Of a DNA stretch of 64,000 nucleotides, positions 1 to 64,000 are shown piece by piece (the stretch's first letter is position 1; each line of letters starts with the position of its first letter). The stretch comes from Limosilactobacillus reuteri (GTDB lineage: Bacteria > Bacillota > Bacilli > Lactobacillales > Lactobacillaceae), in contig NZ_CP059275.1 of assembly GCF_013694365.1 (NCBI RefSeq), forward strand, positions 1,550,001 through 1,614,000. Direction: 5' to 3'. The notes under the pieces are model-generated. The model searched no databases. It was not told where the DNA came from and was given only the letters and a program-made list of their open reading frames with translations. Both the position numbers and the translations under genes were made by a program.

Positions 1-1129
1 TGATGCTTCTGCAGCGATCATGGCTGATGCTTCAACAGGGCAAATTATCTATAAGCAAAATGTAGATAAGGCTCTTCCCGTGGCATCAATTACAAAATTA
101 TTAACTATTTTGGTAATAGAAGATGAAATCCAACAGAAGCAACTTTCATGGGATACTCAAGTAAAAATAACTCCTGAAATTGCGGCTATTTCTAATGATG
201 CTGCTTATTCTTCAATCGGACTAAAATCTGGTCAATCTTATTCAGTTCGGACATTAATCAATGCAGCCCTTGTAAAGTCAGCGGATGGGGCGACTGTCGC
301 ACTTGCAACAGCTACCGGGGATGGAACCGATGAATTTAATCTTAAAATGATGCAAAAAGCCAAAAAAATTGGAATGACTAAGACAAACATTGTGAATTCA
401 GTTGGATTAGATAATGGAGATATGAAAAGTTTTAAGTTAGCGGATCTCCCTAATAATGCTGCTAATACGATGAGTGCACGTGATGTTGCTATTTTATCGC
501 AATACTTTGTAAAACATTATCCTGAACTTTTGCAAATTACAGCACAAAAAGAAGTAAAATTTCAAATAGCGAAAGATCAAGTTAAGACTGAAAAAAATCT
601 TAATAAGATGTTACCAGGAGAACAGTACGCTGTAAAAGGGGTAACGATTGATGGCTTGAAGACGGGGACTTCTGACAGTGCGGGAGCTTGTTTTGCAAGT
701 ACAGGTAAGTATCAAGGACATCGCATTATTACTGTTATTTTACATTCAAAAGGGAGCAATAAAGACAACCGATTTAAGGCTACGCAGGATTTATATGAGA
801 TCCTTAAGACAGAGGACCATTTACAAAAAATAAAAGTTCCATTATCAGTAACAACACGTAAAGTAGCTAATGGTGTTGAAAAAACAATGAAACTCACGCC
901 ACAATATGTAACTATTTGGAGTCCGTACGATACAAAAACGAATTATACAATTGGAACACAATATAAAAAGAAAAAACTAGAAGCACCTATTTGGAAAGGT
1001 GAACGTGTTGGCAACTTAAGGATAACGAGTGATCAATTAGAAACGCTTAATGGTGAACCATTAACTTACTCTCTATATAGTGCTAATGATGTTCGACGGG
1101 GAAACTTTTGGCAACGTCTTCTACATTAA
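1..1129 (+). CDS. dacA: D-alanyl-D-alanine carboxypeptidase, DacA/PBP5 type, 5' partial
   Basis: Serine DD-carboxypeptidase of the S11 family that trims the terminal D-Ala from peptidoglycan pentapeptides outside the cell. The reading frame is open from base 2, so the signal peptide and true start lie before the window; 375 residues remain. The active-site SxxK box is S-I-T-K at bases 86-97, S-A-D stands in the usual SxN position (near base 280), and K-T-G is at 659-667. The last ~100 residues fit the beta-rich PBP5 C-terminal domain. No C-terminal amphipathic anchor helix is obvious. Neighbouring genes are L,D-transpeptidases, which act on tetrapeptides that this enzyme can produce. Confidence 0.9.
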   Translation, partial: DASAAIMADASTGQIIYKQNVDKALPVASITKLLTILVIEDEIQQKQLSWDTQVKITPEIAAISNDAAYSSIGLKSGQSYSVRTLINAALVKSADGATVALATATGDGTDEFNLKMMQKAKKIGMTKTNIVNSVGLDNGDMKSFKLADLPNNAANTMSARDVAILSQYFVKHYPELLQITAQKEVKFQIAKDQVKTEKNLNKMLPGEQYAVKGVTIDGLKTGTSDSAGACFASTGKYQGHRIITVILHSKGSNKDNRFKATQDLYEILKTEDHLQKIKVPLSVTTRKVANGVEKTMKLTPQYVTIWSPYDTKTNYTIGTQYKKKKLEAPIWKGERVGNLRITSDQLETLNGEPLTYSLYSANDVRRGNFWQRLLH

Positions 1130-1711
1130 ATGAATAAAGAACTTAAATCGCTGCTTTTCATCTCAACTGGTCTATTCCTTATTTTTGTTCTAATTTTTAA
1201 TCTTTATACATATAATGCTGCTAGTTTTATTCCCCAAGCTAGAAAAACAAGTCAAATTCTTAGTCAAAATCGGCTTCGTGCTCCTAATATTCACCGTTCC
1301 TCTGAAAATTGGGCATACCCTAAGATCGGTAACGTTCCTATTGAATTGATCGCCATCAAACAAGCAAAAAGGATTCTAGTTATCAACTCAAATAAGCGCC
1401 AAGTTATTTACATTATTCACGCACAGATTAATCTACCAGCACAAAAAAATTCTTTCCGCTTACTTCACGCTCGGGGGCAGCAAATTTATCATATTAATGG
1501 TTCCCAGCAAGCCATCGCTAAGAATTGGTTAGGAATTACTAATGGGAACTACATTGAAACCCCCGTTACAGATATGAATAATCATCAGGTCTCACGAAAT
1601 CTACGAAAAGCACCCAAAATTGAAAATACTATCCAGGTGTCAATCCCCGATGCTAAATGGCTGCAAACTTTACCTGAAAACACACCCTTAATAGTTAAGG
1701 AGGACTATTAA
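1130..1711 (+). CDS. Catalytically degenerate YkuD/L,D-transpeptidase-like membrane protein
   Basis: 193 residues with an N-terminal membrane anchor (about 8-28) and an extracellular part. It resembles the L,D-transpeptidase at 1913-2569: both have an S-S-E ... Y-P linker, a strand like 'RQVIYIIHAQ' against 'SKVIYTMYST', and a near-identical tail ('VSIPDAKWLQ' against 'LSVPDAQWME'). The catalytic stretch S-H-G-C-I-R that should precede that tail is missing; 'KIENTIQ' stands there instead, and the protein has no cysteine. It is therefore probably a non-catalytic paralogue that binds peptidoglycan or a partner enzyme. Homology is read by eye; function is inference. Confidence 0.6.
   Translation: MNKELKSLLFISTGLFLIFVLIFNLYTYNAASFIPQARKTSQILSQNRLRAPNIHRSSENWAYPKIGNVPIELIAIKQAKRILVINSNKRQVIYIIHAQINLPAQKNSFRLLHARGQQIYHINGSQQAIAKNWLGITNGNYIETPVTDMNNHQVSRNLRKAPKIENTIQVSIPDAKWLQTLPENTPLIVKEDY
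1697..1703 (+). promoter_or_regulatory. Shine-Dalgarno for the gene at 1712
   Basis: AAGGAGG inside the last codons of the preceding gene, 8 bases before the ATG at 1712. It is one of the few joints in the window where a proper ribosome binding site precedes the next start, so these two genes are very likely true neighbours and translationally coupled. Confidence 0.75.
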
Positions 1712-1912
1712 ATGATTTCACGCCTAAAACATGGACGGTTTTTTAATCACTTACTTGGAAGTAATCTTATTTTGCTAATTATAATTAGCTTTTATAATCT
1801 TCTTACATACTTCATCCCATTAATCAAAATTTCAATCATTCAAATAATTTTATTCTTTCTAATAATTGACCTACTCTTGATTATCTTTAAGATTTTAGCG
1901 CTATACAATTAG
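1712..1912 (+). CDS. Small two-helix membrane protein next to L,D-transpeptidase paralogue
   Basis: 66 residues, dominated by two hydrophobic segments (about 16-36 and 42-62) with a short basic N-terminus (K, R, H rich) that suggests a cytoplasmic N-end. No recognisable domain. It shares general design with the 85-residue protein at 2570-2827: a leader, 'LLGSNLILL' against 'ILRANILFI', then a second helix ending in 'LLLIIFKIL' against 'ICLFFKFLL'. Each of the two follows a YkuD-type gene, suggesting a duplicated two-gene unit. Function unknown. Confidence 0.6.
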   Translation: MISRLKHGRFFNHLLGSNLILLIIISFYNLLTYFIPLIKISIIQIILFFLIIDLLLIIFKILALYN

Positions 1913-2569
1913 TTGAACTTACGAGTAAAGCATTGGATTTATGGAATATTTTGCTTATTAGTAGCAATAATTGCAATTGGTCCAGAATTACGTGCTACTT
2001 CGAATGCCCATCCCCAAAAAGCAGTAGTTGAATTGCAAGTAAAAGAAAAACCAACACAAGAAAAGAAAATCGATAATAGTGAAAGTCATATGCGAACCCC
2101 AATTGATTGGCATAAGTCCTCGGAAACAGTTCCGTATCCAGATTTGAATAAAGTGAAGGACTTTTGGATTAAAGTTGATTTAAAAAATAATCGGACATAT
2201 TTGTATGATGGTTCAAAAGTCATTTATACAATGTATAGCACAGGTGGAATTTATAAAAAGGATCCTAAAACTGGTAAACTGAAAAGTGTGACCCCGACAG
2301 GAACATTTTATGCTCAACAAGAGCGAGGAGATAGCTTCTTTAATCAATCGTTGAAAGAGGGAGCTAATTACTACGTTTCTTGGAAGAATCATGGAGAATA
2401 CTTGTTCCATAGTGTTCCGACTAAAGCAGATGGAAAATATAATGAACAAGAAGCTGCTAAACTTGGAAAAACACAGGGTTCTCACGGGTGTATTCGGCTT
2501 TCAGTGCCAGACGCTCAATGGATGGAAAAGAATTTGCCAGTTGGTACTAAGATTGAGATTGTCGGCTAA
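1913..2569 (+). CDS. L,D-transpeptidase, YkuD domain
   Basis: 218 residues, TTG start. An N-terminal membrane helix (about 8-26) is followed by a polar linker and a YkuD domain from about residue 85 to the end. The catalytic motif H-x...-S-H-G-C-I-R is present, with nucleophile Cys193. Such enzymes form 3-3 cross-links or attach molecules to peptidoglycan using tetrapeptide donors, on the outer face of the membrane. The start is taken because it gives a proper membrane anchor; a TTG start is less common. Compare the inactive paralogue at 1130-1711. Confidence 0.85.
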   Translation: MNLRVKHWIYGIFCLLVAIIAIGPELRATSNAHPQKAVVELQVKEKPTQEKKIDNSESHMRTPIDWHKSSETVPYPDLNKVKDFWIKVDLKNNRTYLYDGSKVIYTMYSTGGIYKKDPKTGKLKSVTPTGTFYAQQERGDSFFNQSLKEGANYYVSWKNHGEYLFHSVPTKADGKYNEQEAAKLGKTQGSHGCIRLSVPDAQWMEKNLPVGTKIEIVG

Positions 2570-2827
2570 ATGACATCATTTTTTTCATTCATATCAAATA
2601 TTTGGTCATATACCATCAACCATAAATGGTCAAAGGATATTTTACGAGCCAACATCCTTTTTATTCTTTTAGTTATTGTTTACGATCTTTTTCACTTTTC
2701 ATTAAAAATAATTAATTGGCGGATCTTTTTTAAAGTATTTCTGCTATTAAATATTTGTTTGTTTTTTAAGTTCCTTTTAGAGGAGTTCCTTTTAGATGGT
2801 ATTGATCGCTATTTAAGAACACGGTAA
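2570..2827 (+). CDS. Small two-helix membrane protein
   Basis: 85 residues with two hydrophobic helices (about 28-46 and 52-72) and charged ends, finishing in 'DRYLRTR'. No known domain. It follows the active L,D-transpeptidase just as the 66-residue protein follows the inactive one, which is the main clue to a role, perhaps as membrane partner of the transpeptidase. The likeness between the two small proteins is weak at sequence level and rests on length, helix layout and position. Confidence 0.55.
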   Translation: MTSFFSFISNIWSYTINHKWSKDILRANILFILLVIVYDLFHFSLKIINWRIFFKVFLLLNICLFFKFLLEEFLLDGIDRYLRTR

Positions 2828-4213
2828 ATGCATTCATATATTAAATACTGGATAGCAGGAATAGGAGCATTATTAATTATAATGATTGCGGGGATGACTG
2901 TTCACCAGAAAAATCATTTCAATAAAAACGTAACCATCAATAACATTGCCGTGGGAGGGCTAACAGCCAAGCAAGCTTTTGATAAGGTAAAGGGGACCTC
3001 AGGAGCAACCAAGGTATATGTTGACAATAAGCTAGTTTACCAAACTAAATCCATGCAGGCTAATTTTAGCAATAATGATGAACAAAAATTTAATCAAGCA
3101 CTGAAAAAGCAGTTTACATTTTTCCCATCATATAAAGCAACGAACTTATCAATAAAGCCAGATAACTTTGATCAAGATTCGTTTAATATTGCGAAAAACA
3201 AATTAACTAACGAGGTACATCAACTCAACACAAGTCGTAAAGCTCCCGTTGATGCTTACGCGGTCTACCAAAATGAGAAAGTTTCTGTAGTTCCTGCAGT
3301 TAAGGGTAATAAATATGATTTACAAAACGCTGTTAATCAACTAAATAATCAAGCTGGAAGTACTAAAATTAATATTACTTTACATAAGGAACAGCCGATT
3401 GCTGCAAATAGCAAAACCGTTAAGAATGAGGAAAAACAGTTAAATAAGTTAAAAGGGAAGAAAGTTACTTACCTCGTTCAAAATGAAAAGTATAACCTCA
3501 CTACCAATCAAATTATTACCCGGGCAACCTATCAAAACGGCAAGTATCATTTCGACACTACGGCCTTAAATAAACAAGTAAAGAAAATCAATGAGAAACA
3601 TGCAACTCTTGATAAGCCATTTAAATTTAGAACTCATTCTGGAGCAGAAATTACCACTACAGCTAATGGTTCCTATGGTTGGAAAATTAGCGAGAAAAAA
3701 GCTGGCAATTCATTAACTAAAGCAATTATCGATGGCCGCCAAGAAGTTGATGGCGAGCACGATATTGAAGGAAAAGGCTATAACACTGCTGGACTCGGCT
3801 ACAATGTTACATCCAATAATGGTATTGGCGACACTTATGCTGAGGTTTCATTAGCTGACCAACGAGCTTATTTCTACAAAGATGGTAAATGTGTCCTTGA
3901 AACAGATATCGTTAGTGGGACTAATAACGAAGGCAACAAAACGCCAAAGGGAGTCTGGTATATCATGTACCAACAAAGTCCTTCCATTCTCCGTGGACAA
4001 AACGATGACGGATCAAGTTATGCAAGTAAAGTTAATTATTGGTCGCCGTTTACTTTAACGGGATGTGGCTTCCACGATGCAAGTTGGCGTCATAATTGGT
4101 CCAAGACTGCTTACCTAAGCGATGGTTCGCACGGCTGTATTAATATGCAACCAAGCGTGGCTGGCCAAGCCTTCCATGATTTAAAACAAAATGAACCCGT
4201 TATTATTTATTAA
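2828..4213 (+). CDS. L,D-transpeptidase with N-terminal peptidoglycan-binding-like repeats
   Basis: 461 residues: one N-terminal membrane helix (about 8-25), two tandem regions resembling the PG_binding_4/VanW-associated domains (about 60-200 and 200-320), and a C-terminal YkuD catalytic domain from about 335. The motif 'DGSHGCINM' carries the predicted nucleophile Cys437, with an upstream H in the 'GFHDASWRHNW' stretch. Domain order matches the larger Firmicute L,D-transpeptidases involved in 3-3 cross-linking. It is the third YkuD-type gene within 3 kb. Confidence 0.87.
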   Translation: MHSYIKYWIAGIGALLIIMIAGMTVHQKNHFNKNVTINNIAVGGLTAKQAFDKVKGTSGATKVYVDNKLVYQTKSMQANFSNNDEQKFNQALKKQFTFFPSYKATNLSIKPDNFDQDSFNIAKNKLTNEVHQLNTSRKAPVDAYAVYQNEKVSVVPAVKGNKYDLQNAVNQLNNQAGSTKINITLHKEQPIAANSKTVKNEEKQLNKLKGKKVTYLVQNEKYNLTTNQIITRATYQNGKYHFDTTALNKQVKKINEKHATLDKPFKFRTHSGAEITTTANGSYGWKISEKKAGNSLTKAIIDGRQEVDGEHDIEGKGYNTAGLGYNVTSNNGIGDTYAEVSLADQRAYFYKDGKCVLETDIVSGTNNEGNKTPKGVWYIMYQQSPSILRGQNDDGSSYASKVNYWSPFTLTGCGFHDASWRHNWSKTAYLSDGSHGCINMQPSVAGQAFHDLKQNEPVIIY

Positions 4214-4385
4214 AGGGAGCGAGACAGAGGTCACTTGTGACTTCGTTTTTCGACGCGAAGCTAGCCTCTGGGAGCCCCCGCAAGCAACAATAGGCCTCTA
4301 GCGTTCGGTTTCCGGACGTTAGAGGCCATTATTGTACTGCGTATTTGCTTTTTATAAAAGTAACTTAACTTATGTCACAGTCCCT
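4214..4385 (+). repeat. Hairpin-forming dispersed repeat, copy 1
   Basis: 172 bp non-coding element related to 19496-19648. The ends are imperfect inverted repeats (AGGGAGCGAGAC at the left; the right end read backwards gives AGGGACTGTGAC). Inside are a small palindrome GTCACTTGTGAC and a strong stem of 14 bp with a 3-base loop (4295-4308 with 4312-4325, one G-U type mismatch). It also carries the phrase 'gtactgcgtatttgc' shared with copy 2. Looks like a MITE- or REP-like element; no coding potential. Confidence 0.8.
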
Positions 4386-5024
4386 ATGACTGATAAAATT
4401 GTTACTTCAGAAGAAATGCGACATTACGATTCTTACACCATTAATACAATTGGTATCCCTTCCCTTGTGTTAATGGAACGAGCTGCATTAGCCGTTCGTG
4501 ATGAAATTTTGCATGCTTTTCCAATCGCGCTAAAAGATGTGGTAGTAGTTGCCGGTAGTGGAAATAATGGCGGGGATGGAATAGCCATTGCTCGGTTGCT
4601 GCATCTTGCTGGTGTCCATGTAACAATCCTCAATATAGGTAATCCTAAACATGCGTCTGCTGAACACCAAACACAAGAAAAAATCGCGCAATATTATCAA
4701 ATTCCCGAAACCTCTGATCTCGCTGTCCTTAATAAGGCAACATTAATTGTCGATGCAATGTTTGGAATCGGAATTGATCGTGCAGTAAAAGGAGCTTATG
4801 CCGACGCGATTAATGCCATTAATAACACTGATGTAGTTGTCGTTGCAGTAGATATGCCATCAGGAATTAATACTGATACTGGAGAGGTAATGGGGACTGC
4901 CGTCAGAGCTACTACAACCGTAACTTTCGCCTATAATAAAGTTGGCTTAACCAAGAATGCCGGAAAAGATTACGCAGGAAATATTGTCGTCGCAAATGAT
5001 ATGGGAACCTATGCAGTAGACTGA
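4386..5024 (+). CDS. nnrE: NAD(P)H-hydrate epimerase
   Basis: 212 residues. Epimerises the R form of damaged, hydrated NAD(P)H to the S form so that a partner dehydratase can repair it; cytosolic. YjeF N-terminal (Rossmann-like) fold with 'VVAGSGNNGGDG' at about 55-66 and 'VVAVDMPSGINTDTGE' at about 157-172, both hallmarks. A longer reading from 4332 would translate the end of the repeat element, so the ATG at 4386 is chosen: the protein then begins MTDKIVTSEEMRHYD as family members do. No NnrD dehydratase partner lies in the window. Confidence 0.9.
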   Translation: MTDKIVTSEEMRHYDSYTINTIGIPSLVLMERAALAVRDEILHAFPIALKDVVVVAGSGNNGGDGIAIARLLHLAGVHVTILNIGNPKHASAEHQTQEKIAQYYQIPETSDLAVLNKATLIVDAMFGIGIDRAVKGAYADAINAINNTDVVVVAVDMPSGINTDTGEVMGTAVRATTTVTFAYNKVGLTKNAGKDYAGNIVVANDMGTYAVD

Positions 5025-5426
5025 GTGGAATTAACAACCAAATTATTTATAGATGTTAAAAATTTTGAAAAATACCAATCAATGTTAAAGTACCAAGTAC
5101 ACATTGAAGAAGAACGTCATGGTGATTATTGCTTACCAGGTTTTCCTGATCGTCACAATTTCCACCGCCTTCTCCGGATTTTACGTAAACATGATGACGG
5201 TTTAACTAGCAAACAACTAATTTACGACTTCGATTACCGGCCAAGTGACCTCGAAGATGCTACTAAAGCATTAGTAACAAACAATTTGTCAACTACTACC
5301 CCAATTAACGAGGAAGACTACAAAATTCAACTTAACACTGAAGGTATCGAAGTTGCTGATAATCTGCTAAAGCGCCGTGACAAAATTACTGAAGCTGCTT
5401 ACCACACATTAAGTGAAAATGAATAA
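5025..5426 (+). CDS. Winged-helix-like hypothetical protein
   Basis: 133 residues, GTG start, soluble. The middle, about 50-100, has a pattern like a winged helix of the PadR/MarR kind ('LLRILRKHDDGLTSKQLI ... DLEDATKALVTNNL'), followed by a short strand pair and a C-terminal helix. No catalytic motif. It may be a DNA-binding regulator, but nothing in the sequence identifies a target. Its real neighbours cannot be trusted because spacing in this window is artificial. Confidence 0.5.
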   Translation: MELTTKLFIDVKNFEKYQSMLKYQVHIEEERHGDYCLPGFPDRHNFHRLLRILRKHDDGLTSKQLIYDFDYRPSDLEDATKALVTNNLSTTTPINEEDYKIQLNTEGIEVADNLLKRRDKITEAAYHTLSENE

Positions 5427-6704
5427 ATGGATTATCAAAAGCCAAAGGGAACTGCAGATATCTTACCAGGAACTACAAGTATTTGGGAAAAAGTAGAACA
5501 AAATGCGCGCGAAGTTTTTAACCAGTTTGGATATCGCGGAATTCGAACACCGATGTTTGAAGATTACCATGTTTTTTCACGGAATGTGGGCGATACTTCA
5601 GATATTGTTGAAAAAGAAATGTACGATTTTCATGATAAAGGTGATCGTCATATTGCATTGCGTCCTGAGGGAACAGCTGGAGTAGTACGGGCTTATGTAG
5701 AAAATAAGCTCTATGGTCCAGAATATCCTAAACCTTATAAAGTTTATTACATGGGGCCAATGTTTCGGTATGAACGTCCACAATCAGGGCGGCAACGTGA
5801 ATTCCACCAAATTGGGGTTGAGGCATTAAACAATGAGTCACCACAGATTGATGTGGAAGTTATTTCAATGGCAATGGCGCTCTTTAAAAAGTTTGGAGTG
5901 CCAAATGTTAAATTGGTTATTAATACCCTTGGGGATAAAAAAGTTCGTGAAGATTACCGTGAAGCATTAATTAACTACTTGAAGCCTCACTATGATGAAT
6001 TGAGTAAAGACTCTCAAGAACGTTTATATAAGAATCCATTGCGTGTACTTGATAGTAAGGATGAAGGCGATAAGAAGATTGTTGCAGAAGCTCCATCAAT
6101 CCTTGATTATCTTGATGAAGAGTCACAAGCTTACTTTGACGAAGTGCAGGCCTTATTAAATAAATTAGGAATTGATTTTGAAATTGATACCAATATGGTG
6201 CGGGGTCTAGATTACTATAACCATACTATTTTTGAAATTATGTCAGACTCACCAGTATTTGGTGGTGGGTACACGACTGTTTGTGCAGGAGGCCGTTATA
6301 ATGGGTTGATTAGCCAACTTGGTGGCCCTGAAGAAGGTGGAATTGGCTTCGGAATGGGTGTTGAACGATTAATGCTCTTACTCCAAGAAGAAAATCCTGC
6401 ATTTGCTCCTCAAGACCAACTAGATGTCTTCTTTGCTAGTGCAGATCAGCAAGGGGATGAAATGGCATTTGAAGTCCTCAGTAAAATTCGTCAGCAAGGG
6501 ATTGTGGCTGACAAAGATTACAGTGGGGTAAAAGTTGGTAAGCAGATCAAAGAAGCTTTCCGTCGTAATGCGAAGTACTTTGCAGTGTTTGGCGCTCGTG
6601 AAGTTGAAGAAGGAACTTTCCAATTAAAGAATGCTGCTACTAAGGATGCAACAACTATTAAAATTAGCGATTTTGTAGCAAATCCAGCAGAATATTTAAA
6701 ATAA
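5427..6704 (+). CDS. hisS: Histidyl-tRNA synthetase
   Basis: 425 residues, full length for the bacterial enzyme. Class II synthetase that charges tRNA-His. Motif 2 ('YYMGPMFRYERPQSGRQREFHQ' region, about 108-129), the histidine-binding 'RGLDYYNHTIFE' (about 259-270) and motif 3 'GIGFGMGVERLML' (about 307-319) are all intact, followed by the C-terminal anticodon-binding domain. Starts MDYQKPKGTADILPG, the usual opening. In lactobacilli hisS is normally followed by aspS; aspS is not next here. Confidence 0.97.
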   Translation: MDYQKPKGTADILPGTTSIWEKVEQNAREVFNQFGYRGIRTPMFEDYHVFSRNVGDTSDIVEKEMYDFHDKGDRHIALRPEGTAGVVRAYVENKLYGPEYPKPYKVYYMGPMFRYERPQSGRQREFHQIGVEALNNESPQIDVEVISMAMALFKKFGVPNVKLVINTLGDKKVREDYREALINYLKPHYDELSKDSQERLYKNPLRVLDSKDEGDKKIVAEAPSILDYLDEESQAYFDEVQALLNKLGIDFEIDTNMVRGLDYYNHTIFEIMSDSPVFGGGYTTVCAGGRYNGLISQLGGPEEGGIGFGMGVERLMLLLQEENPAFAPQDQLDVFFASADQQGDEMAFEVLSKIRQQGIVADKDYSGVKVGKQIKEAFRRNAKYFAVFGAREVEEGTFQLKNAATKDATTIKISDFVANPAEYLK

Positions 6705-7901
6705 ATGGAACAGCAAACGGTAAAATTAAAATGGGTTGCCCTTGCAAGTCTGTTAAACAACACAGGGGCAGCTTTTTTATGGCCGCTTACAACTATGTAT
6801 CTTCATAATTACCTTGGCCAAACTCTGACGACTGCTGGCTTTGTGATGTTAATAATGTCCATTGCCATGATGATGGGAAATTATTTGGGAGGGTGGTTAT
6901 TTGACCATTGGAAACAATATCAAACAGCTATTTTAGGAGTTAGCCTCTCAACACTAGCAATATTCTTATTGATCTTTATTCATGATTGGCCATGGTATGC
7001 TGTCCTAATTACAATTAACAGCTTTGGGGATGGAATCAATGCCACGATTGTTAATTCTTATGGGACGTTGGTCAGTGATCATTCTTCCCGTTATGTCTTT
7101 AATTATATTTATATGGCCTTTAATATCGGAGTTGTGATTGGAACGTTGCTGGTGGGTGTTCTTTTACCGATTAGTGTAGTGGTAGTTTTTGCTGTAGCAA
7201 CAATCTTTTATGCCTTGTTAATGCTAGTAGTTGTTTTAACATTTAATGTGGCTGTAGATGCAATTAAAAATAATTCAGAGATCCAAGAACACTATCATGT
7301 TTCCCGCCAATTGCATTCGCGATGGATCGTCTTGGTTTGGTTTATTCTCATAAACTATATTACGGTTCATTTAAGTTATTCCTTATGGGAAAGTGTAATG
7401 GCAGTCCATATGACAAACATGGGGATTCCATTCTATGCCTATAGTATGTTATGGACATTGAATGGGGTGCTAATTATTATCGGACAACCACTTGTTAATA
7501 AGTTAAGTCCCTATGTTCGTTTATCAACGCAAATTATTGTGGGAATCTTTATTTTTGCCCTATCTTTCCTCCTGTTAATTTTTGCTCGGACTTTGACAGC
7601 ATTTGTTATTGATTTTGTAATCTTAACAATTGGTGAAATGACTAGTTTTGCTGGCCTACCTGCTTGGATTGCTCAACTGACTAATGTCGACGAAGCTGGG
7701 CATTACCAAGGATTGCTTAATATTATGATGTCGGTTGGACGTGCGATTGGTCCATTGTACGGTGGATTTGTCATTGAAAAAGGAAGTTATCAATTTTTAT
7801 TTATTTCAGTCTTTTGTCTAATGACCGGTACTCTGATTATTATCTGTCTTTATTTATGGTATTTACACCGAGTTCAACGGCGGCTTAATTTAGATAAATG
7901 A
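6705..7901 (+). CDS. MFS transporter, multidrug-efflux-like
   Basis: 398 residues with about twelve predicted membrane helices and a central cytoplasmic loop near 185-205, the normal layout of a major facilitator. The motif A-like stretch between helices 2 and 3 is 'GNYLGGWLFDHW' (about 58-69). Substrate cannot be read. Its final ATGA (7898-7901) is repeated as the first four bases of the next gene, so in the genome the two genes overlap by 4 bp and are probably co-translated. Confidence 0.8.
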   Translation: MEQQTVKLKWVALASLLNNTGAAFLWPLTTMYLHNYLGQTLTTAGFVMLIMSIAMMMGNYLGGWLFDHWKQYQTAILGVSLSTLAIFLLIFIHDWPWYAVLITINSFGDGINATIVNSYGTLVSDHSSRYVFNYIYMAFNIGVVIGTLLVGVLLPISVVVVFAVATIFYALLMLVVVLTFNVAVDAIKNNSEIQEHYHVSRQLHSRWIVLVWFILINYITVHLSYSLWESVMAVHMTNMGIPFYAYSMLWTLNGVLIIIGQPLVNKLSPYVRLSTQIIVGIFIFALSFLLLIFARTLTAFVIDFVILTIGEMTSFAGLPAWIAQLTNVDEAGHYQGLLNIMMSVGRAIGPLYGGFVIEKGSYQFLFISVFCLMTGTLIIICLYLWYLHRVQRRLNLDK

Positions 7902-8522
7902 ATGAGTTGGAATTGGCTAGGATGGCTATCGTGGATATGTGCAATTGCCTTTTTTTGTTATGTAATCCACTATATCCGTGTTAAACAATTAATGCTGATT
8001 GCGAAGACAAAAAAAGTATTTAAATTAAATTTAGTGATTCGTTATGTGATCTTATTAGTTGTCTCGTTATGTTGGCTCGGGGGGATGTCATATCTCACAT
8101 TTTTCCGTCCAGTTGACATTAATAATCATCAACAAACACAGACTTCAATCACTTATCGTCCACTTCAAATGGGAAATAAGTCAGATGATTTCTATTATGT
8201 TTTAGCGACGCGTAGTAAAAGCGGCAAGCACCCAATTGTGTCGTATACGTACTGGGCTGGAAATGATAAATATACAACAAATTCACGGTATGGATCGGTT
8301 GCTGATGGATCGCGGATAGTTACCTTAGATGCGAGTGCTTTGCCATGGGATAAAAAGCAATTGGAAAAAGAGGATGCCAAAACAGGCCATGCTTTTGCAG
8401 CGGTAATGGATGTAAAGTATAAAAATACTGCTATTAATGGTTTAGGGTTAAAAGCAAATCATAGTGCTGTAACCTATACGCTTTTACGTGTACCTTCCTC
8501 TGATATGGTATCTGAACGTTAA
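7902..8522 (+). CDS. Membrane-anchored hypothetical protein, LVIS_2131-like
   Basis: 206 residues. Two membrane helices (about 5-24 and 44-64) separated by a basic loop 'RVKQLMLIAKTKKVF', then an extracellular domain of about 140 residues rich in beta-strand pattern. It resembles, from memory, a lactobacillus-specific family named LVIS_2131; function unknown. It overlaps the upstream transporter gene by 4 bp in the genome (duplicated ATGA at this joint), so a shared role with that permease is possible. Confidence 0.6.
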   Translation: MSWNWLGWLSWICAIAFFCYVIHYIRVKQLMLIAKTKKVFKLNLVIRYVILLVVSLCWLGGMSYLTFFRPVDINNHQQTQTSITYRPLQMGNKSDDFYYVLATRSKSGKHPIVSYTYWAGNDKYTTNSRYGSVADGSRIVTLDASALPWDKKQLEKEDAKTGHAFAAVMDVKYKNTAINGLGLKANHSAVTYTLLRVPSSDMVSER

Positions 8523-8708
8523 ATGGACAATTTGAGTGAGCTTGCTCAAGGATTGATTAACTTTGAGCGCGAAAATGACTTAAATGATAATGAAGTTGCT
8601 TTCGGCAGTCATTTATCTGTTGAACGAATTCACGAAATTAAATCATCCAATACTCCAGTAACTTCAGAAGAAGTCGAATTGCTTCAACGGTTCATGCAAA
8701 GTAAGTAA
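8523..8708 (+). CDS. Small acidic protein, possibly LBP_cg2779-like
   Basis: 61 residues, acidic, predicted all-helical. The pattern 'LNDNEVAFGSHLSVERIHEIKSS' looks like a short helix-turn-helix, but the protein is too small and acidic to call it a DNA-binding regulator. Likely a member of a short lactobacillus family of unknown role; family name from memory and uncertain. Confidence 0.5.
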   Translation: MDNLSELAQGLINFERENDLNDNEVAFGSHLSVERIHEIKSSNTPVTSEEVELLQRFMQSK

Positions 8709-9653
8709 ATGGTTGCTAAGTTAAAAGATGTTGCTCAATTAGCGGGGGTCTCAGTAACTACTGTTTCAAGAGTAATAAATAATTATGGTTCTTTAAGTCA
8801 AAAGACGATTGATAAGGTCCATGCGGCGATGCGAGAGTTGAATTACCAACCAAATGCCTTGGCACGGGCGATGCAAGGGAAACCATCTAAGTTTGTTGGC
8901 TTAATTTTTCCTAATTTAATTAATCCATTTTTTGCAGAATTAGCAAATGAGCTTGAACATGAGTTATTTAAAAAGGGTTATAAAACAATTATTGCATCAT
9001 CGGCACAAAATCCGGAAATAGAGCATGAATACTTAAATATGTTGATGGCAAATCAAGTAGATGGGATTATTTCGGGTTCTCATAATCTGGGGATAGAGGA
9101 ATATCACCAACTTACTGCTCCCATTGTTTCTTTTGACAGATATCTTGCCGATAATATCCCAATTGTTGCAGCTGATAGTTACCACGGGGGTGAATTAGCA
9201 GCGAAGTATTTGGTAGAACATGATGTAAAACACTTGGCGGTAATTGTGGATGAAGATACATCTGTTTCACCTACCATCAATCGGATTCAAGGGGCACTTG
9301 ATTTTTTGAATAAACAGAAACGAGATTTTGAACCTTTAGCTATTCAACATTTGGATCTTGAGGCTACGTTTCCTGGTAATTATGATGGGGTGCTGGCTTC
9401 TAATGATGTTCAAGCATTAACGATTAGCAATCTTTACTACCAAGCAGGAAAGCAAATAAATAAAGACTTTTTTATTACAGGTTATGATGGCTCGCAATTA
9501 ATTCGAAAAGTAGCGCCTTATCTTCCAACAGTAATCCAACCAATTCCATTGTTGGCACAAGAATTAATTGAAACCTTAATGAAGCGAATAGAAACACCTC
9601 ATGAAAAGATAGAAACTAAACTTGTTCCGGTTGAATTTTATCAACCAAAATAA
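8709..9653 (+). CDS. LacI-family transcriptional regulator, RbsR-like
   Basis: 314 residues. N-terminal HTH 'KLKDVAQLAGVSVTTVSRV' (about 4-22) with hinge helix, then a periplasmic-binding-protein-like sensor domain (about 60-314) starting 'FVGLIFPNLINPFFAEL'. Binds an operator and is released or stimulated by a sugar effector. The 'NPFFAELANELEHELFKKGY' stretch is typical of the ribose/sucrose branch, but no sugar operon lies next to it here, so the regulon is unknown. Confidence 0.85.
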   Translation: MVAKLKDVAQLAGVSVTTVSRVINNYGSLSQKTIDKVHAAMRELNYQPNALARAMQGKPSKFVGLIFPNLINPFFAELANELEHELFKKGYKTIIASSAQNPEIEHEYLNMLMANQVDGIISGSHNLGIEEYHQLTAPIVSFDRYLADNIPIVAADSYHGGELAAKYLVEHDVKHLAVIVDEDTSVSPTINRIQGALDFLNKQKRDFEPLAIQHLDLEATFPGNYDGVLASNDVQALTISNLYYQAGKQINKDFFITGYDGSQLIRKVAPYLPTVIQPIPLLAQELIETLMKRIETPHEKIETKLVPVEFYQPK

Positions 9654-11360
9654 ATGAATCGTCAATCTAATAATGATCCATCAACCCATTTTAAAATGTA
9701 CAAAAGCGGAAAAAAATGGGTCTTCGCTGGATTAACTGCTGTTACCTTATTAACTGCTAGCGGCGCTGTTGCTCATGCTGATGATGCTTCAGTTTCTTCT
9801 GCAGAGCCTGCCGCCGCTACTACTGCCAATACACAAAATAATACAAATAGTACCGCTGATTCTTCTGCTGCCACTCAAAGTACATCAAACAGCGCCTCAA
9901 CAGGAAATAGTGCTACTTCTAATGCCAGTCAAACTGTTGCCAGCCAAACCGCAGCTGATTCAGCTTTAGCACAATCTGCTGAAGCTAAACAAGCTGCTCC
10001 TGCTGCTCCAAAGGCTGCTAGTGCCGTTGCTACATCACAAGAGAACTCAATAACAGATTTAAGCGCCCTCCATTTCAGTAATAACGCTTCACAACAAGCA
10101 TTCATCCAAAGTGTTGCTCCTGGTGCAATCCAAGGATGGAATGAATACAAAGTTCTCCCTTCAATTACAGTTGCTCAGGCTATCGTTGAAAGTGGTTGGG
10201 GCCATTCGGCCTTATCAACCCAGGCCCATAACTTATTTGGAATTAAGGGTTCCTATAATGGAAATTCAGTTGTAATGCGTACACGGGAAGTTTATGGTGG
10301 CCGGAGCGTTTACGTTAACGCCAATTTCCGGTCCTACGCTAACAACTCCGAATCAGTTACTGATCATGGTCGCTTTCTCAACGTAAATAGTCGTTACCGT
10401 AACTTACTTGGCGATACTAACTATGCATCTGTTGCAAATAAGCTTCGGCAAGACGGCTATGCTACCGATCCAAGCTATGCTAGTACCTTAATTCGTTTTG
10501 TTCAGACATATAACTTAAATCAGTTAGATGCCGTTGCCCTTTCTGGGAAAGTTGTTACGAATAAGCAAACTGAAAGTGCTCAAACTCCCGAAACTAATGT
10601 AACTGTTTCAAACACTGGATACTACACGGTTAGAGGCGGAGACACCTTATCACGCATTGCCGGACAGTTTAATACAACTGTAAATAAACTCGCCACCTTA
10701 AATGATATCCACAATGTTAACCGTATTTATGTTGGTCAACGGCTCTTGGTTCGTCAACCTGCTGAACAACAACAGCAACAAACAACCCCTAAGCGAACTG
10801 AAACCAATACTACCACTAATAGTAATACATACACCGTTAAAAGTGGCGATACCCTTTCAGGAATTGCTGGTAAATTTAACACCACTTATACTCAATTAGC
10901 TCAGCTTAATCATATTAGTAACCCTAATGTGATTCATGTAGGGCAAGTATTAACGCTTCATCAAACTACAGCTCAAAATACTACTAACCATCAAGAAAGC
11001 CAGCAAAATAAACAAGTTACTACTAGTGCTAATGGCACCTACACCGTTAAAAGTGGCGATACCCTTTCACAAATTGCTGCTCGTTTTAATACCACAACAT
11101 CTGCATTAGCTTCAACTAACCATATTAGTAACCCTAATTTAATTGAAGTTGGTCAACAATTACGGATTAACAATAGTGCTAGTGCTCAAAAAACCACTTC
11201 ACGCCACTCCAATACTAACAATGGAAATTACGTAGTCCAAAGTGGTGATTCATTATCAAAGATTGCCGCTTATCATGGCTTAAACTGGCGATCAATTGCA
11301 GCTAAAAATAACATTCAAAGTCCATACACAATCTTTGTTGGACAACATTTATCACTTTAG
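9654..11360 (+). CDS. Secreted N-acetylglucosaminidase autolysin with four LysM repeats
   Basis: 568 residues. The N-terminus has a KxYKxGKxW-type secretion signal ('FKMYKSGKKWVFAG', about 12-25) followed by a hydrophobic core and a cleavage zone near 'AHADD'. A low-complexity Ser/Thr/Ala/Asn linker runs to about 135. A GH73 (FlgJ-like) glycosidase domain follows, about 140-290, with the catalytic Glu in 'AIVESGWGHSAL' near residue 179. Four LysM domains begin near residues 323, 393, 463 and 525. LysM 2 and 3 share 30 identical bases (10830-10859 and 11040-11069), a sign of recent domain duplication. Role: peptidoglycan turnover or cell separation. Confidence 0.92.
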   Translation: MNRQSNNDPSTHFKMYKSGKKWVFAGLTAVTLLTASGAVAHADDASVSSAEPAAATTANTQNNTNSTADSSAATQSTSNSASTGNSATSNASQTVASQTAADSALAQSAEAKQAAPAAPKAASAVATSQENSITDLSALHFSNNASQQAFIQSVAPGAIQGWNEYKVLPSITVAQAIVESGWGHSALSTQAHNLFGIKGSYNGNSVVMRTREVYGGRSVYVNANFRSYANNSESVTDHGRFLNVNSRYRNLLGDTNYASVANKLRQDGYATDPSYASTLIRFVQTYNLNQLDAVALSGKVVTNKQTESAQTPETNVTVSNTGYYTVRGGDTLSRIAGQFNTTVNKLATLNDIHNVNRIYVGQRLLVRQPAEQQQQQTTPKRTETNTTTNSNTYTVKSGDTLSGIAGKFNTTYTQLAQLNHISNPNVIHVGQVLTLHQTTAQNTTNHQESQQNKQVTTSANGTYTVKSGDTLSQIAARFNTTTSALASTNHISNPNLIEVGQQLRINNSASAQKTTSRHSNTNNGNYVVQSGDSLSKIAAYHGLNWRSIAAKNNIQSPYTIFVGQHLSL

Positions 11361-11582
11361 GTGATATTTATTGTGGTAGACCGTTGGACAACAGATATTC
11401 CAAATGTTAATAAAATCAGTCAATTATTTAAATTACTAGGGAATCCTAAAAGATTACAATTATTATATTTGCTGATTCAACATTCAATGAGCGTTTCAGA
11501 AATTAGTATGAAGTTGAACTGGGAACAATCGGGGGTTTCTCACCAGCTGCAACTATTGAGAAAATATAATTTAGTTCAATAA
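11361..11582 (+). CDS. ArsR-type HTH protein, short
   Basis: 73 residues, GTG start. An ArsR/SmtB winged-helix core is clear: 'LFKLLGNPKRLQLLYLL' and 'SVSEISMKLNWEQSGVSHQLQLLRKYNLV', but the reading frame stops at the end of the recognition helix, before the beta-wing and last helix found in full-length (90-110 residue) proteins. No metal-binding cysteine pair is present. Either a truncated gene or a mini-regulator. The true start may be a little downstream of the GTG, as the first ten residues look unlike the family. Confidence 0.6.
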   Translation: MIFIVVDRWTTDIPNVNKISQLFKLLGNPKRLQLLYLLIQHSMSVSEISMKLNWEQSGVSHQLQLLRKYNLVQ

Positions 11583-11819
11583 ATGACAACAATTTATGTT
11601 CATAATAATAATCAATCACAAAATATTACTTGTTCCGATGGCTCACAAGGTGTGTTGCAGGTTAGTAAACTGAATAATGCAATGCGGTATAGTTTTAAGT
11701 TTTATAGTCACGCCCATCTTGGATTTTGGTTAGATAAGCATCAGTTTTATGATGGTAAGTCATTGATTGTAAAAGGAGTTTTGGAAGATGAACGATTAGA
11801 AATTAAGTTTATTAACTAA
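11583..11819 (+). CDS. Small hypothetical protein
   Basis: 78 residues, soluble, beta-rich by pattern (alternating hydrophobic residues in 'RYSFKFYSHAHLGFWL' and 'LIVKGVLEDERLEIKFIN'). One cysteine, no signal peptide, no recognised domain. Nothing in the sequence points to a function. Confidence 0.45.
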   Translation: MTTIYVHNNNQSQNITCSDGSQGVLQVSKLNNAMRYSFKFYSHAHLGFWLDKHQFYDGKSLIVKGVLEDERLEIKFIN

Positions 11820-13802
11820 ATGGCTTTTTTAGAATTAAAAAACATATATAAATCATATTATCTTGACAAAGAGGAATTCCCAGTTCTTAAGGGAATTGAC
11901 TTACAGTTTGATCGGGGAGAATTTGTATCCATCCTTGGTGAATCAGGTGGTGGAAAGTCCACTTTAATGAATATCATTGGGGGCCTTGATCGTAACTTTG
12001 AAGGTGAAGTCCTCGTAAATGGTAAAATCCTCGATCATAAAAAAGAAAAGCAACTAGATAGCTATCGGCGCGCGACGGTGGGTTATATCTATCAGTCCTA
12101 TAACTTAATTTCTCACTTGACGGTGCTGGATAATGTTTTGGTTGCGTTGGATATGACAACGTTGACTAAGGAAGACCGGCGAAAGCGCGCGTTGGAACTC
12201 TTAGATAAGGTTGGTTTAAGTGAACAAGTAAAAAAGCATCCGAACCATTTGTCAGGAGGTCAAAAGCAACGGGTAGCAATTGCCCGAGCATTAGCAAGTG
12301 ACCCGCAAATTATTATTGCTGATGAACCTACAGGAGCCTTAGATGCACAGAATACCAAAGAAGTATTAGCATTATTAGACGAAATTGCTCGTGATGGGAA
12401 ACTAGTGATCGCTGTTACTCACTCCCAGGAAGTAGCGGATAATGGGACACGAATTGTTCATTTAGCTGATGGAAAAATTGACGGCGATGAAAGATTGCGT
12501 CCTGCTTATCCGATTCCAGAAGACCCAACAGAGATTACTCCACGAGTTTTACCGGCGATGGCGAGCTACCGAACGGCTTTTAAACATTTGACCTATAACT
12601 TTTGGCGTAATTCGTTAATTATGCTTGGAACTGCAATCGGTATCTTTGCCGTACTCTTGTTTAGTGGTTTAGGTAATGGGATAAATGGGTACATTCAAAA
12701 TCAGATTAATTCTCTTGCTAATCCGCAGGCAATTACCGTATTTAAAAACACAACTGGTAAAAAGATGACCCAGGAACAAATTCAATCATCGTTAGGACAA
12801 ACGATGGCGGCTAATCCTCAATCAATGACGATTAGTGACCATAATATTGACCGGTTACGAAAGCTTGATAATGTGTCGTCTGTCCAGCCGGGAATTATGG
12901 TGAGCGCCTTTCAGCTTGATTATAATGGAAAAAAGCAAAGTGGGACTTCACTAAGTACCTCGAGTAAGGCAATTACTAGTGATTCAATTAAACAGGGGCA
13001 TAAACCCAAGAATGGTGAAATCGTTCTTACAAAGCAACAAGCAATCCAATTATCAAGTGCTAAAAATTATAAGCAAATGGTTGGTAAAACTATCCGTCTC
13101 TCCTTTACATGGATAGATGCCAATAATAATCCAGTTCCCGTTTCTGGAAACTTCAAGGTGGCAGGGATTACAGAAGGCGCGAGTGCTGGAACTTCAATTA
13201 CTTATTCCACTATGCGTGCGCTGCTTCAAAAAGCGAATGCCTCTACTGCTGCTAACTTTGCAACCGTTAATGTAACAAATCTTGACAGTGTTCAAGGAGT
13301 GGCGAATAAGATCGATAATCTTCGTGGTAGTAATAACAAACGGATATTAGGAGCGATTACAGTCGGGTCAATCCTTAAAACCATTAATACTTATGTTAGT
13401 CTTGCTTCCACGGTTCTTGCTTCAATTGCTGGAATTTCATTACTTGTGTCTGCATTAATGATTATTGTGACAATGTACATGTCAGTTTCGGAACGGACAA
13501 AGGAAATCGGTATTTTGAGAGCCCTAGGTGAGCGAAAAAAAGATATTCGCCGATTATTTACGTCTGAATCCGTCTTTATTGGACTGTTTTCCGCAATTCT
13601 CGCACTGCTAATTGTTGCAGTTGTAACGGTTATTATTAACCACGCTTTATATGGCTTGATTAAATATAATATTGTACAAATTACTGTTGGAAATGTAATC
13701 TTTGCAATCGTAATTGCGATTGTAATTTCGTTTATTGCCGCATTGCTTCCTGCACGTCGGGCGGCAAACCTTAATCCAATCGATGCATTAGCTGCAGATT
13801 AG
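11820..13802 (+). CDS. ABC transporter, fused ATPase and MacB/FtsX-type permease
   Basis: 660 residues. ATPase domain about 1-225: Walker A 'GESGGGKST' (about 39-47), signature 'LSGGQKQR', Walker B 'IIIADEPTGALD', H-loop 'AVTHSQEV'. A first membrane helix (about 265-285) is followed by an extracellular domain of about 230 residues and three more helices (about 535-560, 590-610, 625-645). This is the MacB layout: a mechanotransmission pump acting on peptides, lipids or antibiotics at the membrane face, not a classical importer. It lies by a second ATPase/permease pair and a TetR regulator. Confidence 0.88.
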   Translation: MAFLELKNIYKSYYLDKEEFPVLKGIDLQFDRGEFVSILGESGGGKSTLMNIIGGLDRNFEGEVLVNGKILDHKKEKQLDSYRRATVGYIYQSYNLISHLTVLDNVLVALDMTTLTKEDRRKRALELLDKVGLSEQVKKHPNHLSGGQKQRVAIARALASDPQIIIADEPTGALDAQNTKEVLALLDEIARDGKLVIAVTHSQEVADNGTRIVHLADGKIDGDERLRPAYPIPEDPTEITPRVLPAMASYRTAFKHLTYNFWRNSLIMLGTAIGIFAVLLFSGLGNGINGYIQNQINSLANPQAITVFKNTTGKKMTQEQIQSSLGQTMAANPQSMTISDHNIDRLRKLDNVSSVQPGIMVSAFQLDYNGKKQSGTSLSTSSKAITSDSIKQGHKPKNGEIVLTKQQAIQLSSAKNYKQMVGKTIRLSFTWIDANNNPVPVSGNFKVAGITEGASAGTSITYSTMRALLQKANASTAANFATVNVTNLDSVQGVANKIDNLRGSNNKRILGAITVGSILKTINTYVSLASTVLASIAGISLLVSALMIIVTMYMSVSERTKEIGILRALGERKKDIRRLFTSESVFIGLFSAILALLIVAVVTVIINHALYGLIKYNIVQITVGNVIFAIVIAIVISFIAALLPARRAANLNPIDALAAD

Positions 13803-14492
13803 ATGTCAAAATTGAAGTTAGTAGACGTTAACAAATATTATGGCGAAGGAATTAGCCGTGTCCATGTTCTTAAGGATGTTAGTTTTTCTGCTAAAGCGGG
13901 AGAACTAAATTTAATTTTAGGACCTTCTGGATCAGGAAAGAGTACCTTTCTAACGATTGCGGGCGGTTTGCAAACACCTACTTCAGGAAAAGTATTAATT
14001 GATGGAATTGATATTGAGAAATTATCTTCTAAAAAACGTGATGAACTACGCTTACAGAAGATTGGTTTTATTCTTCAGTCGTATAACCTATTACCCTATC
14101 TAAATGTGGCGGATCAATTTAAGCTTGTTGATCGCATAAAGAAGAATGGGAACGTCTCATCAGAAGCTTTTGATGAATTATTGGAAAAGCTTGCAATAAA
14201 GAAGCTGCTCAAGCAATATCCTTCTGAATTGTCAGGAGGTCAAAACCAGCGGGTAGCGATTGCACGTGCCCTTTATACCAATCCCGAGATAATTCTTGCA
14301 GATGAACCAACAGCGGCCTTAGATAGTAATTTAGTAAAGACAGTGGGGCAATTATTTCAAGATCTGGCTAAAAAGGAAGGAAAAGCAGTGATTGCTGTAA
14401 CCCATGATTTACGTTTGCGTGAATATGCAGATAATGTTTACGAGTTAGCTGATGGGAAACTTACATTAAGTAAAAATTCTCCAGACCAATAA
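13803..14492 (+). CDS. ABC transporter ATP-binding protein (LolD/MacB type)
   Basis: 229 residues with Walker A 'GPSGSGKST' (about 42-50), Q-loop 'ILQSYNL', signature 'LSGGQNQR', Walker B 'IILADEPTAALD' and H-loop 'AVTHDLRL'. Type of the LolD/FtsE group, which energises FtsX-like permeases. The permease at 14493-15551 is the obvious partner. Probably exports a toxic or envelope compound; substrate not readable. Confidence 0.88.
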   Translation: MSKLKLVDVNKYYGEGISRVHVLKDVSFSAKAGELNLILGPSGSGKSTFLTIAGGLQTPTSGKVLIDGIDIEKLSSKKRDELRLQKIGFILQSYNLLPYLNVADQFKLVDRIKKNGNVSSEAFDELLEKLAIKKLLKQYPSELSGGQNQRVAIARALYTNPEIILADEPTAALDSNLVKTVGQLFQDLAKKEGKAVIAVTHDLRLREYADNVYELADGKLTLSKNSPDQ

Positions 14493-15551
14493 ATGTTTTT
14501 AGCACTAAAAGAAATGAAACATGAAAAGCTGCATTATGGATTAATTGTTGCCATGATTGTTTTAATTAGTTACCTAATGTTTTTCCTAATGGGGATGATG
14601 TTGGGACTCCAAAATGAAAATGATGCCGCCATTAAAGAGTGGGGTACGGAAACTGTTTTTCTAAATAAAAATAGTAATGATAATCTTGGACAATCAATTA
14701 TTACTCGTGACCAACTATCTGGTAAAGATCAAAAGAATGTTGCTCTTGTTGGTCAGGCACCAGTAGTTCTTAAAGAAAAAGGAGCAAGTAAAGAAAGTGC
14801 TCAATTTATCGGTTTAGATCCTGACCAATTTATTTCCCGGGAAAAGATTAAGATTACAAGTGGCCGTCAAGCTAAGGGAAATAACGAAATTGTTGTTGAC
14901 AAGAGTTTAAGCAAAAAGGGGTATCATTTAGGGGATCGAGTAACAATCAATTCTCAAAATGAGAAATATAAAATTGTTGGCTTTGTTAATGATGCTAAAT
15001 TTAGCGTTGCCCCCGTTATATATGGTAGTTTGCCAGTTTGGCGGGAACTGAGAGGATTAAATAGTTCAGCCGTTGCTAGCGGACTCTTTTCTGACAATAA
15101 GCTTAGTAAAAATACCTACCCTGATCTCCAACACTACACTGTTAACGAATATATTAATAAGCTACCGGGATATTCAGCGCAAAATAATACGTTTACTTTT
15201 ATGATTGGCTTCTTAATGGTAATTTCGTTAATTGTAATTGCGGTCTTCTTATATATTCTTACCATGCAAAAAATAAGTCATTATGCAGTTATGCGCGCTC
15301 AAGGAATTCCTGCTCGTCATCTAATTATTGCGACAGTTACTCAATCAATCTTCCTAATGGTTTGTGGAGTAATTGGCGGGATTCTTTTAACCCTTATTAC
15401 AAGTGTAGCGATTCCAATGTCGGTACCAGTTATTATGAATTGGCCACTAATTAGTTTAATGGCAGTGGGATTAATAGTTCTTGGAATGATTGGTTCGTTA
15501 TTACCAGTCCGAATGATTATTAAGATTGATCCAGTACAGGCCTTAAATTAA
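14493..15551 (+). CDS. ABC transporter permease, FtsX/MacB type
   Basis: 352 residues. Helix 1 at about 18-40, an extracellular domain of about 190 residues, then three helices (about 240-262, 283-310, 320-342). The end 'LLPVRMIIKIDPVQALN' is the standard FtsX-family C-terminus ('..P..AL'). Forms a complex with the ATPase at 13803-14492. Confidence 0.86.
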   Translation: MFLALKEMKHEKLHYGLIVAMIVLISYLMFFLMGMMLGLQNENDAAIKEWGTETVFLNKNSNDNLGQSIITRDQLSGKDQKNVALVGQAPVVLKEKGASKESAQFIGLDPDQFISREKIKITSGRQAKGNNEIVVDKSLSKKGYHLGDRVTINSQNEKYKIVGFVNDAKFSVAPVIYGSLPVWRELRGLNSSAVASGLFSDNKLSKNTYPDLQHYTVNEYINKLPGYSAQNNTFTFMIGFLMVISLIVIAVFLYILTMQKISHYAVMRAQGIPARHLIIATVTQSIFLMVCGVIGGILLTLITSVAIPMSVPVIMNWPLISLMAVGLIVLGMIGSLLPVRMIIKIDPVQALN

Positions 15552-16064
15552 ATGCCAAGTACAACATTTGAAAATTTAAATCTACAGAAAAAAGAACTTA
15601 TTACTAATGCATTACTAACAGAATTTAGTCAACATAGCTTAGCAAGTGCACAAGTTGCACGGATTGTAAAACAAGCAGGAATCGCCAGAGGAGCATTTTA
15701 TAAATATTTTACAGATTTAACGGAGGCATATCAGTATCTTTATCAAGTGGCAATTTTAGAAATTCATACACCAATTACCCGTGCAAACCATATTTTAGCT
15801 GCGAGTGATTATGTTAATCAGATTAAAGCTTTTGTTGATGAGATCAACGGAAGTAAGTACCGTGATTTTATGCGTTTGCACTTTCAAACAAATGAAGGAT
15901 TGTTACGTGATAATACGCAGCCGCAAATTAAGATTCATAGTGCTCAAGAATGGAGTGTAATGGTTTTGAGTCATGAAACGATTAAGGATTGCCTTCTTCA
16001 ACCTGATAAACAAAATGAAGCAATTGAACGGCTCTCCAAGGCACTGACTGCATTGTTGCAGTAG
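15552..16064 (+). CDS. TetR-family regulator
   Basis: 170 residues, slightly short for the family. N-terminal HTH about 10-55 with 'SLASAQVARIVKQAGIARGAFYKYFTD', a classic TetR recognition region; the rest is an all-helical ligand/dimerisation domain. Near ABC efflux genes it would usually repress them until a substrate binds; that link is inferred from position only. Confidence 0.85.
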   Translation: MPSTTFENLNLQKKELITNALLTEFSQHSLASAQVARIVKQAGIARGAFYKYFTDLTEAYQYLYQVAILEIHTPITRANHILAASDYVNQIKAFVDEINGSKYRDFMRLHFQTNEGLLRDNTQPQIKIHSAQEWSVMVLSHETIKDCLLQPDKQNEAIERLSKALTALLQ

Positions 16065-17075
16065 ATGAAGGCACTTGTTTTAACAGGTAAAAAACAACTC
16101 GAAATTGAAGATATTAAAGAACCTGAAATTAAGCCTGATGAAGTCTTAATTCATACTGCCTACGCTGGTATTTGTGGTACTGATAAAGCGCTCTATGCCG
16201 GTCTTCCGGGATCTGCATCAGCTGTTCCTCCTATCGTTTTAGGTCATGAAAACTCAGGGGTAGTTACAAAAGTTGGTTCAGAAGTTACTAACGTTAAGCC
16301 AGGAGATCGTGTAACCGTTGACCCTAACATCTACTGTGGTCAATGTAAGTATTGTCGGACTCAACGCCCAGAATTATGTGAACACCTTGATGCTGTTGGT
16401 GTTACCCGTAACGGTGGTTTTGAAGAATACTTTACTGCTCCTGCAAAAGTTGTTTACCCAATTCCTGATGATGTTTCATTAAAGGCAGCTGCCGTTGTTG
16501 AACCAATTTCATGTGCAATGCACGGTGTTGACTTACTTGAAACTCACCCATACCAAAAGGCTTTAGTATTAGGTGATGGTTTTGAAGGTCAATTATTTGC
16601 ACAAATCTTGAAGGCTCGTGGTATTCACGAAGTTACTTTAGCTGGTCGTTCAGATGAAAAGTTGGAAAACAACCGGAAGCACTTCGGCGTTAAGACTATC
16701 AACACTACTAAGGAAGAAATTCCTGCTGATGCATATGACATCGTTGTTGAAGCGGTTGGTTTGCCAGCTACTCAAGAACAAGCACTTGCAGCTGCAGCTC
16801 GTGGTGCTCAAGTATTAATGTTTGGTGTTGGTAACCCTGATGACAAGTTCTCAGTAAACACTTACGATGTATTCCAAAAACAACTTACAATTCAAGGGGC
16901 CTTCATTAACCCTTACACTTTTGAAGACTCAATTGCACTTCTTTCTTCTGGTGTTGTTGACCCACTACCACTCTTCTCACACGAATTAGACCTTGATGGT
17001 GTTGAAGACTTTGTTAGTGGTAAATTAGGTAAGGTTTCAAAAGCTGTTGTTAAGGTTGGCGGCGAAGAAGCTTAA
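16065..17075 (+). CDS. Zinc-dependent medium-chain alcohol/polyol dehydrogenase
   Basis: 336 residues. GroES-like N-domain with catalytic zinc ligands in 'GICGTDKALYAG' (about 36-47) and 'GHENSGVV' (about 64-71), structural zinc loop 'CGQCKYCRTQRPELC' (about 91-105), and a Rossmann NAD(P) domain from about 150 ('ALVLGDGFEGQLFAQIL', the first glycine pattern unusual as G-D-G-F-E-G). Substrate is probably a polyol or sugar alcohol, but the sequence does not decide it. Confidence 0.85.
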   Translation: MKALVLTGKKQLEIEDIKEPEIKPDEVLIHTAYAGICGTDKALYAGLPGSASAVPPIVLGHENSGVVTKVGSEVTNVKPGDRVTVDPNIYCGQCKYCRTQRPELCEHLDAVGVTRNGGFEEYFTAPAKVVYPIPDDVSLKAAAVVEPISCAMHGVDLLETHPYQKALVLGDGFEGQLFAQILKARGIHEVTLAGRSDEKLENNRKHFGVKTINTTKEEIPADAYDIVVEAVGLPATQEQALAAAARGAQVLMFGVGNPDDKFSVNTYDVFQKQLTIQGAFINPYTFEDSIALLSSGVVDPLPLFSHELDLDGVEDFVSGKLGKVSKAVVKVGGEEA

Positions 17076-18668
17076 GTGGACGACACAAAGAATCAACACC
17101 GGAAGCATAAACTTATTGAATATGCTAACGGTAAATCACTAGAGGAAATCAACGGAACAGTTGAAGTTCCTCGTGGAAAAGGCTTCTGGCGAACATTATT
17201 CGCTTACTCTGGTCCCGGTGCATTAGTTGCTGTGGGTTACATGGATCCAGGTAACTGGTCAACTTCAATTACTGGTGGACAGAGTTTCCAATATACCTTA
17301 ATGACTACTATCTTGATTTCAAGTTTGATTGCGATGTTGCTTCAATACATGGCGGCTAAACTCGGAATCGTGAGCCAAATGGACCTTGCTCAGGCAACAC
17401 GGGCACGTACCGGTAAAGCATTAGGTATTATCTTATGGATTATGACTGAGTTGGCGATTATGGCTACTGATATCGCTGAAGTTATCGGGGCTGCTATTGC
17501 TTTAAACTTACTATTCCACATTCCGTTGATCCCATCTGTATTTATTACTGTTCTTGATGTTTTAGTACTGCTATTATTAACCAAGATCGGATTCCGGAAG
17601 ATTGAAGCAATTGTTGCATGTTTGATCTTGGTAATCTTGTTTGTTTTTGCTTACCAAGTTGCCTTATCTAACCCTAACTGGGGTGGCGTATTTATGGGTC
17701 TCCTTCCATCAGCTAAGGCAATTGCCCAACATCCAGAAATTAGTGGTATTACTCCATTAACTGGATCATTAGGTATTATCGGTGCGACTGTTATGCCTCA
17801 CAACCTATATCTCCACTCAGCAATTTCTCAAACTCGGAAGATTGACCACAATGATCTTGATAGCATTCGTCAAACTGTTCGTTTTACTACTTGGGATTCA
17901 AATATCCAATTATCCTTAGCATTTATTGTTAACGCCCTTCTTTTAATCATGGGGGTTGCTGTTTTCAAGACTGGTGCTGTTCAAGATAGTTCTTTCTTCG
18001 GTTTATATGATGCCCTGAATAACACTTCTATGCTTAGTAATCCAATCTTAATTGCGGTTGCTAAATCTGGTGTATTGTCAACTTTATTTGCAGTTGCTTT
18101 ACTTGCCTCTGGTCAAAATTCAACTATTACTGGAACATTAACCGGTCAAGTTATCATGGAAGGTTTCATTCATATGCGGATGCCTTTATGGGCACGACGG
18201 TTAGTTACCCGGATTATTTCCGTTATTCCAGTTATTGCTTGTGTTGCTATGACGAGTGGTGAGAATACCATCCAACAACACACCGCCTTGAACCTTTTAA
18301 TGGAAAATTCACAGGTATTCTTAGCTTTTGCCCTTCCATTCTCAATGTTGCCATTATTGATGATGACTAACAGTGAGGTTGAAATGGGTGAATTTAAGAA
18401 TAGTGGCTGGGTTAAGGCTTGCGGTTGGATCTCTGTAATTGCCCTTACCTTCTTAAATCTCTACAACCTTCCTGCAACTTATGAAGGTTTTGGTATTTGG
18501 GCAAAAGGGACATCCGATGTTCTCGCATATATCACGATTATTGTCATTCTTGCTCTTCTTATCTGGACTTGTGTTGAACTCTACAAAGGGGACAAGCGCT
18601 TTGCTGCTGAAGGTAAAGGATTCGGACAACGTGAAGCTCAAATGAAAGATTCAGCTGTAGAAGATTAA
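17076..18668 (+). CDS. mntH: Nramp-type manganese/iron proton symporter
   Basis: 530 residues, GTG start, about eleven membrane helices. The metal site motifs are intact: 'MDPGNWSTS' in helix 1 (about 55-63) and 'TVMPHNLYLHSA' in helix 6 (about 238-249). Imports Mn2+ with protons, important in lactobacilli, which use manganese against oxidative stress. The start is supported by the extended basic cytoplasmic N-terminus common to lactobacillus MntH. Confidence 0.92.
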   Translation: MDDTKNQHRKHKLIEYANGKSLEEINGTVEVPRGKGFWRTLFAYSGPGALVAVGYMDPGNWSTSITGGQSFQYTLMTTILISSLIAMLLQYMAAKLGIVSQMDLAQATRARTGKALGIILWIMTELAIMATDIAEVIGAAIALNLLFHIPLIPSVFITVLDVLVLLLLTKIGFRKIEAIVACLILVILFVFAYQVALSNPNWGGVFMGLLPSAKAIAQHPEISGITPLTGSLGIIGATVMPHNLYLHSAISQTRKIDHNDLDSIRQTVRFTTWDSNIQLSLAFIVNALLLIMGVAVFKTGAVQDSSFFGLYDALNNTSMLSNPILIAVAKSGVLSTLFAVALLASGQNSTITGTLTGQVIMEGFIHMRMPLWARRLVTRIISVIPVIACVAMTSGENTIQQHTALNLLMENSQVFLAFALPFSMLPLLMMTNSEVEMGEFKNSGWVKACGWISVIALTFLNLYNLPATYEGFGIWAKGTSDVLAYITIIVILALLIWTCVELYKGDKRFAAEGKGFGQREAQMKDSAVED

Positions 18669-18925
18669 GAGGCTGGGAAAAAACTCTCAGTCCAAAATGA
18701 AAGCCGGACGATGAATCAAATCTTGGTTCATCGTCCGGCTTCTTATGTACACAGGAAATCGTTCCTGATATGATGTAATTACCCCTAAAAACAAAATTCG
18801 TCAATGGATATCTATCGTAAGGCCTTCTACCAAGAGATATCACAGCTCCATCAACCAATAATCAATTGGTCAGTATTATTTATTTAAGTCCAGTGGCTAA
18901 CTTATTCTTGAAATTTAGGATACAA
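18669..18925 (+). repeat. Repeat/IS-like non-coding remnant with strong hairpin
   Basis: Begins GAGGCTGGGAAAAAACTC and holds a perfect 15-bp stem (18701-18715 with 18727-18741) around an 11-base loop, then a smaller stem 'CAGGAAATCGTTCCTG'. A 27-codon frame starting at 18804 (MDIYRKAFYQE...) stops at 18885-18887 and may be a transposase stub. The last 46 bases (18880-18925) are the exact reverse complement of the end of the following gene (19450-19495), so in the genome this element overlaps that gene's 3' end on the other strand. Confidence 0.6.
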
Positions 18926-19495
18926 TTGTCTCGCTCCCTCAGCTTAAAAGACATTCAACAGATTATTAATGACACTGACAACAATATTCTAAAAAGCCTA
19001 ATTGTTAACCAACGAAGAAAACTCAAGCAGGAAATTAAAGACGCTTCAGAACAATTAGCAAGTCTATCTCAATTAGAAACTTTTTTGAATAAACATTCTG
19101 ATTTCCCAGGAAATATCAGTCAAAGTATTTTTGACAAGATCAAGAAAACAAAGAAGTTAAAACAGTTACGAATTAAATTATTGCTTATTGGTATCAGTAT
19201 CGACTTCATTCTTTGGGGTAGCATTCTTTACTTTCTTTTTTATCAAGGAAATTTGATATGGTTATTATTAGGAATTCTTATTACAGTTGCTTTAACTTGG
19301 TATATTGCTATAAATTATTACCATCATACTTGCTATATTTGTCCTCATTGTTTTCATAAGTTTAGGGTGTCGCTTAGTAAATGGCTTTTTGCCCGTCATA
19401 CTCCTAATACAAGATATCTTACCTGTGACAAGTGTTCACAAAAAAATTATTGTATCCTAAATTTCAAGAATAAGTTAGCCACTGGACTTAAATAA
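18926..19495 (+). CDS. Two-helix membrane protein with C-terminal zinc ribbon
   Basis: 189 residues from the TTG at 18926. A longer reading from 18866 is rejected because bases before 18926 belong to the overlapping repeat. The N-terminal ~80 residues are helical and polar with a coiled-coil look ('LKQEIKDASEQLASLSQLET'). Two membrane helices follow (about 100-120 and 122-142). The C-terminus has two CxxC pairs ('CYICPHC' and 'CDKCSQKNYC'), a likely zinc ribbon in the cytoplasm. No known function. Confidence 0.6.
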   Translation: MSRSLSLKDIQQIINDTDNNILKSLIVNQRRKLKQEIKDASEQLASLSQLETFLNKHSDFPGNISQSIFDKIKKTKKLKQLRIKLLLIGISIDFILWGSILYFLFYQGNLIWLLLGILITVALTWYIAINYYHHTCYICPHCFHKFRVSLSKWLFARHTPNTRYLTCDKCSQKNYCILNFKNKLATGLK

Positions 19496-19648
19496 GGGAG
19501 CGAGACAAAAGTCACTTGTGACTTCGTTTTCGAGCCCCCACAAGCAACAATAGGCCTTTAACGTTCGGTTTTGCCGGACGTTAGAGACCATTGTTGTACT
19601 GCGTATTTGCTTTTTATGAAAGTAACTTAACTTATGTCACAGTCCCTT
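19496..19648 (+). repeat. Hairpin-forming dispersed repeat, copy 2
   Basis: 153 bp relative of 4214-4385. It keeps both ends (GGGAGCGAGACA... and ...TTATGTCACAGTCCCT), the GTCACTTGTGAC palindrome and the central stem around 'AACGTTCGG...CCGGACGTT', but lacks about 20 bp of the left half. Sixteen bases of its right end reappear in reverse complement as the end of the MerR gene, so the element's right end borders that gene. Confidence 0.8.
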
Positions 19649-19810
19649 ATGTATACGACTGGTCAATTAGCAAAAAAATGTAATGTTTCAATCAGGACAA
19701 TCCAATACTATGACTGCCGTGGGTTGCTTCATGCTAAACGAACTGAAAACGGATTGCGCCATTATAATTATCAAGACCTTAAACAACTTCAAGAAGGGAC
19801 TGTGACATAA
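19649..19810 (+). pseudogene. MerR-family regulator, truncated to its HTH
   Basis: 53 codons: 'MYTTGQLAKKCNVSIRTI' then 'QYYDCRGLLHAKRTENGLRHY', a textbook MerR DNA-binding domain. It stops before the dimerisation helix and effector domain. Its last 16 bases (19795-19810) are the reverse complement of the end of the hairpin repeat, so the stop codon is supplied by the repeat; insertion of the repeat probably cut the gene. May still bind DNA but lacks the part needed to dimerise. Confidence 0.7.
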
Positions 19811-20734
19811 ATGACGAAAATCACTAATTCAATCGTAAATTTAATCGGTAATACTCCGATTGTTAAGTTAAATCGCGTTGTTCCTGAAGATGCAGCAGAC
19901 GTTTATGTAAAACTTGAATTCTTTAATCCTGGTGGTTCAATTAAGGATCGGATTGCCCTTGCCATGATTGAAGAAGCTGAAAAAGCTGGTAAATTACAAG
20001 CAGGTGGCACTATTGTTGAACCAACCTCTGGAAACACTGGTGTTGGCCTAGCCATGGTTGCCGCTGCCAAGGGATACCATCTTGTCATCACCATGCCAGA
20101 AACAATGAGTGTTGAACGCCGGAAACTCATGCAAGGTTATGGAGCCGAACTTATTCTTACTCCCGGTGCCGACGGAATGAAGGGTGCAATTGCAAAAGCA
20201 GAAGAACTAGTTAAAGAAAAAGGCTACTTTATGCCAATGCAATTTGATAATCCAGCAAATCCAGCAATTCATGAAGAAACTACAGGAAAAGAAATTCTTG
20301 AAGCATTTGGCGATGATATTCCTGACGCATTTATTGCTGGTGTTGGTACTGGAGGAACACTTACCGGGGTGGGTCACGCATTGAAAAAAGCTAATCCTAA
20401 TGTCCAAATTTATGCTCTTGAACCAGCAGAATCTCCAGTATTAAAAGAAGGAAAAGGTGGCAAGCACAAAATCCAAGGGATCAGTGCTGGCTTTATCCCG
20501 AAAGTTCTTGATACTGATGTTTACAACGGAATCCTTGAAATTAAGAGCGATGACGCTATTACGATGGCACGTGAAGTTGGTCATCAAGAAGGAATTCTTG
20601 TTGGTATCTCAGCTGGTGCTAATATCAAAGGTGCGATTGAAGTCGCCAAAAAGCTTGGTAAGGGTAAGCAAGTTATTACTGTTGCTCCCGATGGCGGTGA
20701 CCGTTACCTTTCAACAGAATTGTTTAATTACTAA
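19811..20734 (+). CDS. cysK: Cysteine synthase (O-acetylserine sulfhydrylase)
   Basis: 307 residues, PLP enzyme making cysteine from O-acetylserine and sulfide. PLP lysine in 'GGSIKDRIA' (about 36-44), substrate loop '[13 protein letters not shown]' (about 70-82), phosphate-binding '[12 protein letters not shown]' (about 176-187). Starts [16 protein letters not shown] as usual. With MetA next to it this forms a sulfur amino-acid pair; some lactobacillus CysK proteins also act on O-acetylhomoserine. Confidence 0.94.
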
Positions 20735-21562
20735 ATGACGGCAGATCCATTAAGAATAGGAATTCTTAACTTAATGCATGACAAAGTAGATACTCAACTG
20801 CGATTTACAAAAGTACTTTCTGAGGGATCCTACAATGTTGATGTACAATACTTTTACCCTCAAACACACTATACTTCTCGCCCTGTCCCTGACATTGTTC
20901 AAGAGATTTCCCAGCCTTTAGATTTTAAACAAGTTGCCACAATAGATGCTTTTATTATCACTGGCGCGCCAATCGAACAACTCACATTTGAAGAAATTAC
21001 ATATCTTGATGAGATTCATCAATTGATTGACGTATTAGTTGCCAATAACATTCCACAACTTTACATTTGCTGGGGCGCGATGGCAGCTGCTAACTATCTT
21101 TATGATATTCCAAAATTTCAATTACCTGAAAAAATTTTTGGAGTCTTCCACAATTATTTGCGCGCGCAAGACCCTCTCTTAAAAGGATTACCTGATGGTT
21201 TTCTTGCTCCCCATGCTCGTTATGCCGAACTTGATATTGACAAGATTATGAAAGATCCACGATTAGTTATTAATGCTGTGACCAAAAATAATTTCTTATT
21301 CTCGTTCCGCGCTCGAGAAAAGAATCAATACTTTCTTTTCTCCCATCTTGAATACGGAAAGGATGCCCTTTTAAAGGAATACTTACGAGAGCGGAATGCT
21401 AATCCCGGTGTTGAGTATATCAAGCCGCAAAACTACTTTCGCGATCCGCTTCATATGAAAGATCCTGAATTTAGCTGGGCAACTACCCAACGAGTATTCT
21501 TTGATAATTGGCTTCATTCAGTTGCGGATCACATAGCTACACAACAATTTGTAAAGGAGTAA
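20735..21562 (+). CDS. metA: Homoserine O-acyltransferase (MetA/MetX-type)
   Basis: 275 residues. Activates homoserine by acetylation or succinylation for methionine or cysteine synthesis. Glutamine-amidotransferase-like fold with the nucleophile Cys in 'LYICWGAMAAANYLYDIPK' (about residue 111), and 'APHARYAEL' and 'FLFSHLEYGKDALLKEYL' later, all standard. It ends TAAAGGAGTAA, a ribosome binding site placed for a downstream gene whose identity is uncertain because neighbours here may be rearranged. Acetyl against succinyl specificity is not settled by eye. Confidence 0.9.
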   Translation: MTADPLRIGILNLMHDKVDTQLRFTKVLSEGSYNVDVQYFYPQTHYTSRPVPDIVQEISQPLDFKQVATIDAFIITGAPIEQLTFEEITYLDEIHQLIDVLVANNIPQLYICWGAMAAANYLYDIPKFQLPEKIFGVFHNYLRAQDPLLKGLPDGFLAPHARYAELDIDKIMKDPRLVINAVTKNNFLFSFRAREKNQYFLFSHLEYGKDALLKEYLRERNANPGVEYIKPQNYFRDPLHMKDPEFSWATTQRVFFDNWLHSVADHIATQQFVKE

Positions 21563-23491
21563 ATGATGCTCTTTTTCAAACTGATTAATTCAAGTTTTAA
21601 GCGTAATCTTAAAGTTTACATCCCTTACCTCATATCAATGACAATGCTAGTCGCCATTAACTATATTTTTAAGGCAGTTGAAATTAATCGCAGTCTTAAA
21701 GATTTGCCAAGCGCGGCAGTTACTAAAGCATTAATGCAAACAGGATCAACTTTTATTATCCTTGTAACACTTGCGTTTATGATCTATGTTAATCGCTTCT
21801 TATGGCAACAGCGTCAACAAGAAATGGGTCTTTATAGTATGTTGGGGATGACGAGACATAACTTACAAGTGCTAACAGTCATTGAAAAGTGCTATCTTTT
21901 AGTAATTAGTCTTTTTCTCGGGACTTTATTTGGTATTATTTTTGATCGCCTCGCTTTTCTTGGCTTTGCTCATCTCTTGCAAATTGATCATTTATCTCAA
22001 CCTTGGATTGAATGGGGCGCTGTGATAAATACAATCGTCATCATTGGCGGCTTTTTCTTAATTTTAATGGTCATTGATCTGATCAAACTATTTCGGCTAA
22101 ATCCAAACGAATTATGGCACCCCCAACAAACTAAAATCGCGCGTCATGGTAAGTTCTTTACTTTTGCTGGCCTTGTGGGTGTTGCAGTCCTTGCCTACGC
22201 CTATTATCTTACAATTACAGTTAAACCGCGGATATCTGCTTTAACAATATTCATGACTGCCGTCTTCTTAGTTGTGATTGGAACATACCTCATTTTTATT
22301 GCTGGTAGCATCATTGTCCTTAAACTCCTGCAAAAAAACAAAGGATATTACTATCGCCCTCGCCACTTTATCGCGGTTTCTGGAATGTTACAACGGATGG
22401 AACAAAATGGTGCTAGTCTTGCAACGATTTGTTTACTCTGTAGCTCTGTCCTTGTAATTTTATTTACATCTTTAACTATGTATGCCGGCATTAATGATAC
22501 GGTCAATTCTTATGCCCCACGCGACCTTACAATTGTCACCTCGCAGAAACTTACTGCACAACAAGAATCGACCATCAATTCTGTTGCCAAAAAACACCAT
22601 GCTCAACTTAATAAGCCTGTTACCTTTACAACGAGCGCTCCGCAATACGGCTACTGGGAAAATAATCATTTCATCAACCAAGGTGATTTACAGAATATGA
22701 CTAATCAAACTACCAATACGGTCATTACCATGTCGACAGCAACTTATAATCGGATTACGGATAAATATGTTAAATTAGCAGCAAATAAGGCCTTAATTTA
22801 TTCTCCCGCTAAAGAGCATCGTGGTGCTTTACAGATTGGTACACAAAAATACCAAGCTACTCCTATCTATGACTTTCACTACTATTTCAATCCAAGTCAC
22901 GCGATTTATTCGCCAATTTTTATAATCACAAATATGCTTCCGGCAAACACTACCACAATTAACTTCACAGGAATTAATTATCACTTAAATGGTAGTAAGA
23001 AAGCTCATCTTAACTTTGAAAATGACCTTCAAGCCCAGCTTCACTTGCCAAACCAAGTATATTCTTCCCGGACAAACCTTCGTAGTCAATTGACCAGTCT
23101 CTATGGCGGAATCGTCTTTTTAGGAATTCCCATTAGCTTTGCCCTAGGAATCACGACAACTGTTGTAATTTACTTTAAACAAATTACTGAAGGTTATGAA
23201 GATCAATATCGTTTCAAGACGATGCAACAAGTTGGTTTAAGCGAGAAAGAAACAACCAAGAGTATTCATAGTCAAGTATTGATGGTCTTTATGTTGCCAG
23301 TAGTTGGTGCAATAATTAACCTTTGCTTTGCGATCCCTGCAATTCGACAAATTCTAATTCAATTTAATTTCTATAATGTTCGATTGATGATAATAATTGC
23401 CGTCTCAATTACCTTTATCCTCCTATGCCTCTACTTTGCTATTTACGGACTTACTACCAGGATGTATCGTAAAATCGTTGAGCAAGGTTAA
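21563..23491 (+). CDS. BceB-type ABC permease (peptide antibiotic sensing/resistance)
   Basis: 642 residues. Ten predicted membrane helices and one large extracellular domain of about 200 residues between helices 7 and 8 (about 300-505), the diagnostic layout of BceB-like permeases. The N-terminus 'FFKLINSSFKRNLKVYIPYL' matches the family. Works with the ATPase at 23492-24247 and signals peptide stress to the kinase at 24248-25228. Substrate likely bacitracin-like or lantibiotic peptides; not readable. Confidence 0.9.
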   Translation: MMLFFKLINSSFKRNLKVYIPYLISMTMLVAINYIFKAVEINRSLKDLPSAAVTKALMQTGSTFIILVTLAFMIYVNRFLWQQRQQEMGLYSMLGMTRHNLQVLTVIEKCYLLVISLFLGTLFGIIFDRLAFLGFAHLLQIDHLSQPWIEWGAVINTIVIIGGFFLILMVIDLIKLFRLNPNELWHPQQTKIARHGKFFTFAGLVGVAVLAYAYYLTITVKPRISALTIFMTAVFLVVIGTYLIFIAGSIIVLKLLQKNKGYYYRPRHFIAVSGMLQRMEQNGASLATICLLCSSVLVILFTSLTMYAGINDTVNSYAPRDLTIVTSQKLTAQQESTINSVAKKHHAQLNKPVTFTTSAPQYGYWENNHFINQGDLQNMTNQTTNTVITMSTATYNRITDKYVKLAANKALIYSPAKEHRGALQIGTQKYQATPIYDFHYYFNPSHAIYSPIFIITNMLPANTTTINFTGINYHLNGSKKAHLNFENDLQAQLHLPNQVYSSRTNLRSQLTSLYGGIVFLGIPISFALGITTTVVIYFKQITEGYEDQYRFKTMQQVGLSEKETTKSIHSQVLMVFMLPVVGAIINLCFAIPAIRQILIQFNFYNVRLMIIIAVSITFILLCLYFAIYGLTTRMYRKIVEQG

Positions 23492-24247
23492 ATGACATTA
23501 TTAAACATTCAACACGTTCAACGCGTCTATAATCGTAACTCTGCCAATCCAGTAATGGCCTTAAAAGATATTACCTTTAAAGTTGAAGAGGGAGAGTATG
23601 TTGCAATTATGGGAGAATCTGGTGCTGGTAAAAGTACCTTATTAAATATAATTGCAACTTTAGAACAAGCAACTAACGGACAAGCAATCCTTAATGGTCA
23701 AGATCTCCGTCAACTTTCCAAAGACGATGCAGCACGTTATAGACGGGAACACCTCAGCTTTGTTTTCCAGCATTTCAACTTACTTGATAGTCTCTCAAAT
23801 CGCGACAATATTTACTTACCACTTGTTCTAGCAAAAACTCCGGTTGCAACGATGGAAGAACGGATTAAGCCTTTAATTGATCGCTTACGTATTAATAAAA
23901 TTATTGATCGTTTTCCAAGTGAGATTTCTGGAGGACAGCAACAAAGAATTGCCATTGCACGGGCGTTAATTACCCATCCTGACCTCCTTCTCGCTGACGA
24001 ACCTACTGGAGCTCTAGATTCGAACACCAGTAACGAAATTCTTGAGCTCTTTGATGAAGTTAATGCTAACGATCAAACAATTATTATGGTTACGCACAGT
24101 GCCGCGGCTGCTAGTCATGCTAAACGCACACTCTTCATTAAGGATGGTCGAATCTATCATGAACTCTATCGTGGTGATCTTTCCCTTAAAGACTACCAAC
24201 AACAAATTAGTCAGACAATGATGACCTTAACGAATGGCGGTGAATAA
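23492..24247 (+). CDS. BceA-type ABC ATPase
   Basis: 251 residues. Walker A 'GESGAGKST' (about 41-49), signature 'ISGGQQQR', Walker B 'LLLADEPTGALD', H-loop 'MVTHSAAAASHA'. Drives the large permease at 21563-23491 in target protection or removal of cell-wall-active peptides. Confidence 0.9.
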   Translation: MTLLNIQHVQRVYNRNSANPVMALKDITFKVEEGEYVAIMGESGAGKSTLLNIIATLEQATNGQAILNGQDLRQLSKDDAARYRREHLSFVFQHFNLLDSLSNRDNIYLPLVLAKTPVATMEERIKPLIDRLRINKIIDRFPSEISGGQQQRIAIARALITHPDLLLADEPTGALDSNTSNEILELFDEVNANDQTIIMVTHSAAAASHAKRTLFIKDGRIYHELYRGDLSLKDYQQQISQTMMTLTNGGE

Positions 24248-25228
24248 ATGAATAAACGTTATTTTAAATTATTTTGGCGTTCAATCCTTCTTCCTACTAT
24301 TGGCTATCTTTTTCTCTTAGGTCTGGTTGGGCTTTTAGTAATTTTATATAATCTCCCAACTGTTTTTTGGGGCGATGTGATTCGCTTTTCTCTTCCCTTT
24401 TTTATAGTATGGCTTATCGGTAGTGGTGCAATTAAATATTATCGATTGCGCCATTTAAATATTTCTCAGCTCGATAAATTCACTCCTACCAATATGACTG
24501 AGGGAAAACTTGTTGAACTATTGCAAGATGAACAAGCAAAAAACATTGACACAATTCGACAGTTACAAGCAACTCAGCATGAACAACTTGACCACCTTGA
24601 ATTATTTACTCATGAAATTAAAAACTATTTGACTAGTCTTAATGCCGCGGCAGAAAATTCACCAACTGTCGCAAGTACAGAAGTAAAAAAGAATATCCAC
24701 CAAGCTAACTATTATCTCAATTTGTTGTTAAATGACGAACGACTAGCGATTAATAATCATGATTACGATTTTCAATGGATCGATATTGCCAACTTAATTA
24801 ATAATATTTTGCAACAAAATTCTGCGGTCTTCATTCATAAACAATTGATTCCAGAATTAACCGGCTTGGACGGAATTAAAGTTCTCACTGATCGTAAATG
24901 GTTGCATTTTTGCATTGAACAACTACTTTCAAACGCAATCAAATACTCATCCCCTAATAGTACAATTAATATTTCCTGGGAAATGAATTCTTTGCGGATC
25001 GCTGACCATGGATGTGGCATCTCAATGAATGATCTTCCGCGAATCTTTGACAATAGTTTTACCGGAAAAAATGGGCACCGAACAACTGCTGCTACCGGGA
25101 TGGGATTGTACCTTGTTAAAAAAGTCACTGAGCACTTAAATTTCAAGGTTAGCATCTCATCAGTTCAATCTCAGGGAACGACAGCAATTCTATCTTTCTT
25201 ACCAGATAATATCAGATCATCAAACTAA
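24248..25228 (+). CDS. BceS-type intramembrane-sensing histidine kinase
   Basis: 326 residues. Two membrane helices near the N-terminus (about 14-34 and 42-60) with almost no extracellular loop, so it cannot sense ligand itself and should depend on the BceAB transporter. Phospho-acceptor His in 'FTHEIKNYLTSLNA' (about residue 121) and ATPase boxes 'LLSNAIKYSSP', 'ADHGCGIS', 'GMGLYLVKKV'. Its first eight bases (ATGAATAA) equal the last eight of the regulator gene at 25941-25948, so in the genome the regulator lies directly upstream and overlaps it by 8 bp. Confidence 0.9.
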   Translation: MNKRYFKLFWRSILLPTIGYLFLLGLVGLLVILYNLPTVFWGDVIRFSLPFFIVWLIGSGAIKYYRLRHLNISQLDKFTPTNMTEGKLVELLQDEQAKNIDTIRQLQATQHEQLDHLELFTHEIKNYLTSLNAAAENSPTVASTEVKKNIHQANYYLNLLLNDERLAINNHDYDFQWIDIANLINNILQQNSAVFIHKQLIPELTGLDGIKVLTDRKWLHFCIEQLLSNAIKYSSPNSTINISWEMNSLRIADHGCGISMNDLPRIFDNSFTGKNGHRTTAATGMGLYLVKKVTEHLNFKVSISSVQSQGTTAILSFLPDNIRSSN

Positions 25229-25948
25229 ATGTATGATGAGTTTAAATCTATTTACGGGGAAACAATTATGGCTAAAATATTTATCGTTGAAGATAATCCT
25301 GATATTATCCATTCCACAACTCAAGAATTAAATAAATGGCAGCACGATGTTATCACAGTTAACGACTGGCAAAACGTTGCAAATGAAATTCTTGCTACAA
25401 GCCCAGATCTGGTCTTATTTGATATTACCCTCCCGACGTTCGATGGCTTTTATTGGATTCAAGAGGTTCGTAAACATAGTCAAGTGCCGATTATAGTTAT
25501 TTCTGCGGCTGAAATTGATACCAATGTCATGCATGCAGTGGCCGCGGGGGCAGATGATTATATTATGAAGCCATTTGCGATGACGGTGCTTTTAGCTAAA
25601 ATTCAAGCTTTATTACGGCGGAATAAGCAAACGACTGATGCAGAAGAAATAATGTGGGATCATAATTCATTCAATCCCCTTACTAATATTCTTATGAACG
25701 AAAACGGTACTGCCCAGCTCACTCCAACTGAAGGTGCTATGCTCCAAGTTTTACTCAGTCACCGTAATAAAACCGTTTCTAAGGAGCAATTACTTCAATG
25801 GTTATGGCAAGGTGGCAAATACCTTAATGAGAACACCCTTAACGTTAATATTAGTCGGTTAAGAACTAAGCTAAGCACAATTGGTTTACGGCAATGTATT
25901 CACACAGAACGTGGCCTTGGCTATCGATTGGTGGAAAACAATGAATAA
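25229..25948 (+). CDS. BceR-type OmpR-family response regulator
   Basis: 239 residues as given. Receiver domain with acceptor Asp in 'LVLFDITLPTFDG' and Lys in 'YIMKPFAM', then an OmpR/PhoB winged helix ('LTPTEGAMLQVLL ... NVNISRLRTKL ... RGLGYRL'). The better start may be the ATG at 25268: protein then begins MAKIFIVEDN, as family members do, and GGGGA stands about 8 bases before it. Activates genes for peptide resistance, usually bceAB. Confidence 0.88.
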   Translation: MYDEFKSIYGETIMAKIFIVEDNPDIIHSTTQELNKWQHDVITVNDWQNVANEILATSPDLVLFDITLPTFDGFYWIQEVRKHSQVPIIVISAAEIDTNVMHAVAAGADDYIMKPFAMTVLLAKIQALLRRNKQTTDAEEIMWDHNSFNPLTNILMNENGTAQLTPTEGAMLQVLLSHRNKTVSKEQLLQWLWQGGKYLNENTLNVNISRLRTKLSTIGLRQCIHTERGLGYRLVENNE

Positions 25949-26791
25949 ATGGATATTAAGGACAACCTATTAACTCTTGCCGATGGAAATGAAATGCCTC
26001 AAGAAGGTTTTGGCCTTTATAAGGTAGATGGCCAAGCGACAATGAATCAAGCAGTCAAAAAGGCATATGAAGATGGGTATCGGCTTTTTGATACGGCTCA
26101 GTTATACGGAAATGAGCAAGAAGTGGGGACGGCTTTTAAGCAATTAGCCATTCCGCGCGATAATATTTTTGTGACAACTAAAGTGGCAGAAGAAAATCAA
26201 GGTTACGATAAGGCCATTGAATCTGTCAAAGAATCCTTACGTAAATTACAAATGGATTACGTTGATTTGTTGCTTGTTCACTGGCCAATTAAACGATCAT
26301 TTTTTGACACCTGGCGAGCTTTTGAAGAAATGAAAAAAGAAGGGCTGACTAGGTCAATTGGTGTAAGTAATTACCAAATGATTCATCTTCAATATTTGGC
26401 AACCCAAGCAAATGAAATGCCAGTTGTTGATCAAATTGAGTTGCATCCGCTATTAACACAAAAACCACTATTAGAATTTAATCGTCAACATCAAATAGTA
26501 ACGCAAGCCTGGAGTCCATTAGGGCGAGGAGCAGTTCTCAATGAACCAGTATTAAAAGATATTGCTGCTGCTCATAATAAATCCACCGCGCAAATTATAC
26601 TGCGGTGGCATCTCCAGAATGGTGTTTCTTTTATTCCCAAGTCAGTTCATGAAGAGCGAATTGCCCAAAACGCTGATATTTATGATTTTGAACTTAACGC
26701 CCAAGAAATGGCACAGATAGATGCATTAAATGCTTATCATCGTACTGGTCGTGAACCAGAATTAGTTTATGAATACAATAAACAATATTAA
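25949..26791 (+). CDS. Aldo/keto reductase
   Basis: 280 residues, TIM-barrel NADPH reductase. Catalytic tetrad parts visible: Asp and Tyr in 'RLFDTAQLYGNEQEVG' (about 47-62), Lys in 'VTTKVAEEN', His in 'LLLVHWPI' (about 107-114). NADPH-binding 'IPKSVHEERIAQN' near 230. Member of the 2,5-diketo-gluconate reductase-like group; physiological aldehyde or ketone not identifiable. Confidence 0.9.
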   Translation: MDIKDNLLTLADGNEMPQEGFGLYKVDGQATMNQAVKKAYEDGYRLFDTAQLYGNEQEVGTAFKQLAIPRDNIFVTTKVAEENQGYDKAIESVKESLRKLQMDYVDLLLVHWPIKRSFFDTWRAFEEMKKEGLTRSIGVSNYQMIHLQYLATQANEMPVVDQIELHPLLTQKPLLEFNRQHQIVTQAWSPLGRGAVLNEPVLKDIAAAHNKSTAQIILRWHLQNGVSFIPKSVHEERIAQNADIYDFELNAQEMAQIDALNAYHRTGREPELVYEYNKQY

Positions 26792-27544
26792 ATGATTAGC
26801 GATTATTTTAAATTTCTTGCCCACCAATTAAAGGGCTGGCCACAACAAAATTATTACCTATTCTTTTTCAGTCTTGGCTGTCAGGTAATGACTTTAGTTA
26901 GTGCTCCAATAACGTGGGTAACTGTCATTACATTTATTGGAACCACGCTTGGAGTACTTTGCGTTTTAGCAATCAATGCTGCTAAGTCGGTAAATGGTTT
27001 CTTAGGTATTTTATCAGCATTATGTTTCATCATTGCTGGTTTTAGTGCTAAAAATTATTTAAGTATTGCCGAACAAATCGCCTATGTTATTACCCTCGAT
27101 TTACCAGTATTACTTTCCACAAATTGGAATGTTAACATGGCATCAAAGATCCGTAAATTCAATGCTCGTTCATGGACGGTTGCCGTCATTGCAACAATTA
27201 TTGTTTATTTTGTTTCTGGTTATTTAATCGGTCATCTTACTGACGATCCACGACCATGGATTGATGCAATCAGCTTTTCCATCAGTCTTTCCGCTGGTGT
27301 TATTTGCTTCTTGCGTTTTAACAACCAATATTTCTGGTGGCTTGCATCTGGTCTTGCACAACTAGTACTCTGGTTTGTTTCTTACAAGCAAGGATCTGCC
27401 ACTTTAGCAATGGCCGTTAACAGCTCAATTTACCTTATTAATGATGTTCTCGCCTTTACCATTTCACCATGGTACAACGAACGTGAACGTCAACGCCTCA
27501 GTAAGGAAGAAGCAGCCTATGCCAAAGAATTGGGCTTAGAATAA
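26792..27544 (+). CDS. pnuC: Nicotinamide riboside/mononucleotide transporter PnuC
   Basis: 250 residues with about seven to eight membrane helices. Family features: 'FLGILSALCFIIAGF' early, and the aromatic 'NNQYFWWLASGLAQLVLWF' helix (about 176-194) that lines the vitamin site. Imports an NAD precursor by facilitated diffusion, trapped by phosphorylation. Together with NnrE elsewhere in the window it touches NAD economy, but the genes are far apart. Confidence 0.85.
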   Translation: MISDYFKFLAHQLKGWPQQNYYLFFFSLGCQVMTLVSAPITWVTVITFIGTTLGVLCVLAINAAKSVNGFLGILSALCFIIAGFSAKNYLSIAEQIAYVITLDLPVLLSTNWNVNMASKIRKFNARSWTVAVIATIIVYFVSGYLIGHLTDDPRPWIDAISFSISLSAGVICFLRFNNQYFWWLASGLAQLVLWFVSYKQGSATLAMAVNSSIYLINDVLAFTISPWYNERERQRLSKEEAAYAKELGLE

Positions 27545-28042
27545 ATGCAACGAAAAAAGATCCAAGAAGCAATGAAAAATGTCTATTTTCAAAAAATGAC
27601 TGCAAATGGCTATCATGAAATTGAAGAACAAATTGCAAAATTACAACAGCAAAGACCTGCAAAAATTGAACAATTAAAAGCTGCCCGTGCGCTTGGTGAC
27701 TTATCCGAAAATACGGAATATAGTACTGCTAAGCGTGAATTACGCCACCTTGAGAGCAGGCTTCGGTACCTCAATAAACAGCTTCAATATGCTGAAATTG
27801 TGACTCCCAAGAATGATCACACTATTGATTTAGGGACAACCGTGACAATTGAATTTGAGGATGACCATGAACAAGAAACTTATCATATTGTGGGAAAGCA
27901 GGAAGCCGATCTTGCCAAACAAAAAATCTCCTTTGATTCTCCCCTCGGTCAAGCCCTTCTTCACAAAACAGCTGGGACAACTGTAACTGTTGAAGCTCCA
28001 CAATCTTCATATAAAGTTAAAATTGTTAAAGTTGAATTATAG
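27545..28042 (+). CDS. greA: GreA-like transcript cleavage factor
   Basis: 165 residues. N-terminal coiled-coil hairpin with the acidic tip 'ALGDLSENTEYSTAKREL' (about 50-67), equivalent to the GreA DLSEN-AEY tip that enters RNA polymerase, then the FKBP-like C-domain. The usual beginning of GreA corresponds to 'MTANGYHEIEEQIAKL' at about residue 18, so the ATG used gives an N-terminal extension; an internal ATG is possible. Could be a second Gre paralogue. Confidence 0.82.
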   Translation: MQRKKIQEAMKNVYFQKMTANGYHEIEEQIAKLQQQRPAKIEQLKAARALGDLSENTEYSTAKRELRHLESRLRYLNKQLQYAEIVTPKNDHTIDLGTTVTIEFEDDHEQETYHIVGKQEADLAKQKISFDSPLGQALLHKTAGTTVTVEAPQSSYKVKIVKVEL

Positions 28043-29164
28043 ATGAACGAACAAGAACAACATATTGACCAGTTTCTTACTTCGTCCAACTATCATCAGT
28101 TATCTGCTAATCAGCAAAAGCATGCACAGGATATTTTGACGCGTTTTAATAACCAGATGGCAAATGATCAGCATTTGACCGACACTACTTGGACACCAGA
28201 AGCAGTAAAAGCGGTCATGGTCGGGGAATTCATCGCTGATCCAGCACTAACTAATCAATTTGGAATTGCGGTTGTTCCAGTTTTGCGAGCTTATCAAGAA
28301 TTTTTGAAAGTTGAAAATCTTGCGGAAGTTGTAAAAGCAATGGAAGAACAACGGACAAAGATGAACGAGTGTCGGAAAGCACATAAGACATGGGCCCAAT
28401 TACATGGGGATGCGGAAAATGACGAAGCAGAAGCAACCTCAGTTCAAGCAAGTCCTGCTAAAAAAGAAGTTACATGGACACCTGAGAAGTTCAAGGATTT
28501 ATTAGCAAATGTGCAACAAGCTATTAAGTCTGCTTCCCAATTCAATAATCTTGAATTAGATGATGTTGAGTTGAACTATGTTGTGCAAGAGTTCTTGGAA
28601 TTAATGGTACAAGAATGCAATGAATATCCAGGTCAATGGACTTTCGGCAACTTGCAACGCGTATTAGGCATGATGATGCCATTAGATCCACATATTTCAA
28701 TTAAGCAAATTCACAACATCGTACCGAGCGCGCAGGCCTTGTTTGAGTACTTGAAGCAAAATGATTATATCAATATGGATCAATACAAGTTGGGCTTAAA
28801 GGCAATTGCTAATATGCAACCATCAGAAGACATGCTTGCCTCATTAAATCGTGATGAGCGGGAAACACAATTAGTTTTATCATTCATCAATAGTAATGGT
28901 ATCGATACTGATGATGTAGATGTGGCAGAAGCGTGGATGGACGAACATAAGCAGGAAGTTGCTGACTTTATGCGTGGCCTCTTGAATCCATGGGGCGAAT
29001 ATGAACGTAAGCGCCTGCTCAAGCGTCAACGCGAAATGCAACAAAAGCAACAAGTGGCTAAGAGTAATGATAACCAAGTTGATTCACAATTAAAGCGGAA
29101 AAAGAAGTCCCTTCAAGGAATCAAGTTTAGTAAAAAGGCTCGACGAAAATTACGTCGCCATTAA
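28043..29164 (+). CDS. Large helical hypothetical protein with basic tail
   Basis: 373 residues, soluble, predicted mainly helical. Two related-looking segments each start 'TWTPEAVKAVM' (about 52) and 'TWTPEKFKDLL' (about 147), separated by an acidic linker, hinting at an internal repeat. The last 40 residues are very basic ('KRKKKSLQGIKFSKKARRK'), suggesting nucleic-acid or ribosome contact. No known domain recognised. Confidence 0.5.
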   Translation: MNEQEQHIDQFLTSSNYHQLSANQQKHAQDILTRFNNQMANDQHLTDTTWTPEAVKAVMVGEFIADPALTNQFGIAVVPVLRAYQEFLKVENLAEVVKAMEEQRTKMNECRKAHKTWAQLHGDAENDEAEATSVQASPAKKEVTWTPEKFKDLLANVQQAIKSASQFNNLELDDVELNYVVQEFLELMVQECNEYPGQWTFGNLQRVLGMMMPLDPHISIKQIHNIVPSAQALFEYLKQNDYINMDQYKLGLKAIANMQPSEDMLASLNRDERETQLVLSFINSNGIDTDDVDVAEAWMDEHKQEVADFMRGLLNPWGEYERKRLLKRQREMQQKQQVAKSNDNQVDSQLKRKKKSLQGIKFSKKARRKLRRH

Positions 29165-29491
29165 ATGAGCGTTGAAATTCCAGAAAATATGGAAGAAGTA
29201 GCAATGCAGCTGGCTCAACATCAAGTACGTGGTGAGCAAGTTGACGAAAAGGCTGTTATTCAAAATGCTGTTCGGGATATACTCCAAGCATTTTTTGATG
29301 AAGCTCTTGAAGGCCATTACGATGATGTTAAGTGGGATGGGGATGACCTAGTCGTTACGGGTATTATGGGTGATGAAGCAGGACGTATTCAACCACAATC
29401 GAGCTCATTTATTGATGACTTTAAGAACGATGCTGATTCATTAATTGAACGGCTTGAAAATGCGACAGCCAAAATTGTGGGTGGTCGTTAA
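29165..29491 (+). CDS. Acidic hypothetical protein
   Basis: 108 residues, strongly acidic ('DDVKWDGDDLVVTG', 'DDFKNDADSLIERLEN'), no cysteine and no membrane segment. It lies beside the protein with the very basic tail, so the two might bind each other; that is only a charge argument. The joint TAAATGG to the next gene, with GGTGG before it, may be natural. Confidence 0.45.
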   Translation: MSVEIPENMEEVAMQLAQHQVRGEQVDEKAVIQNAVRDILQAFFDEALEGHYDDVKWDGDDLVVTGIMGDEAGRIQPQSSSFIDDFKNDADSLIERLENATAKIVGGR

Positions 29492-29716
29492 ATGGAAACA
29501 AGAATTTTCTTTAATCCAGGCGATTCAGTCGCTAATATTCATGACTATAATGAAGCTGTTCGGAAAGGACAAATTTTTAAACAAGCACGTCATAATGACG
29601 AACTTGTCATCGCTAAAGATCCTAACGATAAAGAATACGCAATTTTTTACGCTAAGGATGCCTTACCAGCTGAACACGAGAAGTCAAAGCCCTACGAAAT
29701 TAAAAATCGTCTTTAA
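29492..29716 (+). CDS. Small hypothetical protein
   Basis: 74 residues, charged, soluble. Opening 'METRIFFNPGDSVANIHDYNEA' and 'AKDPNDKEYAIFYAKDALP' are without known motif. No functional clue. Confidence 0.45.
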   Translation: METRIFFNPGDSVANIHDYNEAVRKGQIFKQARHNDELVIAKDPNDKEYAIFYAKDALPAEHEKSKPYEIKNRL

Positions 29717-30223
29717 ATGCAAATCTCAGTACCATTAATTAATGGGATGTTAGCAGATGAATATGGTAAATATGCGCCAGCAGCTGATATGCTAGCTGAC
29801 CATCCAATTAAGTCATTTCCAATTAAAATTACCGACGCACCAGCAGATACAAAGACATTTGCACTCGTCTTTATTGATTATGACTCAACACCTGTCTGTG
29901 GCTTTACTTGGATCCACTGGTTAGCCGCCAACATTCCAGCAACGTTAACAGATATCCCTGCAAATGCTAGTCGAGAATTAGCAGATAAATTTGTGCAGGG
30001 GAATAATAGCAATGCCAGCTCGTTGGTTAATGGAAACCCATTGATAACTAGTGGTTATGTGGGTCCACAACCTCCCGACAAAACTCATGATTATACTTTA
30101 ATGGTGTTTGCATTAGATGACACTTTACCCTTAGAAAATAAATACTGGCTTAATGACTTTATCCATGCGGCCAAAGGTCATATTCTAGCAAAAGCACAAA
30201 TTGATTTGCCAAGTCGTTCATGA
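29717..30223 (+). CDS. YbhB/YbcL-family (PEBP-like) protein
   Basis: 168 residues, phosphatidylethanolamine-binding-protein fold. Visible family parts: 'TFALVFIDYDSTP' (about 50-62), 'GFTWIHWLAANIPAT' (about 65-79) with the pocket His, and 'YVGPQPPDKTHDYTLMVFAL' (about 114-133). Binds anionic ligands; true role in bacteria is unclear. Confidence 0.85.
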   Translation: MQISVPLINGMLADEYGKYAPAADMLADHPIKSFPIKITDAPADTKTFALVFIDYDSTPVCGFTWIHWLAANIPATLTDIPANASRELADKFVQGNNSNASSLVNGNPLITSGYVGPQPPDKTHDYTLMVFALDDTLPLENKYWLNDFIHAAKGHILAKAQIDLPSRS

Positions 30224-31006
30224 ATGGCTAACCAACGCTTACTTCCAATAAAGAATGGGTACAACTTTCGTGATCTTGGAGGTTATCCCACAGCAGATGG
30301 TCATCAAATAAAATGGCATCGTCTTATTCGTACTGGTTCACTTGCTCATTTAGATCAAAATGATCTCACCGTTTTAGATAATATTCCTATTTCGCTCGAT
30401 ATTGACCTCCGTGCTCCCGACGAAGTAAAGAAAGATCCTGATCGAGTGCCTTCCCAAGCAAAATATTATCATTTACCTGTTTTCGAAGCCGACGAAACAG
30501 ACGCCTCACATAGTGATGAGGAAATCGCCGCACAGATGCAACAGCCAGGAAACGGTTATCACCATATGATTGATGTTTATCACCGAATGACCACAGCTGC
30601 TTCAGCCAAGCAAGCTTACCAGAAATTACTTAATCTCTTATTGAATAATGAACGCGGTGCCTTGCTATTTCATTGTACTGCTGGTAAAGATCGGACAGGG
30701 ATGGCTGCTTATCTTATTCTTAGTGCCCTCGGGGTTGAGCAAAAGATTATTATGGAAGATTACCTGTTAACGAATACTGTTACTCAGGAGTTTCGTAATC
30801 ACTGGTTGCAAGACATGCGGAATCATGGAGCCAGCGAGGCACTAGTGACAAATCGGGCTGCCCTTGCCTCAGTAGCTCCTGATTACCTAAATACAGCAAT
30901 CAAAATCATTACTCAAAATTACGGAAACGTTAATCAATATCTTAATAATTATCTTGATATTACGCCTACCGAAATAAAAGATTTACGAAAATTGTATTTA
31001 GATTAA
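30224..31006 (+). CDS. Protein tyrosine/serine phosphatase (DSP-like)
   Basis: 260 residues. The P-loop 'FHCTAGKDRTG' (about 146-156; C-x5-R) is intact and the N-terminus has 'NFRDLGGYPTADGHQIKWH', typical of the Y_phosphatase3 family. Such enzymes in lactobacilli may act on phosphotyrosine or phosphoinositides. Starts ATG directly after a TGA; no overlap evidence at the joint. Confidence 0.88.
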   Translation: MANQRLLPIKNGYNFRDLGGYPTADGHQIKWHRLIRTGSLAHLDQNDLTVLDNIPISLDIDLRAPDEVKKDPDRVPSQAKYYHLPVFEADETDASHSDEEIAAQMQQPGNGYHHMIDVYHRMTTAASAKQAYQKLLNLLLNNERGALLFHCTAGKDRTGMAAYLILSALGVEQKIIMEDYLLTNTVTQEFRNHWLQDMRNHGASEALVTNRAALASVAPDYLNTAIKIITQNYGNVNQYLNNYLDITPTEIKDLRKLYLD

Positions 31007-31975
31007 ATGAAGAACTACCAACCAACTGATCTAATTAAATTTGCTTCACGTACTGGACGCTGGACCGTTAAAAAGATTAATAATATGCCCACCTTATACA
31101 CCACTAACCTTGGAAGCTACCTTCGTTTTAAGGTTTCAAATGCTAAAAAATGTCAAATTACTGTTTTGCCAAATCAAGATTCCCTATCTCCTAGCCAAGT
31201 GTTTGCATTTCGAATTGATGGCGGAAAGTGGCAACGGGCACAAGCTAGCTTAGAAAAAATTGATATTCCACTTGATTCGATATTACATACCATCGAAATA
31301 ATGGCAGCCGGTAATTCCGACATTGACGAAGTGTGGCAAGGTAATGAAGGCTTTGCAATTAAAAACATTTATCTCGATAACGGCGCAATTATGGCAGCCC
31401 CGCAGCGTCCTGTGGTCAACTTTATCGGTGATTCAATCACGGCCGGTTGTTGGGTAGTTGGCAATCATCCTGCTGCTGACTACCGACCAGAAACTAACTA
31501 TGCAGGAATCTGTGCAGACCTGCTTAACGTCGATAGTGTTCGAATAGCCTACTCTGCTGGGGGAGTGCTAAGACCTGCTACTGGCGGGGTCCCAACTGCC
31601 GATGTCTTTTTAGGAAAAATTGACAATCAGACATTATGGACGCCTAATCACCCTGATCTCAACGTGATTAATTTAGGCGTTAATGACCGTCGTTTCCCTC
31701 TAACTCAATTTATTGCCGCTTTCGATCTTTTTATTCAGCAAGTTAAGCTAACTTTTCCTCATGCTCCCTTAGCAATCATGATTCCTTTTAGTCAGACCTT
31801 TGCTTCTGCGATCCGCACAATTGCCACTAAACATAACTGTTCGATAATTGAAACTAAAACTTGGCACCATAGCTTTACTGATGGGCTCCATCCTGACCAA
31901 GCGGGCGCTATTACTGAAGGAAAAATGCTTGCACAAGCTTTACAACCTCTTTTATCTCAATTCAGTGTACAATAG
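31007..31975 (+). CDS. SGNH/GDSL hydrolase with N-terminal jelly-roll-like domain
   Basis: 322 residues. N-terminal beta-rich part (about 1-130) resembles carbohydrate-esterase-type jelly-roll domains. Catalytic part from about 135: block I 'NFIGDSITAGCW' with the nucleophile Ser, block III 'NLGVNDRR' with Asn, block V 'DGLHPDQAG' with Asp and His. No signal peptide, so intracellular. Probably an acetyl-esterase on sugars; its neighbourhood with galactose genes fits but may be accidental. Confidence 0.84.
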   Translation: MKNYQPTDLIKFASRTGRWTVKKINNMPTLYTTNLGSYLRFKVSNAKKCQITVLPNQDSLSPSQVFAFRIDGGKWQRAQASLEKIDIPLDSILHTIEIMAAGNSDIDEVWQGNEGFAIKNIYLDNGAIMAAPQRPVVNFIGDSITAGCWVVGNHPAADYRPETNYAGICADLLNVDSVRIAYSAGGVLRPATGGVPTADVFLGKIDNQTLWTPNHPDLNVINLGVNDRRFPLTQFIAAFDLFIQQVKLTFPHAPLAIMIPFSQTFASAIRTIATKHNCSIIETKTWHHSFTDGLHPDQAGAITEGKMLAQALQPLLSQFSVQ

Positions 31976-33154
31976 ATGGATAAGCAACAATTTTTAGCTG
32001 AATACCAAGATGTATTTAAGGAACCGGGGAAGGATGTATTTTTCTCACCAGGACGGATTAATGTGATCGGGGAACATACTGATTATAATGGTGGTCATGT
32101 TTTTCCATGTGCAATCAGTATTGGGACCTATGGGGTATATGGACCGCGTGAGGACACAACAGTCGCCATTTACTCAGCTAATTCAGCAAAAGAAGAAGAC
32201 AGTAAGATTATTACTTTTGACATTAATGATACAGAACCGCAAAGTGCTAAAGATGAAAAGTGGGTTAACTACTTTAAGGGGATGCTTGTTTATCTAAAGC
32301 AACGTGGTTTCAAGATTGATCACGGATTTAACTTATACATCCACGGTTTTCTTCCTTATGGTTCAGGCTTATCGTCATCAGCATCAATTGAAATGTTGAT
32401 GGGTAATATTTTGAAAGATGAATTTAATCTTGATATCGATGAAATTGAATTAGTAAAACTCGGACAAAAGACTGAAAATGACTTTGTTGGTCTTAATTCC
32501 GGAATCATGGACCAATTTGCTGTCGGAATGGGTAAAGAAAATAACGCAATTTACCTTGACTGCAACACTCTTGAATATAAGTATTTGCCACTTGAACTTG
32601 GCGATTATGAAATCATTATCATGAGTACTAATAAGAACCACTCCTTAGCTGGTTCCAAATACAACGAACGGGTCCAAGAATGTGAAGAAGCAGTTAAACG
32701 CCTTAACAAGAAACTAGATATTAATAAGTTGGGTGAATTAGATTCCGATACATTTGATCAATATACTTCTCTAATTGATGATGACACACTAATCCGTCGA
32801 GCACGGCATGCTGTAAGTGAAAATGAACGGACAAAAAAAGCTATTGATGCAATGGAAAAGGGCGACCTTGAAGAACTGGGGCGGCTAATCAATGCTTCCC
32901 ATGTTTCTCTAAAATATGACTATGAAGTAACTGGTAAAGAGCTTGATACCCTAGCAGAAAACGCATGGGATCAACCGGGCTGCCTTGGTGCTCGAATGGT
33001 CGGCGGTGGATTTGCCGGCAGTGCGATTGCCATTGTTAAGAAGTCAGAAGCAGAAAACTTTAAGAAAAACGTTGGCAAGATTTATCGTGACAAGATTGGT
33101 TACGATGCCAGTTTCTATGATGCTGAAGTTGTTGATGGACCACATAAGCTTTAA
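31976..33154 (+). CDS. galK: Galactokinase
   Basis: 392 residues, GHMP kinase giving galactose-1-phosphate, first step of the Leloir pathway. Signature 'GRINVIGEHTDYNGG' (about 27-41), ATP-binding 'LPYGSGLSSSASIE' (about 125-138) and C-terminal 'GARMVGGGFAGSAIAI' (about 341-356). Full length. Confidence 0.96.
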   Translation: MDKQQFLAEYQDVFKEPGKDVFFSPGRINVIGEHTDYNGGHVFPCAISIGTYGVYGPREDTTVAIYSANSAKEEDSKIITFDINDTEPQSAKDEKWVNYFKGMLVYLKQRGFKIDHGFNLYIHGFLPYGSGLSSSASIEMLMGNILKDEFNLDIDEIELVKLGQKTENDFVGLNSGIMDQFAVGMGKENNAIYLDCNTLEYKYLPLELGDYEIIIMSTNKNHSLAGSKYNERVQECEEAVKRLNKKLDINKLGELDSDTFDQYTSLIDDDTLIRRARHAVSENERTKKAIDAMEKGDLEELGRLINASHVSLKYDYEVTGKELDTLAENAWDQPGCLGARMVGGGFAGSAIAIVKKSEAENFKKNVGKIYRDKIGYDASFYDAEVVDGPHKL

Positions 33155-34606
33155 ATGAAGTTAATGGAAAAGTTTGCTGACCAAGTGATTGCTAGTGGAA
33201 CTTATGAACCACTCGACCGGATCTATGTCTTAAACAAGATTCGGGGCTTTGTTGGTGATGAAGATGTTGAAGCTAAAGATGATGAATCTGTTGTTAGTCA
33301 ACTTGTTGATTTAGCTGTTAAACGCGGCAAAATTGATGATGGTCAAACTGCTAAGGAAATTTTAAACGATCAGCTTTATGATTTGATGACCCCAACGCCA
33401 TCAGTAGTTAATCATAAATTCTGGGGAAAGTACCAACAATCTCCATCAAGTGCGACTGATTGGTTCTATAACTTATGTACTAGCAACGACTATGTTAAAG
33501 TAGCTGCTATCAAGAAGAATGTTGTCTTTGATAAACCAACTAAGTACGGCAATCTTGAAATTACCATCAATCTTTCAAAGCCAGAAAAGGATCCCAAAGC
33601 AATTGCAGCGGCTGCTCATGATACCGCTAAGAAGTACCCACAATGTGCTCTTTGCATGGAAAATGAGGGTTACAAGGGACGTCTTGGACAGGCAGCACGA
33701 AGCAACCACCGTATTATTCGAATTACAGTAGGGGGGCAACAATGGGGATTCCAGTATTCTCCATATGCTTACTTCCACGAACACTGTATCTTCCTTGATA
33801 GTAAGCATGAGCCAATGGAGATTAATCGGCAAACTTTAATTAACTTAGTTGAAATTGAAAAGCAATTCCCAGCTTATTTCGTTGGAAGCAATGCGGATTT
33901 ACCAATCGTTGGTGGATCAATGCTTGCTCATGAACACTACCAAGGTGGTAAGCATATTTTCCCAATGATGAAGGCCTCTATTAAGAAAGAATTGTACTTT
34001 GATGAATATCCAGCTGTTAATGCAGGAATCGTTAACTGGCCAATGAGTGATATTCGTTTGACTAGTACCGATACTGAGCAACTAATTGATCTTGGTACAC
34101 ATATTATTAAGGTATGGGATCAATACAGTGATGAAAGTCTTGATATTAAGGCTTTTGATGGTGAACTTCGTCATCATACTGTTACCCCAATTATGCATCG
34201 GGAAGGCGATAAGTTTGTTCTTGATTTAGTTTTGCGGGATAATAATACTAATGATGAATATCCACTCGGAATCTTCCATCCACATGAAAAGCTATGGCAC
34301 ATTAAAAAGGAAAATATCGGTTTGATTGAAGTGATGGGTCGTGCTATCTTACCAGCGCGGCTTAAGGATGAGTTAAATGAAGTCAAGAAGTTTTGGCTTG
34401 GTGCTGAAAATAAGATTGCAGATAGTCATCTTCCATGGGCAAAAGAAGTTCAGTCAAGGATTAATATCACCGAGGATAATGTCGATGAGGTTATGGAACA
34501 AGAACTTGCTAATGTCTTTGCTAATGTTTTGGAAAATGCGGGAGTCTTTAAGGATAACACAGCTGGAAATGAAGGTTGGCAACGATTCATTGATGCTTTA
34601 AAATAG
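33155..34606 (+). CDS. galT: UDP-glucose-hexose-1-phosphate uridylyltransferase, class II
   Basis: 483 residues, the long Firmicute form of GalT. Exchanges galactose-1-phosphate with UDP-glucose. Seen: 'LMTPTPSVVNHKFW', 'YPQCALCMENEGYKGR' (about 160-175), and the H-E-H type region 'YAYFHEHCIFLDSKHEPM' (about 207-224) plus 'MLAHEHYQGGKH'. Order galK-galT-LacI is usual in lactobacilli and is probably native here. Confidence 0.95.
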   Translation: MKLMEKFADQVIASGTYEPLDRIYVLNKIRGFVGDEDVEAKDDESVVSQLVDLAVKRGKIDDGQTAKEILNDQLYDLMTPTPSVVNHKFWGKYQQSPSSATDWFYNLCTSNDYVKVAAIKKNVVFDKPTKYGNLEITINLSKPEKDPKAIAAAAHDTAKKYPQCALCMENEGYKGRLGQAARSNHRIIRITVGGQQWGFQYSPYAYFHEHCIFLDSKHEPMEINRQTLINLVEIEKQFPAYFVGSNADLPIVGGSMLAHEHYQGGKHIFPMMKASIKKELYFDEYPAVNAGIVNWPMSDIRLTSTDTEQLIDLGTHIIKVWDQYSDESLDIKAFDGELRHHTVTPIMHREGDKFVLDLVLRDNNTNDEYPLGIFHPHEKLWHIKKENIGLIEVMGRAILPARLKDELNEVKKFWLGAENKIADSHLPWAKEVQSRINITEDNVDEVMEQELANVFANVLENAGVFKDNTAGNEGWQRFIDALK

Positions 34607-35599
<993 letters not shown>

Positions 35600-36211
35600 A
35601 TGAACGCTTGGATAACGGAATTTATTAATCAGTTTGGTTATTTTGCAATTGCCTTACTAATTGCCCTTGAAAATGTCTTTCCACCGCTACCATCCGAAAT
35701 TATCCTTACAATGAGCGGTTTTATGACGACTACCACCTCTTTATCAATTGTTGGAGTAATTATCGCCGCGACAATTGGCTCACTTATCGGGGCACTTATT
35801 TTATATGCTCTCGGCCGCCAGTTAACTGTTAACCGCCTTGAACTCCTTCTTGGTCATCGCTTATTTAAACTTTTGGGCTTTCATCAAGATGATGCTAAAA
35901 AAGCAGTCGATTGGTTTAATAAACATGGGACAGGCGGCATTCTCTATGGCCGCTGCATTCCCGTTATCCGCAGTTTAATCTCTATTCCTGCAGGGATCGC
36001 GCAAACTTCATTAGGAAAATTTTGCCTTCTCACTACTATCGGGAGCACCATCTGGAACACACTGCTTGTTGTTCTTGGCGCTTGGGTCGGCCAATCATGG
36101 AATAAAATTGTCATTATCTTCAACGATTACACGACTGTCGCTATTATCATTATGGCGATCGTTGGTTTATACTTTGCTTATCGGTGGTATCAAAAAAGAA
36201 TTAAGAAATAA
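35600..36211 (+). CDS. DedA-family membrane protein
   Basis: 203 residues with four to five membrane helices and the DedA/VTT core: 'LIALENVFPPLPSEIIL' (about 20-36), 'GALILYALGRQL' and 'LYGRCIPVIRSLISIPAG' (about 115-132), where the Arg residues are conserved. DedA proteins act as undecaprenyl-phosphate or lipid flippases in the membrane; here specific substrate is unknown. Confidence 0.88.
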   Translation: MNAWITEFINQFGYFAIALLIALENVFPPLPSEIILTMSGFMTTTTSLSIVGVIIAATIGSLIGALILYALGRQLTVNRLELLLGHRLFKLLGFHQDDAKKAVDWFNKHGTGGILYGRCIPVIRSLISIPAGIAQTSLGKFCLLTTIGSTIWNTLLVVLGAWVGQSWNKIVIIFNDYTTVAIIIMAIVGLYFAYRWYQKRIKK

Positions 36212-37525
36212 GTGAAGCGATATCGTTTCGGACGCCTCAGTATGGGCTGGCAAATTATGATTGGGCTGGCCCTTGGTATTATTTGTGGATTAATTTTCTA
36301 TCAAAATAAGGGTGCCATCACTGTTATGCAGAGCTTAGGAACAATCTTTATCCGGCTGATTCAAATGATCGTAATGCCAATTGTTGTTTCTTGCTTGACT
36401 GTGGGAATTGCTAATATTGGTGATATTAGAAAGTTAGGACGGATTGGTGGAAAAACATTAATTTATTTTGAAGTTTTAACCACAATTGCGTTAATTTTAG
36501 GGATCGTAATGGCTAACATTACCCATCCAGGTTCGTTTATTGATATTCATAAACTTCATGCAACTGATATTTCGCAATACATGTCCACTGCAAAATCTGC
36601 AGAACATAGTAGCGGATTCTGGCCATTAATTTTGTCGATTATTCCAACGAACATTTTTAAATCCATGTCTGATGGTGACATGATGCCTGTTATCCTGTTC
36701 TCAGTTCTTTTCGGATTAGGAATTGCAGCTGTTGGGGAAAAGGCTAAAATTTTAATTGATGTATTAAATGCAGTTTCAGAAGTTATGTTCAAAGTTACTA
36801 ATTGGGTTATGAAGTTTGCACCAATTGGGGTCTTTGGTTTAATTGGAATGACAATCGCCGAAATGGGTATTAGTGCTCTGCTGCCATTAGGATTATTTAT
36901 TGTGATTGCGTATGTGACAATGTTAATCTTTATTATTGTTGTCCTCGGTATTACTGCTCATATTTTCCATTTACGTTATTGGAAGACGATGCGCGCTATC
37001 CTTGATGAGATTGTTTTGGCATTTACTACTGCCAGTTCAGAAGTTACGTTGCCTCGTTTGATGAAAAAGACGCACGAGATGGGAGTAAGCAAGGGTATTA
37101 CAGCTTTTGTTATTCCAACTGGTTATACTTTTAATCTTGATGGATCTGCAATTTATCAATCATTAGCAGCGATCTTCTTAGCACAAGCATATGGACTTCA
37201 TCTTAGTATTTCTCACCAAATTACTCTGCTGGTTGTTTTGATGATTACTAGTAAGGGAATGGCTGGGGTTCCAGGAGCTTCTTTTGTTGTATTGCTTGCT
37301 AGTGTTTCTACAATTGGGGTTCCAATGGCTGGTTTGACTTTCATTGCCGGAATTGATCGTTTCGTTGATATGGGACGAACTGCCGTAAACGTGGTTGGTA
37401 ATTCAATTGCCACACTTGTTATCGGTGAATCTGAAGGTGCTCTTGACCGTGAAAAATATAATGCATATTTAGATAATTACGGAAAGGAAAAACCATCAAC
37501 AGAAACTGACGTTGAAGCTGAATAA
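36212..37525 (+). CDS. Dicarboxylate/amino acid:cation symporter (DAACS)
   Basis: 437 residues, GTG start, glutamate-transporter fold. Hallmarks: serine-rich hairpin 'AFTTASSEVTLPRL' (about 269-282), 'PTGYTFNLDGSAIY' (about 300-313, cation site), and 'KGMAGVPGASFVVLLAS' (about 348-364). Imports glutamate, aspartate or C4-dicarboxylates with Na+ or H+. Confidence 0.92.
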   Translation: MKRYRFGRLSMGWQIMIGLALGIICGLIFYQNKGAITVMQSLGTIFIRLIQMIVMPIVVSCLTVGIANIGDIRKLGRIGGKTLIYFEVLTTIALILGIVMANITHPGSFIDIHKLHATDISQYMSTAKSAEHSSGFWPLILSIIPTNIFKSMSDGDMMPVILFSVLFGLGIAAVGEKAKILIDVLNAVSEVMFKVTNWVMKFAPIGVFGLIGMTIAEMGISALLPLGLFIVIAYVTMLIFIIVVLGITAHIFHLRYWKTMRAILDEIVLAFTTASSEVTLPRLMKKTHEMGVSKGITAFVIPTGYTFNLDGSAIYQSLAAIFLAQAYGLHLSISHQITLLVVLMITSKGMAGVPGASFVVLLASVSTIGVPMAGLTFIAGIDRFVDMGRTAVNVVGNSIATLVIGESEGALDREKYNAYLDNYGKEKPSTETDVEAE

Positions 37526-37996
37526 ATGGACAAGATCGATAGGAAGATTATTAACCTTCTTCAAAAAAACGCCCGTGCTTCTTTAAAAGAACTCTCTAAA
37601 GAATGTTTTATTTCATCACCAGCAATTGCGGCGCGAATTAATAAACTTGAACGAAATGGGATTATTACTGGCTACCATACAAGTGTTAACATGGAAAAAA
37701 TCAACTTTCATGTTAAAGCTTTTATTCAGGTGCAACTTGAGCCTCGCCAAAAACAAGAATTTTACCCTTACATTCAACAAATTCCCAATGTGATTGAATG
37801 TAACTGTGTAACTGGTGATTATTCAGAAATTATGGAAGTTGTTTTTCCTTCTACCACCGATTTAGATAACTTCATCAATACTATTCAACAACGTTTTGGA
37901 AAGACAAGTACACAAATCGTATTTAGTACAAGCGTTGACCACCGAGGAGTTAAGCTAGCACCAGCCCAAGATACCGTTAGTTCAGAAAAAGAGTAA
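37526..37996 (+). CDS. Lrp/AsnC-family transcriptional regulator
   Basis: 156 residues. HTH at about 1-50 ('IDRKIINLLQKNARASLKEL'), then a RAM ligand-binding domain ('VKAFIQVQLEPRQ ... NVIECNCVTGDYSEIM'). Senses amino acids; it stands next to an amino-acid/dicarboxylate symporter, a plausible target, though adjacency here is not proof. Confidence 0.9.
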   Translation: MDKIDRKIINLLQKNARASLKELSKECFISSPAIAARINKLERNGIITGYHTSVNMEKINFHVKAFIQVQLEPRQKQEFYPYIQQIPNVIECNCVTGDYSEIMEVVFPSTTDLDNFINTIQQRFGKTSTQIVFSTSVDHRGVKLAPAQDTVSSEKE

Positions 37997-38461
37997 ATGG
38001 ATCAAGAATATCAAAACATCCTAGTTCCAGTTGATGGCTCTCAGGAATCAGAATTTGCATTGCATCGTGCAATCGCAATTGCAAAGCGTAATGGTGCCCA
38101 TATAGATATTTTAAACGTAATTGATACACGAGCAATGGCTTATAACTTTGCTGGTATGTCAGATGGAAGTATTGCTTACCAGTTAGTTGATAAGTCAAAG
38201 CAATACCTTGATGAATTGTTGAAGACTGCCAAGGATAAGGATGGTTTTGACAATCTTGACATTCATATCCGTCTTGGTAATCCAAAGACAATTATTTCAT
38301 TTGACTTCCCTCGTGATCACCACAACGACATGATTATTATTGGTGCTAGTGGATTATCACGGATGCAACGAGCTGTAATGGGTTCAGTTACGTCATATGT
38401 AAAGCGTAATGCGCCTGTTGATGTGTTAGTTGTCCGAACTGATGTAGATCAGGTTAAATAG
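37997..38461 (+). CDS. Universal stress protein, UspA family
   Basis: 154 residues, Rossmann-like fold. Start 'QNILVPVDGSQESEFAL' and ATP-binding motif 'GASGLSRMQRAVMGSVTSYV' (about 117-136; G-x2-G-x9-G-S). ATP-binding subtype, cytoplasmic. Confidence 0.93.
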   Translation: MDQEYQNILVPVDGSQESEFALHRAIAIAKRNGAHIDILNVIDTRAMAYNFAGMSDGSIAYQLVDKSKQYLDELLKTAKDKDGFDNLDIHIRLGNPKTIISFDFPRDHHNDMIIIGASGLSRMQRAVMGSVTSYVKRNAPVDVLVVRTDVDQVK

Positions 38462-38779
38462 GTGGCAGATGAAATTACTAAGCGAGTTTCCTTGATAGAA
38501 TTATTTTACGATTTAGTGTTCGTTTACATGGTTTTCCGAGCAACAGAAATGATTCACCATTTGCACAATGGGATTGTGGGATTGCCGGTTTTAGGAATCT
38601 TTGCAATTGTCGTGATTGTATTTATTAATTCCTGGATGGTCCAGATGGTTTTTACAAATCGGCATGGAAAGATTTCAGGAACAAATGTTATCTTTTCGTT
38701 CGTCGATATGGCAATTCTTCTCTATATGTCAAATTCGTTTTCAACAACATTTGACTGGCATTTAGCAATTTTTTCATAG
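38462..38779 (+). pseudogene. ltrA: ltrA (low temperature requirement A) remnant, 5' part
   Basis: 105 codons, GTG start, containing the LtrA opening 'RVSLIELFYDLVFVYMVFR' and three membrane helices, then a TAG stop after 'DWHLAIFS'. Full LtrA proteins have about 380 residues and ten or more helices. The next 3' part begins at 38780 and about 60-100 middle residues are missing, either by mutation or because the linking DNA was left out of this window. Confidence 0.75.
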
Positions 38780-39386
38780 GTGAGGATTGCTTTTGCTGGT
38801 ATTATTATCAGTTGGATTGCGCCTGGCTTTACCGGAAAATATACAAAGCATCATCCCATCATCTTTTCGCACTTGCTAGAACGGCTTACGGCATTAATTA
38901 TCGTGATGTTTGGTGAGACGATTGTCGGTATTGCTGATTACTTTACTGCCACCAGCTTTTCAATTCAGTCTATTCTTATACTTACCACAGTTGCAGCGCT
39001 ATTCTTTACCTACATTGTTGAATTTGATCATTTAATTAATGAACATCAACGCCATGAGACCGGAAATTTAATGATCTATCTTCATTACTTTATTTTATTT
39101 GGTCTTAGCCTAATAACTGTGGCAATGAAATTCATTGATGATGCAGAGGCACATCCGCGATTTGCGGGAACCTGCATGTACCTGGGTTTTGCCTTGTTTT
39201 ATATTGGCCTTGCAATTGCTAACTATTACAATAAGGTAAAAGTAAATAAAACCGTTGTAAGTATTTTTATCAATTGCCGGTTTTGGAATTTTCTGGTTTT
39301 ATTCAGCGTTTACGCCTGTGGTTATTATTATGACTGCTGTAACGTTGATTAATAAACAACCTAAGATTAGTTCAGGACAAAAATAA
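38780..39386 (+). pseudogene. ltrA: ltrA remnant, 3' part with frameshift
   Basis: Starts 'MRIAFAGIIISWIAPGF' and carries the conserved 'HLLERLTALIIVMFGETIVG'. The simple frame stops at 39352 after an unrelated tail, but from about 39272 the next frame reads 'IAGFGIFWFYSAFTPVVI' and on to a stop at 39384-39386, the expected LtrA end, so one extra base shifts the frame. With the interruption at 38779 the gene is broken at two points. Confidence 0.8.
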
Positions 39387-39406
39387 TTATTGTCCTGGAC
39401 TTTTTT
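39373..39406 (+). terminator. Intrinsic terminator after ltrA
   Basis: CAGGACAA (39373-39380) pairs with TTGTCCTG (39390-39397) and is followed by GGAC and six T (39401-39406). It overlaps the last codons of the ltrA frame. One of the few terminators kept in the window, because this stretch was not trimmed. Confidence 0.8.
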
Positions 39407-39830
39407 GTTATTCTGAAGATAGAGCTAAGATCGATCATGCTCCCAGGGACTTCGAGTCCGTATTATAAAATGATCTCCGCTATCTTTGATTTGATATTTT
39501 GCTTTTAGGTTGTGGAACTACGAGTTCGAGTATTTAGGAAATGAAGTACAAATCTAGGATAGCGGTTATATCTAGCTCTATTTATAGAAAGGAAGTCTTT
39601 TTATGTCTGATATATTTGCCTTGGATGTTTCAATGGGGAAAAGCTACTGTGTCTGGTATCGAGGGAAACACTGTTTAAAAGAGTTTTCTTTAGTACACAC
39701 GAGAGCGGGGTTTAATGCTCTACGAGATATGATTAAGAAAGCTCAGAAGCCAATTATCTACTTTGAAGCGACTGGAATTTATTCGCGAGTAATTGAACAT
39801 TTCTGTGAGACCAATGGTCTCCGCTTTTGC
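39407..39830 (+). mobile_element. IS110-family element, left end remnant
   Basis: Left non-coding end (to 39602) and the first 76 codons of a DEDD transposase starting ATG 39603, with AAAGGAAG about 7 bases before it. The protein opens 'DIFALDVSMGKSYCVW' (first catalytic Asp) and has 'PIIYFEATGIYSRVIEHFC' (conserved Glu), the N-terminal RuvC-like half of IS110 recombinases, which are normally about 400 residues. The copy ends abruptly and is repeated at 39831. Exact left boundary not defined. Confidence 0.7.
39411..39602 (+). ncRNA. Candidate bridge-RNA region of an IS110 element
   Basis: About 190 non-coding bases upstream of the recombinase, in the place where IS110-type elements encode their bridge RNA. 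Nested pairing is visible: outer stem 39419-39427 with 39573-39581 (9 bp), stem 39433-39438 with 39470-39475 around hairpin 39447-39451/39455-39459, and stem 39477-39484 with 39558-39565 (8 bp) around hairpin 39515-39519/39523-39527. So two stem-loops sit inside one closing stem. Structure is seen; bridge RNA identity is inference from the known family. Confidence 0.4.
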
Positions 39831-40064
39831 ATGTCTGATATATTTGCCTTGGATGTTTCAATGGGGAAAAGCTACTGTGTCTGGTATCGAGGGAAACACT
39901 GTTTAAAAGAGTTTTCTTTAGTACACACGAGAGCGGGGTTTAATGCTCTACGAGATATGATTAAGAAAGCTCAGAAGCCAATTATCTACTTTGAAGCGAC
40001 TGGAATTTATTCGCGAGTAATTGAACATTTCTGTGAGACCAATGGTCTCCGCTTTTGCAAATAA
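39831..40064 (+). pseudogene. IS110 transposase fragment, second written copy
   Basis: 77 codons, identical over 228 bases to 39603-39830, then AAATAA. It reads the recombinase N-terminus and stops where unrelated DNA (IS30 tail) begins. Because the first copy has no stop, the two read as one frame of 153 residues, but the exact repeat is best explained as one stretch recorded twice (element plus its gene). Not a functional transposase: three quarters of the protein are missing. Confidence 0.75.
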
Positions 40065-40185
40065 TGAGTTACCGGAACAACATTCCTCGCAAGTCATTGG
40101 GCTATCAAACACCTTACGAGGTATTCATGAAGTATGTCACTGATGAGCAACTACTTTTTTTCTAACTTAAATTGACATTTCGGGA
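40065..40185 (+). mobile_element. IS30-family transposase 3' remnant
   Basis: From 40067 the frame reads 'SYRNNIPRKSLGYQTPYEVF' and ends 'MKYVTDEQLLFF' at stop 40163-40165, the typical C-terminus of IS30 transposases. The last 20 bases (CTTAAATTGACATTTCGGG) look like the element's downstream end. The IS30 piece abuts the cut IS110 gene, so IS30 insertion followed by decay probably broke the latter. Confidence 0.75.
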
Positions 40186-41076
40186 ATGAATATAAAAAGT
40201 GTACCAAAGAAGCAACTATGGGGAATTGAATTAAATCTGATTTCTCTCCTATTTAGTAGTATTAGTCCGGTTCTTAATAAATTTTCACTTACTAGCTTGA
40301 GTCCGGTTGTTGGGGGAATTTTCACTAGTGCGTTTGCTGCAATTTTTACTTTTGCAACAATCCTCATTACTCGTCAGCATGTTTCTTTAACCAACCTTAA
40401 GAGCCTGTGGTTATGGCTTTTGGGTGGAACAAATGCAATCGGAATTATTCTTCAATATATTGCTCTTTCAACCTTAAGTCCAATCACTGTTACCCTTATC
40501 GCTCGGATGTATTTAGTTTATGTTTTCTTCCTATCTTATATCTTCTTAAAGGAAAAGATTACAAAGTGGGATTACTTAGCAATTATTCTTTGCATTCTCG
40601 GTTCTTTCTTTATTTCAGGAAGCCGACTTCAATTTAGTGATAACCTTCTTGGATTGATTTGTGCATTCATCTACCCACTAATGTATGCCGCCAACAATAT
40701 CGCGGCTAAGTATCTAGTTAGTGATGAAGAGCCAAATAATGTCTTGTTCTTTAACCATTTTACTTCGGCTCTTTTACTTTTCTGCTATGCTCTCATAACA
40801 GGAACGTCATTTAGCCATATTTCTAGTCAAGCAGTCGCATTTAACTTTGGCGGAGCATTCTTTAATGGTTTCATGTCACTACTTCTTTTCTATACTAGCT
40901 TGCAGTTTATTACAGCTGGTAAAGCAAATATTGTTCGTGCACTTGGTCCAGTAATTGTTATTATTTACTCTTCATTTTTCTTTCCTGTTCAGGTAACTCC
41001 TTCTCTAGTTTTAGGAGCAATTTTAGTAATTTCAGCTAGTGCAATTGTTACCTTTACAAGAACAAATCACGAATAA
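40186..41076 (+). CDS. EamA/DMT-family transporter
   Basis: 296 residues, about ten membrane helices in two EamA repeats (about 15-140 and 160-290). 'SPVVGGIFTSAFAAIFTFAT' and 'TAGKANIVRALGPVIVIIYS' are typical. Exports or imports small metabolites; substrate unknown. Confidence 0.85.
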   Translation: MNIKSVPKKQLWGIELNLISLLFSSISPVLNKFSLTSLSPVVGGIFTSAFAAIFTFATILITRQHVSLTNLKSLWLWLLGGTNAIGIILQYIALSTLSPITVTLIARMYLVYVFFLSYIFLKEKITKWDYLAIILCILGSFFISGSRLQFSDNLLGLICAFIYPLMYAANNIAAKYLVSDEEPNNVLFFNHFTSALLLFCYALITGTSFSHISSQAVAFNFGGAFFNGFMSLLLFYTSLQFITAGKANIVRALGPVIVIIYSSFFFPVQVTPSLVLGAILVISASAIVTFTRTNHE

Positions 41077-41766
41077 ATGCATAATGGCTGGTCAATTTTC
41101 TTATGGGTTATTTATCCATATATAATGTTGGCATCATTTTTCATTGGAACATTTGCTAGATTTAAATATTTTCATCCCTCAATTACTGCCAAATCAAGTG
41201 AACTTTTTGAAAAGAAATGGCTAATGATCGGAAGTGTTACTTTCCACATTGGAATTATTTTAGCTTTCTTTGGTCACTGCTTAGGAATGTTTATCCCAGC
41301 AAGTTGGACTGCTTACTTTGGCATTACTGACCACATGTACCACATCTTTGGTTCATTAATGATGGGAATTCCAGCAGGGATCCTTGCATTTGTGGGAATT
41401 GCAATTTTGACTTATCGGCGAATGACTTGTTCTCGTGTTTATAAGACAAGTGATATCAATGATATTATTGTCGACTGGGCTTTATTGGTTACAATTGCAT
41501 TAGGTCTAGCATGTACTATTACGGGTGCATTTATTGATTACAATTATCGGACAACAATTAGTCCATGGGCAAGAAGTCTATTTGTTCTTAATCCTCAATG
41601 GCAATTGATGCGTTCAGTGCCATTAATTTATAAAATTCATGTTCTTTGTGGATTAGCAATTTTTGGTTACTTCCCATACACCCGGTTGGTTCACGCTTTA
41701 ACGCTACCTTGGCAATATATTTTCCGTCGTTTTATTGTTTATCGTCGACGCGCAAGGGTTTATTAA
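41077..41766 (+). CDS. narI: Respiratory nitrate reductase gamma subunit
   Basis: 229 residues, five membrane helices. Cytochrome b subunit that takes electrons from menaquinol and passes them to NarH. Heme-ligand histidines sit in 'TFHIGIILAFFGHCLG' (about 56-71), 'DHMYHIFGSLMMG' and 'IHVLCGLAIFGYFPYTRLVH'. Its start ATGCATAA is identical to the end of narJ at 42338-42345, so narJ lies upstream of it in the genome and overlaps it by 8 bp. Needs heme, which lactobacilli normally must take up. Confidence 0.95.
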   Translation: MHNGWSIFLWVIYPYIMLASFFIGTFARFKYFHPSITAKSSELFEKKWLMIGSVTFHIGIILAFFGHCLGMFIPASWTAYFGITDHMYHIFGSLMMGIPAGILAFVGIAILTYRRMTCSRVYKTSDINDIIVDWALLVTIALGLACTITGAFIDYNYRTTISPWARSLFVLNPQWQLMRSVPLIYKIHVLCGLAIFGYFPYTRLVHALTLPWQYIFRRFIVYRRRARVY

Positions 41767-42345
41767 GTGATTGATTTTAGACGATTGACAGATTTAAAGG
41801 ATACATTTGCCGTTCTTTCCCGTTTGATTGACTATCCTGATACAGAAACGTTTTCACCAGAGATTCGTCAATTATTACTTACAGATAACGCATTATCAAC
41901 AGCAACGCGGGGAGAATTATTAAGCCTTTTTGATGAATTAGCCGCACTATCTTCAATCGAAGTCCAAGAGATATACGCTCACCTTTTTGAAATGAACCGA
42001 CGTTATACTCTTTATATGTCATACTATAAGATGACCGATTCCCGTGAACGAGGGACCATTTTAGCACGGTTGAAAATGCTATATGAGATGTTTGGTATAT
42101 CAGAGGCGACCAGTGAACTTTCTGATTATTTGCCTCTATTGTTAGAATTTCTAGCATATGGCGATTATACTAATGATCCGCGTCGTCAGGATATCCAATT
42201 AGCATTAAGTGTGATTGAAGATGGAACTTATACCCTTTTAAAAAATGCAGTGACAGATAGTGATAGTCCCTATATTCAGTTAATCAGGCTTACACGTTCA
42301 TTAATTGGTTCGTGTATTAAAATGGAGGTGCAAGAAGATGCATAA
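41767..42345 (+). CDS. narJ: Nitrate reductase assembly chaperone NarJ
   Basis: 192 residues, GTG start, all-helical TorD/NarJ fold. Contains 'EIYAHLFEMNRRYTLYMSYYKM' region (about 58-79), typical of NarJ. It helps insert the molybdenum cofactor into NarG and is not part of the final enzyme. Its first eight bases equal the last eight of narH (43898-43905), proving the natural order narH then narJ. Confidence 0.93.
   Translation: MIDFRRLTDLKDTFAVLSRLIDYPDTETFSPEIRQLLLTDNALSTATRGELLSLFDELAALSSIEVQEIYAHLFEMNRRYTLYMSYYKMTDSRERGTILARLKMLYEMFGISEATSELSDYLPLLLEFLAYGDYTNDPRRQDIQLALSVIEDGTYTLLKNAVTDSDSPYIQLIRLTRSLIGSCIKMEVQEDA
42324..42330 (+). promoter_or_regulatory. Natural Shine-Dalgarno for narI, inside narJ
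   Basis: GGAGGTG in the last codons of narJ, 7 bases before ATGCATAA. In the genome that ATG is the start of narI; here narI has been placed before narJ, so the site now precedes nothing. Confidence 0.8.
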
Positions 42346-43905
42346 GTGAAGATTAAAGCACAAATCAGCATGGTCTTAAACCTCGATAAGTGTATTGGTT
42401 GTCATACCTGTTCAGTAACTTGTAAGAATACATGGACAAATCGTCCAGGCGCTGAATACATGTGGTTTAATAATGTTGAAACTAAGCCAGGTGTCGGTTA
42501 TCCAAAACGCTGGGAAGATGAAGATCAATACCATGGAGGGTGGACTCTTAATTCAAAAGGTAAATTAAAATTACGTGCTGGAAGCAAATTAAATAAAATC
42601 GCTCTTGGTAAGATTTTTTACAATAATGATATGCCAGAGTTAGATAACTACTACGAACCATGGACCTATGACTATAAGACATTATTTGGTCCTGAACAAA
42701 AGCACCAACCCGTTGCTCGTCCTAAGTCGCAAATTACTGGCGAAGGAATGGAATTAACCACTGGTCCTAACTGGGATGATGACTTAGCGGGATCAACTGA
42801 ATATGTCCAACAGGATCCTAACATGCAAAAAATTGAAGGGGATATCAAAAATAACTTTGAGCAGGCCTTTATGATGTATCTTCCCCGATTATGTGAGCAC
42901 TGTTTGAATGCACCTTGTGTAGCTTCTTGTCCATCAGGCGCAATGTACAAACGAGATGAAGATGGGATTGTTTTAGTAGACCAAGAACGCTGCCGGGGAT
43001 GGCGTTTTTGCATGACTGGATGTCCATATAAGAAGGTCTACTTTAACTGGAAGACTCATAAGGCTGAAAAATGTACTTTTTGTTATCCGCGAATTGAAGA
43101 AGGCCAACCAACAGTTTGCGCCGAAACCTGTGTTGGTCGAATTCGATATATTGGTGCTATTCTATACGATGCTGATCGAGTAGAAGAGGCAGCATCAACT
43201 CCTGATGAGAGTAAGCTGTATGAAGCACAACTTGGCTTATTCCTCGATCCCAACGATCCTGAAGTTGTCAAGCAAGCACTCAAGGATGGCATTTCTGAAG
43301 AAATGATTGAGGCTGCACAAAAGTCACCGATCTATAAAATGGCAGTAAAAGAAAAGATTGCCTTCCCACTTCACCCAGAATATCGGACAATGCCAATGGT
43401 TTGGTATATTCCGCCGCTATCACCAGTTATGAGTTACTTTGAAGGACGGGACTCAATAAAGAATCCTGAAATGATCTTCCCAGGAATTGATCAAATGCGG
43501 GTGCCTGTTCAATACTTGGCAAGTCTATTAACTGCTGGAAACGTTCCTGTCATCAAGAAAGCCTTATATAAACTTGCAATGATGCGGCTATACATGCGTG
43601 CTAAGACTAGTGGTCGGGATTTTGATAGCAGTAAACTAGAACGAGTTGATTTAACAGAAGAACGGGCAACATCACTTTATCGTTTACTGGCAATTGCTAA
43701 ATATGAAGACCGCTTTGTTATTCCAAGTAGCCAAAAGGCAGAAATGGAAGATGCACAAACCGAACAAGGTAGTCTTGGCTATGATGAATGTGAAGGCTGT
43801 GCATTAGCTCCCCAACACAAGAGTATGTTTAAGAAGGCAGAAGCTGGCAAATCAACTAATCAGATTTATGCTGATAGTTTCTATGGAGGGATTTGGCGTG
43901 ATTGA
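42346..43905 (+). CDS. narH: Nitrate reductase beta subunit, iron-sulfur protein
   Basis: 519 residues, GTG start. Four cysteine clusters: 'CIGCHTCSVTCKN' (about 16-28), 'CEHCLNAPCVASCPSG', 'CRGWRFCMTGCPYKK' (third position Trp, the usual NarH [3Fe-4S] site), and 'CTFCYPRIEEGQPTVCAETC'. Carries electrons from NarI heme to NarG. The start GTGAAGATTAA matches the end of narG (47561-47571), so narG precedes it in nature with an 11-bp overlap. Confidence 0.96.
   Translation: MKIKAQISMVLNLDKCIGCHTCSVTCKNTWTNRPGAEYMWFNNVETKPGVGYPKRWEDEDQYHGGWTLNSKGKLKLRAGSKLNKIALGKIFYNNDMPELDNYYEPWTYDYKTLFGPEQKHQPVARPKSQITGEGMELTTGPNWDDDLAGSTEYVQQDPNMQKIEGDIKNNFEQAFMMYLPRLCEHCLNAPCVASCPSGAMYKRDEDGIVLVDQERCRGWRFCMTGCPYKKVYFNWKTHKAEKCTFCYPRIEEGQPTVCAETCVGRIRYIGAILYDADRVEEAASTPDESKLYEAQLGLFLDPNDPEVVKQALKDGISEEMIEAAQKSPIYKMAVKEKIAFPLHPEYRTMPMVWYIPPLSPVMSYFEGRDSIKNPEMIFPGIDQMRVPVQYLASLLTAGNVPVIKKALYKLAMMRLYMRAKTSGRDFDSSKLERVDLTEERATSLYRLLAIAKYEDRFVIPSSQKAEMEDAQTEQGSLGYDECEGCALAPQHKSMFKKAEAGKSTNQIYADSFYGGIWRD
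43885..43890 (+). promoter_or_regulatory. Natural Shine-Dalgarno for narJ, inside narH
   Basis: GGAGGG near the end of narH, 7 bases before GTGATTGA, which is the true start of narJ. In this window the next gene is narG, so the site is displaced from its real target. Confidence 0.8.
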
Positions 43906-46900
43906 ATGAAGTCACGATTCTTTAACAAGGTTGATAAGTTTAATGGAACCTTTACACAACTTGAAGAAAATAGTCGCCGTTGGGAAAAGCTTTATCGCCA
44001 GCGATGGGCGCATGACAAAGTTGTCCGAACAACTCATGGAGTTAACTGTACAGGCTCGTGTTCTTGGAATGTTTATGTCAAGCAAGGAATTATTACTTGG
44101 GAACACCAAGCCACAGATTATCCATCATGCGGACCTAATATTCCAGGATATGAACCACGGGGATGTCCTCGGGGAGCTAGTTTCTCTTGGTATGAATACA
44201 GTCCCGTTCGAATTAAGTATCCATATATTCGTGGCAAGTTATGGGAGCTTTGGACTGCTGCCAAGAAAGAACATGAAAATCCCTTAGATGCGTGGGCAAG
44301 TATTGTCGAAGATCCAGAAAAGTCTAAAAAATATAAGAAGGTCCGAGGACACGGTGGCTTAATTCGTGTTCATCGTTATGAAGCATTAGAAATGATTTCA
44401 GCTGCTTGCTTATACACAATTAAGAAGTATGGGCCTGACCGCATTGGTGGTTTTACCCCAATTCCTGCAATGTCAATGATGAGTTTTAGTGCCGGAGCAC
44501 GGTTCATTGCCTTAATGGGTGGGGAACAAATGAGTTTCTACGATTGGTATGCTGATCTACCACCTGCGTCTCCTCAGATTTGGGGTGAACAGACTGATGT
44601 TCCAGAATCCGCAGAATGGTATAACAGTTCTTACATTATTATGTGGGGATCAAACGTCCCATTAACTCGGACGCCGGATGCGCACTTCATGACAGAGGTT
44701 AGGTACAAAGGAACAAAGATTGTGGCAGTTAGCCCTGATTATGCTGAAAATGTGAAATTTGCTGATGATTGGCTTGCACCAGAACCAGGTAGTGATTCTG
44801 CTGTTGCTCAAGCGATGACTTATGTAATTTTAGATGAATTCTACCAAAAGCACCCAGTTAAACGTTTCATTGATTACTCCAAGCGATTTACTGATTTACC
44901 ATTTATGGTTGAATTGGAACCAAGTACAGCAAATGGTGATCACTATACACCAGGTCGCTTCGTCCGGATTAGTGACTTAGTTGCTGATGATACGATTGTC
45001 AATCCAGCATGGAAGACAGTTGTTTATGACCAAAATAACCACAAGATTGTTGTTCCAAATGGAACGATGGGACAAGAATATAATGCTAAGGAAAAATGGA
45101 ATCTTGAATTATTAGACCAAAATGGTAATAAGATTGATCCGGCACTTTCTATTAATGATCAAGATGGCGAAACTGAACAAATTATTGCTGATTTTCCAGC
45201 GTTTAGTAATGACGGAAACAGCGTTGTGCAACGTCATTTACCAGTTAAAAAGCTCAAATTCACAGATGGCAAAGAACACTTGGTAACTAATGTTTATGAT
45301 CTGATGATGGCTCAAATGGGAATTAATCGGACTGGTAATGATGAACTTGCTGCTAAAGATGCAATGGATGCTGAGAGTTACTTTACTCCTGCTTGGCAAG
45401 AAAGCCGTTCGGGAGTAAAAGCAGAGCAAGTTATTCAAATTGCTCGTGAATTTGCCCAAAACGCGGCCGAAAATGAAGGGCGGAGTATGGTAATCATGGG
45501 TGGTGGAGTCAACCACTGGTTCAATGCCGATATGAACTATCGAAACATTATTAATATGCTGATGTTGTGTGGTTGTGTTGGTATGACTGGTGGTGGTTGG
45601 GCTCACTACGTTGGTCAAGAAAAGCTCCGTCCACAAGAGGGTTGGGCAAATATTACTTTTGCTAATGACTGGGAAAAAGGTAGTGCCCGTCAAATGCAAG
45701 GTACTACTTGGTATTACTTTGCAACTGATCAATGGCGTTATGAAGAAATTGATAACCAAGCTCAAAAATCACCTGTTTGGAAGAGTAAACATTCCTACTT
45801 ACATAATGCTGATTATAATCAAATGGCAATTCGTTTAGGATGGTTACCATCATACCCACAATTTGATCGTAATCCGTTATCTTTTGCAAAAGATTACAAT
45901 ACAACTGATATTAATGAAATTTCAAAGAAAGTTGTCGATGAATTGAAGAAGGGCTCTTTACATTTTGCTGCTGAAGATCCTGATGCTAACCAAAATCAAC
46001 CTAAAGCGTTCTTCTTATGGCGTTCAAACTTATTTGCTTCTTCTGGCAAAGGTGCCGAATACTTTATGAAACATTTATTAGGCGCTGAAAATGGATTGCT
46101 TGCTAAACCTAATGATCGAGTTAAGCCCCAGGATATGATTTGGCGTGATAAAGGAGCAATTGGTAAGTTAGATCTTGTTGTTGATATGGACTTCCGAATG
46201 GTTTCAACACCAATGTACTCCGATGTTGTCCTACCAGCTGCTACTTGGTATGAAAAGAAGGACCTTTCATCAACTGATATGCATCCATTTATTCACCCAT
46301 TTAATGCAGCAGTTAGTCCAATGTGGGAATCAAAGTCTGACTGGCAACAATTCAAGCTCTTGGCTAAGACTGTTTCTGAAATGGCAAAGAAATACATGCC
46401 GGGAACCTTCTATGATCTTAAGAGCGCACCACTAGGACATAATACTCAAGGGGAAATCGCTCAACCATACGGGGAAATTAAAGATTGGAAGAACGGTGAA
46501 ACAGAGCCAATCCCTGGAAAAACCATGCCTTCTTTAAAATTAGTTACCCGTGATTATACTAAGATCTATGACAAATACATCACTCTTGGCCCTAATATAG
46601 TAAATAATTATAACTATAAAGTTGATGATCAATATGATTACCTCAAAGACATGAATGGAATTGCTAGTGAAGGCATTGGTGCAGGCTGTCCGTTACTTGA
46701 TGAAGATGAAAAAGTATGTGATGCAATCTTACGGATGTCAACTGCTTCCAATGGTAAACTCGCTGATCGAGCTTGGGAAAAGAAGCAAGAGCGAACGGGT
46801 GAACATTTAACAGATATTGGTCGCGGTCATGCTGATGATTCAATGTCGTTTAAGCAAATCACTGCTCAACCACAAGAAGCTTATCCAACACCAATCGGAA

Positions 46901-47571
46901 CTTCTGCTAAACATGGTGGAGCTCGCTACACACCATTTTCATTAATGACTGAGCGAAATATTCCTACATTTACTCTTACAGGTCGTCAGCATTTCTACAT
47001 TGATCATGAAATTTTCCGTGAATTTGGTGAAAATATGGCAACTTATAAACCATCCTTACCACCAGTTGTAATGGCCCCAGGAGATGTTGATGTTCCACCA
47101 GTAAAAGATGAAGTTACACTTAAATATATGACTCCTCATGGTAAATGGAATATTCATACGATGTACTACGATAACCTTGAAATGTTGACATTATTCCGGG
47201 GTGGTCCAACTATTTGGATTAGTCCCCAAGATGCCGATAAGATTAAGGTAAAAGATAACGACTGGATCGAAGTCTATAACCGTAATGGGGTTGTTACTGC
47301 GCGGGCGGTTGTTTCTGTTCGGATGCCTGAGGGGTCAATGTACATGTACCATGCCCAAGATAATGAAATTTACGAACCTCTTTCTACCATTACCGGTAAT
47401 CGTGGGGGATCACATAATGCACCGACGCAAATCCACATTAAGCCAACACACATGGTTGGAGGATACGGCCAATTGAGTTACGGTTGGAATTACTATGGAC
47501 CAACTGGAAACCAACGTGATCTTTATGCAAATGTAAGAAAGTTGAAGAAGGTGAACTGGAGTGAAGATTAA
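43906..47571 (+). CDS. narG: Respiratory nitrate reductase alpha subunit (bis-MGD)
   Basis: 1221 residues, full length. Cytoplasmic catalytic subunit reducing nitrate to nitrite. N-terminal FS0 cluster region 'HGVNCTGSCSWNVYVKQG' (about 45-62) followed by 'YEPRGCPRGASFSWY', and the Mo-ligand Asp in 'FYDWYADLPPASPQIWGEQT' (about 207-226). C-terminal MGD-binding domain ends near 'GYGQLSYGWNYYGPTGNQRD'. No twin-arginine signal, as expected for NarG. Its 3' end holds AAGGTG at 47548-47553, 7 bases before the start sequence of narH. Confidence 0.97.
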   Translation: MKSRFFNKVDKFNGTFTQLEENSRRWEKLYRQRWAHDKVVRTTHGVNCTGSCSWNVYVKQGIITWEHQATDYPSCGPNIPGYEPRGCPRGASFSWYEYSPVRIKYPYIRGKLWELWTAAKKEHENPLDAWASIVEDPEKSKKYKKVRGHGGLIRVHRYEALEMISAACLYTIKKYGPDRIGGFTPIPAMSMMSFSAGARFIALMGGEQMSFYDWYADLPPASPQIWGEQTDVPESAEWYNSSYIIMWGSNVPLTRTPDAHFMTEVRYKGTKIVAVSPDYAENVKFADDWLAPEPGSDSAVAQAMTYVILDEFYQKHPVKRFIDYSKRFTDLPFMVELEPSTANGDHYTPGRFVRISDLVADDTIVNPAWKTVVYDQNNHKIVVPNGTMGQEYNAKEKWNLELLDQNGNKIDPALSINDQDGETEQIIADFPAFSNDGNSVVQRHLPVKKLKFTDGKEHLVTNVYDLMMAQMGINRTGNDELAAKDAMDAESYFTPAWQESRSGVKAEQVIQIAREFAQNAAENEGRSMVIMGGGVNHWFNADMNYRNIINMLMLCGCVGMTGGGWAHYVGQEKLRPQEGWANITFANDWEKGSARQMQGTTWYYFATDQWRYEEIDNQAQKSPVWKSKHSYLHNADYNQMAIRLGWLPSYPQFDRNPLSFAKDYNTTDINEISKKVVDELKKGSLHFAAEDPDANQNQPKAFFLWRSNLFASSGKGAEYFMKHLLGAENGLLAKPNDRVKPQDMIWRDKGAIGKLDLVVDMDFRMVSTPMYSDVVLPAATWYEKKDLSSTDMHPFIHPFNAAVSPMWESKSDWQQFKLLAKTVSEMAKKYMPGTFYDLKSAPLGHNTQGEIAQPYGEIKDWKNGETEPIPGKTMPSLKLVTRDYTKIYDKYITLGPNIVNNYNYKVDDQYDYLKDMNGIASEGIGAGCPLLDEDEKVCDAILRMSTASNGKLADRAWEKKQERTGEHLTDIGRGHADDSMSFKQITAQPQEAYPTPIGTSAKHGGARYTPFSLMTERNIPTFTLTGRQHFYIDHEIFREFGENMATYKPSLPPVVMAPGDVDVPPVKDEVTLKYMTPHGKWNIHTMYYDNLEMLTLFRGGPTIWISPQDADKIKVKDNDWIEVYNRNGVVTARAVVSVRMPEGSMYMYHAQDNEIYEPLSTITGNRGGSHNAPTQIHIKPTHMVGGYGQLSYGWNYYGPTGNQRDLYANVRKLKKVNWSED

Positions 47572-48588
47572 ATGAATCGTTATGATCGTCAAGAAAGGGT
47601 ACATCAAATTGGTAGTATTGGTCAGCAAAAAATTAGCCATGCAACTATTATGATTGTCGGTGTAGGGGCATTGGGAAGTTATACAGCCGAGCAACTTGTC
47701 CGTGCTGGAGTTAAAAGACTTGTCTTGATTGATCCTGACACTGTTGACGTAACTAATCTTCAACGTCAATCGCTTTTCACCGAAGCAGATGCTAGCCAAC
47801 AACGGCTTAAGGTCGAAGCAGCTAAAGAACATTTACATAAAATTAATTCAGTATGTCAAATTACTGCGATCCCAGCGCCGATTACTGCTGACCTTATTGA
47901 CGAATATCAGTTTACCCTTTGTTTAGACTGTCTTGATAATTATCAAGCACGGGATCTATTAAACAAACTAGCAATCATCAAAAACTTTGATTATCTATTT
48001 GCCAGCTGTGCAGGAACCTATGGGAACGTAATGGCGATTTCGCCACAAAATCATCCCTGCTTGAACTGTCTTTTTCCTAATATTAATGAATTAAAACAAA
48101 ACGATTGTGATTTAATTGGGGTTAATACTGCTTTAATCCCGATTGTGGCGGGACTACAGGTATCTTTAGCGCTTCATTATCTGGTTGACAAAACACAGGT
48201 TAATTTTAATGAATTGATCGCGGTTGACAATTGGTCAATGCAATTTAGTAAGTTTGCTATTAATAAAAATTACCATTGTCCCGCCTGTGCTAAGCCAAGC
48301 AGTATTTCTTTAGAAGAATCAGCACCAGAATTACATATGTTATGTGGGGAAAATGCATATTATACGATCAAAGAGAAACCTATTAATTTTGGCAGACTTA
48401 AAGAATTTTTGGCTAAAAAAGAGCTCTTAATTAACGCAAATCGATTGTTTCTTCATTTTAAATGGGAAAATCGTCCAGTAAGTATATTCAAGAATGGTAA
48501 GATTGTTATGTATAACTTACCTACTTCGGCGATTGCCCAGAAACAGTTTAAGTCGTTAAATATTTTGATGAAAGAAGACCTATTATGA
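47572..48588 (+). CDS. moeB: MoeB/ThiF-family adenylyltransferase
   Basis: 338 residues. Adenylates the C-terminus of MoaD for later sulfuration. ATP-binding 'IVGVGALGSYTAEQLVRAG' (about 27-45), 'RQSLF', and two CxxC zinc pairs ('CLNC' about 164-167, 'CPAC' about 237-240). After about 250 an extra ~85-residue domain follows; no rhodanese Cys loop is clear there. Its last ATGA is repeated as the first bases of moaB, showing natural order moeB then moaB. Confidence 0.9.
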   Translation: MNRYDRQERVHQIGSIGQQKISHATIMIVGVGALGSYTAEQLVRAGVKRLVLIDPDTVDVTNLQRQSLFTEADASQQRLKVEAAKEHLHKINSVCQITAIPAPITADLIDEYQFTLCLDCLDNYQARDLLNKLAIIKNFDYLFASCAGTYGNVMAISPQNHPCLNCLFPNINELKQNDCDLIGVNTALIPIVAGLQVSLALHYLVDKTQVNFNELIAVDNWSMQFSKFAINKNYHCPACAKPSSISLEESAPELHMLCGENAYYTIKEKPINFGRLKEFLAKKELLINANRLFLHFKWENRPVSIFKNGKIVMYNLPTSAIAQKQFKSLNILMKEDLL

Positions 48589-49086
48589 ATGAAAAAAATC
48601 GCAATTTTAACGGTTAGCGATAGCCGAACATTAGATAGCGATACTTCTGGAAAATTAATTGCTATGAAGATGGCTAACGCGGGCTTATCAGTAGTTGATC
48701 GGGTAATCGTTAATGATGATATTGTCAATATTCAAACTGCCTACCTTCAACTAGAACAACAAGCCCTTGATATCATCATTACTAATGGTGGAACAGGAAT
48801 TGCTCAGCGTGATGTTACTATTCCGGCTATCCGTCCACTCCTCAAACGGCTAATTCCGGGTTTTGGGGAAGCGTTTCGCCAGATATCATTTGATGAAATC
48901 GGTACTCGTGCGCTTGCATCACAAGCACTAGCCGGATTTAACTACCGCAATCAGCTTACCTATTGTTTACCTGGTTCCCAGAATGCCTGTCAAACGGCTC
49001 TAAACAAACTAATTTTGCCAGAATATGAACATTTATTATTTGAAAGCAGTTCCCAACGAAAGGAAGTTCACCACCATGCTCACTAG
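48589..49086 (+). CDS. moaB: Molybdopterin adenylyltransferase MoaB/MogA
   Basis: 165 residues. Adenylates molybdopterin before metal insertion. Seen: 'ILTVSDSRTLDSDTSGKLI' (about 5-23), 'IITNGGTGIAQRDVTIPAI' (about 63-81). The last eleven bases ATGCTCACTAG (49076-49086) are repeated exactly as the start of moeA, so the two genes overlap by 11 bp in the genome. Confidence 0.92.
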   Translation: MKKIAILTVSDSRTLDSDTSGKLIAMKMANAGLSVVDRVIVNDDIVNIQTAYLQLEQQALDIIITNGGTGIAQRDVTIPAIRPLLKRLIPGFGEAFRQISFDEIGTRALASQALAGFNYRNQLTYCLPGSQNACQTALNKLILPEYEHLLFESSSQRKEVHHHAH

Positions 49087-50304
49087 ATGCTCACTAGAAG
49101 AACACCAATCTCTGTTGCCGAGGCACAGAAAAAGATTAAGGAAATCCCCCTGAAAACAACTACAGAAACAATTCCCCTATCAAAAGCTAACCATCGTATT
49201 TTAGCTGAGGATGTCCATGCTCATTATGACTATCCTCATTTTCGCCGAGCAGGAATGGATGGGTATGCAATTTTAGCCAGCGATGATCATGACTTCCCCC
49301 GCGAGTTTAATGTCCGAGGAGAGATTCAAGCTGGAGCAACTTGGGATCAACCATTACAGCCAGGGGATGCAGTTCGGATAATGACTGGTGCATATGTCCC
49401 TTCTGATGCGGGGAAAGTAATTCGAATTGAAAAAACGCGGCCCGCTAAAGATGAAAATAAGGTTCAAATTATTACAACTGAGAGTAAAACTAACATTACA
49501 GAAACTGGTACTGATGTAAAAAGCGGTGATATCGTTTTAGCAAAAGACCAGGAAATAAATCCCGGTGGCCTAGCAGTCTTAACGGCTTTTGGTGTTCAAG
49601 AAGTAACAGTTTATAAAAAACCACGGATTGCAATTATCGCCACTGGAACTGAATTATTAGGACCTAATGCCACGATTGAACCGGGAAAGATCTTTAATAG
49701 TAATGGTATTATGTTAAAAAATCTTGTAGGAGAAACTGGTGGGATTGTTGATTTTGAAACCCAATTACCAGATGATGCTGATCTTATCAAGCAGACTCTT
49801 GAAGAACAAATAGCAACTCATGAAATTGTAATTACTGATGGTGGTGTTTCAGTTGGTGATTTTGATTTTATTGGAGATGAAGCACGTAAAGCTGATGAAT
49901 TGCTTTTTAATAAGATTAAACAACGACCAGGAAGCGTTACGACTGCCTTTGTTCAAAATAATACGTTAATAATGGCCCTTTCTGGGAATCCAGGAGCTTG
50001 TTTTACTGGTTTTTACCTTTATATGGAACCGCTGATTCGCCGTTATCAACACCAAGCCAGCCGAATTAAGCAAGTACGGGCAATATTAGCGGCCCCATAT
50101 AATAAAACAAACGGGTTCGATCGGTATCTTCGTTGTACTTATGAATTCAAAGATAATCAGTTTTATGTTTATCCAAATGGAATCAACAGATCTGGCTCAT
50201 TAGCTAACCTCCAGACGACAACCTGTTTAGCACTGATTCCGCATAGTACTACTCCAATGAAGGTCGGAACGGAGACAGACGCATGGCTATTACCCTTCAA
50301 ATAA
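49087..50304 (+). CDS. moeA: Molybdopterin molybdenumtransferase
   Basis: 405 residues. Inserts molybdate into adenylated molybdopterin. Domain features: 'DYPHFRRAGMDGYAI' (about 47-61), 'IMTGAYVPSDAGKVIRIE', the MPT-binding 'ITDGGVSVGDFDFI', and 'ALSGNPGACFTGFYLY'. Its final 22 bases (50283-50304) recur as the first 22 bases of mobB, a natural overlap written twice. Confidence 0.94.
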   Translation: MLTRRTPISVAEAQKKIKEIPLKTTTETIPLSKANHRILAEDVHAHYDYPHFRRAGMDGYAILASDDHDFPREFNVRGEIQAGATWDQPLQPGDAVRIMTGAYVPSDAGKVIRIEKTRPAKDENKVQIITTESKTNITETGTDVKSGDIVLAKDQEINPGGLAVLTAFGVQEVTVYKKPRIAIIATGTELLGPNATIEPGKIFNSNGIMLKNLVGETGGIVDFETQLPDDADLIKQTLEEQIATHEIVITDGGVSVGDFDFIGDEARKADELLFNKIKQRPGSVTTAFVQNNTLIMALSGNPGACFTGFYLYMEPLIRRYQHQASRIKQVRAILAAPYNKTNGFDRYLRCTYEFKDNQFYVYPNGINRSGSLANLQTTTCLALIPHSTTPMKVGTETDAWLLPFK

Positions 50305-50796
50305 ATGGCTATTACCCTTCAAATAATCGGTCATAAAAAAAGCGGCAAGACTCTTATCACGACGACTTTAATCGAAAGGCTCTCAAAAGAAGGGTATCGA
50401 GTAGCTGCTCTTAAACATGATGCCCATAATGCCGCAATGGATGTGCCAACTACTGACAGTGCTAGAATGAGTAGTGCTGGAGCTAAACAGGTTATTTTAC
50501 AATCTGCGACTGAATTTTTCTTTCATCAAAAAAGTAATGTTCCGTCTTTAACGGAAATGGTTGAATTATTAAGTACCGACAATGATTTTGTCTTGATTGA
50601 AGGTCATAAGGAAGCCACTCAATATCCGCAAATTTTATTATTAAAGCCTGGCGAAGATCCTACCAATGTTGCTCATACTCCCCCTCTTAAAATAGGTAGT
50701 ATCTTTAATGGAACAACCGCTGACTTATTAGGAAAAGATGCAATTGTAAATTGGTGTTATGACTACTTAAAACAAGTAAAGGGGGATGCAGGATGA
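50305..50796 (+). CDS. mobB: Molybdopterin-guanine dinucleotide biosynthesis protein MobB
   Basis: 163 residues. GTP-binding adaptor for MobA. P-loop 'IIGHKKSGKTLITTTLIERL' (about 7-26), then 'DSARMSSAGAKQVIL' and 'FVLIEGHKEATQYPQILLL'. Overlaps moeA by 22 bp and mobA by 4 bp in the genome, judged from repeated bases at both joints. Confidence 0.9.
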   Translation: MAITLQIIGHKKSGKTLITTTLIERLSKEGYRVAALKHDAHNAAMDVPTTDSARMSSAGAKQVILQSATEFFFHQKSNVPSLTEMVELLSTDNDFVLIEGHKEATQYPQILLLKPGEDPTNVAHTPPLKIGSIFNGTTADLLGKDAIVNWCYDYLKQVKGDAG

Positions 50797-51369
50797 ATGA
50801 TTGGATTAGTATATGCTGGTGGTAAATCTACCCGTTTTGGGAAAGATAAAGCTACTTATCATGTTCCAGGATTACCAGCTACCAATATAGAGCTAGCAGT
50901 CGAGAAATTAACACCCTTTTGTCAGCAGATCGTTGTTTGTGCTAATGAAATAAATCGAGCGCATATATTAAAGTTGGTTGGTCAAGAACCGGCTGTGCAG
51001 ATTATCTGTGATATTCCCCCTTATGATCATCATGGTCCCCTCTCAGCAATTATTGCTTGTACTAGTCATTTTTCAACTCTTCGGGACTATTTAACTCTGG
51101 CTGTTGATTATCCTTATCTCACAAAAGATTCACTTGCTGTTCTTGCTCGTACGTCCAACTCTTATATTGCAACAAGTCAGCACAATCACTATTCATTAGC
51201 TCATTTTTCAGTTAGCAATGAACAAGTTACTACTTGGGTTGATAATAATGATGACTGGCGATTACGTAGTTTCATCACTAATAAGTGCGTCTGCCACCCC
51301 CTTACGTATCGCTCAAGTAACGAATTTTCAAATTTAAACTATCGTGAGGTCGATTTAAATGAAAAGTAA
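50797..51369 (+). CDS. mobA: Molybdenum cofactor guanylyltransferase MobA
   Basis: 190 residues. Attaches GMP to Mo-molybdopterin, giving the bis-MGD used by NarG. N-terminal nucleotide-binding 'LVYAGGKSTRFGKDKATY' (the usual LAGGxSxRMGxDKA with a Tyr for Leu variation) and 'DIPPYDHHGPLSAIIAC', 'LAVDYPYLTKDSL'. Ends ATGAAAAGTAA (51359-51369), which recurs as the start of the next gene. Confidence 0.9.
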   Translation: MIGLVYAGGKSTRFGKDKATYHVPGLPATNIELAVEKLTPFCQQIVVCANEINRAHILKLVGQEPAVQIICDIPPYDHHGPLSAIIACTSHFSTLRDYLTLAVDYPYLTKDSLAVLARTSNSYIATSQHNHYSLAHFSVSNEQVTTWVDNNDDWRLRSFITNKCVCHPLTYRSSNEFSNLNYREVDLNEK

Positions 51370-51654
51370 ATGAAAAGTAAAGATTCAATGACAAATCCTG
51401 ATTTTCAAAAGCTCATTTCCCTTGTTTTAAATGACTTAACAATTAGACGAACAATGCTAGAAAATCGGGAACAAGAAGTAAGCCAACAAATGAGTTCGCT
51501 GGAAAAAGATGCGGAGTTAGAACAACTGGACGACCAAATTCAACAGATTCAAGCTGATTTTGATCATTACCGCGAATTTCAGGATCCGAAATTTGATTTT
51601 AGTGCAACTAAGTATTTCCAGGGACCATCGATGGGATTACCACAACATCCTTAA
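51370..51654 (+). CDS. Coiled-coil hypothetical protein in nitrate island
   Basis: 94 residues, acidic, helical. Heptad-like 'MLENREQEVSQQMSSLEKDA' and 'LEQLDDQIQQIQADFDHY' predict an antiparallel coiled coil. Overlaps mobA by 11 bp in the genome and directly precedes the sensor kinase, so it is co-transcribed with both. It does not resemble the GAF-domain nitrate receptor NreA, but its position is that of an accessory to the NreBC-like pair. Function unknown. Confidence 0.6.
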   Translation: MKSKDSMTNPDFQKLISLVLNDLTIRRTMLENREQEVSQQMSSLEKDAELEQLDDQIQQIQADFDHYREFQDPKFDFSATKYFQGPSMGLPQHP

Positions 51655-52713
51655 GTGCTTGAAACTGCTAATTGGATACAAAAATATTTTGATCAATCAC
51701 CAGATGCAATCTTCTTATTTAAAAATGATGATCTTTTAGTTAGTAATGAGCCGGCTCAGCGGTTAGTAACTATGCTTAATTTAGATGTTAATTACCTACT
51801 GCAAATTGGTAAAAACGCTTGGTCACAACTAGAAAATGATGATTGTGCTTCATGCTTGATTAAAAAGCGGTTAACGGGAGCTACCGTTCCGATAACGTTT
51901 CACTCCAACGCTACTCATCCTTTTCATTTTTCAATGGTTTATCGTCCTCTTGACGATAAAGAAAGTGTCTTTGCCCTGACTCTTGAAAATCGTGAGCAAC
52001 AGCAACGCCTTTCGCAGATTGAAGAGCACCGAATTCTCAATCAATACGTAAATGAAGCACACGAAAAGGAACGGCAAAAAATCTCACAAGATCTTCACGA
52101 TAGCGTTGCACAGGGAATCTACGCCGCAATAATGGGCATTCAAAGATTAGCAACGGTGCAAAAGCAAAGAAATACTGAGCAATTTCAAGCAATGAGTGCT
52201 GCAATCGAAAAGCAGTTACAAATGACCCTTAAAGAGATTAAAGGGCTCGCACTCGATATTCGTCCCTCGGTGCTCGATAATTTTGGCTTAATTCCGGCAA
52301 TCAAAGCTTTGGCGAAACGTCTTCAAAATAGTACAGGAATCACAATTGATGTTATAGCCCTTACCTCTGCTGAAAAATTACAAAAAAACATTCAAAACGT
52401 TCTTTACCGCATTACACAAGAGGCAATTAATAACGCAATTAAACATGCTCATTCAACAGAAATAAGTATTATTGTTACGGATCACAATAGTTACCTTCAG
52501 TTAGAGATTCTTGATAATGGAATTGGATTTGATATTGATCAGCATAGTGGATTTAATGGACATTCACTTGGATTAATGAATATGAATGAACGCGTTAAGG
52601 CATATAACGGAGCCTTTACAATTACATCAAAAATTAATAAGGGAACGACAGTCAAGGTAAAGTTTCCCTATAATAATACTTTAAATAAGGATATGGTGAG
52701 AACAAATGTATAA
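51655..52713 (+). CDS. nreB: NreB/NarX-like sensor histidine kinase
   Basis: 352 residues, cytoplasmic, GTG start. A PAS-like N-domain (about 10-115) contains one Cys pair 'DCASC' (about 63-67); the second pair that, with the first, binds the oxygen-sensitive [4Fe-4S] in staphylococcal NreB is absent, and these are its only cysteines. HisKA_3 box 'KISQDLHDSVAQGIYA' with His near 149, ATPase 'ILDNGIGFD'. Should control nitrate respiration in response to oxygen or nitrate. Final ATGTATAA is repeated at the regulator's start. Confidence 0.88.
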   Translation: MLETANWIQKYFDQSPDAIFLFKNDDLLVSNEPAQRLVTMLNLDVNYLLQIGKNAWSQLENDDCASCLIKKRLTGATVPITFHSNATHPFHFSMVYRPLDDKESVFALTLENREQQQRLSQIEEHRILNQYVNEAHEKERQKISQDLHDSVAQGIYAAIMGIQRLATVQKQRNTEQFQAMSAAIEKQLQMTLKEIKGLALDIRPSVLDNFGLIPAIKALAKRLQNSTGITIDVIALTSAEKLQKNIQNVLYRITQEAINNAIKHAHSTEISIIVTDHNSYLQLEILDNGIGFDIDQHSGFNGHSLGLMNMNERVKAYNGAFTITSKINKGTTVKVKFPYNNTLNKDMVRTNV

Positions 52714-53367
52714 ATGTATAACGTTTTAGTTGCAGACGACCACGCAATTGTTCGCTCAGGAATTTCATACTTAGTCGATCTTCAACCGAATTTTACGGTG
52801 GTTGATGGGACAGCGAGTGGAACTGATACATATATTCGAGTTGAACAAGGCGGAATTGATATCTTAATTATGGATTTAAGTATGCCCCCTGGCGAAAATG
52901 GCCTAATTACTACTCGGCGAATCCATGATAAGTTTCCCAAAGTTAAAATTATCATTCTCTCGATGCATGAAGAACAGGAATATATCAACAAGGCAATGGC
53001 AAATGGCGCAATGTCTTATATTTTGAAAAGTTCACCAGATAGCGAAATTGTTAATGCCCTAAAACATGTTATAAATGGCGAGAAATATCTTGATGCAAAT
53101 ATCATTGTTAGTAAGACAGATATTAGAGAAATAAATGCATCTGGTAATACCTTAAAATTAAAGGGCTATAATAGTCTTTCAAAAAGGGAGAAAGAAGTCT
53201 TTCCACTTATTGCTTTAGGGTATTCAAATAAAGAGATCTCACAAAAGATGTTTATTTCAACAAAGACAGTGGAAGCCCATAAAGCAAATATTTCACGCAA
53301 ACTTCACTTACATGGACGGGTTGAACTAGTACAATATGCTATTCATCACCATTTAATTGACCTTTAA
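52714..53367 (+). CDS. nreC: NreC/NarL-like response regulator
   Basis: 217 residues. Receiver domain with acceptor Asp in 'IDILIMDLSMPPGENG' and 'YILKSSPD', then a LuxR-type HTH ('LSKREKEVFPLIALGYSNKE' and 'ISQKMFISTKTVEAHKANIS'). Overlaps the kinase gene by 8 bp in the genome. Expected to activate nar and nark genes; binding sites cannot be seen because intergenic DNA is absent. Confidence 0.92.
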   Translation: MYNVLVADDHAIVRSGISYLVDLQPNFTVVDGTASGTDTYIRVEQGGIDILIMDLSMPPGENGLITTRRIHDKFPKVKIIILSMHEEQEYINKAMANGAMSYILKSSPDSEIVNALKHVINGEKYLDANIIVSKTDIREINASGNTLKLKGYNSLSKREKEVFPLIALGYSNKEISQKMFISTKTVEAHKANISRKLHLHGRVELVQYAIHHHLIDL

Positions 53368-53640
53368 ATGGCGACGAACCTCAGTCGAGAGGATGAGTTG
53401 CGGGGAATCCTCAGTGATGTTGCTCGCAAACGCTTTACTAATAGTCGACAAGTTAATCCCGTTTCCAACCTGTTTTTAACAACTAAATATGCAGTTGAAA
53501 ACCAATATATTTCTGGAGCAGTTATTGACGAATCATTTAGTTCAACATTAGCAGAGATAAATTTAAAAGATGCTGCTTTAACTGATCGCGGCCGTAATAA
53601 GCTTGCACAACTTCTTGCTCAATCAACAAAGGAGAATTAA
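53368..53640 (+). CDS. Small hypothetical protein in nitrate island
   Basis: 90 residues, soluble, helical in outline, no cysteine, no motif. 'RKRFTNSRQVNPVSNLFLTT' in the middle. It ends AAAGGAGAATTAA, providing the ribosome binding site for the next gene, so these two are true neighbours. Function unknown. Confidence 0.55.
   Translation: MATNLSREDELRGILSDVARKRFTNSRQVNPVSNLFLTTKYAVENQYISGAVIDESFSSTLAEINLKDAALTDRGRNKLAQLLAQSTKEN
53629..53634 (+). promoter_or_regulatory. Shine-Dalgarno for the gene at 53641
   Basis: AAGGAG, 6 bases before ATG 53641 and within the preceding coding sequence. Shows a native, tightly coupled junction. Confidence 0.75.
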
Positions 53641-54609
53641 ATGGATATTCAAGATAAGCTAAAACGAGATTACGAAAATAAATCGATCTATACTGCAGGC
53701 TTTTACGCAGACCCAAACAATGAACTTGCAAATCGCAAAAAATTATTTGATGCCTTAAAATCATTAGTCGAGAATCAAGCAGCAACAACCCCATTTGCCT
53801 TACAAATCATGCTTACAAATGGTGAAATTAATGTAATGCCCCTTGGACTTGTTGACCTTGAAGAACTTAAAAAATATGAAAGTGAACAACGATCCAAGCA
53901 CGGTTTAGATGAACATAACGATGATATTCCTCTGCTAATCCAATATGCCCCTCATGCAGAGAAAAAAGAGGTAGTTAAAAAAAGAATAGGCACCGTTCAA
54001 GATCTTTTTACAAACTTTAACGAGCAAATTGAAAAGATATGGCAAACTGTTAAAGAATTTATGCAGGATAATTTTGCTTTATTAACAACTATCGAAAAGG
54101 ATTTGATTGCAGATAGTCAGAATGTGATGCAAGAGTATCAAATCACTTTTTCTAAGATGACTGAGGCGGAACGAAAAGAAAAGCTGGGATTTAGTGTTCC
54201 GGAAGATGAAATTAGCCAATTCTGCCGCTACATGGCTGATATGCATGAAGTTCAAGCAATCGTATTATCTGCGGGAGCCTTTGCTAACCATGAGCTTCTT
54301 GGTAAAAATTCCTTTACTGAAATGATAAGCGATAATATTCGACGGAGTACCCTCTTTTGGGTTCTTGATAATACCTTCTACGAAATTTACTATTATTTCT
54401 ACATGAGTAATGACAATGATAAACTCCATAAGCGACTTAAACATCAACGAGAAGCCCTCATCGTTAATATGCGTAATGATGCTTTTCATCGTGCACAAGA
54501 ATTTACTGAGAAACAAATTAAAAATGTTGATTTTAATGAGTATTTCAGTGATATCTTCATCCCCGTTGCTGAACAAATAATTGCTGAAGTAAATAAATTT
54601 AAGGACTGA
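53641..54609 (+). CDS. Hypothetical protein in nitrate island
   Basis: 322 residues, soluble, mostly helical with acidic and charged stretches. An N-terminal alpha/beta part ('PFALQIMLTNGEINVMPLGL', about 56-75) precedes a long helical region. Only one cysteine. No family recognised. It ends AAGGACTGA just before the GTG of the next gene, so the pair is natural and probably translationally coupled. Confidence 0.55.
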   Translation: MDIQDKLKRDYENKSIYTAGFYADPNNELANRKKLFDALKSLVENQAATTPFALQIMLTNGEINVMPLGLVDLEELKKYESEQRSKHGLDEHNDDIPLLIQYAPHAEKKEVVKKRIGTVQDLFTNFNEQIEKIWQTVKEFMQDNFALLTTIEKDLIADSQNVMQEYQITFSKMTEAERKEKLGFSVPEDEISQFCRYMADMHEVQAIVLSAGAFANHELLGKNSFTEMISDNIRRSTLFWVLDNTFYEIYYYFYMSNDNDKLHKRLKHQREALIVNMRNDAFHRAQEFTEKQIKNVDFNEYFSDIFIPVAEQIIAEVNKFKD

Positions 54610-55518
54610 GTGAATTTAACACCAGATGAACGGTTGGTAGATGCATTAACAACCGTTATTTATCAATATCCTCCAATGGTTCGCGAAATGATTAACTTGA
54701 GTACTGGTGAAGAAGAACGGCGACTAAGGTTGTCGCTTTTTGAGGCTTTTAGTTATTTCAACGAAAAAGAGCTCACAATTGATCAAATCACAGCTGCTCA
54801 ACTACCAGAACTATTGGCATTAGCAACTCATTTGAATCCTCCTTCTTTTCAGCCAAATAACCTAACTCCTGGGGAATTCGCTAGTCAAAAAGCTTATTCA
54901 TATGTTGCGAGCTACTTAATGAATCGCTTTGTCCGTTCACTAAGTACTGTAGGTAATCCTCCACAAATAATTGAGGAGTTGACAACTGACGCTGGAGATG
55001 TGATGCTTGCACAGGTTCGACGGCTACAGTTTAACTATAATCAGCAATTTAAGGTAGCTGACTATTTAGCAGATGTTAAAGCACGATGGGGATTACTTGG
55101 AACAATGACTGCAAAACAAAGTGCCGTCCTTAGCGGAGCAAAAAGGGAAATTGTTTCACTTGCAGGACAGATTGGTCAAGCCTTTGGTACTGCTAGTTAT
55201 ATTACACATGAGTTTCAACAACTCAGTAATGATCCCGACTCATTTGTAAAGATGATAACGAGTGGTCAGTATCCCCTGGCACTTTTATTCGCGCGCCAAC
55301 AGAATCCACAATGGTTTAGTGATTTCTTCGCTTCAGATCATCGTCCTTCACAAGCGATGTTTAAGCAAGCCCATCAATTAGCACTTGAACGAATTGATGA
55401 TGTCAAGCAACTAATTGATGATATCTTCTCCCAGCTAATCCTTGATATTAAAGTGTTACCAGCTGGCCAAACTCAGGATGAATTGTTTCGATTAGTTGAA
55501 AAATTAAAAAAAGAATAA
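54610..55518 (+). CDS. Polyprenyl-synthase-like protein lacking Asp-rich motifs (tentative)
   Basis: 302 residues, GTG start, all-helical. The segment 'VADYLADVKARWGLLGTMTA' and then 'GQIGQAFGTASYITHEFQQL' follows the pattern of trans-polyprenyl synthases around 'YL..I..KTA.L' and 'G..LG.AFQI.DDI.D', but where the DDxxD metal site should be there is 'THEFQ', and the first DDxxD is also not seen. If related it cannot make prenyl diphosphates in the usual way. Nearby nitrate respiration needs menaquinone, so a link to quinone is tempting but unproven. Confidence 0.45.
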   Translation: MNLTPDERLVDALTTVIYQYPPMVREMINLSTGEEERRLRLSLFEAFSYFNEKELTIDQITAAQLPELLALATHLNPPSFQPNNLTPGEFASQKAYSYVASYLMNRFVRSLSTVGNPPQIIEELTTDAGDVMLAQVRRLQFNYNQQFKVADYLADVKARWGLLGTMTAKQSAVLSGAKREIVSLAGQIGQAFGTASYITHEFQQLSNDPDSFVKMITSGQYPLALLFARQQNPQWFSDFFASDHRPSQAMFKQAHQLALERIDDVKQLIDDIFSQLILDIKVLPAGQTQDELFRLVEKLKKE

Positions 55519-56712
55519 ATGTCAAGTGTTAAAGATGTTGCTCATGGGAGTAGGCGAAATGCTTATACTGCATTGATCCTCTCCACGCTTGCAATGATTG
55601 TTTGTTTTATGTCGTGGTCTAACTTTGCGCCACTTGCATCCCAAATTGCTGAGATGTTCAATTTGGATGTATCGCAGCGAACGTTGTTATTAGCGACACC
55701 AGTCCTTTTGGGATCAATTATGCGAATTCCAGTAGGGATCTTAAGTGATCGTTACGGCGGGAAAAAGGTTTATTTGATCTTAATGGCCTTTATTTTGATT
55801 CCACTAATTATGATTCCACATGTTCATTCATTTGGAATGTTGCTCTTTGCCGCATTGCTTGTTGGGATGTCAGGAACATCGTTTGCCGTTGGGGTTTCTT
55901 ATGCTTCAGTTTGGTTTCCGCCAGAACAGCAAGGACTAGCCCTGGGAATCGTTTCAATGGGGAATATGGGGAATGCTGTGGCTGCCATGACTTTACCTTA
56001 TATTTCCAAGGCAGCGGGATTTGATAGTGTTTACTACTTTTTGATTATTCTTACAGTGATCTTTGGTGTTCTTTTCGCAGTTTTTTGTAAAGAAATGCCA
56101 GTTGATAAAAGTAAAACGATTAAGGGCGCATTGTCTGTTGCCGCGGACAGTGGAACATGGTATCTATCACTATTTTACTTCTTGACTTTTGGCTTATTTG
56201 TTGCATTTACAAACTTAACGCCAACATTCTTGACAGGGATGTTTCATTATACTCCTGTTACTGCCGGCCTTTATTCAGCATTATTTGCTTTCGTATGTAC
56301 GTTAGTTCGTCCATTTGGTGGTTACCTTGCTGATAGAAAACGCCCCATGGCATTATTACAATGGGTCTTTGTAGCAATCGTTATTTTTGCTATTTGGATT
56401 ATGCTTAGTTTTCACAATCAATTCATGTTTATCGCAGGGATTGTTTTGGTTGGTCTTTCTGCAGGGATTGGTAACGGGGTTGTCTTCAAAATGGTTCCAT
56501 ATGTATCCCAAGGTAATACGGGAGCGGTTACTGGTTTCGTTGGAGCAGTTGGTGGCTTAGGAGGTTTCTTTCCACCACTAATTATTGGTTATATTTACCA
56601 ATGGACAGGTAGTTATGAGCTTGGAATTGCACTCTTAGCGTTAACCGGTGTAATTTGCTGGTTTGCTCTATGGAAACATTACATTCATGGTGATGTTCAC
56701 ATCGTTAAATAA
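55519..56712 (+). CDS. narK: Nitrate/nitrite transporter NarK
   Basis: 397 residues, twelve helices, NNP family of major facilitators. Loop 2-3 'GILSDRYGGKKVY' (about 73-85), the glycine-rich nitrate signature 'GIVSMGNMGNAVAAMT' (about 147-162) and its second-half partner 'GLSAGIGNGVVFKMVP' (about 315-330). Imports nitrate and/or exports nitrite for NarGHI. Confidence 0.94.
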   Translation: MSSVKDVAHGSRRNAYTALILSTLAMIVCFMSWSNFAPLASQIAEMFNLDVSQRTLLLATPVLLGSIMRIPVGILSDRYGGKKVYLILMAFILIPLIMIPHVHSFGMLLFAALLVGMSGTSFAVGVSYASVWFPPEQQGLALGIVSMGNMGNAVAAMTLPYISKAAGFDSVYYFLIILTVIFGVLFAVFCKEMPVDKSKTIKGALSVAADSGTWYLSLFYFLTFGLFVAFTNLTPTFLTGMFHYTPVTAGLYSALFAFVCTLVRPFGGYLADRKRPMALLQWVFVAIVIFAIWIMLSFHNQFMFIAGIVLVGLSAGIGNGVVFKMVPYVSQGNTGAVTGFVGAVGGLGGFFPPLIIGYIYQWTGSYELGIALLALTGVICWFALWKHYIHGDVHIVK

Positions 56713-56958
56713 ATGGAAATTAACGTTAAATTATTTGCGTTTTTACAAGATCAGTTAGGACCATCTATTACTCTTGATGTTGCTAATCCTATTCGAGTAG
56801 ATGACCTTCTTAAGCAAATTAGCCAGCGGGCACCACAACTGACGTCAACTTTAGCAAATTCGCGGATAGCAATTAATCAAGAATTTGTTAACGCAGATAT
56901 AATTACCTTAGAGGCCGATGATGAAATCGCAATCATTCCGCCGGTTAGTGGTGGCTAG
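56713..56958 (+). CDS. moaD: Molybdopterin synthase sulfur carrier subunit
   Basis: 81 residues, ubiquitin-like fold ending 'IAIIPPVSGG', the double glycine that is adenylated by MoeB and thiocarboxylated. Works with MoaE. Joint to moaE (TAGTTG) with GGTGG in front is probably native. Confidence 0.93.
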   Translation: MEINVKLFAFLQDQLGPSITLDVANPIRVDDLLKQISQRAPQLTSTLANSRIAINQEFVNADIITLEADDEIAIIPPVSGG

Positions 56959-57360
56959 TTGCATTATTTACGAATAAGCGATGAGCCCATCGATGTAAGT
57001 GAGATGTATAAACAGCTTGTTGCTCCAGAATACGGAGGAATTGATATGTTTGTCGGCACTGTTCGTCAATGGACTGGCGAGATCGAGACTACTAAGATTG
57101 AGTATTCAGCTTATCATCCCATGGCGGAAAAACAATTAGAAAAAATTGCAGCACCGATTGAAGAACAAGGAGGACGCGTTGTTGTCGCTCACCGGACTGG
57201 CGAATTGACGCTTACTGATATCGCGGTATTTGTAGGTGTGGCGGCTCCGCATCGTGCAGAAGCATTCAAATGGTGCCAACATGTGATTGATACACTTAAG
57301 CATGAAGTACCAATCTGGAAAAAGGAATATGATACAGATAAGGTAAGGTGGGGAAACTAA
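56959..57360 (+). CDS. moaE: Molybdopterin synthase catalytic subunit
   Basis: 133 residues, TTG start. Converts cyclic pyranopterin monophosphate to molybdopterin using MoaD sulfur. Conserved 'GAVDMFVGTVR'-like 'GGIDMFVGTVRQWTG' (about 27-41), 'AHRTGELTLTDIAVFVGVAA' (about 75-94), and catalytic lysines in 'HEVPIWKKEYD'. Ends with AAGGTGGGG before the next start. Confidence 0.93.
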   Translation: MHYLRISDEPIDVSEMYKQLVAPEYGGIDMFVGTVRQWTGEIETTKIEYSAYHPMAEKQLEKIAAPIEEQGGRVVVAHRTGELTLTDIAVFVGVAAPHRAEAFKWCQHVIDTLKHEVPIWKKEYDTDKVRWGN

Positions 57361-57810
57361 ATGAATACTTTAATTCTCTACGATACACTCTACGGTCATA
57401 ACTTCGAATTAGGAAACTTTATTCACCAAACTATCCTTCCGTCTGCCATTTTTCTTTCTTTTAAGGAGGCCTTACAAGTAAAATTGGATAGTATTGACTT
57501 GCTTATCCTTTGTCCCTGTACTTATGGCGAAGGACAACTCACAGCCTCTGAAGAAAAGTTCTATAATTATCTTTGTCAGTTTTCTGTCCCGAGGCTGGTT
57601 TATTATATTGCAGGTGTAGGAGATAAAAATTTTGGTCCAGCAAAATTTGCTAACGCAGTAAATATTTTTAATTACCAATTGCGTCAACATGGTGCTTCAC
57701 CATTAGCGTCTTCATTAAAAATCGACTATGAAGACCTGCCAACCGCTCAGCAAACAGTTACTGATGAAATCACTAATTTCTTAAGAAAAGGAAGAGATTC
57801 TAATTACTAA
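57361..57810 (+). CDS. Flavodoxin-like protein
   Basis: 149 residues with a flavodoxin-like plan: 'TLILYDTLYGHNFELG' at the phosphate-binding position, though the usual T/S-x-T-G-N-T loop is altered, 'DLLILCPCTYGEGQL' for the 50s loop, and 'VYYIAGVGDKNFGPAKFANA' for the 90s loop. Could carry electrons, perhaps for cofactor or quinone chemistry in this island. FMN binding is likely but weakened by the loose P-loop. Confidence 0.65.
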   Translation: MNTLILYDTLYGHNFELGNFIHQTILPSAIFLSFKEALQVKLDSIDLLILCPCTYGEGQLTASEEKFYNYLCQFSVPRLVYYIAGVGDKNFGPAKFANAVNIFNYQLRQHGASPLASSLKIDYEDLPTAQQTVTDEITNFLRKGRDSNY

Positions 57811-58761
57811 TTGGTTATTGTTACAATCGTTCTCGCTCTTTCTTGTGGGCGGATCTATTATTCACCAATCATAATCTTTCAAACGCTACTTCATCCCCAA
57901 AGCAATCCAGCCGCAGCAAACATTATTTTTAGCCTTCGTCTTCCTAGAATCATCGGTGCGCTGTTAATTGGTGCTGGTCTAGCAATGGCTGGTTGTTCTT
58001 TCCAGAGTGTTTTTCATAATCCTTTGGTCTCGCCTGATATTTTAGGGGTGTCGTATGGTTCGGCCGCCGGGGCTGCTAGTGCAATTCTCTTAGGCTATGG
58101 CATTGGACTTACTCAGCTTTTTGCTTTTGTTGGTGGAATTATTGCGGTCAGTTTAACTTTATTGATTGCCCAAATCCTTCATCAGCGCGGAACCTTAATT
58201 CTAGTATTAGCCGGAATTGTGATTTCTGGTTTTATGCAGGCATTAGTTGGATTACTAAAGTACATTGCTGATCCGGATTCACAATTACAAAGTATTGTCT
58301 ACTGGCAACTAGGCAGTTTAGCAAAAGTTGATTTTTCAAATATTATCGCTGTCCTTCCCTTTTTGCTTGTAGGTACAATAATTCTATTTGTCCTTCGCTG
58401 GCATATGACAATTCTTTCACTTGGCAACCAACAAGCGCGTCTAGAAGGAATTAATGTGGATATGGAACAACTACTGATAATTACCGCCAGCACGTTTTTA
58501 ACCGCTGCAACAGTTTGTCTTAGCGGAAATATTGGTTGGATTGGACTTGTAATTCCGCATATTGCTCGACTTTTAGTTGGGTATAATACAAAAGAAACAC
58601 TTCCCCTTGCAGCAGTTATTGGTGCGCTATTTTTGTTAATTGTCGATACAATGGCTCGATCCCTATCGGCAGGGGAAATCCCGTTAAGTATCCTAACTGG
58701 CTTCATCGGCGCACCCTTATTTGTTTATATTCTAATTAAGAAGAAGGTGCAATTAAATTGA
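57811..58761 (+). CDS. FecCD-type ABC transporter permease
   Basis: 316 residues, TTG start, about nine helices. Family marks: 'LRLPRIIGALLIGAGLAMAG' (about 42-61), 'NPLVSPDILGVSYGSAAGA' (about 71-89), 'GNIGWIGLVIPHIARLL' (about 237-253). The N-terminus begins inside the first helix, so the true start may lie a little upstream, within the previous gene. Imports iron-siderophore, cobalamin or, in MolBCA-type systems, molybdate. The last TTGA recurs as the start of the ATPase gene. Confidence 0.88.
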   Translation: MVIVTIVLALSCGRIYYSPIIIFQTLLHPQSNPAAANIIFSLRLPRIIGALLIGAGLAMAGCSFQSVFHNPLVSPDILGVSYGSAAGAASAILLGYGIGLTQLFAFVGGIIAVSLTLLIAQILHQRGTLILVLAGIVISGFMQALVGLLKYIADPDSQLQSIVYWQLGSLAKVDFSNIIAVLPFLLVGTIILFVLRWHMTILSLGNQQARLEGINVDMEQLLIITASTFLTAATVCLSGNIGWIGLVIPHIARLLVGYNTKETLPLAAVIGALFLLIVDTMARSLSAGEIPLSILTGFIGAPLFVYILIKKKVQLN

Positions 58762-59538
58762 TTGAAAGTCCTCGAAGTTAATAACCTTAGTTTTGCCTAT
58801 TCAAAAACACATCCGGTCTTTCACAACGTTAACTTTAGTCTCGAAGCTGGAGAAGTATTTACTATCCTTGGCCCTAACGGTGTCGGAAAATCAACTCTTC
58901 TCCACTGTTTAGTCGGACTTTTGACACCAAATGAAGGAACCGTAATAGTTAACGGAAAAGAGCTTGGAAATTTGAAGCACAAAACGCTTGCACAACAAGT
59001 TGCCTATGTTCCTCAGGATTATCATATTAATTCCAATCTCACAGTACTTGATTATTTATTAACTGGTCGTGCACCTTACCTTTCTTTTCTCCAAACTCCG
59101 CATCAGAAAGACGTTCAACTTGCTGAAACCTATTTACAACGTTTTCATCTTTCACCTTTTCGTGATCACCCCTTTATCTCATTAAGCGGTGGTCAACAGC
59201 AACTAATTACGATTATTCGAGCCCTACTTCAAGAACCGCGCTTGTTAATTCTCGATGAACCTATGGCTGCCCTTGATTTAAGTCGACAGTACGAAATATT
59301 AAAACTAATTCAAGACTTAGCCCAGCAAAAAATCACCATTATTCTTACTACTCACCTTCCAGACCATGCTTTAATGCTACCGACTACAATCGGTCTTCTT
59401 GATTCAAAAGGTTCCATGGTTACTGGATCATGTGAAGAGTTAATGTCAACTAAACAGCTAGAAAGGATCTATCATGTTCCACTAACTCTTACTTATCTAC
59501 CTGATCTTCAACGATATACTTGTCAAATTAAGCTCTAA
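58762..59538 (+). CDS. ABC transporter ATPase, FecE/BtuD type
   Basis: 258 residues, TTG start. Walker A 'GPNGVGKST' (about 38-46), signature 'LSGGQQQL', Walker B 'LLILDEPMAALD', H-loop 'ILTTHLPDHA'. Overlaps the permease gene by 4 bp in the genome. Energises the FecCD permease. Confidence 0.9.
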   Translation: MKVLEVNNLSFAYSKTHPVFHNVNFSLEAGEVFTILGPNGVGKSTLLHCLVGLLTPNEGTVIVNGKELGNLKHKTLAQQVAYVPQDYHINSNLTVLDYLLTGRAPYLSFLQTPHQKDVQLAETYLQRFHLSPFRDHPFISLSGGQQQLITIIRALLQEPRLLILDEPMAALDLSRQYEILKLIQDLAQQKITIILTTHLPDHALMLPTTIGLLDSKGSMVTGSCEELMSTKQLERIYHVPLTLTYLPDLQRYTCQIKL

Positions 59539-60558
59539 ATGAAAAAATTATTGAAGCTTTTAGCAATCTTTTTACTGTTTAGTAGTATTATTAGCAGTTC
59601 GGCGATGGCTAGTTCAACAAGAACCATAACGGATATGACAGGGGAGAAAATAAAGATCCCAAAGAAAGTTAACCGCGTTGCTGACTTATGGCATGCTAAT
59701 AATCAGGTTGTGCTGTTATTAGGAGGACAAAATAAGCTAGTTGCCACTACTCCTCTTGTTAAGAAACAACATTGGTTCACAATGGTAGATCCAAAAATTG
59801 CTAAAGTTGCTGCGCCATTAGCAGGCAATCAAATTCAAGTTGAAGAATTAGTAAAAATAAAACCGGACGTTGTAATTGCTTCCGATCAAGCTCAAATAAA
59901 GGAATCCCGTCAAGCAAAATTACCAACAGTTAACGCAATGTATACTGATTTTGCTGGGTTAAAGAAGTCGGTTACATTAACTGCAGAAATTTTAGGGGGA
60001 AATTCTCCAAAGATTGCTCGGCAATACAATAAAGAATTAACAAACAACATTAATCTTGTTAAGCAGCATTTGAAGAGCCGAAAATCAACACCAACGGTTC
60101 TTCATATTGTTAATGCAACAGATCTTACCAAGGTTGACGGACAAAAAACAATTGTTAACGAATGGATTAAACTAGCAGGTGGAAAGAATGCTATTTCTAA
60201 AAAGGGAAATCAAATTTCAGTTACGCCTGAAGAATTGATTAAAGCGAATCCAGATGTAATTATCGTTGGTAGTACATCTACTGCCCAAGCGCGAAAAGCG
60301 TTACGTGCTAACAGTCAGCTAAGTCAATTGAAGGCTGTACGCAAAAACAAAGTATACGGAAATCCTCAAGGGACCTTCCCATGGGATCGTTATAGTGCAG
60401 AAGAAGCACTTCAAGTCTTATGGGCAGCTAAGACTCTTCATCCCCAAGAAATGAAGAATATTAACATGGTCTCTGAAGTTCAAAAATTTTATCAAAAATA
60501 CTACCACTACAATTTAACAGTTAAACAAGCAAAGCAAATTTTAGCTGGTGAAAATTAG
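59539..60558 (+). CDS. FecB/BtuF-type substrate-binding protein
   Basis: 339 residues with a signal peptide (basic start, hydrophobic core about 5-22, 'SSAMASS' cleavage zone). Class III binding-protein fold; 'KPDVVIASDQAQ' and 'NPDVIIVGSTSTAQ' mark its two lobes. The protein has no cysteine, so no lipobox: unlike most Gram-positive binding proteins it is not a lipoprotein, and may stay anchored by an uncleaved signal. Ligand unknown; the island's need for molybdenum makes molybdate a serious option beside iron chelates. Confidence 0.82.
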   Translation: MKKLLKLLAIFLLFSSIISSSAMASSTRTITDMTGEKIKIPKKVNRVADLWHANNQVVLLLGGQNKLVATTPLVKKQHWFTMVDPKIAKVAAPLAGNQIQVEELVKIKPDVVIASDQAQIKESRQAKLPTVNAMYTDFAGLKKSVTLTAEILGGNSPKIARQYNKELTNNINLVKQHLKSRKSTPTVLHIVNATDLTKVDGQKTIVNEWIKLAGGKNAISKKGNQISVTPEELIKANPDVIIVGSTSTAQARKALRANSQLSQLKAVRKNKVYGNPQGTFPWDRYSAEEALQVLWAAKTLHPQEMKNINMVSEVQKFYQKYYHYNLTVKQAKQILAGEN

Positions 60559-60695
60559 AAATAAAATGGTGGATTATAGAATGAAGTTAGCCACCCAGTT
60601 GGTGGTAAATAAAAAACGCCATTCGGCGTGACATCAGGTATCATATTAAGTGAACCAAACCTATATGAAAGGATGTCCGTCAAATGACGCACTGT
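60559..60695 (+). mobile_element. Insertion-element debris with hairpins
   Basis: 137 non-coding bases. Two small palindromes are seen: CCACCCAGTTGGTGG and ACGCCATTCGGCGT; read on the opposite strand the second is followed by a T run, as in a terminator. A short frame MTHC starts at 60684 and runs into the transposase fragment. Probably the end of another mobile element fused to IS30 debris. Confidence 0.5.
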
Positions 60696-61190
60696 CATAC
60701 CTCAGGTCACTTTGAAGCAGATACAGTTTTATCTGGAAAGCGTAAAGGTCAAGCAATAGCTACGTTTGTCGAGCGTAAGAGTCGTCTTATCATCGTTAAA
60801 CGGCTTCAGGGACGAGATAGCACCTCAATGACCAAGGCCATTTTAGAATTAGCTAACCAGTTAGAAGATAATCTCAAGGCCCTTACTGTTGACCATGGGA
60901 AAGAATTCGCTAACTACAAGCTAATTGAAGAGCAGGCCAGGATTCCCCTCTACATTGCGCATGCTTATTCTCCACATGAACGGGGCAGTAATGAGAATCG
61001 CAACCGAGTACTACGACGCTTTATCCCCAAAGGTCAACCGATTGAGGAAATCACTGATGATGAGTTAATTCAAATTAACTGGTATTTGAACTCCAGGCCA
61101 CTCAAATGTTTAAACTGGCGCACACCAATTGAGATCTTTTTGCGTAATCTGCGTCACTAACTTTGTTCAAGTTATTTCTTGCAATCTGCC
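60696..61190 (+). mobile_element. IS30-family transposase remnant, first copy, with right end
   Basis: Codes for 154 residues of the catalytic domain of an IS30 transposase to a TAA at 61158-61160: 'HFEADTVLSGKRKGQAIATF' (first Asp), 'LTVDHGKEFANYKLI' (second Asp) and 'HERGSNENRNRVLRRFIPKG' (Glu), so the DDE triad is present. The N-terminal HTH half is missing. Bases 61161-61190 are probably the element's right end (CTTTGTTCAAGTTATTTC...). Not mobile by itself. Confidence 0.8.
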
Positions 61191-61655
61191 CATACCTCAG
61201 GTCACTTTGAAGCAGATACAGTTTTATCTGGAAAGCGTAAAGGTCAAGCAATAGCTACGTTTGTCGAGCGTAAGAGTCGTCTTATCATCGTTAAACGGCT
61301 TCAGGGACGAGATAGCACCTCAATGACCAAGGCCATTTTAGAATTAGCTAACCAGTTAGAAGATAATCTCAAGGCCCTTACTGTTGACCATGGGAAAGAA
61401 TTCGCTAACTACAAGCTAATTGAAGAGCAGGCCAGGATTCCCCTCTACATTGCGCATGCTTATTCTCCACATGAACGGGGCAGTAATGAGAATCGCAACC
61501 GAGTACTACGACGCTTTATCCCCAAAGGTCAACCGATTGAGGAAATCACTGATGATGAGTTAATTCAAATTAACTGGTATTTGAACTCCAGGCCACTCAA
61601 ATGTTTAAACTGGCGCACACCAATTGAGATCTTTTTGCGTAATCTGCGTCACTAA
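61191..61655 (+). pseudogene. IS30 transposase remnant, second written copy
   Basis: 465 bases identical to 60696-61160. It begins at the exact base where homology to the transposase begins (CAT ACC TCA), without any start codon, and ends at its stop. A true tandem repeat would not be trimmed so neatly to coding limits, so this is most likely the same DNA written once as element and once as gene. Confidence 0.75.
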
Positions 61656-63152
61656 TTGAAGTTTAGTGAATTAGGCTTATCCGATAGCCTATTAAAAGCA
61701 ATCAAACGGAGCGGATACGAAGAAGCAACACCAATCCAAGAACAAACGATTCCAATGGTTCTTGAAGGTAAGGATGTTATTGGGCAAGCACAAACCGGGA
61801 CTGGTAAGACGGCTGCTTTTGGATTGCCAATTATTGAAAACGTTGATACTGAAAATCTCAATATTCAAGCAATTATCATTTCACCAACACGTGAATTAGC
61901 AATCCAGACTCAAGAAGAACTTTATCGTCTTGGTAAAGATAAACATGTTCGCGTGCAAGTAGTATATGGTGGGGCAGATATTCGGCGCCAAATTAAGAGC
62001 TTGAAACAACACCCACAAATTCTCGTGGGGACCCCTGGACGGTTACGTGACCATATTAACCGTCATACAGTTAAACTTGACCACATTAAGACCCTTGTCC
62101 TCGATGAAGCAGATGAAATGCTAAACATGGGATTCTTAGAGGATATTGAATCAATCATCAAGGAAACACCAGATGATCGGCAAACATTGCTCTTCTCAGC
62201 AACCATGCCACCAGAAATCAAGCGGATTGGAGTTCAATTTATGTCTGATCCGGAAACTGTGCGGATCAAGGCCAAAGAATTGACTACTGACTTAGTTGAT
62301 CAGTACTATATTCGCGCGCGTGACTATGAAAAGTTTGACATCATGACCCGTTTAATTGATGTTCAAGATCCTGACTTAACAATTGTCTTTGGTCGGACAA
62401 AGCGGCGGGTAGATGAATTGTCGAAGGGCTTGATTGCGCGTGGCTACAATGCAGCTGGTATTCATGGTGACCTTACTCAAGATAAGCGTTCTAAGATCAT
62501 GTGGAAGTTTAAGAACAATGAACTTGATATCTTAGTTGCAACAGATGTGGCTGCTCGGGGCTTAGACATTTCCGGGGTTACGCATGTTTATAATTATGAT
62601 ATTCCATCTGACCCAGACAGCTATGTTCACCGGATTGGCCGAACAGGACGGGCCGGACATCACGGGGTATCTTTAACCTTTGTTACCCCAAATGAGATGG
62701 ATTACCTTCATGAGATTGAAAAATTAACCCGGGTACGGATGCTGCCACTTAAGCCACCAACAGCTGAAGAAGCATTTAAGGGTCAAGTTGCCTCAGCCTT
62801 TAATGATATCGATGAATTAATCGCGCGGGATTCAACTGATCGTTATGAAGAAGCCGCTGAAAAGCTACTAGAAACTCATAATGCAACTGATCTGGTAGCA
62901 GCATTGTTAAATAACATGACGAAGGAAGCGGCCAGTGAAGTTCCAGTTAAGATTACTCCTGAACGTCCTCTCCCACGGCGTAACAAGCGGAATAACCGTA
63001 ATGGCAACCGAAATAATTCGCATGGTGGCAACCACTACCGGCGTAAGAATTTCCGCCGTCACCAACATGGTGGTGGTCACCGAAATGATAACCATGGAAA
63101 GAGCCATTCCAGTCGCCATGCATTTAATATCCGTCATCGAAAAGAAGATTAA
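61656..63152 (+). CDS. cshA: DEAD-box RNA helicase CshA
   Basis: 498 residues, TTG start giving 'LKFSELGLSDSLLKAIKRSG' as in family members. Q motif, 'AQTGTGKTA' (about 47-55), 'PTRELA', 'DEAD', 'SAT', 'HRIGRTGRAG' all intact. The C-terminus (from about 430) is rich in Asn, His, Arg and Gly and binds RNA. Part of the RNA degradosome and cold response. In lactobacilli it commonly lies just downstream of murF. Confidence 0.95.
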   Translation: MKFSELGLSDSLLKAIKRSGYEEATPIQEQTIPMVLEGKDVIGQAQTGTGKTAAFGLPIIENVDTENLNIQAIIISPTRELAIQTQEELYRLGKDKHVRVQVVYGGADIRRQIKSLKQHPQILVGTPGRLRDHINRHTVKLDHIKTLVLDEADEMLNMGFLEDIESIIKETPDDRQTLLFSATMPPEIKRIGVQFMSDPETVRIKAKELTTDLVDQYYIRARDYEKFDIMTRLIDVQDPDLTIVFGRTKRRVDELSKGLIARGYNAAGIHGDLTQDKRSKIMWKFKNNELDILVATDVAARGLDISGVTHVYNYDIPSDPDSYVHRIGRTGRAGHHGVSLTFVTPNEMDYLHEIEKLTRVRMLPLKPPTAEEAFKGQVASAFNDIDELIARDSTDRYEEAAEKLLETHNATDLVAALLNNMTKEAASEVPVKITPERPLPRRNKRNNRNGNRNNSHGGNHYRRKNFRRHQHGGGHRNDNHGKSHSSRHAFNIRHRKED

Positions 63153-64000
63153 ATGAAAATGAAATTAGCGGAAATTGCCAAGGCGATCAACGCACAAAAT
63201 GACATTGAACAATGGAAAGACGTAGAAGTGACTAGTGTGTCATTTGACAGTCGACACTTAGATCAAGGGAGCTTATTTGTTCCATTGCAAGGTGCCCAAG
63301 ACGGCCACCAATACGTACCGAGTGCTTTTACCAATGGTGCAGTAGCTAGTTTATGGGCTAGTGACCATGAGATAACGGATCAGACGCACCCGCTATTAGT
63401 CGTTAGTGATCCACTAGCGGCCCTTCAACAACTAGGGAAGTACTACTTGTATAAGATCAATCCGATTGTTGTTGCAGTTACAGGCAGTAATGGGAAGACG
63501 ACGACTAAAGATATGATTGCGTCAATCTTAAGTACGCAGTTTAATGTCGCGAAGACATATGCTAATTTTAATAATGAGATTGGGGTTCCAGTAACTCTTC
63601 TTAACATGGAGTCTAATACCGAAGCAGTGGTAGTTGAGATGGGCATGGACCGTTTTGGTCAGCTTGACTTCTTAAGTAAGCTTGTAAATCCTGACATTGC
63701 CGTTATTACAATGATTGGGGAAGCACATATCGAATTCTTCGGGACTCGTGATAAGATTGCTGATGCAAAGATGGAAATTACCCATGGCCTAAAGGAAGAT
63801 GGAACACTAGTATTTAATGGGGATGAACCATTATTAGAGGAACGGGTAAAAGATCTTGCCCAACGACAGATGCGCTTTGGTCGGCAACTAAGCAATAATT
63901 TGTATGCAACAAGTGTCCGCGATGAACCACGGCAGTTATCATTTACCGTCAACGAATGGCCAGATGAAGAATTCACTATCCCAATGGTTGGTGAATACAA
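63153..64000 (+). CDS. murF: UDP-MurNAc-tripeptide-D-Ala-D-Ala ligase, 3' partial
   Basis: First 282 codons, open to the window end; the full enzyme has about 450 residues. Adds D-Ala-D-Ala to UDP-MurNAc-tripeptide, last cytoplasmic step of the stem peptide. Mur N-domain 'SVSFDSRHLDQGSLFVPLQG' (about 29-48), ATP P-loop 'VTGSNGKTTTKDM' (about 109-121), 'YANFNNEIGVPVTLL', and 'EMGMDRFGQLDFL'. Confidence 0.95.
   Translation, partial: MKMKLAEIAKAINAQNDIEQWKDVEVTSVSFDSRHLDQGSLFVPLQGAQDGHQYVPSAFTNGAVASLWASDHEITDQTHPLLVVSDPLAALQQLGKYYLYKINPIVVAVTGSNGKTTTKDMIASILSTQFNVAKTYANFNNEIGVPVTLLNMESNTEAVVVEMGMDRFGQLDFLSKLVNPDIAVITMIGEAHIEFFGTRDKIADAKMEITHGLKEDGTLVFNGDEPLLEERVKDLAQRQMRFGRQLSNNLYATSVRDEPRQLSFTVNEWPDEEFTIPMVGEY

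Follow-up and report, generated by a model that had tools for sequence, protein, structure and literature searches.

A Limosilactobacillus genome record in which a 64-kb window consists of annotated features joined end to end

Gene and repeat content of the window

The window analysed here is a stretch of 64,000 bases, positions 1550001 to 1614000 of a genome record made up of one 2,085,667-bp contig. This record was rated at 100% completeness and 0.96% contamination, and its gene content is complete as judged by marker genes. The list of open reading frames for the window gives a single coding chain on the plus strand, in which start codons nearly always come directly after the preceding stop (e.g. 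stop and start at 1129|1130, 1711|1712, 1912|1913 and 2569|2570). Tiling of the window, with a few entries of this list swapped for likelier ones, gave 75 CDS, and 68 of the 74 neighbouring pairs meet at exact joints, the start following the stop with zero bases in between and always on the plus strand; the remaining six pairs have repeat or insertion-element blocks between them. Bases outside CDS amount to 1,803 of 64,000, namely base 1 and six blocks defined by the tiling (4214-4385, 18669-18919, 19496-19648, 39353-39830, 40059-40185 and 60559-61178). No tRNA genes were found in the 64-kb window, and a search of it against Rfam gave no match at gathering score. The plus-strand chain of butt-joined genes noted in the initial annotation was thus borne out, its count of about seventy being corrected to 75 CDS; the blocks at repeats and IS debris, where that annotation allowed for gaps, are joined features in their own right and not leftover gaps.

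Six butt-joined CDS on the plus strand (1-4213) open the window, from a D-Ala-D-Ala carboxypeptidase gene cut by the window edge to an L,D-transpeptidase gene; their counterparts in the related genome G034 lie, in record order, on strands -, +, +, -, + and +. A 172-bp dispersed repeat (4214-4385) stands as a separate feature between two CDS. It has 20 matches in its own record, itself included, and many copies in G034, one of which, covering 95 bp of the repeat, lies at the corresponding place (1903415-1903509). The next 16 CDS (4386-18668, plus strand) are again butt-joined, with mixed strands in G034 and spacers of 1 to 570 bp that are dropped from the record, and are followed by two repeat pieces (18669-18794 and 18796-18919), the first with several copies in G034 and the second with one match there. 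At its left joint, the plus-strand CDS that the tiling places next (18920-19495) shows no clear start codon; a TTG lies at 18926. The last 40 bases of this CDS (19456-19495) are the reverse complement of 18880-18919, a pattern that overlap between a minus-strand gene and a repeat feature without strand would produce. A further dispersed repeat (19496-19648), with several matches in G034, is of the same kind as that at 4214-4385; repeats of this kind measure 150-175 bp, the record containing about 20 copies and G034 many. Beyond it lie a short plus-strand CDS of the MerR family (19649-19810, 53 aa), which is probably truncated, and 23 butt-joined plus-strand CDS (19811-39352) whose order is opposite to that in G034 and whose native strands are mixed.

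An insertion-element piece, the left part of an IS110-type element, is present at 39353-39830 as a repeat feature, with six matches of 454-478 bases in genome G037 and one more in its own record. The start of the IS110 transposase gene, from its ATG, is then written a second time on the plus strand (39831-40058), as seen from the sequence repeat with 39603-39830, and neither copy has a stop, the two breaking off at the same base in the way that a contig end would produce. A short multi-copy piece of 127-128 bp (40059-40185) has many matches. The 22 butt-joined plus-strand CDS that follow (40186-60558) comprise genes for nitrate reductase, molybdenum cofactor synthesis, a two-component system and an iron-type ABC transporter, and a search of 40186-60185 in G034 gave a single good match (40186-41076) plus one weak match. 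The accessory block at 41077-57360, with the four subunits of a respiratory nitrate reductase, ThiF/MoeB-type, MoeA, MobB and MoaE proteins and the two-component system, is nearly absent from G034; the transporter genes come after it (57811-60558). Nitrate reductase subunits are encoded in the order gamma, delta, beta, alpha, the reverse of the usual narGHJI. Nearby, the genes for a histidine kinase and a response regulator stand in the order usual for such pairs, so the CDS of 40186-60558 need not all be natively on the minus strand. Insertion-element pieces (60559-61655) with an rve-domain CDS (61179-61655) come next and hold 300 doubled bases (60696-60995 and 61191-61490). The window closes with the butt-joined CDS of a DEAD-box helicase and its neighbour (61656-63998, plus strand), the latter leaving the window.

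Order, strand and spacing in native relatives

The named records nearest to the window are Limosilactobacillus balticus, L. agrestis and L. reuteri, in agreement with the genus given in the initial annotation. A query of 10,272 bases from the window found some match in each of the 49 other genomes searched within the genus, and among the matches listed those in close relatives are gene-sized and lie on both strands. Joints were judged by comparison with relatives at 93-98% identity. At cut-offs of at least 80% coverage and at least 85% identity, 44 of the 75 CDS mapped to the stretches fetched from G034, with a mean identity of 95.4% (91-98% for the main gene matches), and the other 31 did not map to these stretches. 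Forty-one joints were testable, both genes being native neighbours in G034, and at none of them is the native gap zero: three pairs overlap (-8, -4 and -1), the others are 1 to 1359 bases apart, and the median of all is 106. The spacer absent from the record at these joints sums to 6,690 bp relative to G034. In record orientation, the native strand pairs are ++ at 7 joints, -- at 16, +- at 8 and -+ at 10, with a strand switch at 18 of the 41, whereas the record has all of these genes on the plus strand.

Native contigs gave the same result. On the nearest, CAMLUN010000025.1 (98.0% mean identity over 13 genes), 0 of 12 gaps are zero and the strand switches four times, and the four native contigs L042-L045, of which it is one, show no zero gap at any of their testable joints (12, 14, 6 and 14). 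Neighbours that are natively on the minus strand appear in reversed order in the record, each gene turned to sense. Gene order of the relatives is kept within blocks; that of G034 rises across 1-18668 of the window and falls across 19811-38461, and the change between 18668 and 19811, in a run of repeats, may mark either a contig end or a true rearrangement. The initial annotation had proposed that the window represents annotated features placed end to end instead of native DNA, and had suggested a mapping to Limosilactobacillus genomes. Run on these relatives, the mapping agrees with that proposal: genes map singly, intergenic DNA is skipped and many genes lie on the opposite strand.

Identity to G034 differs between parts of the record. 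In a stretch sampled elsewhere (L006, record 440001-460000), it falls from 97-100% in the initial 10.7 kb to about 94-99% in the remainder, above the 95.4% mean of the window. Judged from sequence identity, this pattern is one of mosaic relatedness; region-dependent identity is also normal between strains.

Joints, doubled sequences and missing RNA elements across the record

Joints were counted where at least 60 open codons stand on either side of a stop-start junction. By this measure the window has 67 joints on the plus strand and none on the minus strand, and the 20 stretches of 20 kb sampled from this record (400 kb) have 353 and 5, respectively, with 10 to 34 plus-strand joints in 19 of the 20 stretches and only 2 in the final 20 kb of the record. 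Native DNA served as control: G034 and G036 together gave 0 plus-strand and 4 minus-strand joints in 230 kb, six named Limosilactobacillus loci 0 and 1 (102 kb), and 25 distant loci 8 and 5 (372 kb). A few zero-gap joints thus exist naturally, such as the 4 in G034 and G036. With about 0.5 of 2.09 Mb of the record read, all 20 sampled stretches across the contig are feature-joined, 19 as judged by their joints and the last by its doubled repeats.

In this last stretch (L021, record 2065668-2085667), 19,542 of 20,000 bases recur elsewhere in the sampled DNA at 95% identity or more, compared with 0, 1,215 and 351 of 20,000 in three other stretches of the record and 2,389 of 64,000 in the window. 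It contains 19 self-palindromes and 8 tandem doublets, against 3 and 2 in the other 19 stretches of the record together and none in 12 native stretches; the doublet counts are lower bounds, since the filter missed the window doublet 39603-39830/39831-40058. Small repeat-only contigs, each written as a repeat and then as a gene, would yield such a sequence. Group II intron pieces are also found in this stretch among the doubled repeats, as are a 5S rRNA in sense orientation and, after it, another in antisense.

Overlapping features are written twice. Within the window, the 8-base native overlap ATGAATAA is present both at the start of CDS 24248-25228 and at the end of CDS 25229-25948, and G034 and four native contigs have the same two genes overlapping by 8 bases. 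A tRNA search of the record gave 81 matches, of which 4 lie on the minus strand within repeat pieces. The tRNA genes abut base to base, and certain tRNA pairs occur elsewhere in the record once with their native spacer (L079 and L080 having them in antisense and L081 in sense) and a second time butted together. A spurious antisense CDS was considered as the source of the minus-strand tRNA pieces and was set aside, because inspection by eye found stops in the frames tried of L079 (1031-1189). An unstranded repeat feature fits these pieces better, since the same tRNA pairs with spacer are also found in L081. The record further holds three full-length 16S genes and five partial minus-strand 16S matches, two of these over the cut-off. 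Such partial antisense pieces come directly after full-length sense copies (L087-L091; record 1307737-1308050 and 2048165-2048368), and could be explained by a repeat feature as well as by a spurious antisense CDS.

Sequences that precede genes, and RNA elements of several kinds, are missing. A Shine-Dalgarno core (scored as GGAG, GAGG or AGGA) stands ahead of 2 of the 44 mapped genes in the window, compared with 35 of their 44 orthologs in G034, and was found at 133 of 2000 random window positions; the lack of ribosome binding sites remarked upon in the initial annotation is therefore real. For RNase P RNA, there was no match in the whole contig and one match in each of six relatives. No tmRNA was found above cut-off in the record, in which the search gave three weak matches, at least two of them at tRNA positions, whereas all six relatives have it above cut-off. 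The record likewise has no T-box leader above cut-off, with one weak match below it, as against 24 to 28 matches per relative. RNase P RNA, tmRNA and T-boxes are the kinds of element left out of a list of CDS, tRNA, rRNA and repeats, so their loss fits the joining of features, and it is not credible that a living relative should lack RNase P RNA.

Origin of the record and comparison with native genomes

The window has butt joints in place of native spacing, has lost native strand and carries a doubled overlap, and the record as a whole lacks RNA genes and leaders of the kinds that such a list leaves out. Almost certainly, the window is an artificial string, put together by computer from feature sequences of one L. 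reuteri-complex strain, probably in draft assembly, and the sampled stretches extend this to the contig as a whole. The finding is an artefact of data and not a matter of biology. Annotation of such an assembly would have covered CDS, tRNA, rRNA and repeat regions without strand, each feature would have been extracted in sense orientation and each repeat in the orientation of its contig, and the pieces would then have been joined without spacers in contig and coordinate order. We infer that the source was a draft of several contigs, that its annotator was RASTtk-like, as the kinds of features kept and dropped suggest, and that the joined string was then deposited as a genome.

A real chromosome that underwent extreme compaction, with its genes turned to one strand and its spacers lost, would also show the complete marker-gene content and intact coding frames that are observed. 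Such a chromosome would have had to lose its Shine-Dalgarno cores, to reverse the order of minus-strand neighbours while turning each gene and to double a native overlap, and it is refuted by the absence of an essential RNA gene, RNase P RNA (tmRNA being absent too), and by the normal spacing of relatives up to 98% identical; we regard it as practically inconceivable. It might instead be supposed that a file of CDS alone was concatenated, as the string is mostly CDS. Yet the chain also includes tRNAs (81 matches), the three full-length 16S genes and non-coding dispersed repeats, and the RNA genes and repeats refute this reading, which we consider extremely improbable.

Equally slight is the chance that the fault is confined to the window, as against the 10 to 34 joints in 19 of 20 stretches sampled from the record, the twentieth, at the record end, having 2 joints but consisting of doubled repeats, and the absence of RNA families from the whole contig. 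A composite reference, made from a pan-genome or from several strains, would accommodate both the regional variation in identity to G034 (91-98% in the window, 94-100% in L006) and the flip from rising to falling G034 order between 18668 and 19811. We nevertheless hold it to be very unlikely, given that contamination was rated at 0.96%, that order within blocks is that of the relatives, that a single draft assembly yields just such repeated copies and pieces cut off where contigs end, and that such variation in identity is normal between strains. Joined features from one draft assembly thus remain the preferred origin.

Operons, strand bias, promoters, spacing, ribosome binding sites or riboswitches read from this record would be false, and the apparent absence of RNase P RNA and tmRNA would lead to a false inference about the biology of the organism. 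Protein content and coarse gene order are usable. The quality scores (100% completeness, 0.96% contamination) do not expose the fault, and simple detectors of such records would be the density of stop-start joints, the balance of strands and the presence of RNase P RNA. Among the papers listed, a literature search gave no earlier report to the point on records joined from features in this way, which cannot show that none has been printed.

Within the set of genomes compared, the record stands as the sole genome of its species, and this bears on G022, a genome that is 75% complete and assigned to another species of the genus. G022 matches window positions 20735-31006 at 96-100% identity among the gene matches listed, and gave two weak matches only to L006; the usual species line is drawn at 95% identity. 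With its spacers gone and its strands scrambled, the record may align to G022 over a smaller fraction than native DNA would, and it is conceivable, if rather doubtful, that a feature-only string serving as sole genome helped to create a false species split from G022. The two are possibly one species counted twice.

The record can be set beside two kinds of known material. Native genomes of the L. reuteri complex (G034, CAMLUN010000025.1, L. balticus BG-AF3-A, L. agrestis WF-MT5-A and L. reuteri WF-AA1-C) share its block order, with genes at 93-98% mean identity, and unlike the record they carry these genes on both strands and with native spacers. RNase P RNA, tmRNA and T-boxes are all present in G034, in contrast to the record, which is without them above cut-off. 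As to the feature list, repeat regions are present as pieces in the record and RNase P RNA and tmRNA are absent; RASTtk calls repeat regions and is not known to call tmRNA or RNase P RNA, and other pipelines could yield the same list. In a table of one paper on a RASTtk-annotated genome, repeat regions are given beside ORFs, rRNA and tRNA (PMC12581176). The record chain is made of the same kinds of features (CDS, tRNA, rRNA and repeat region) as a feature export of the RASTtk/PATRIC type, and a tool of this type may have been used.
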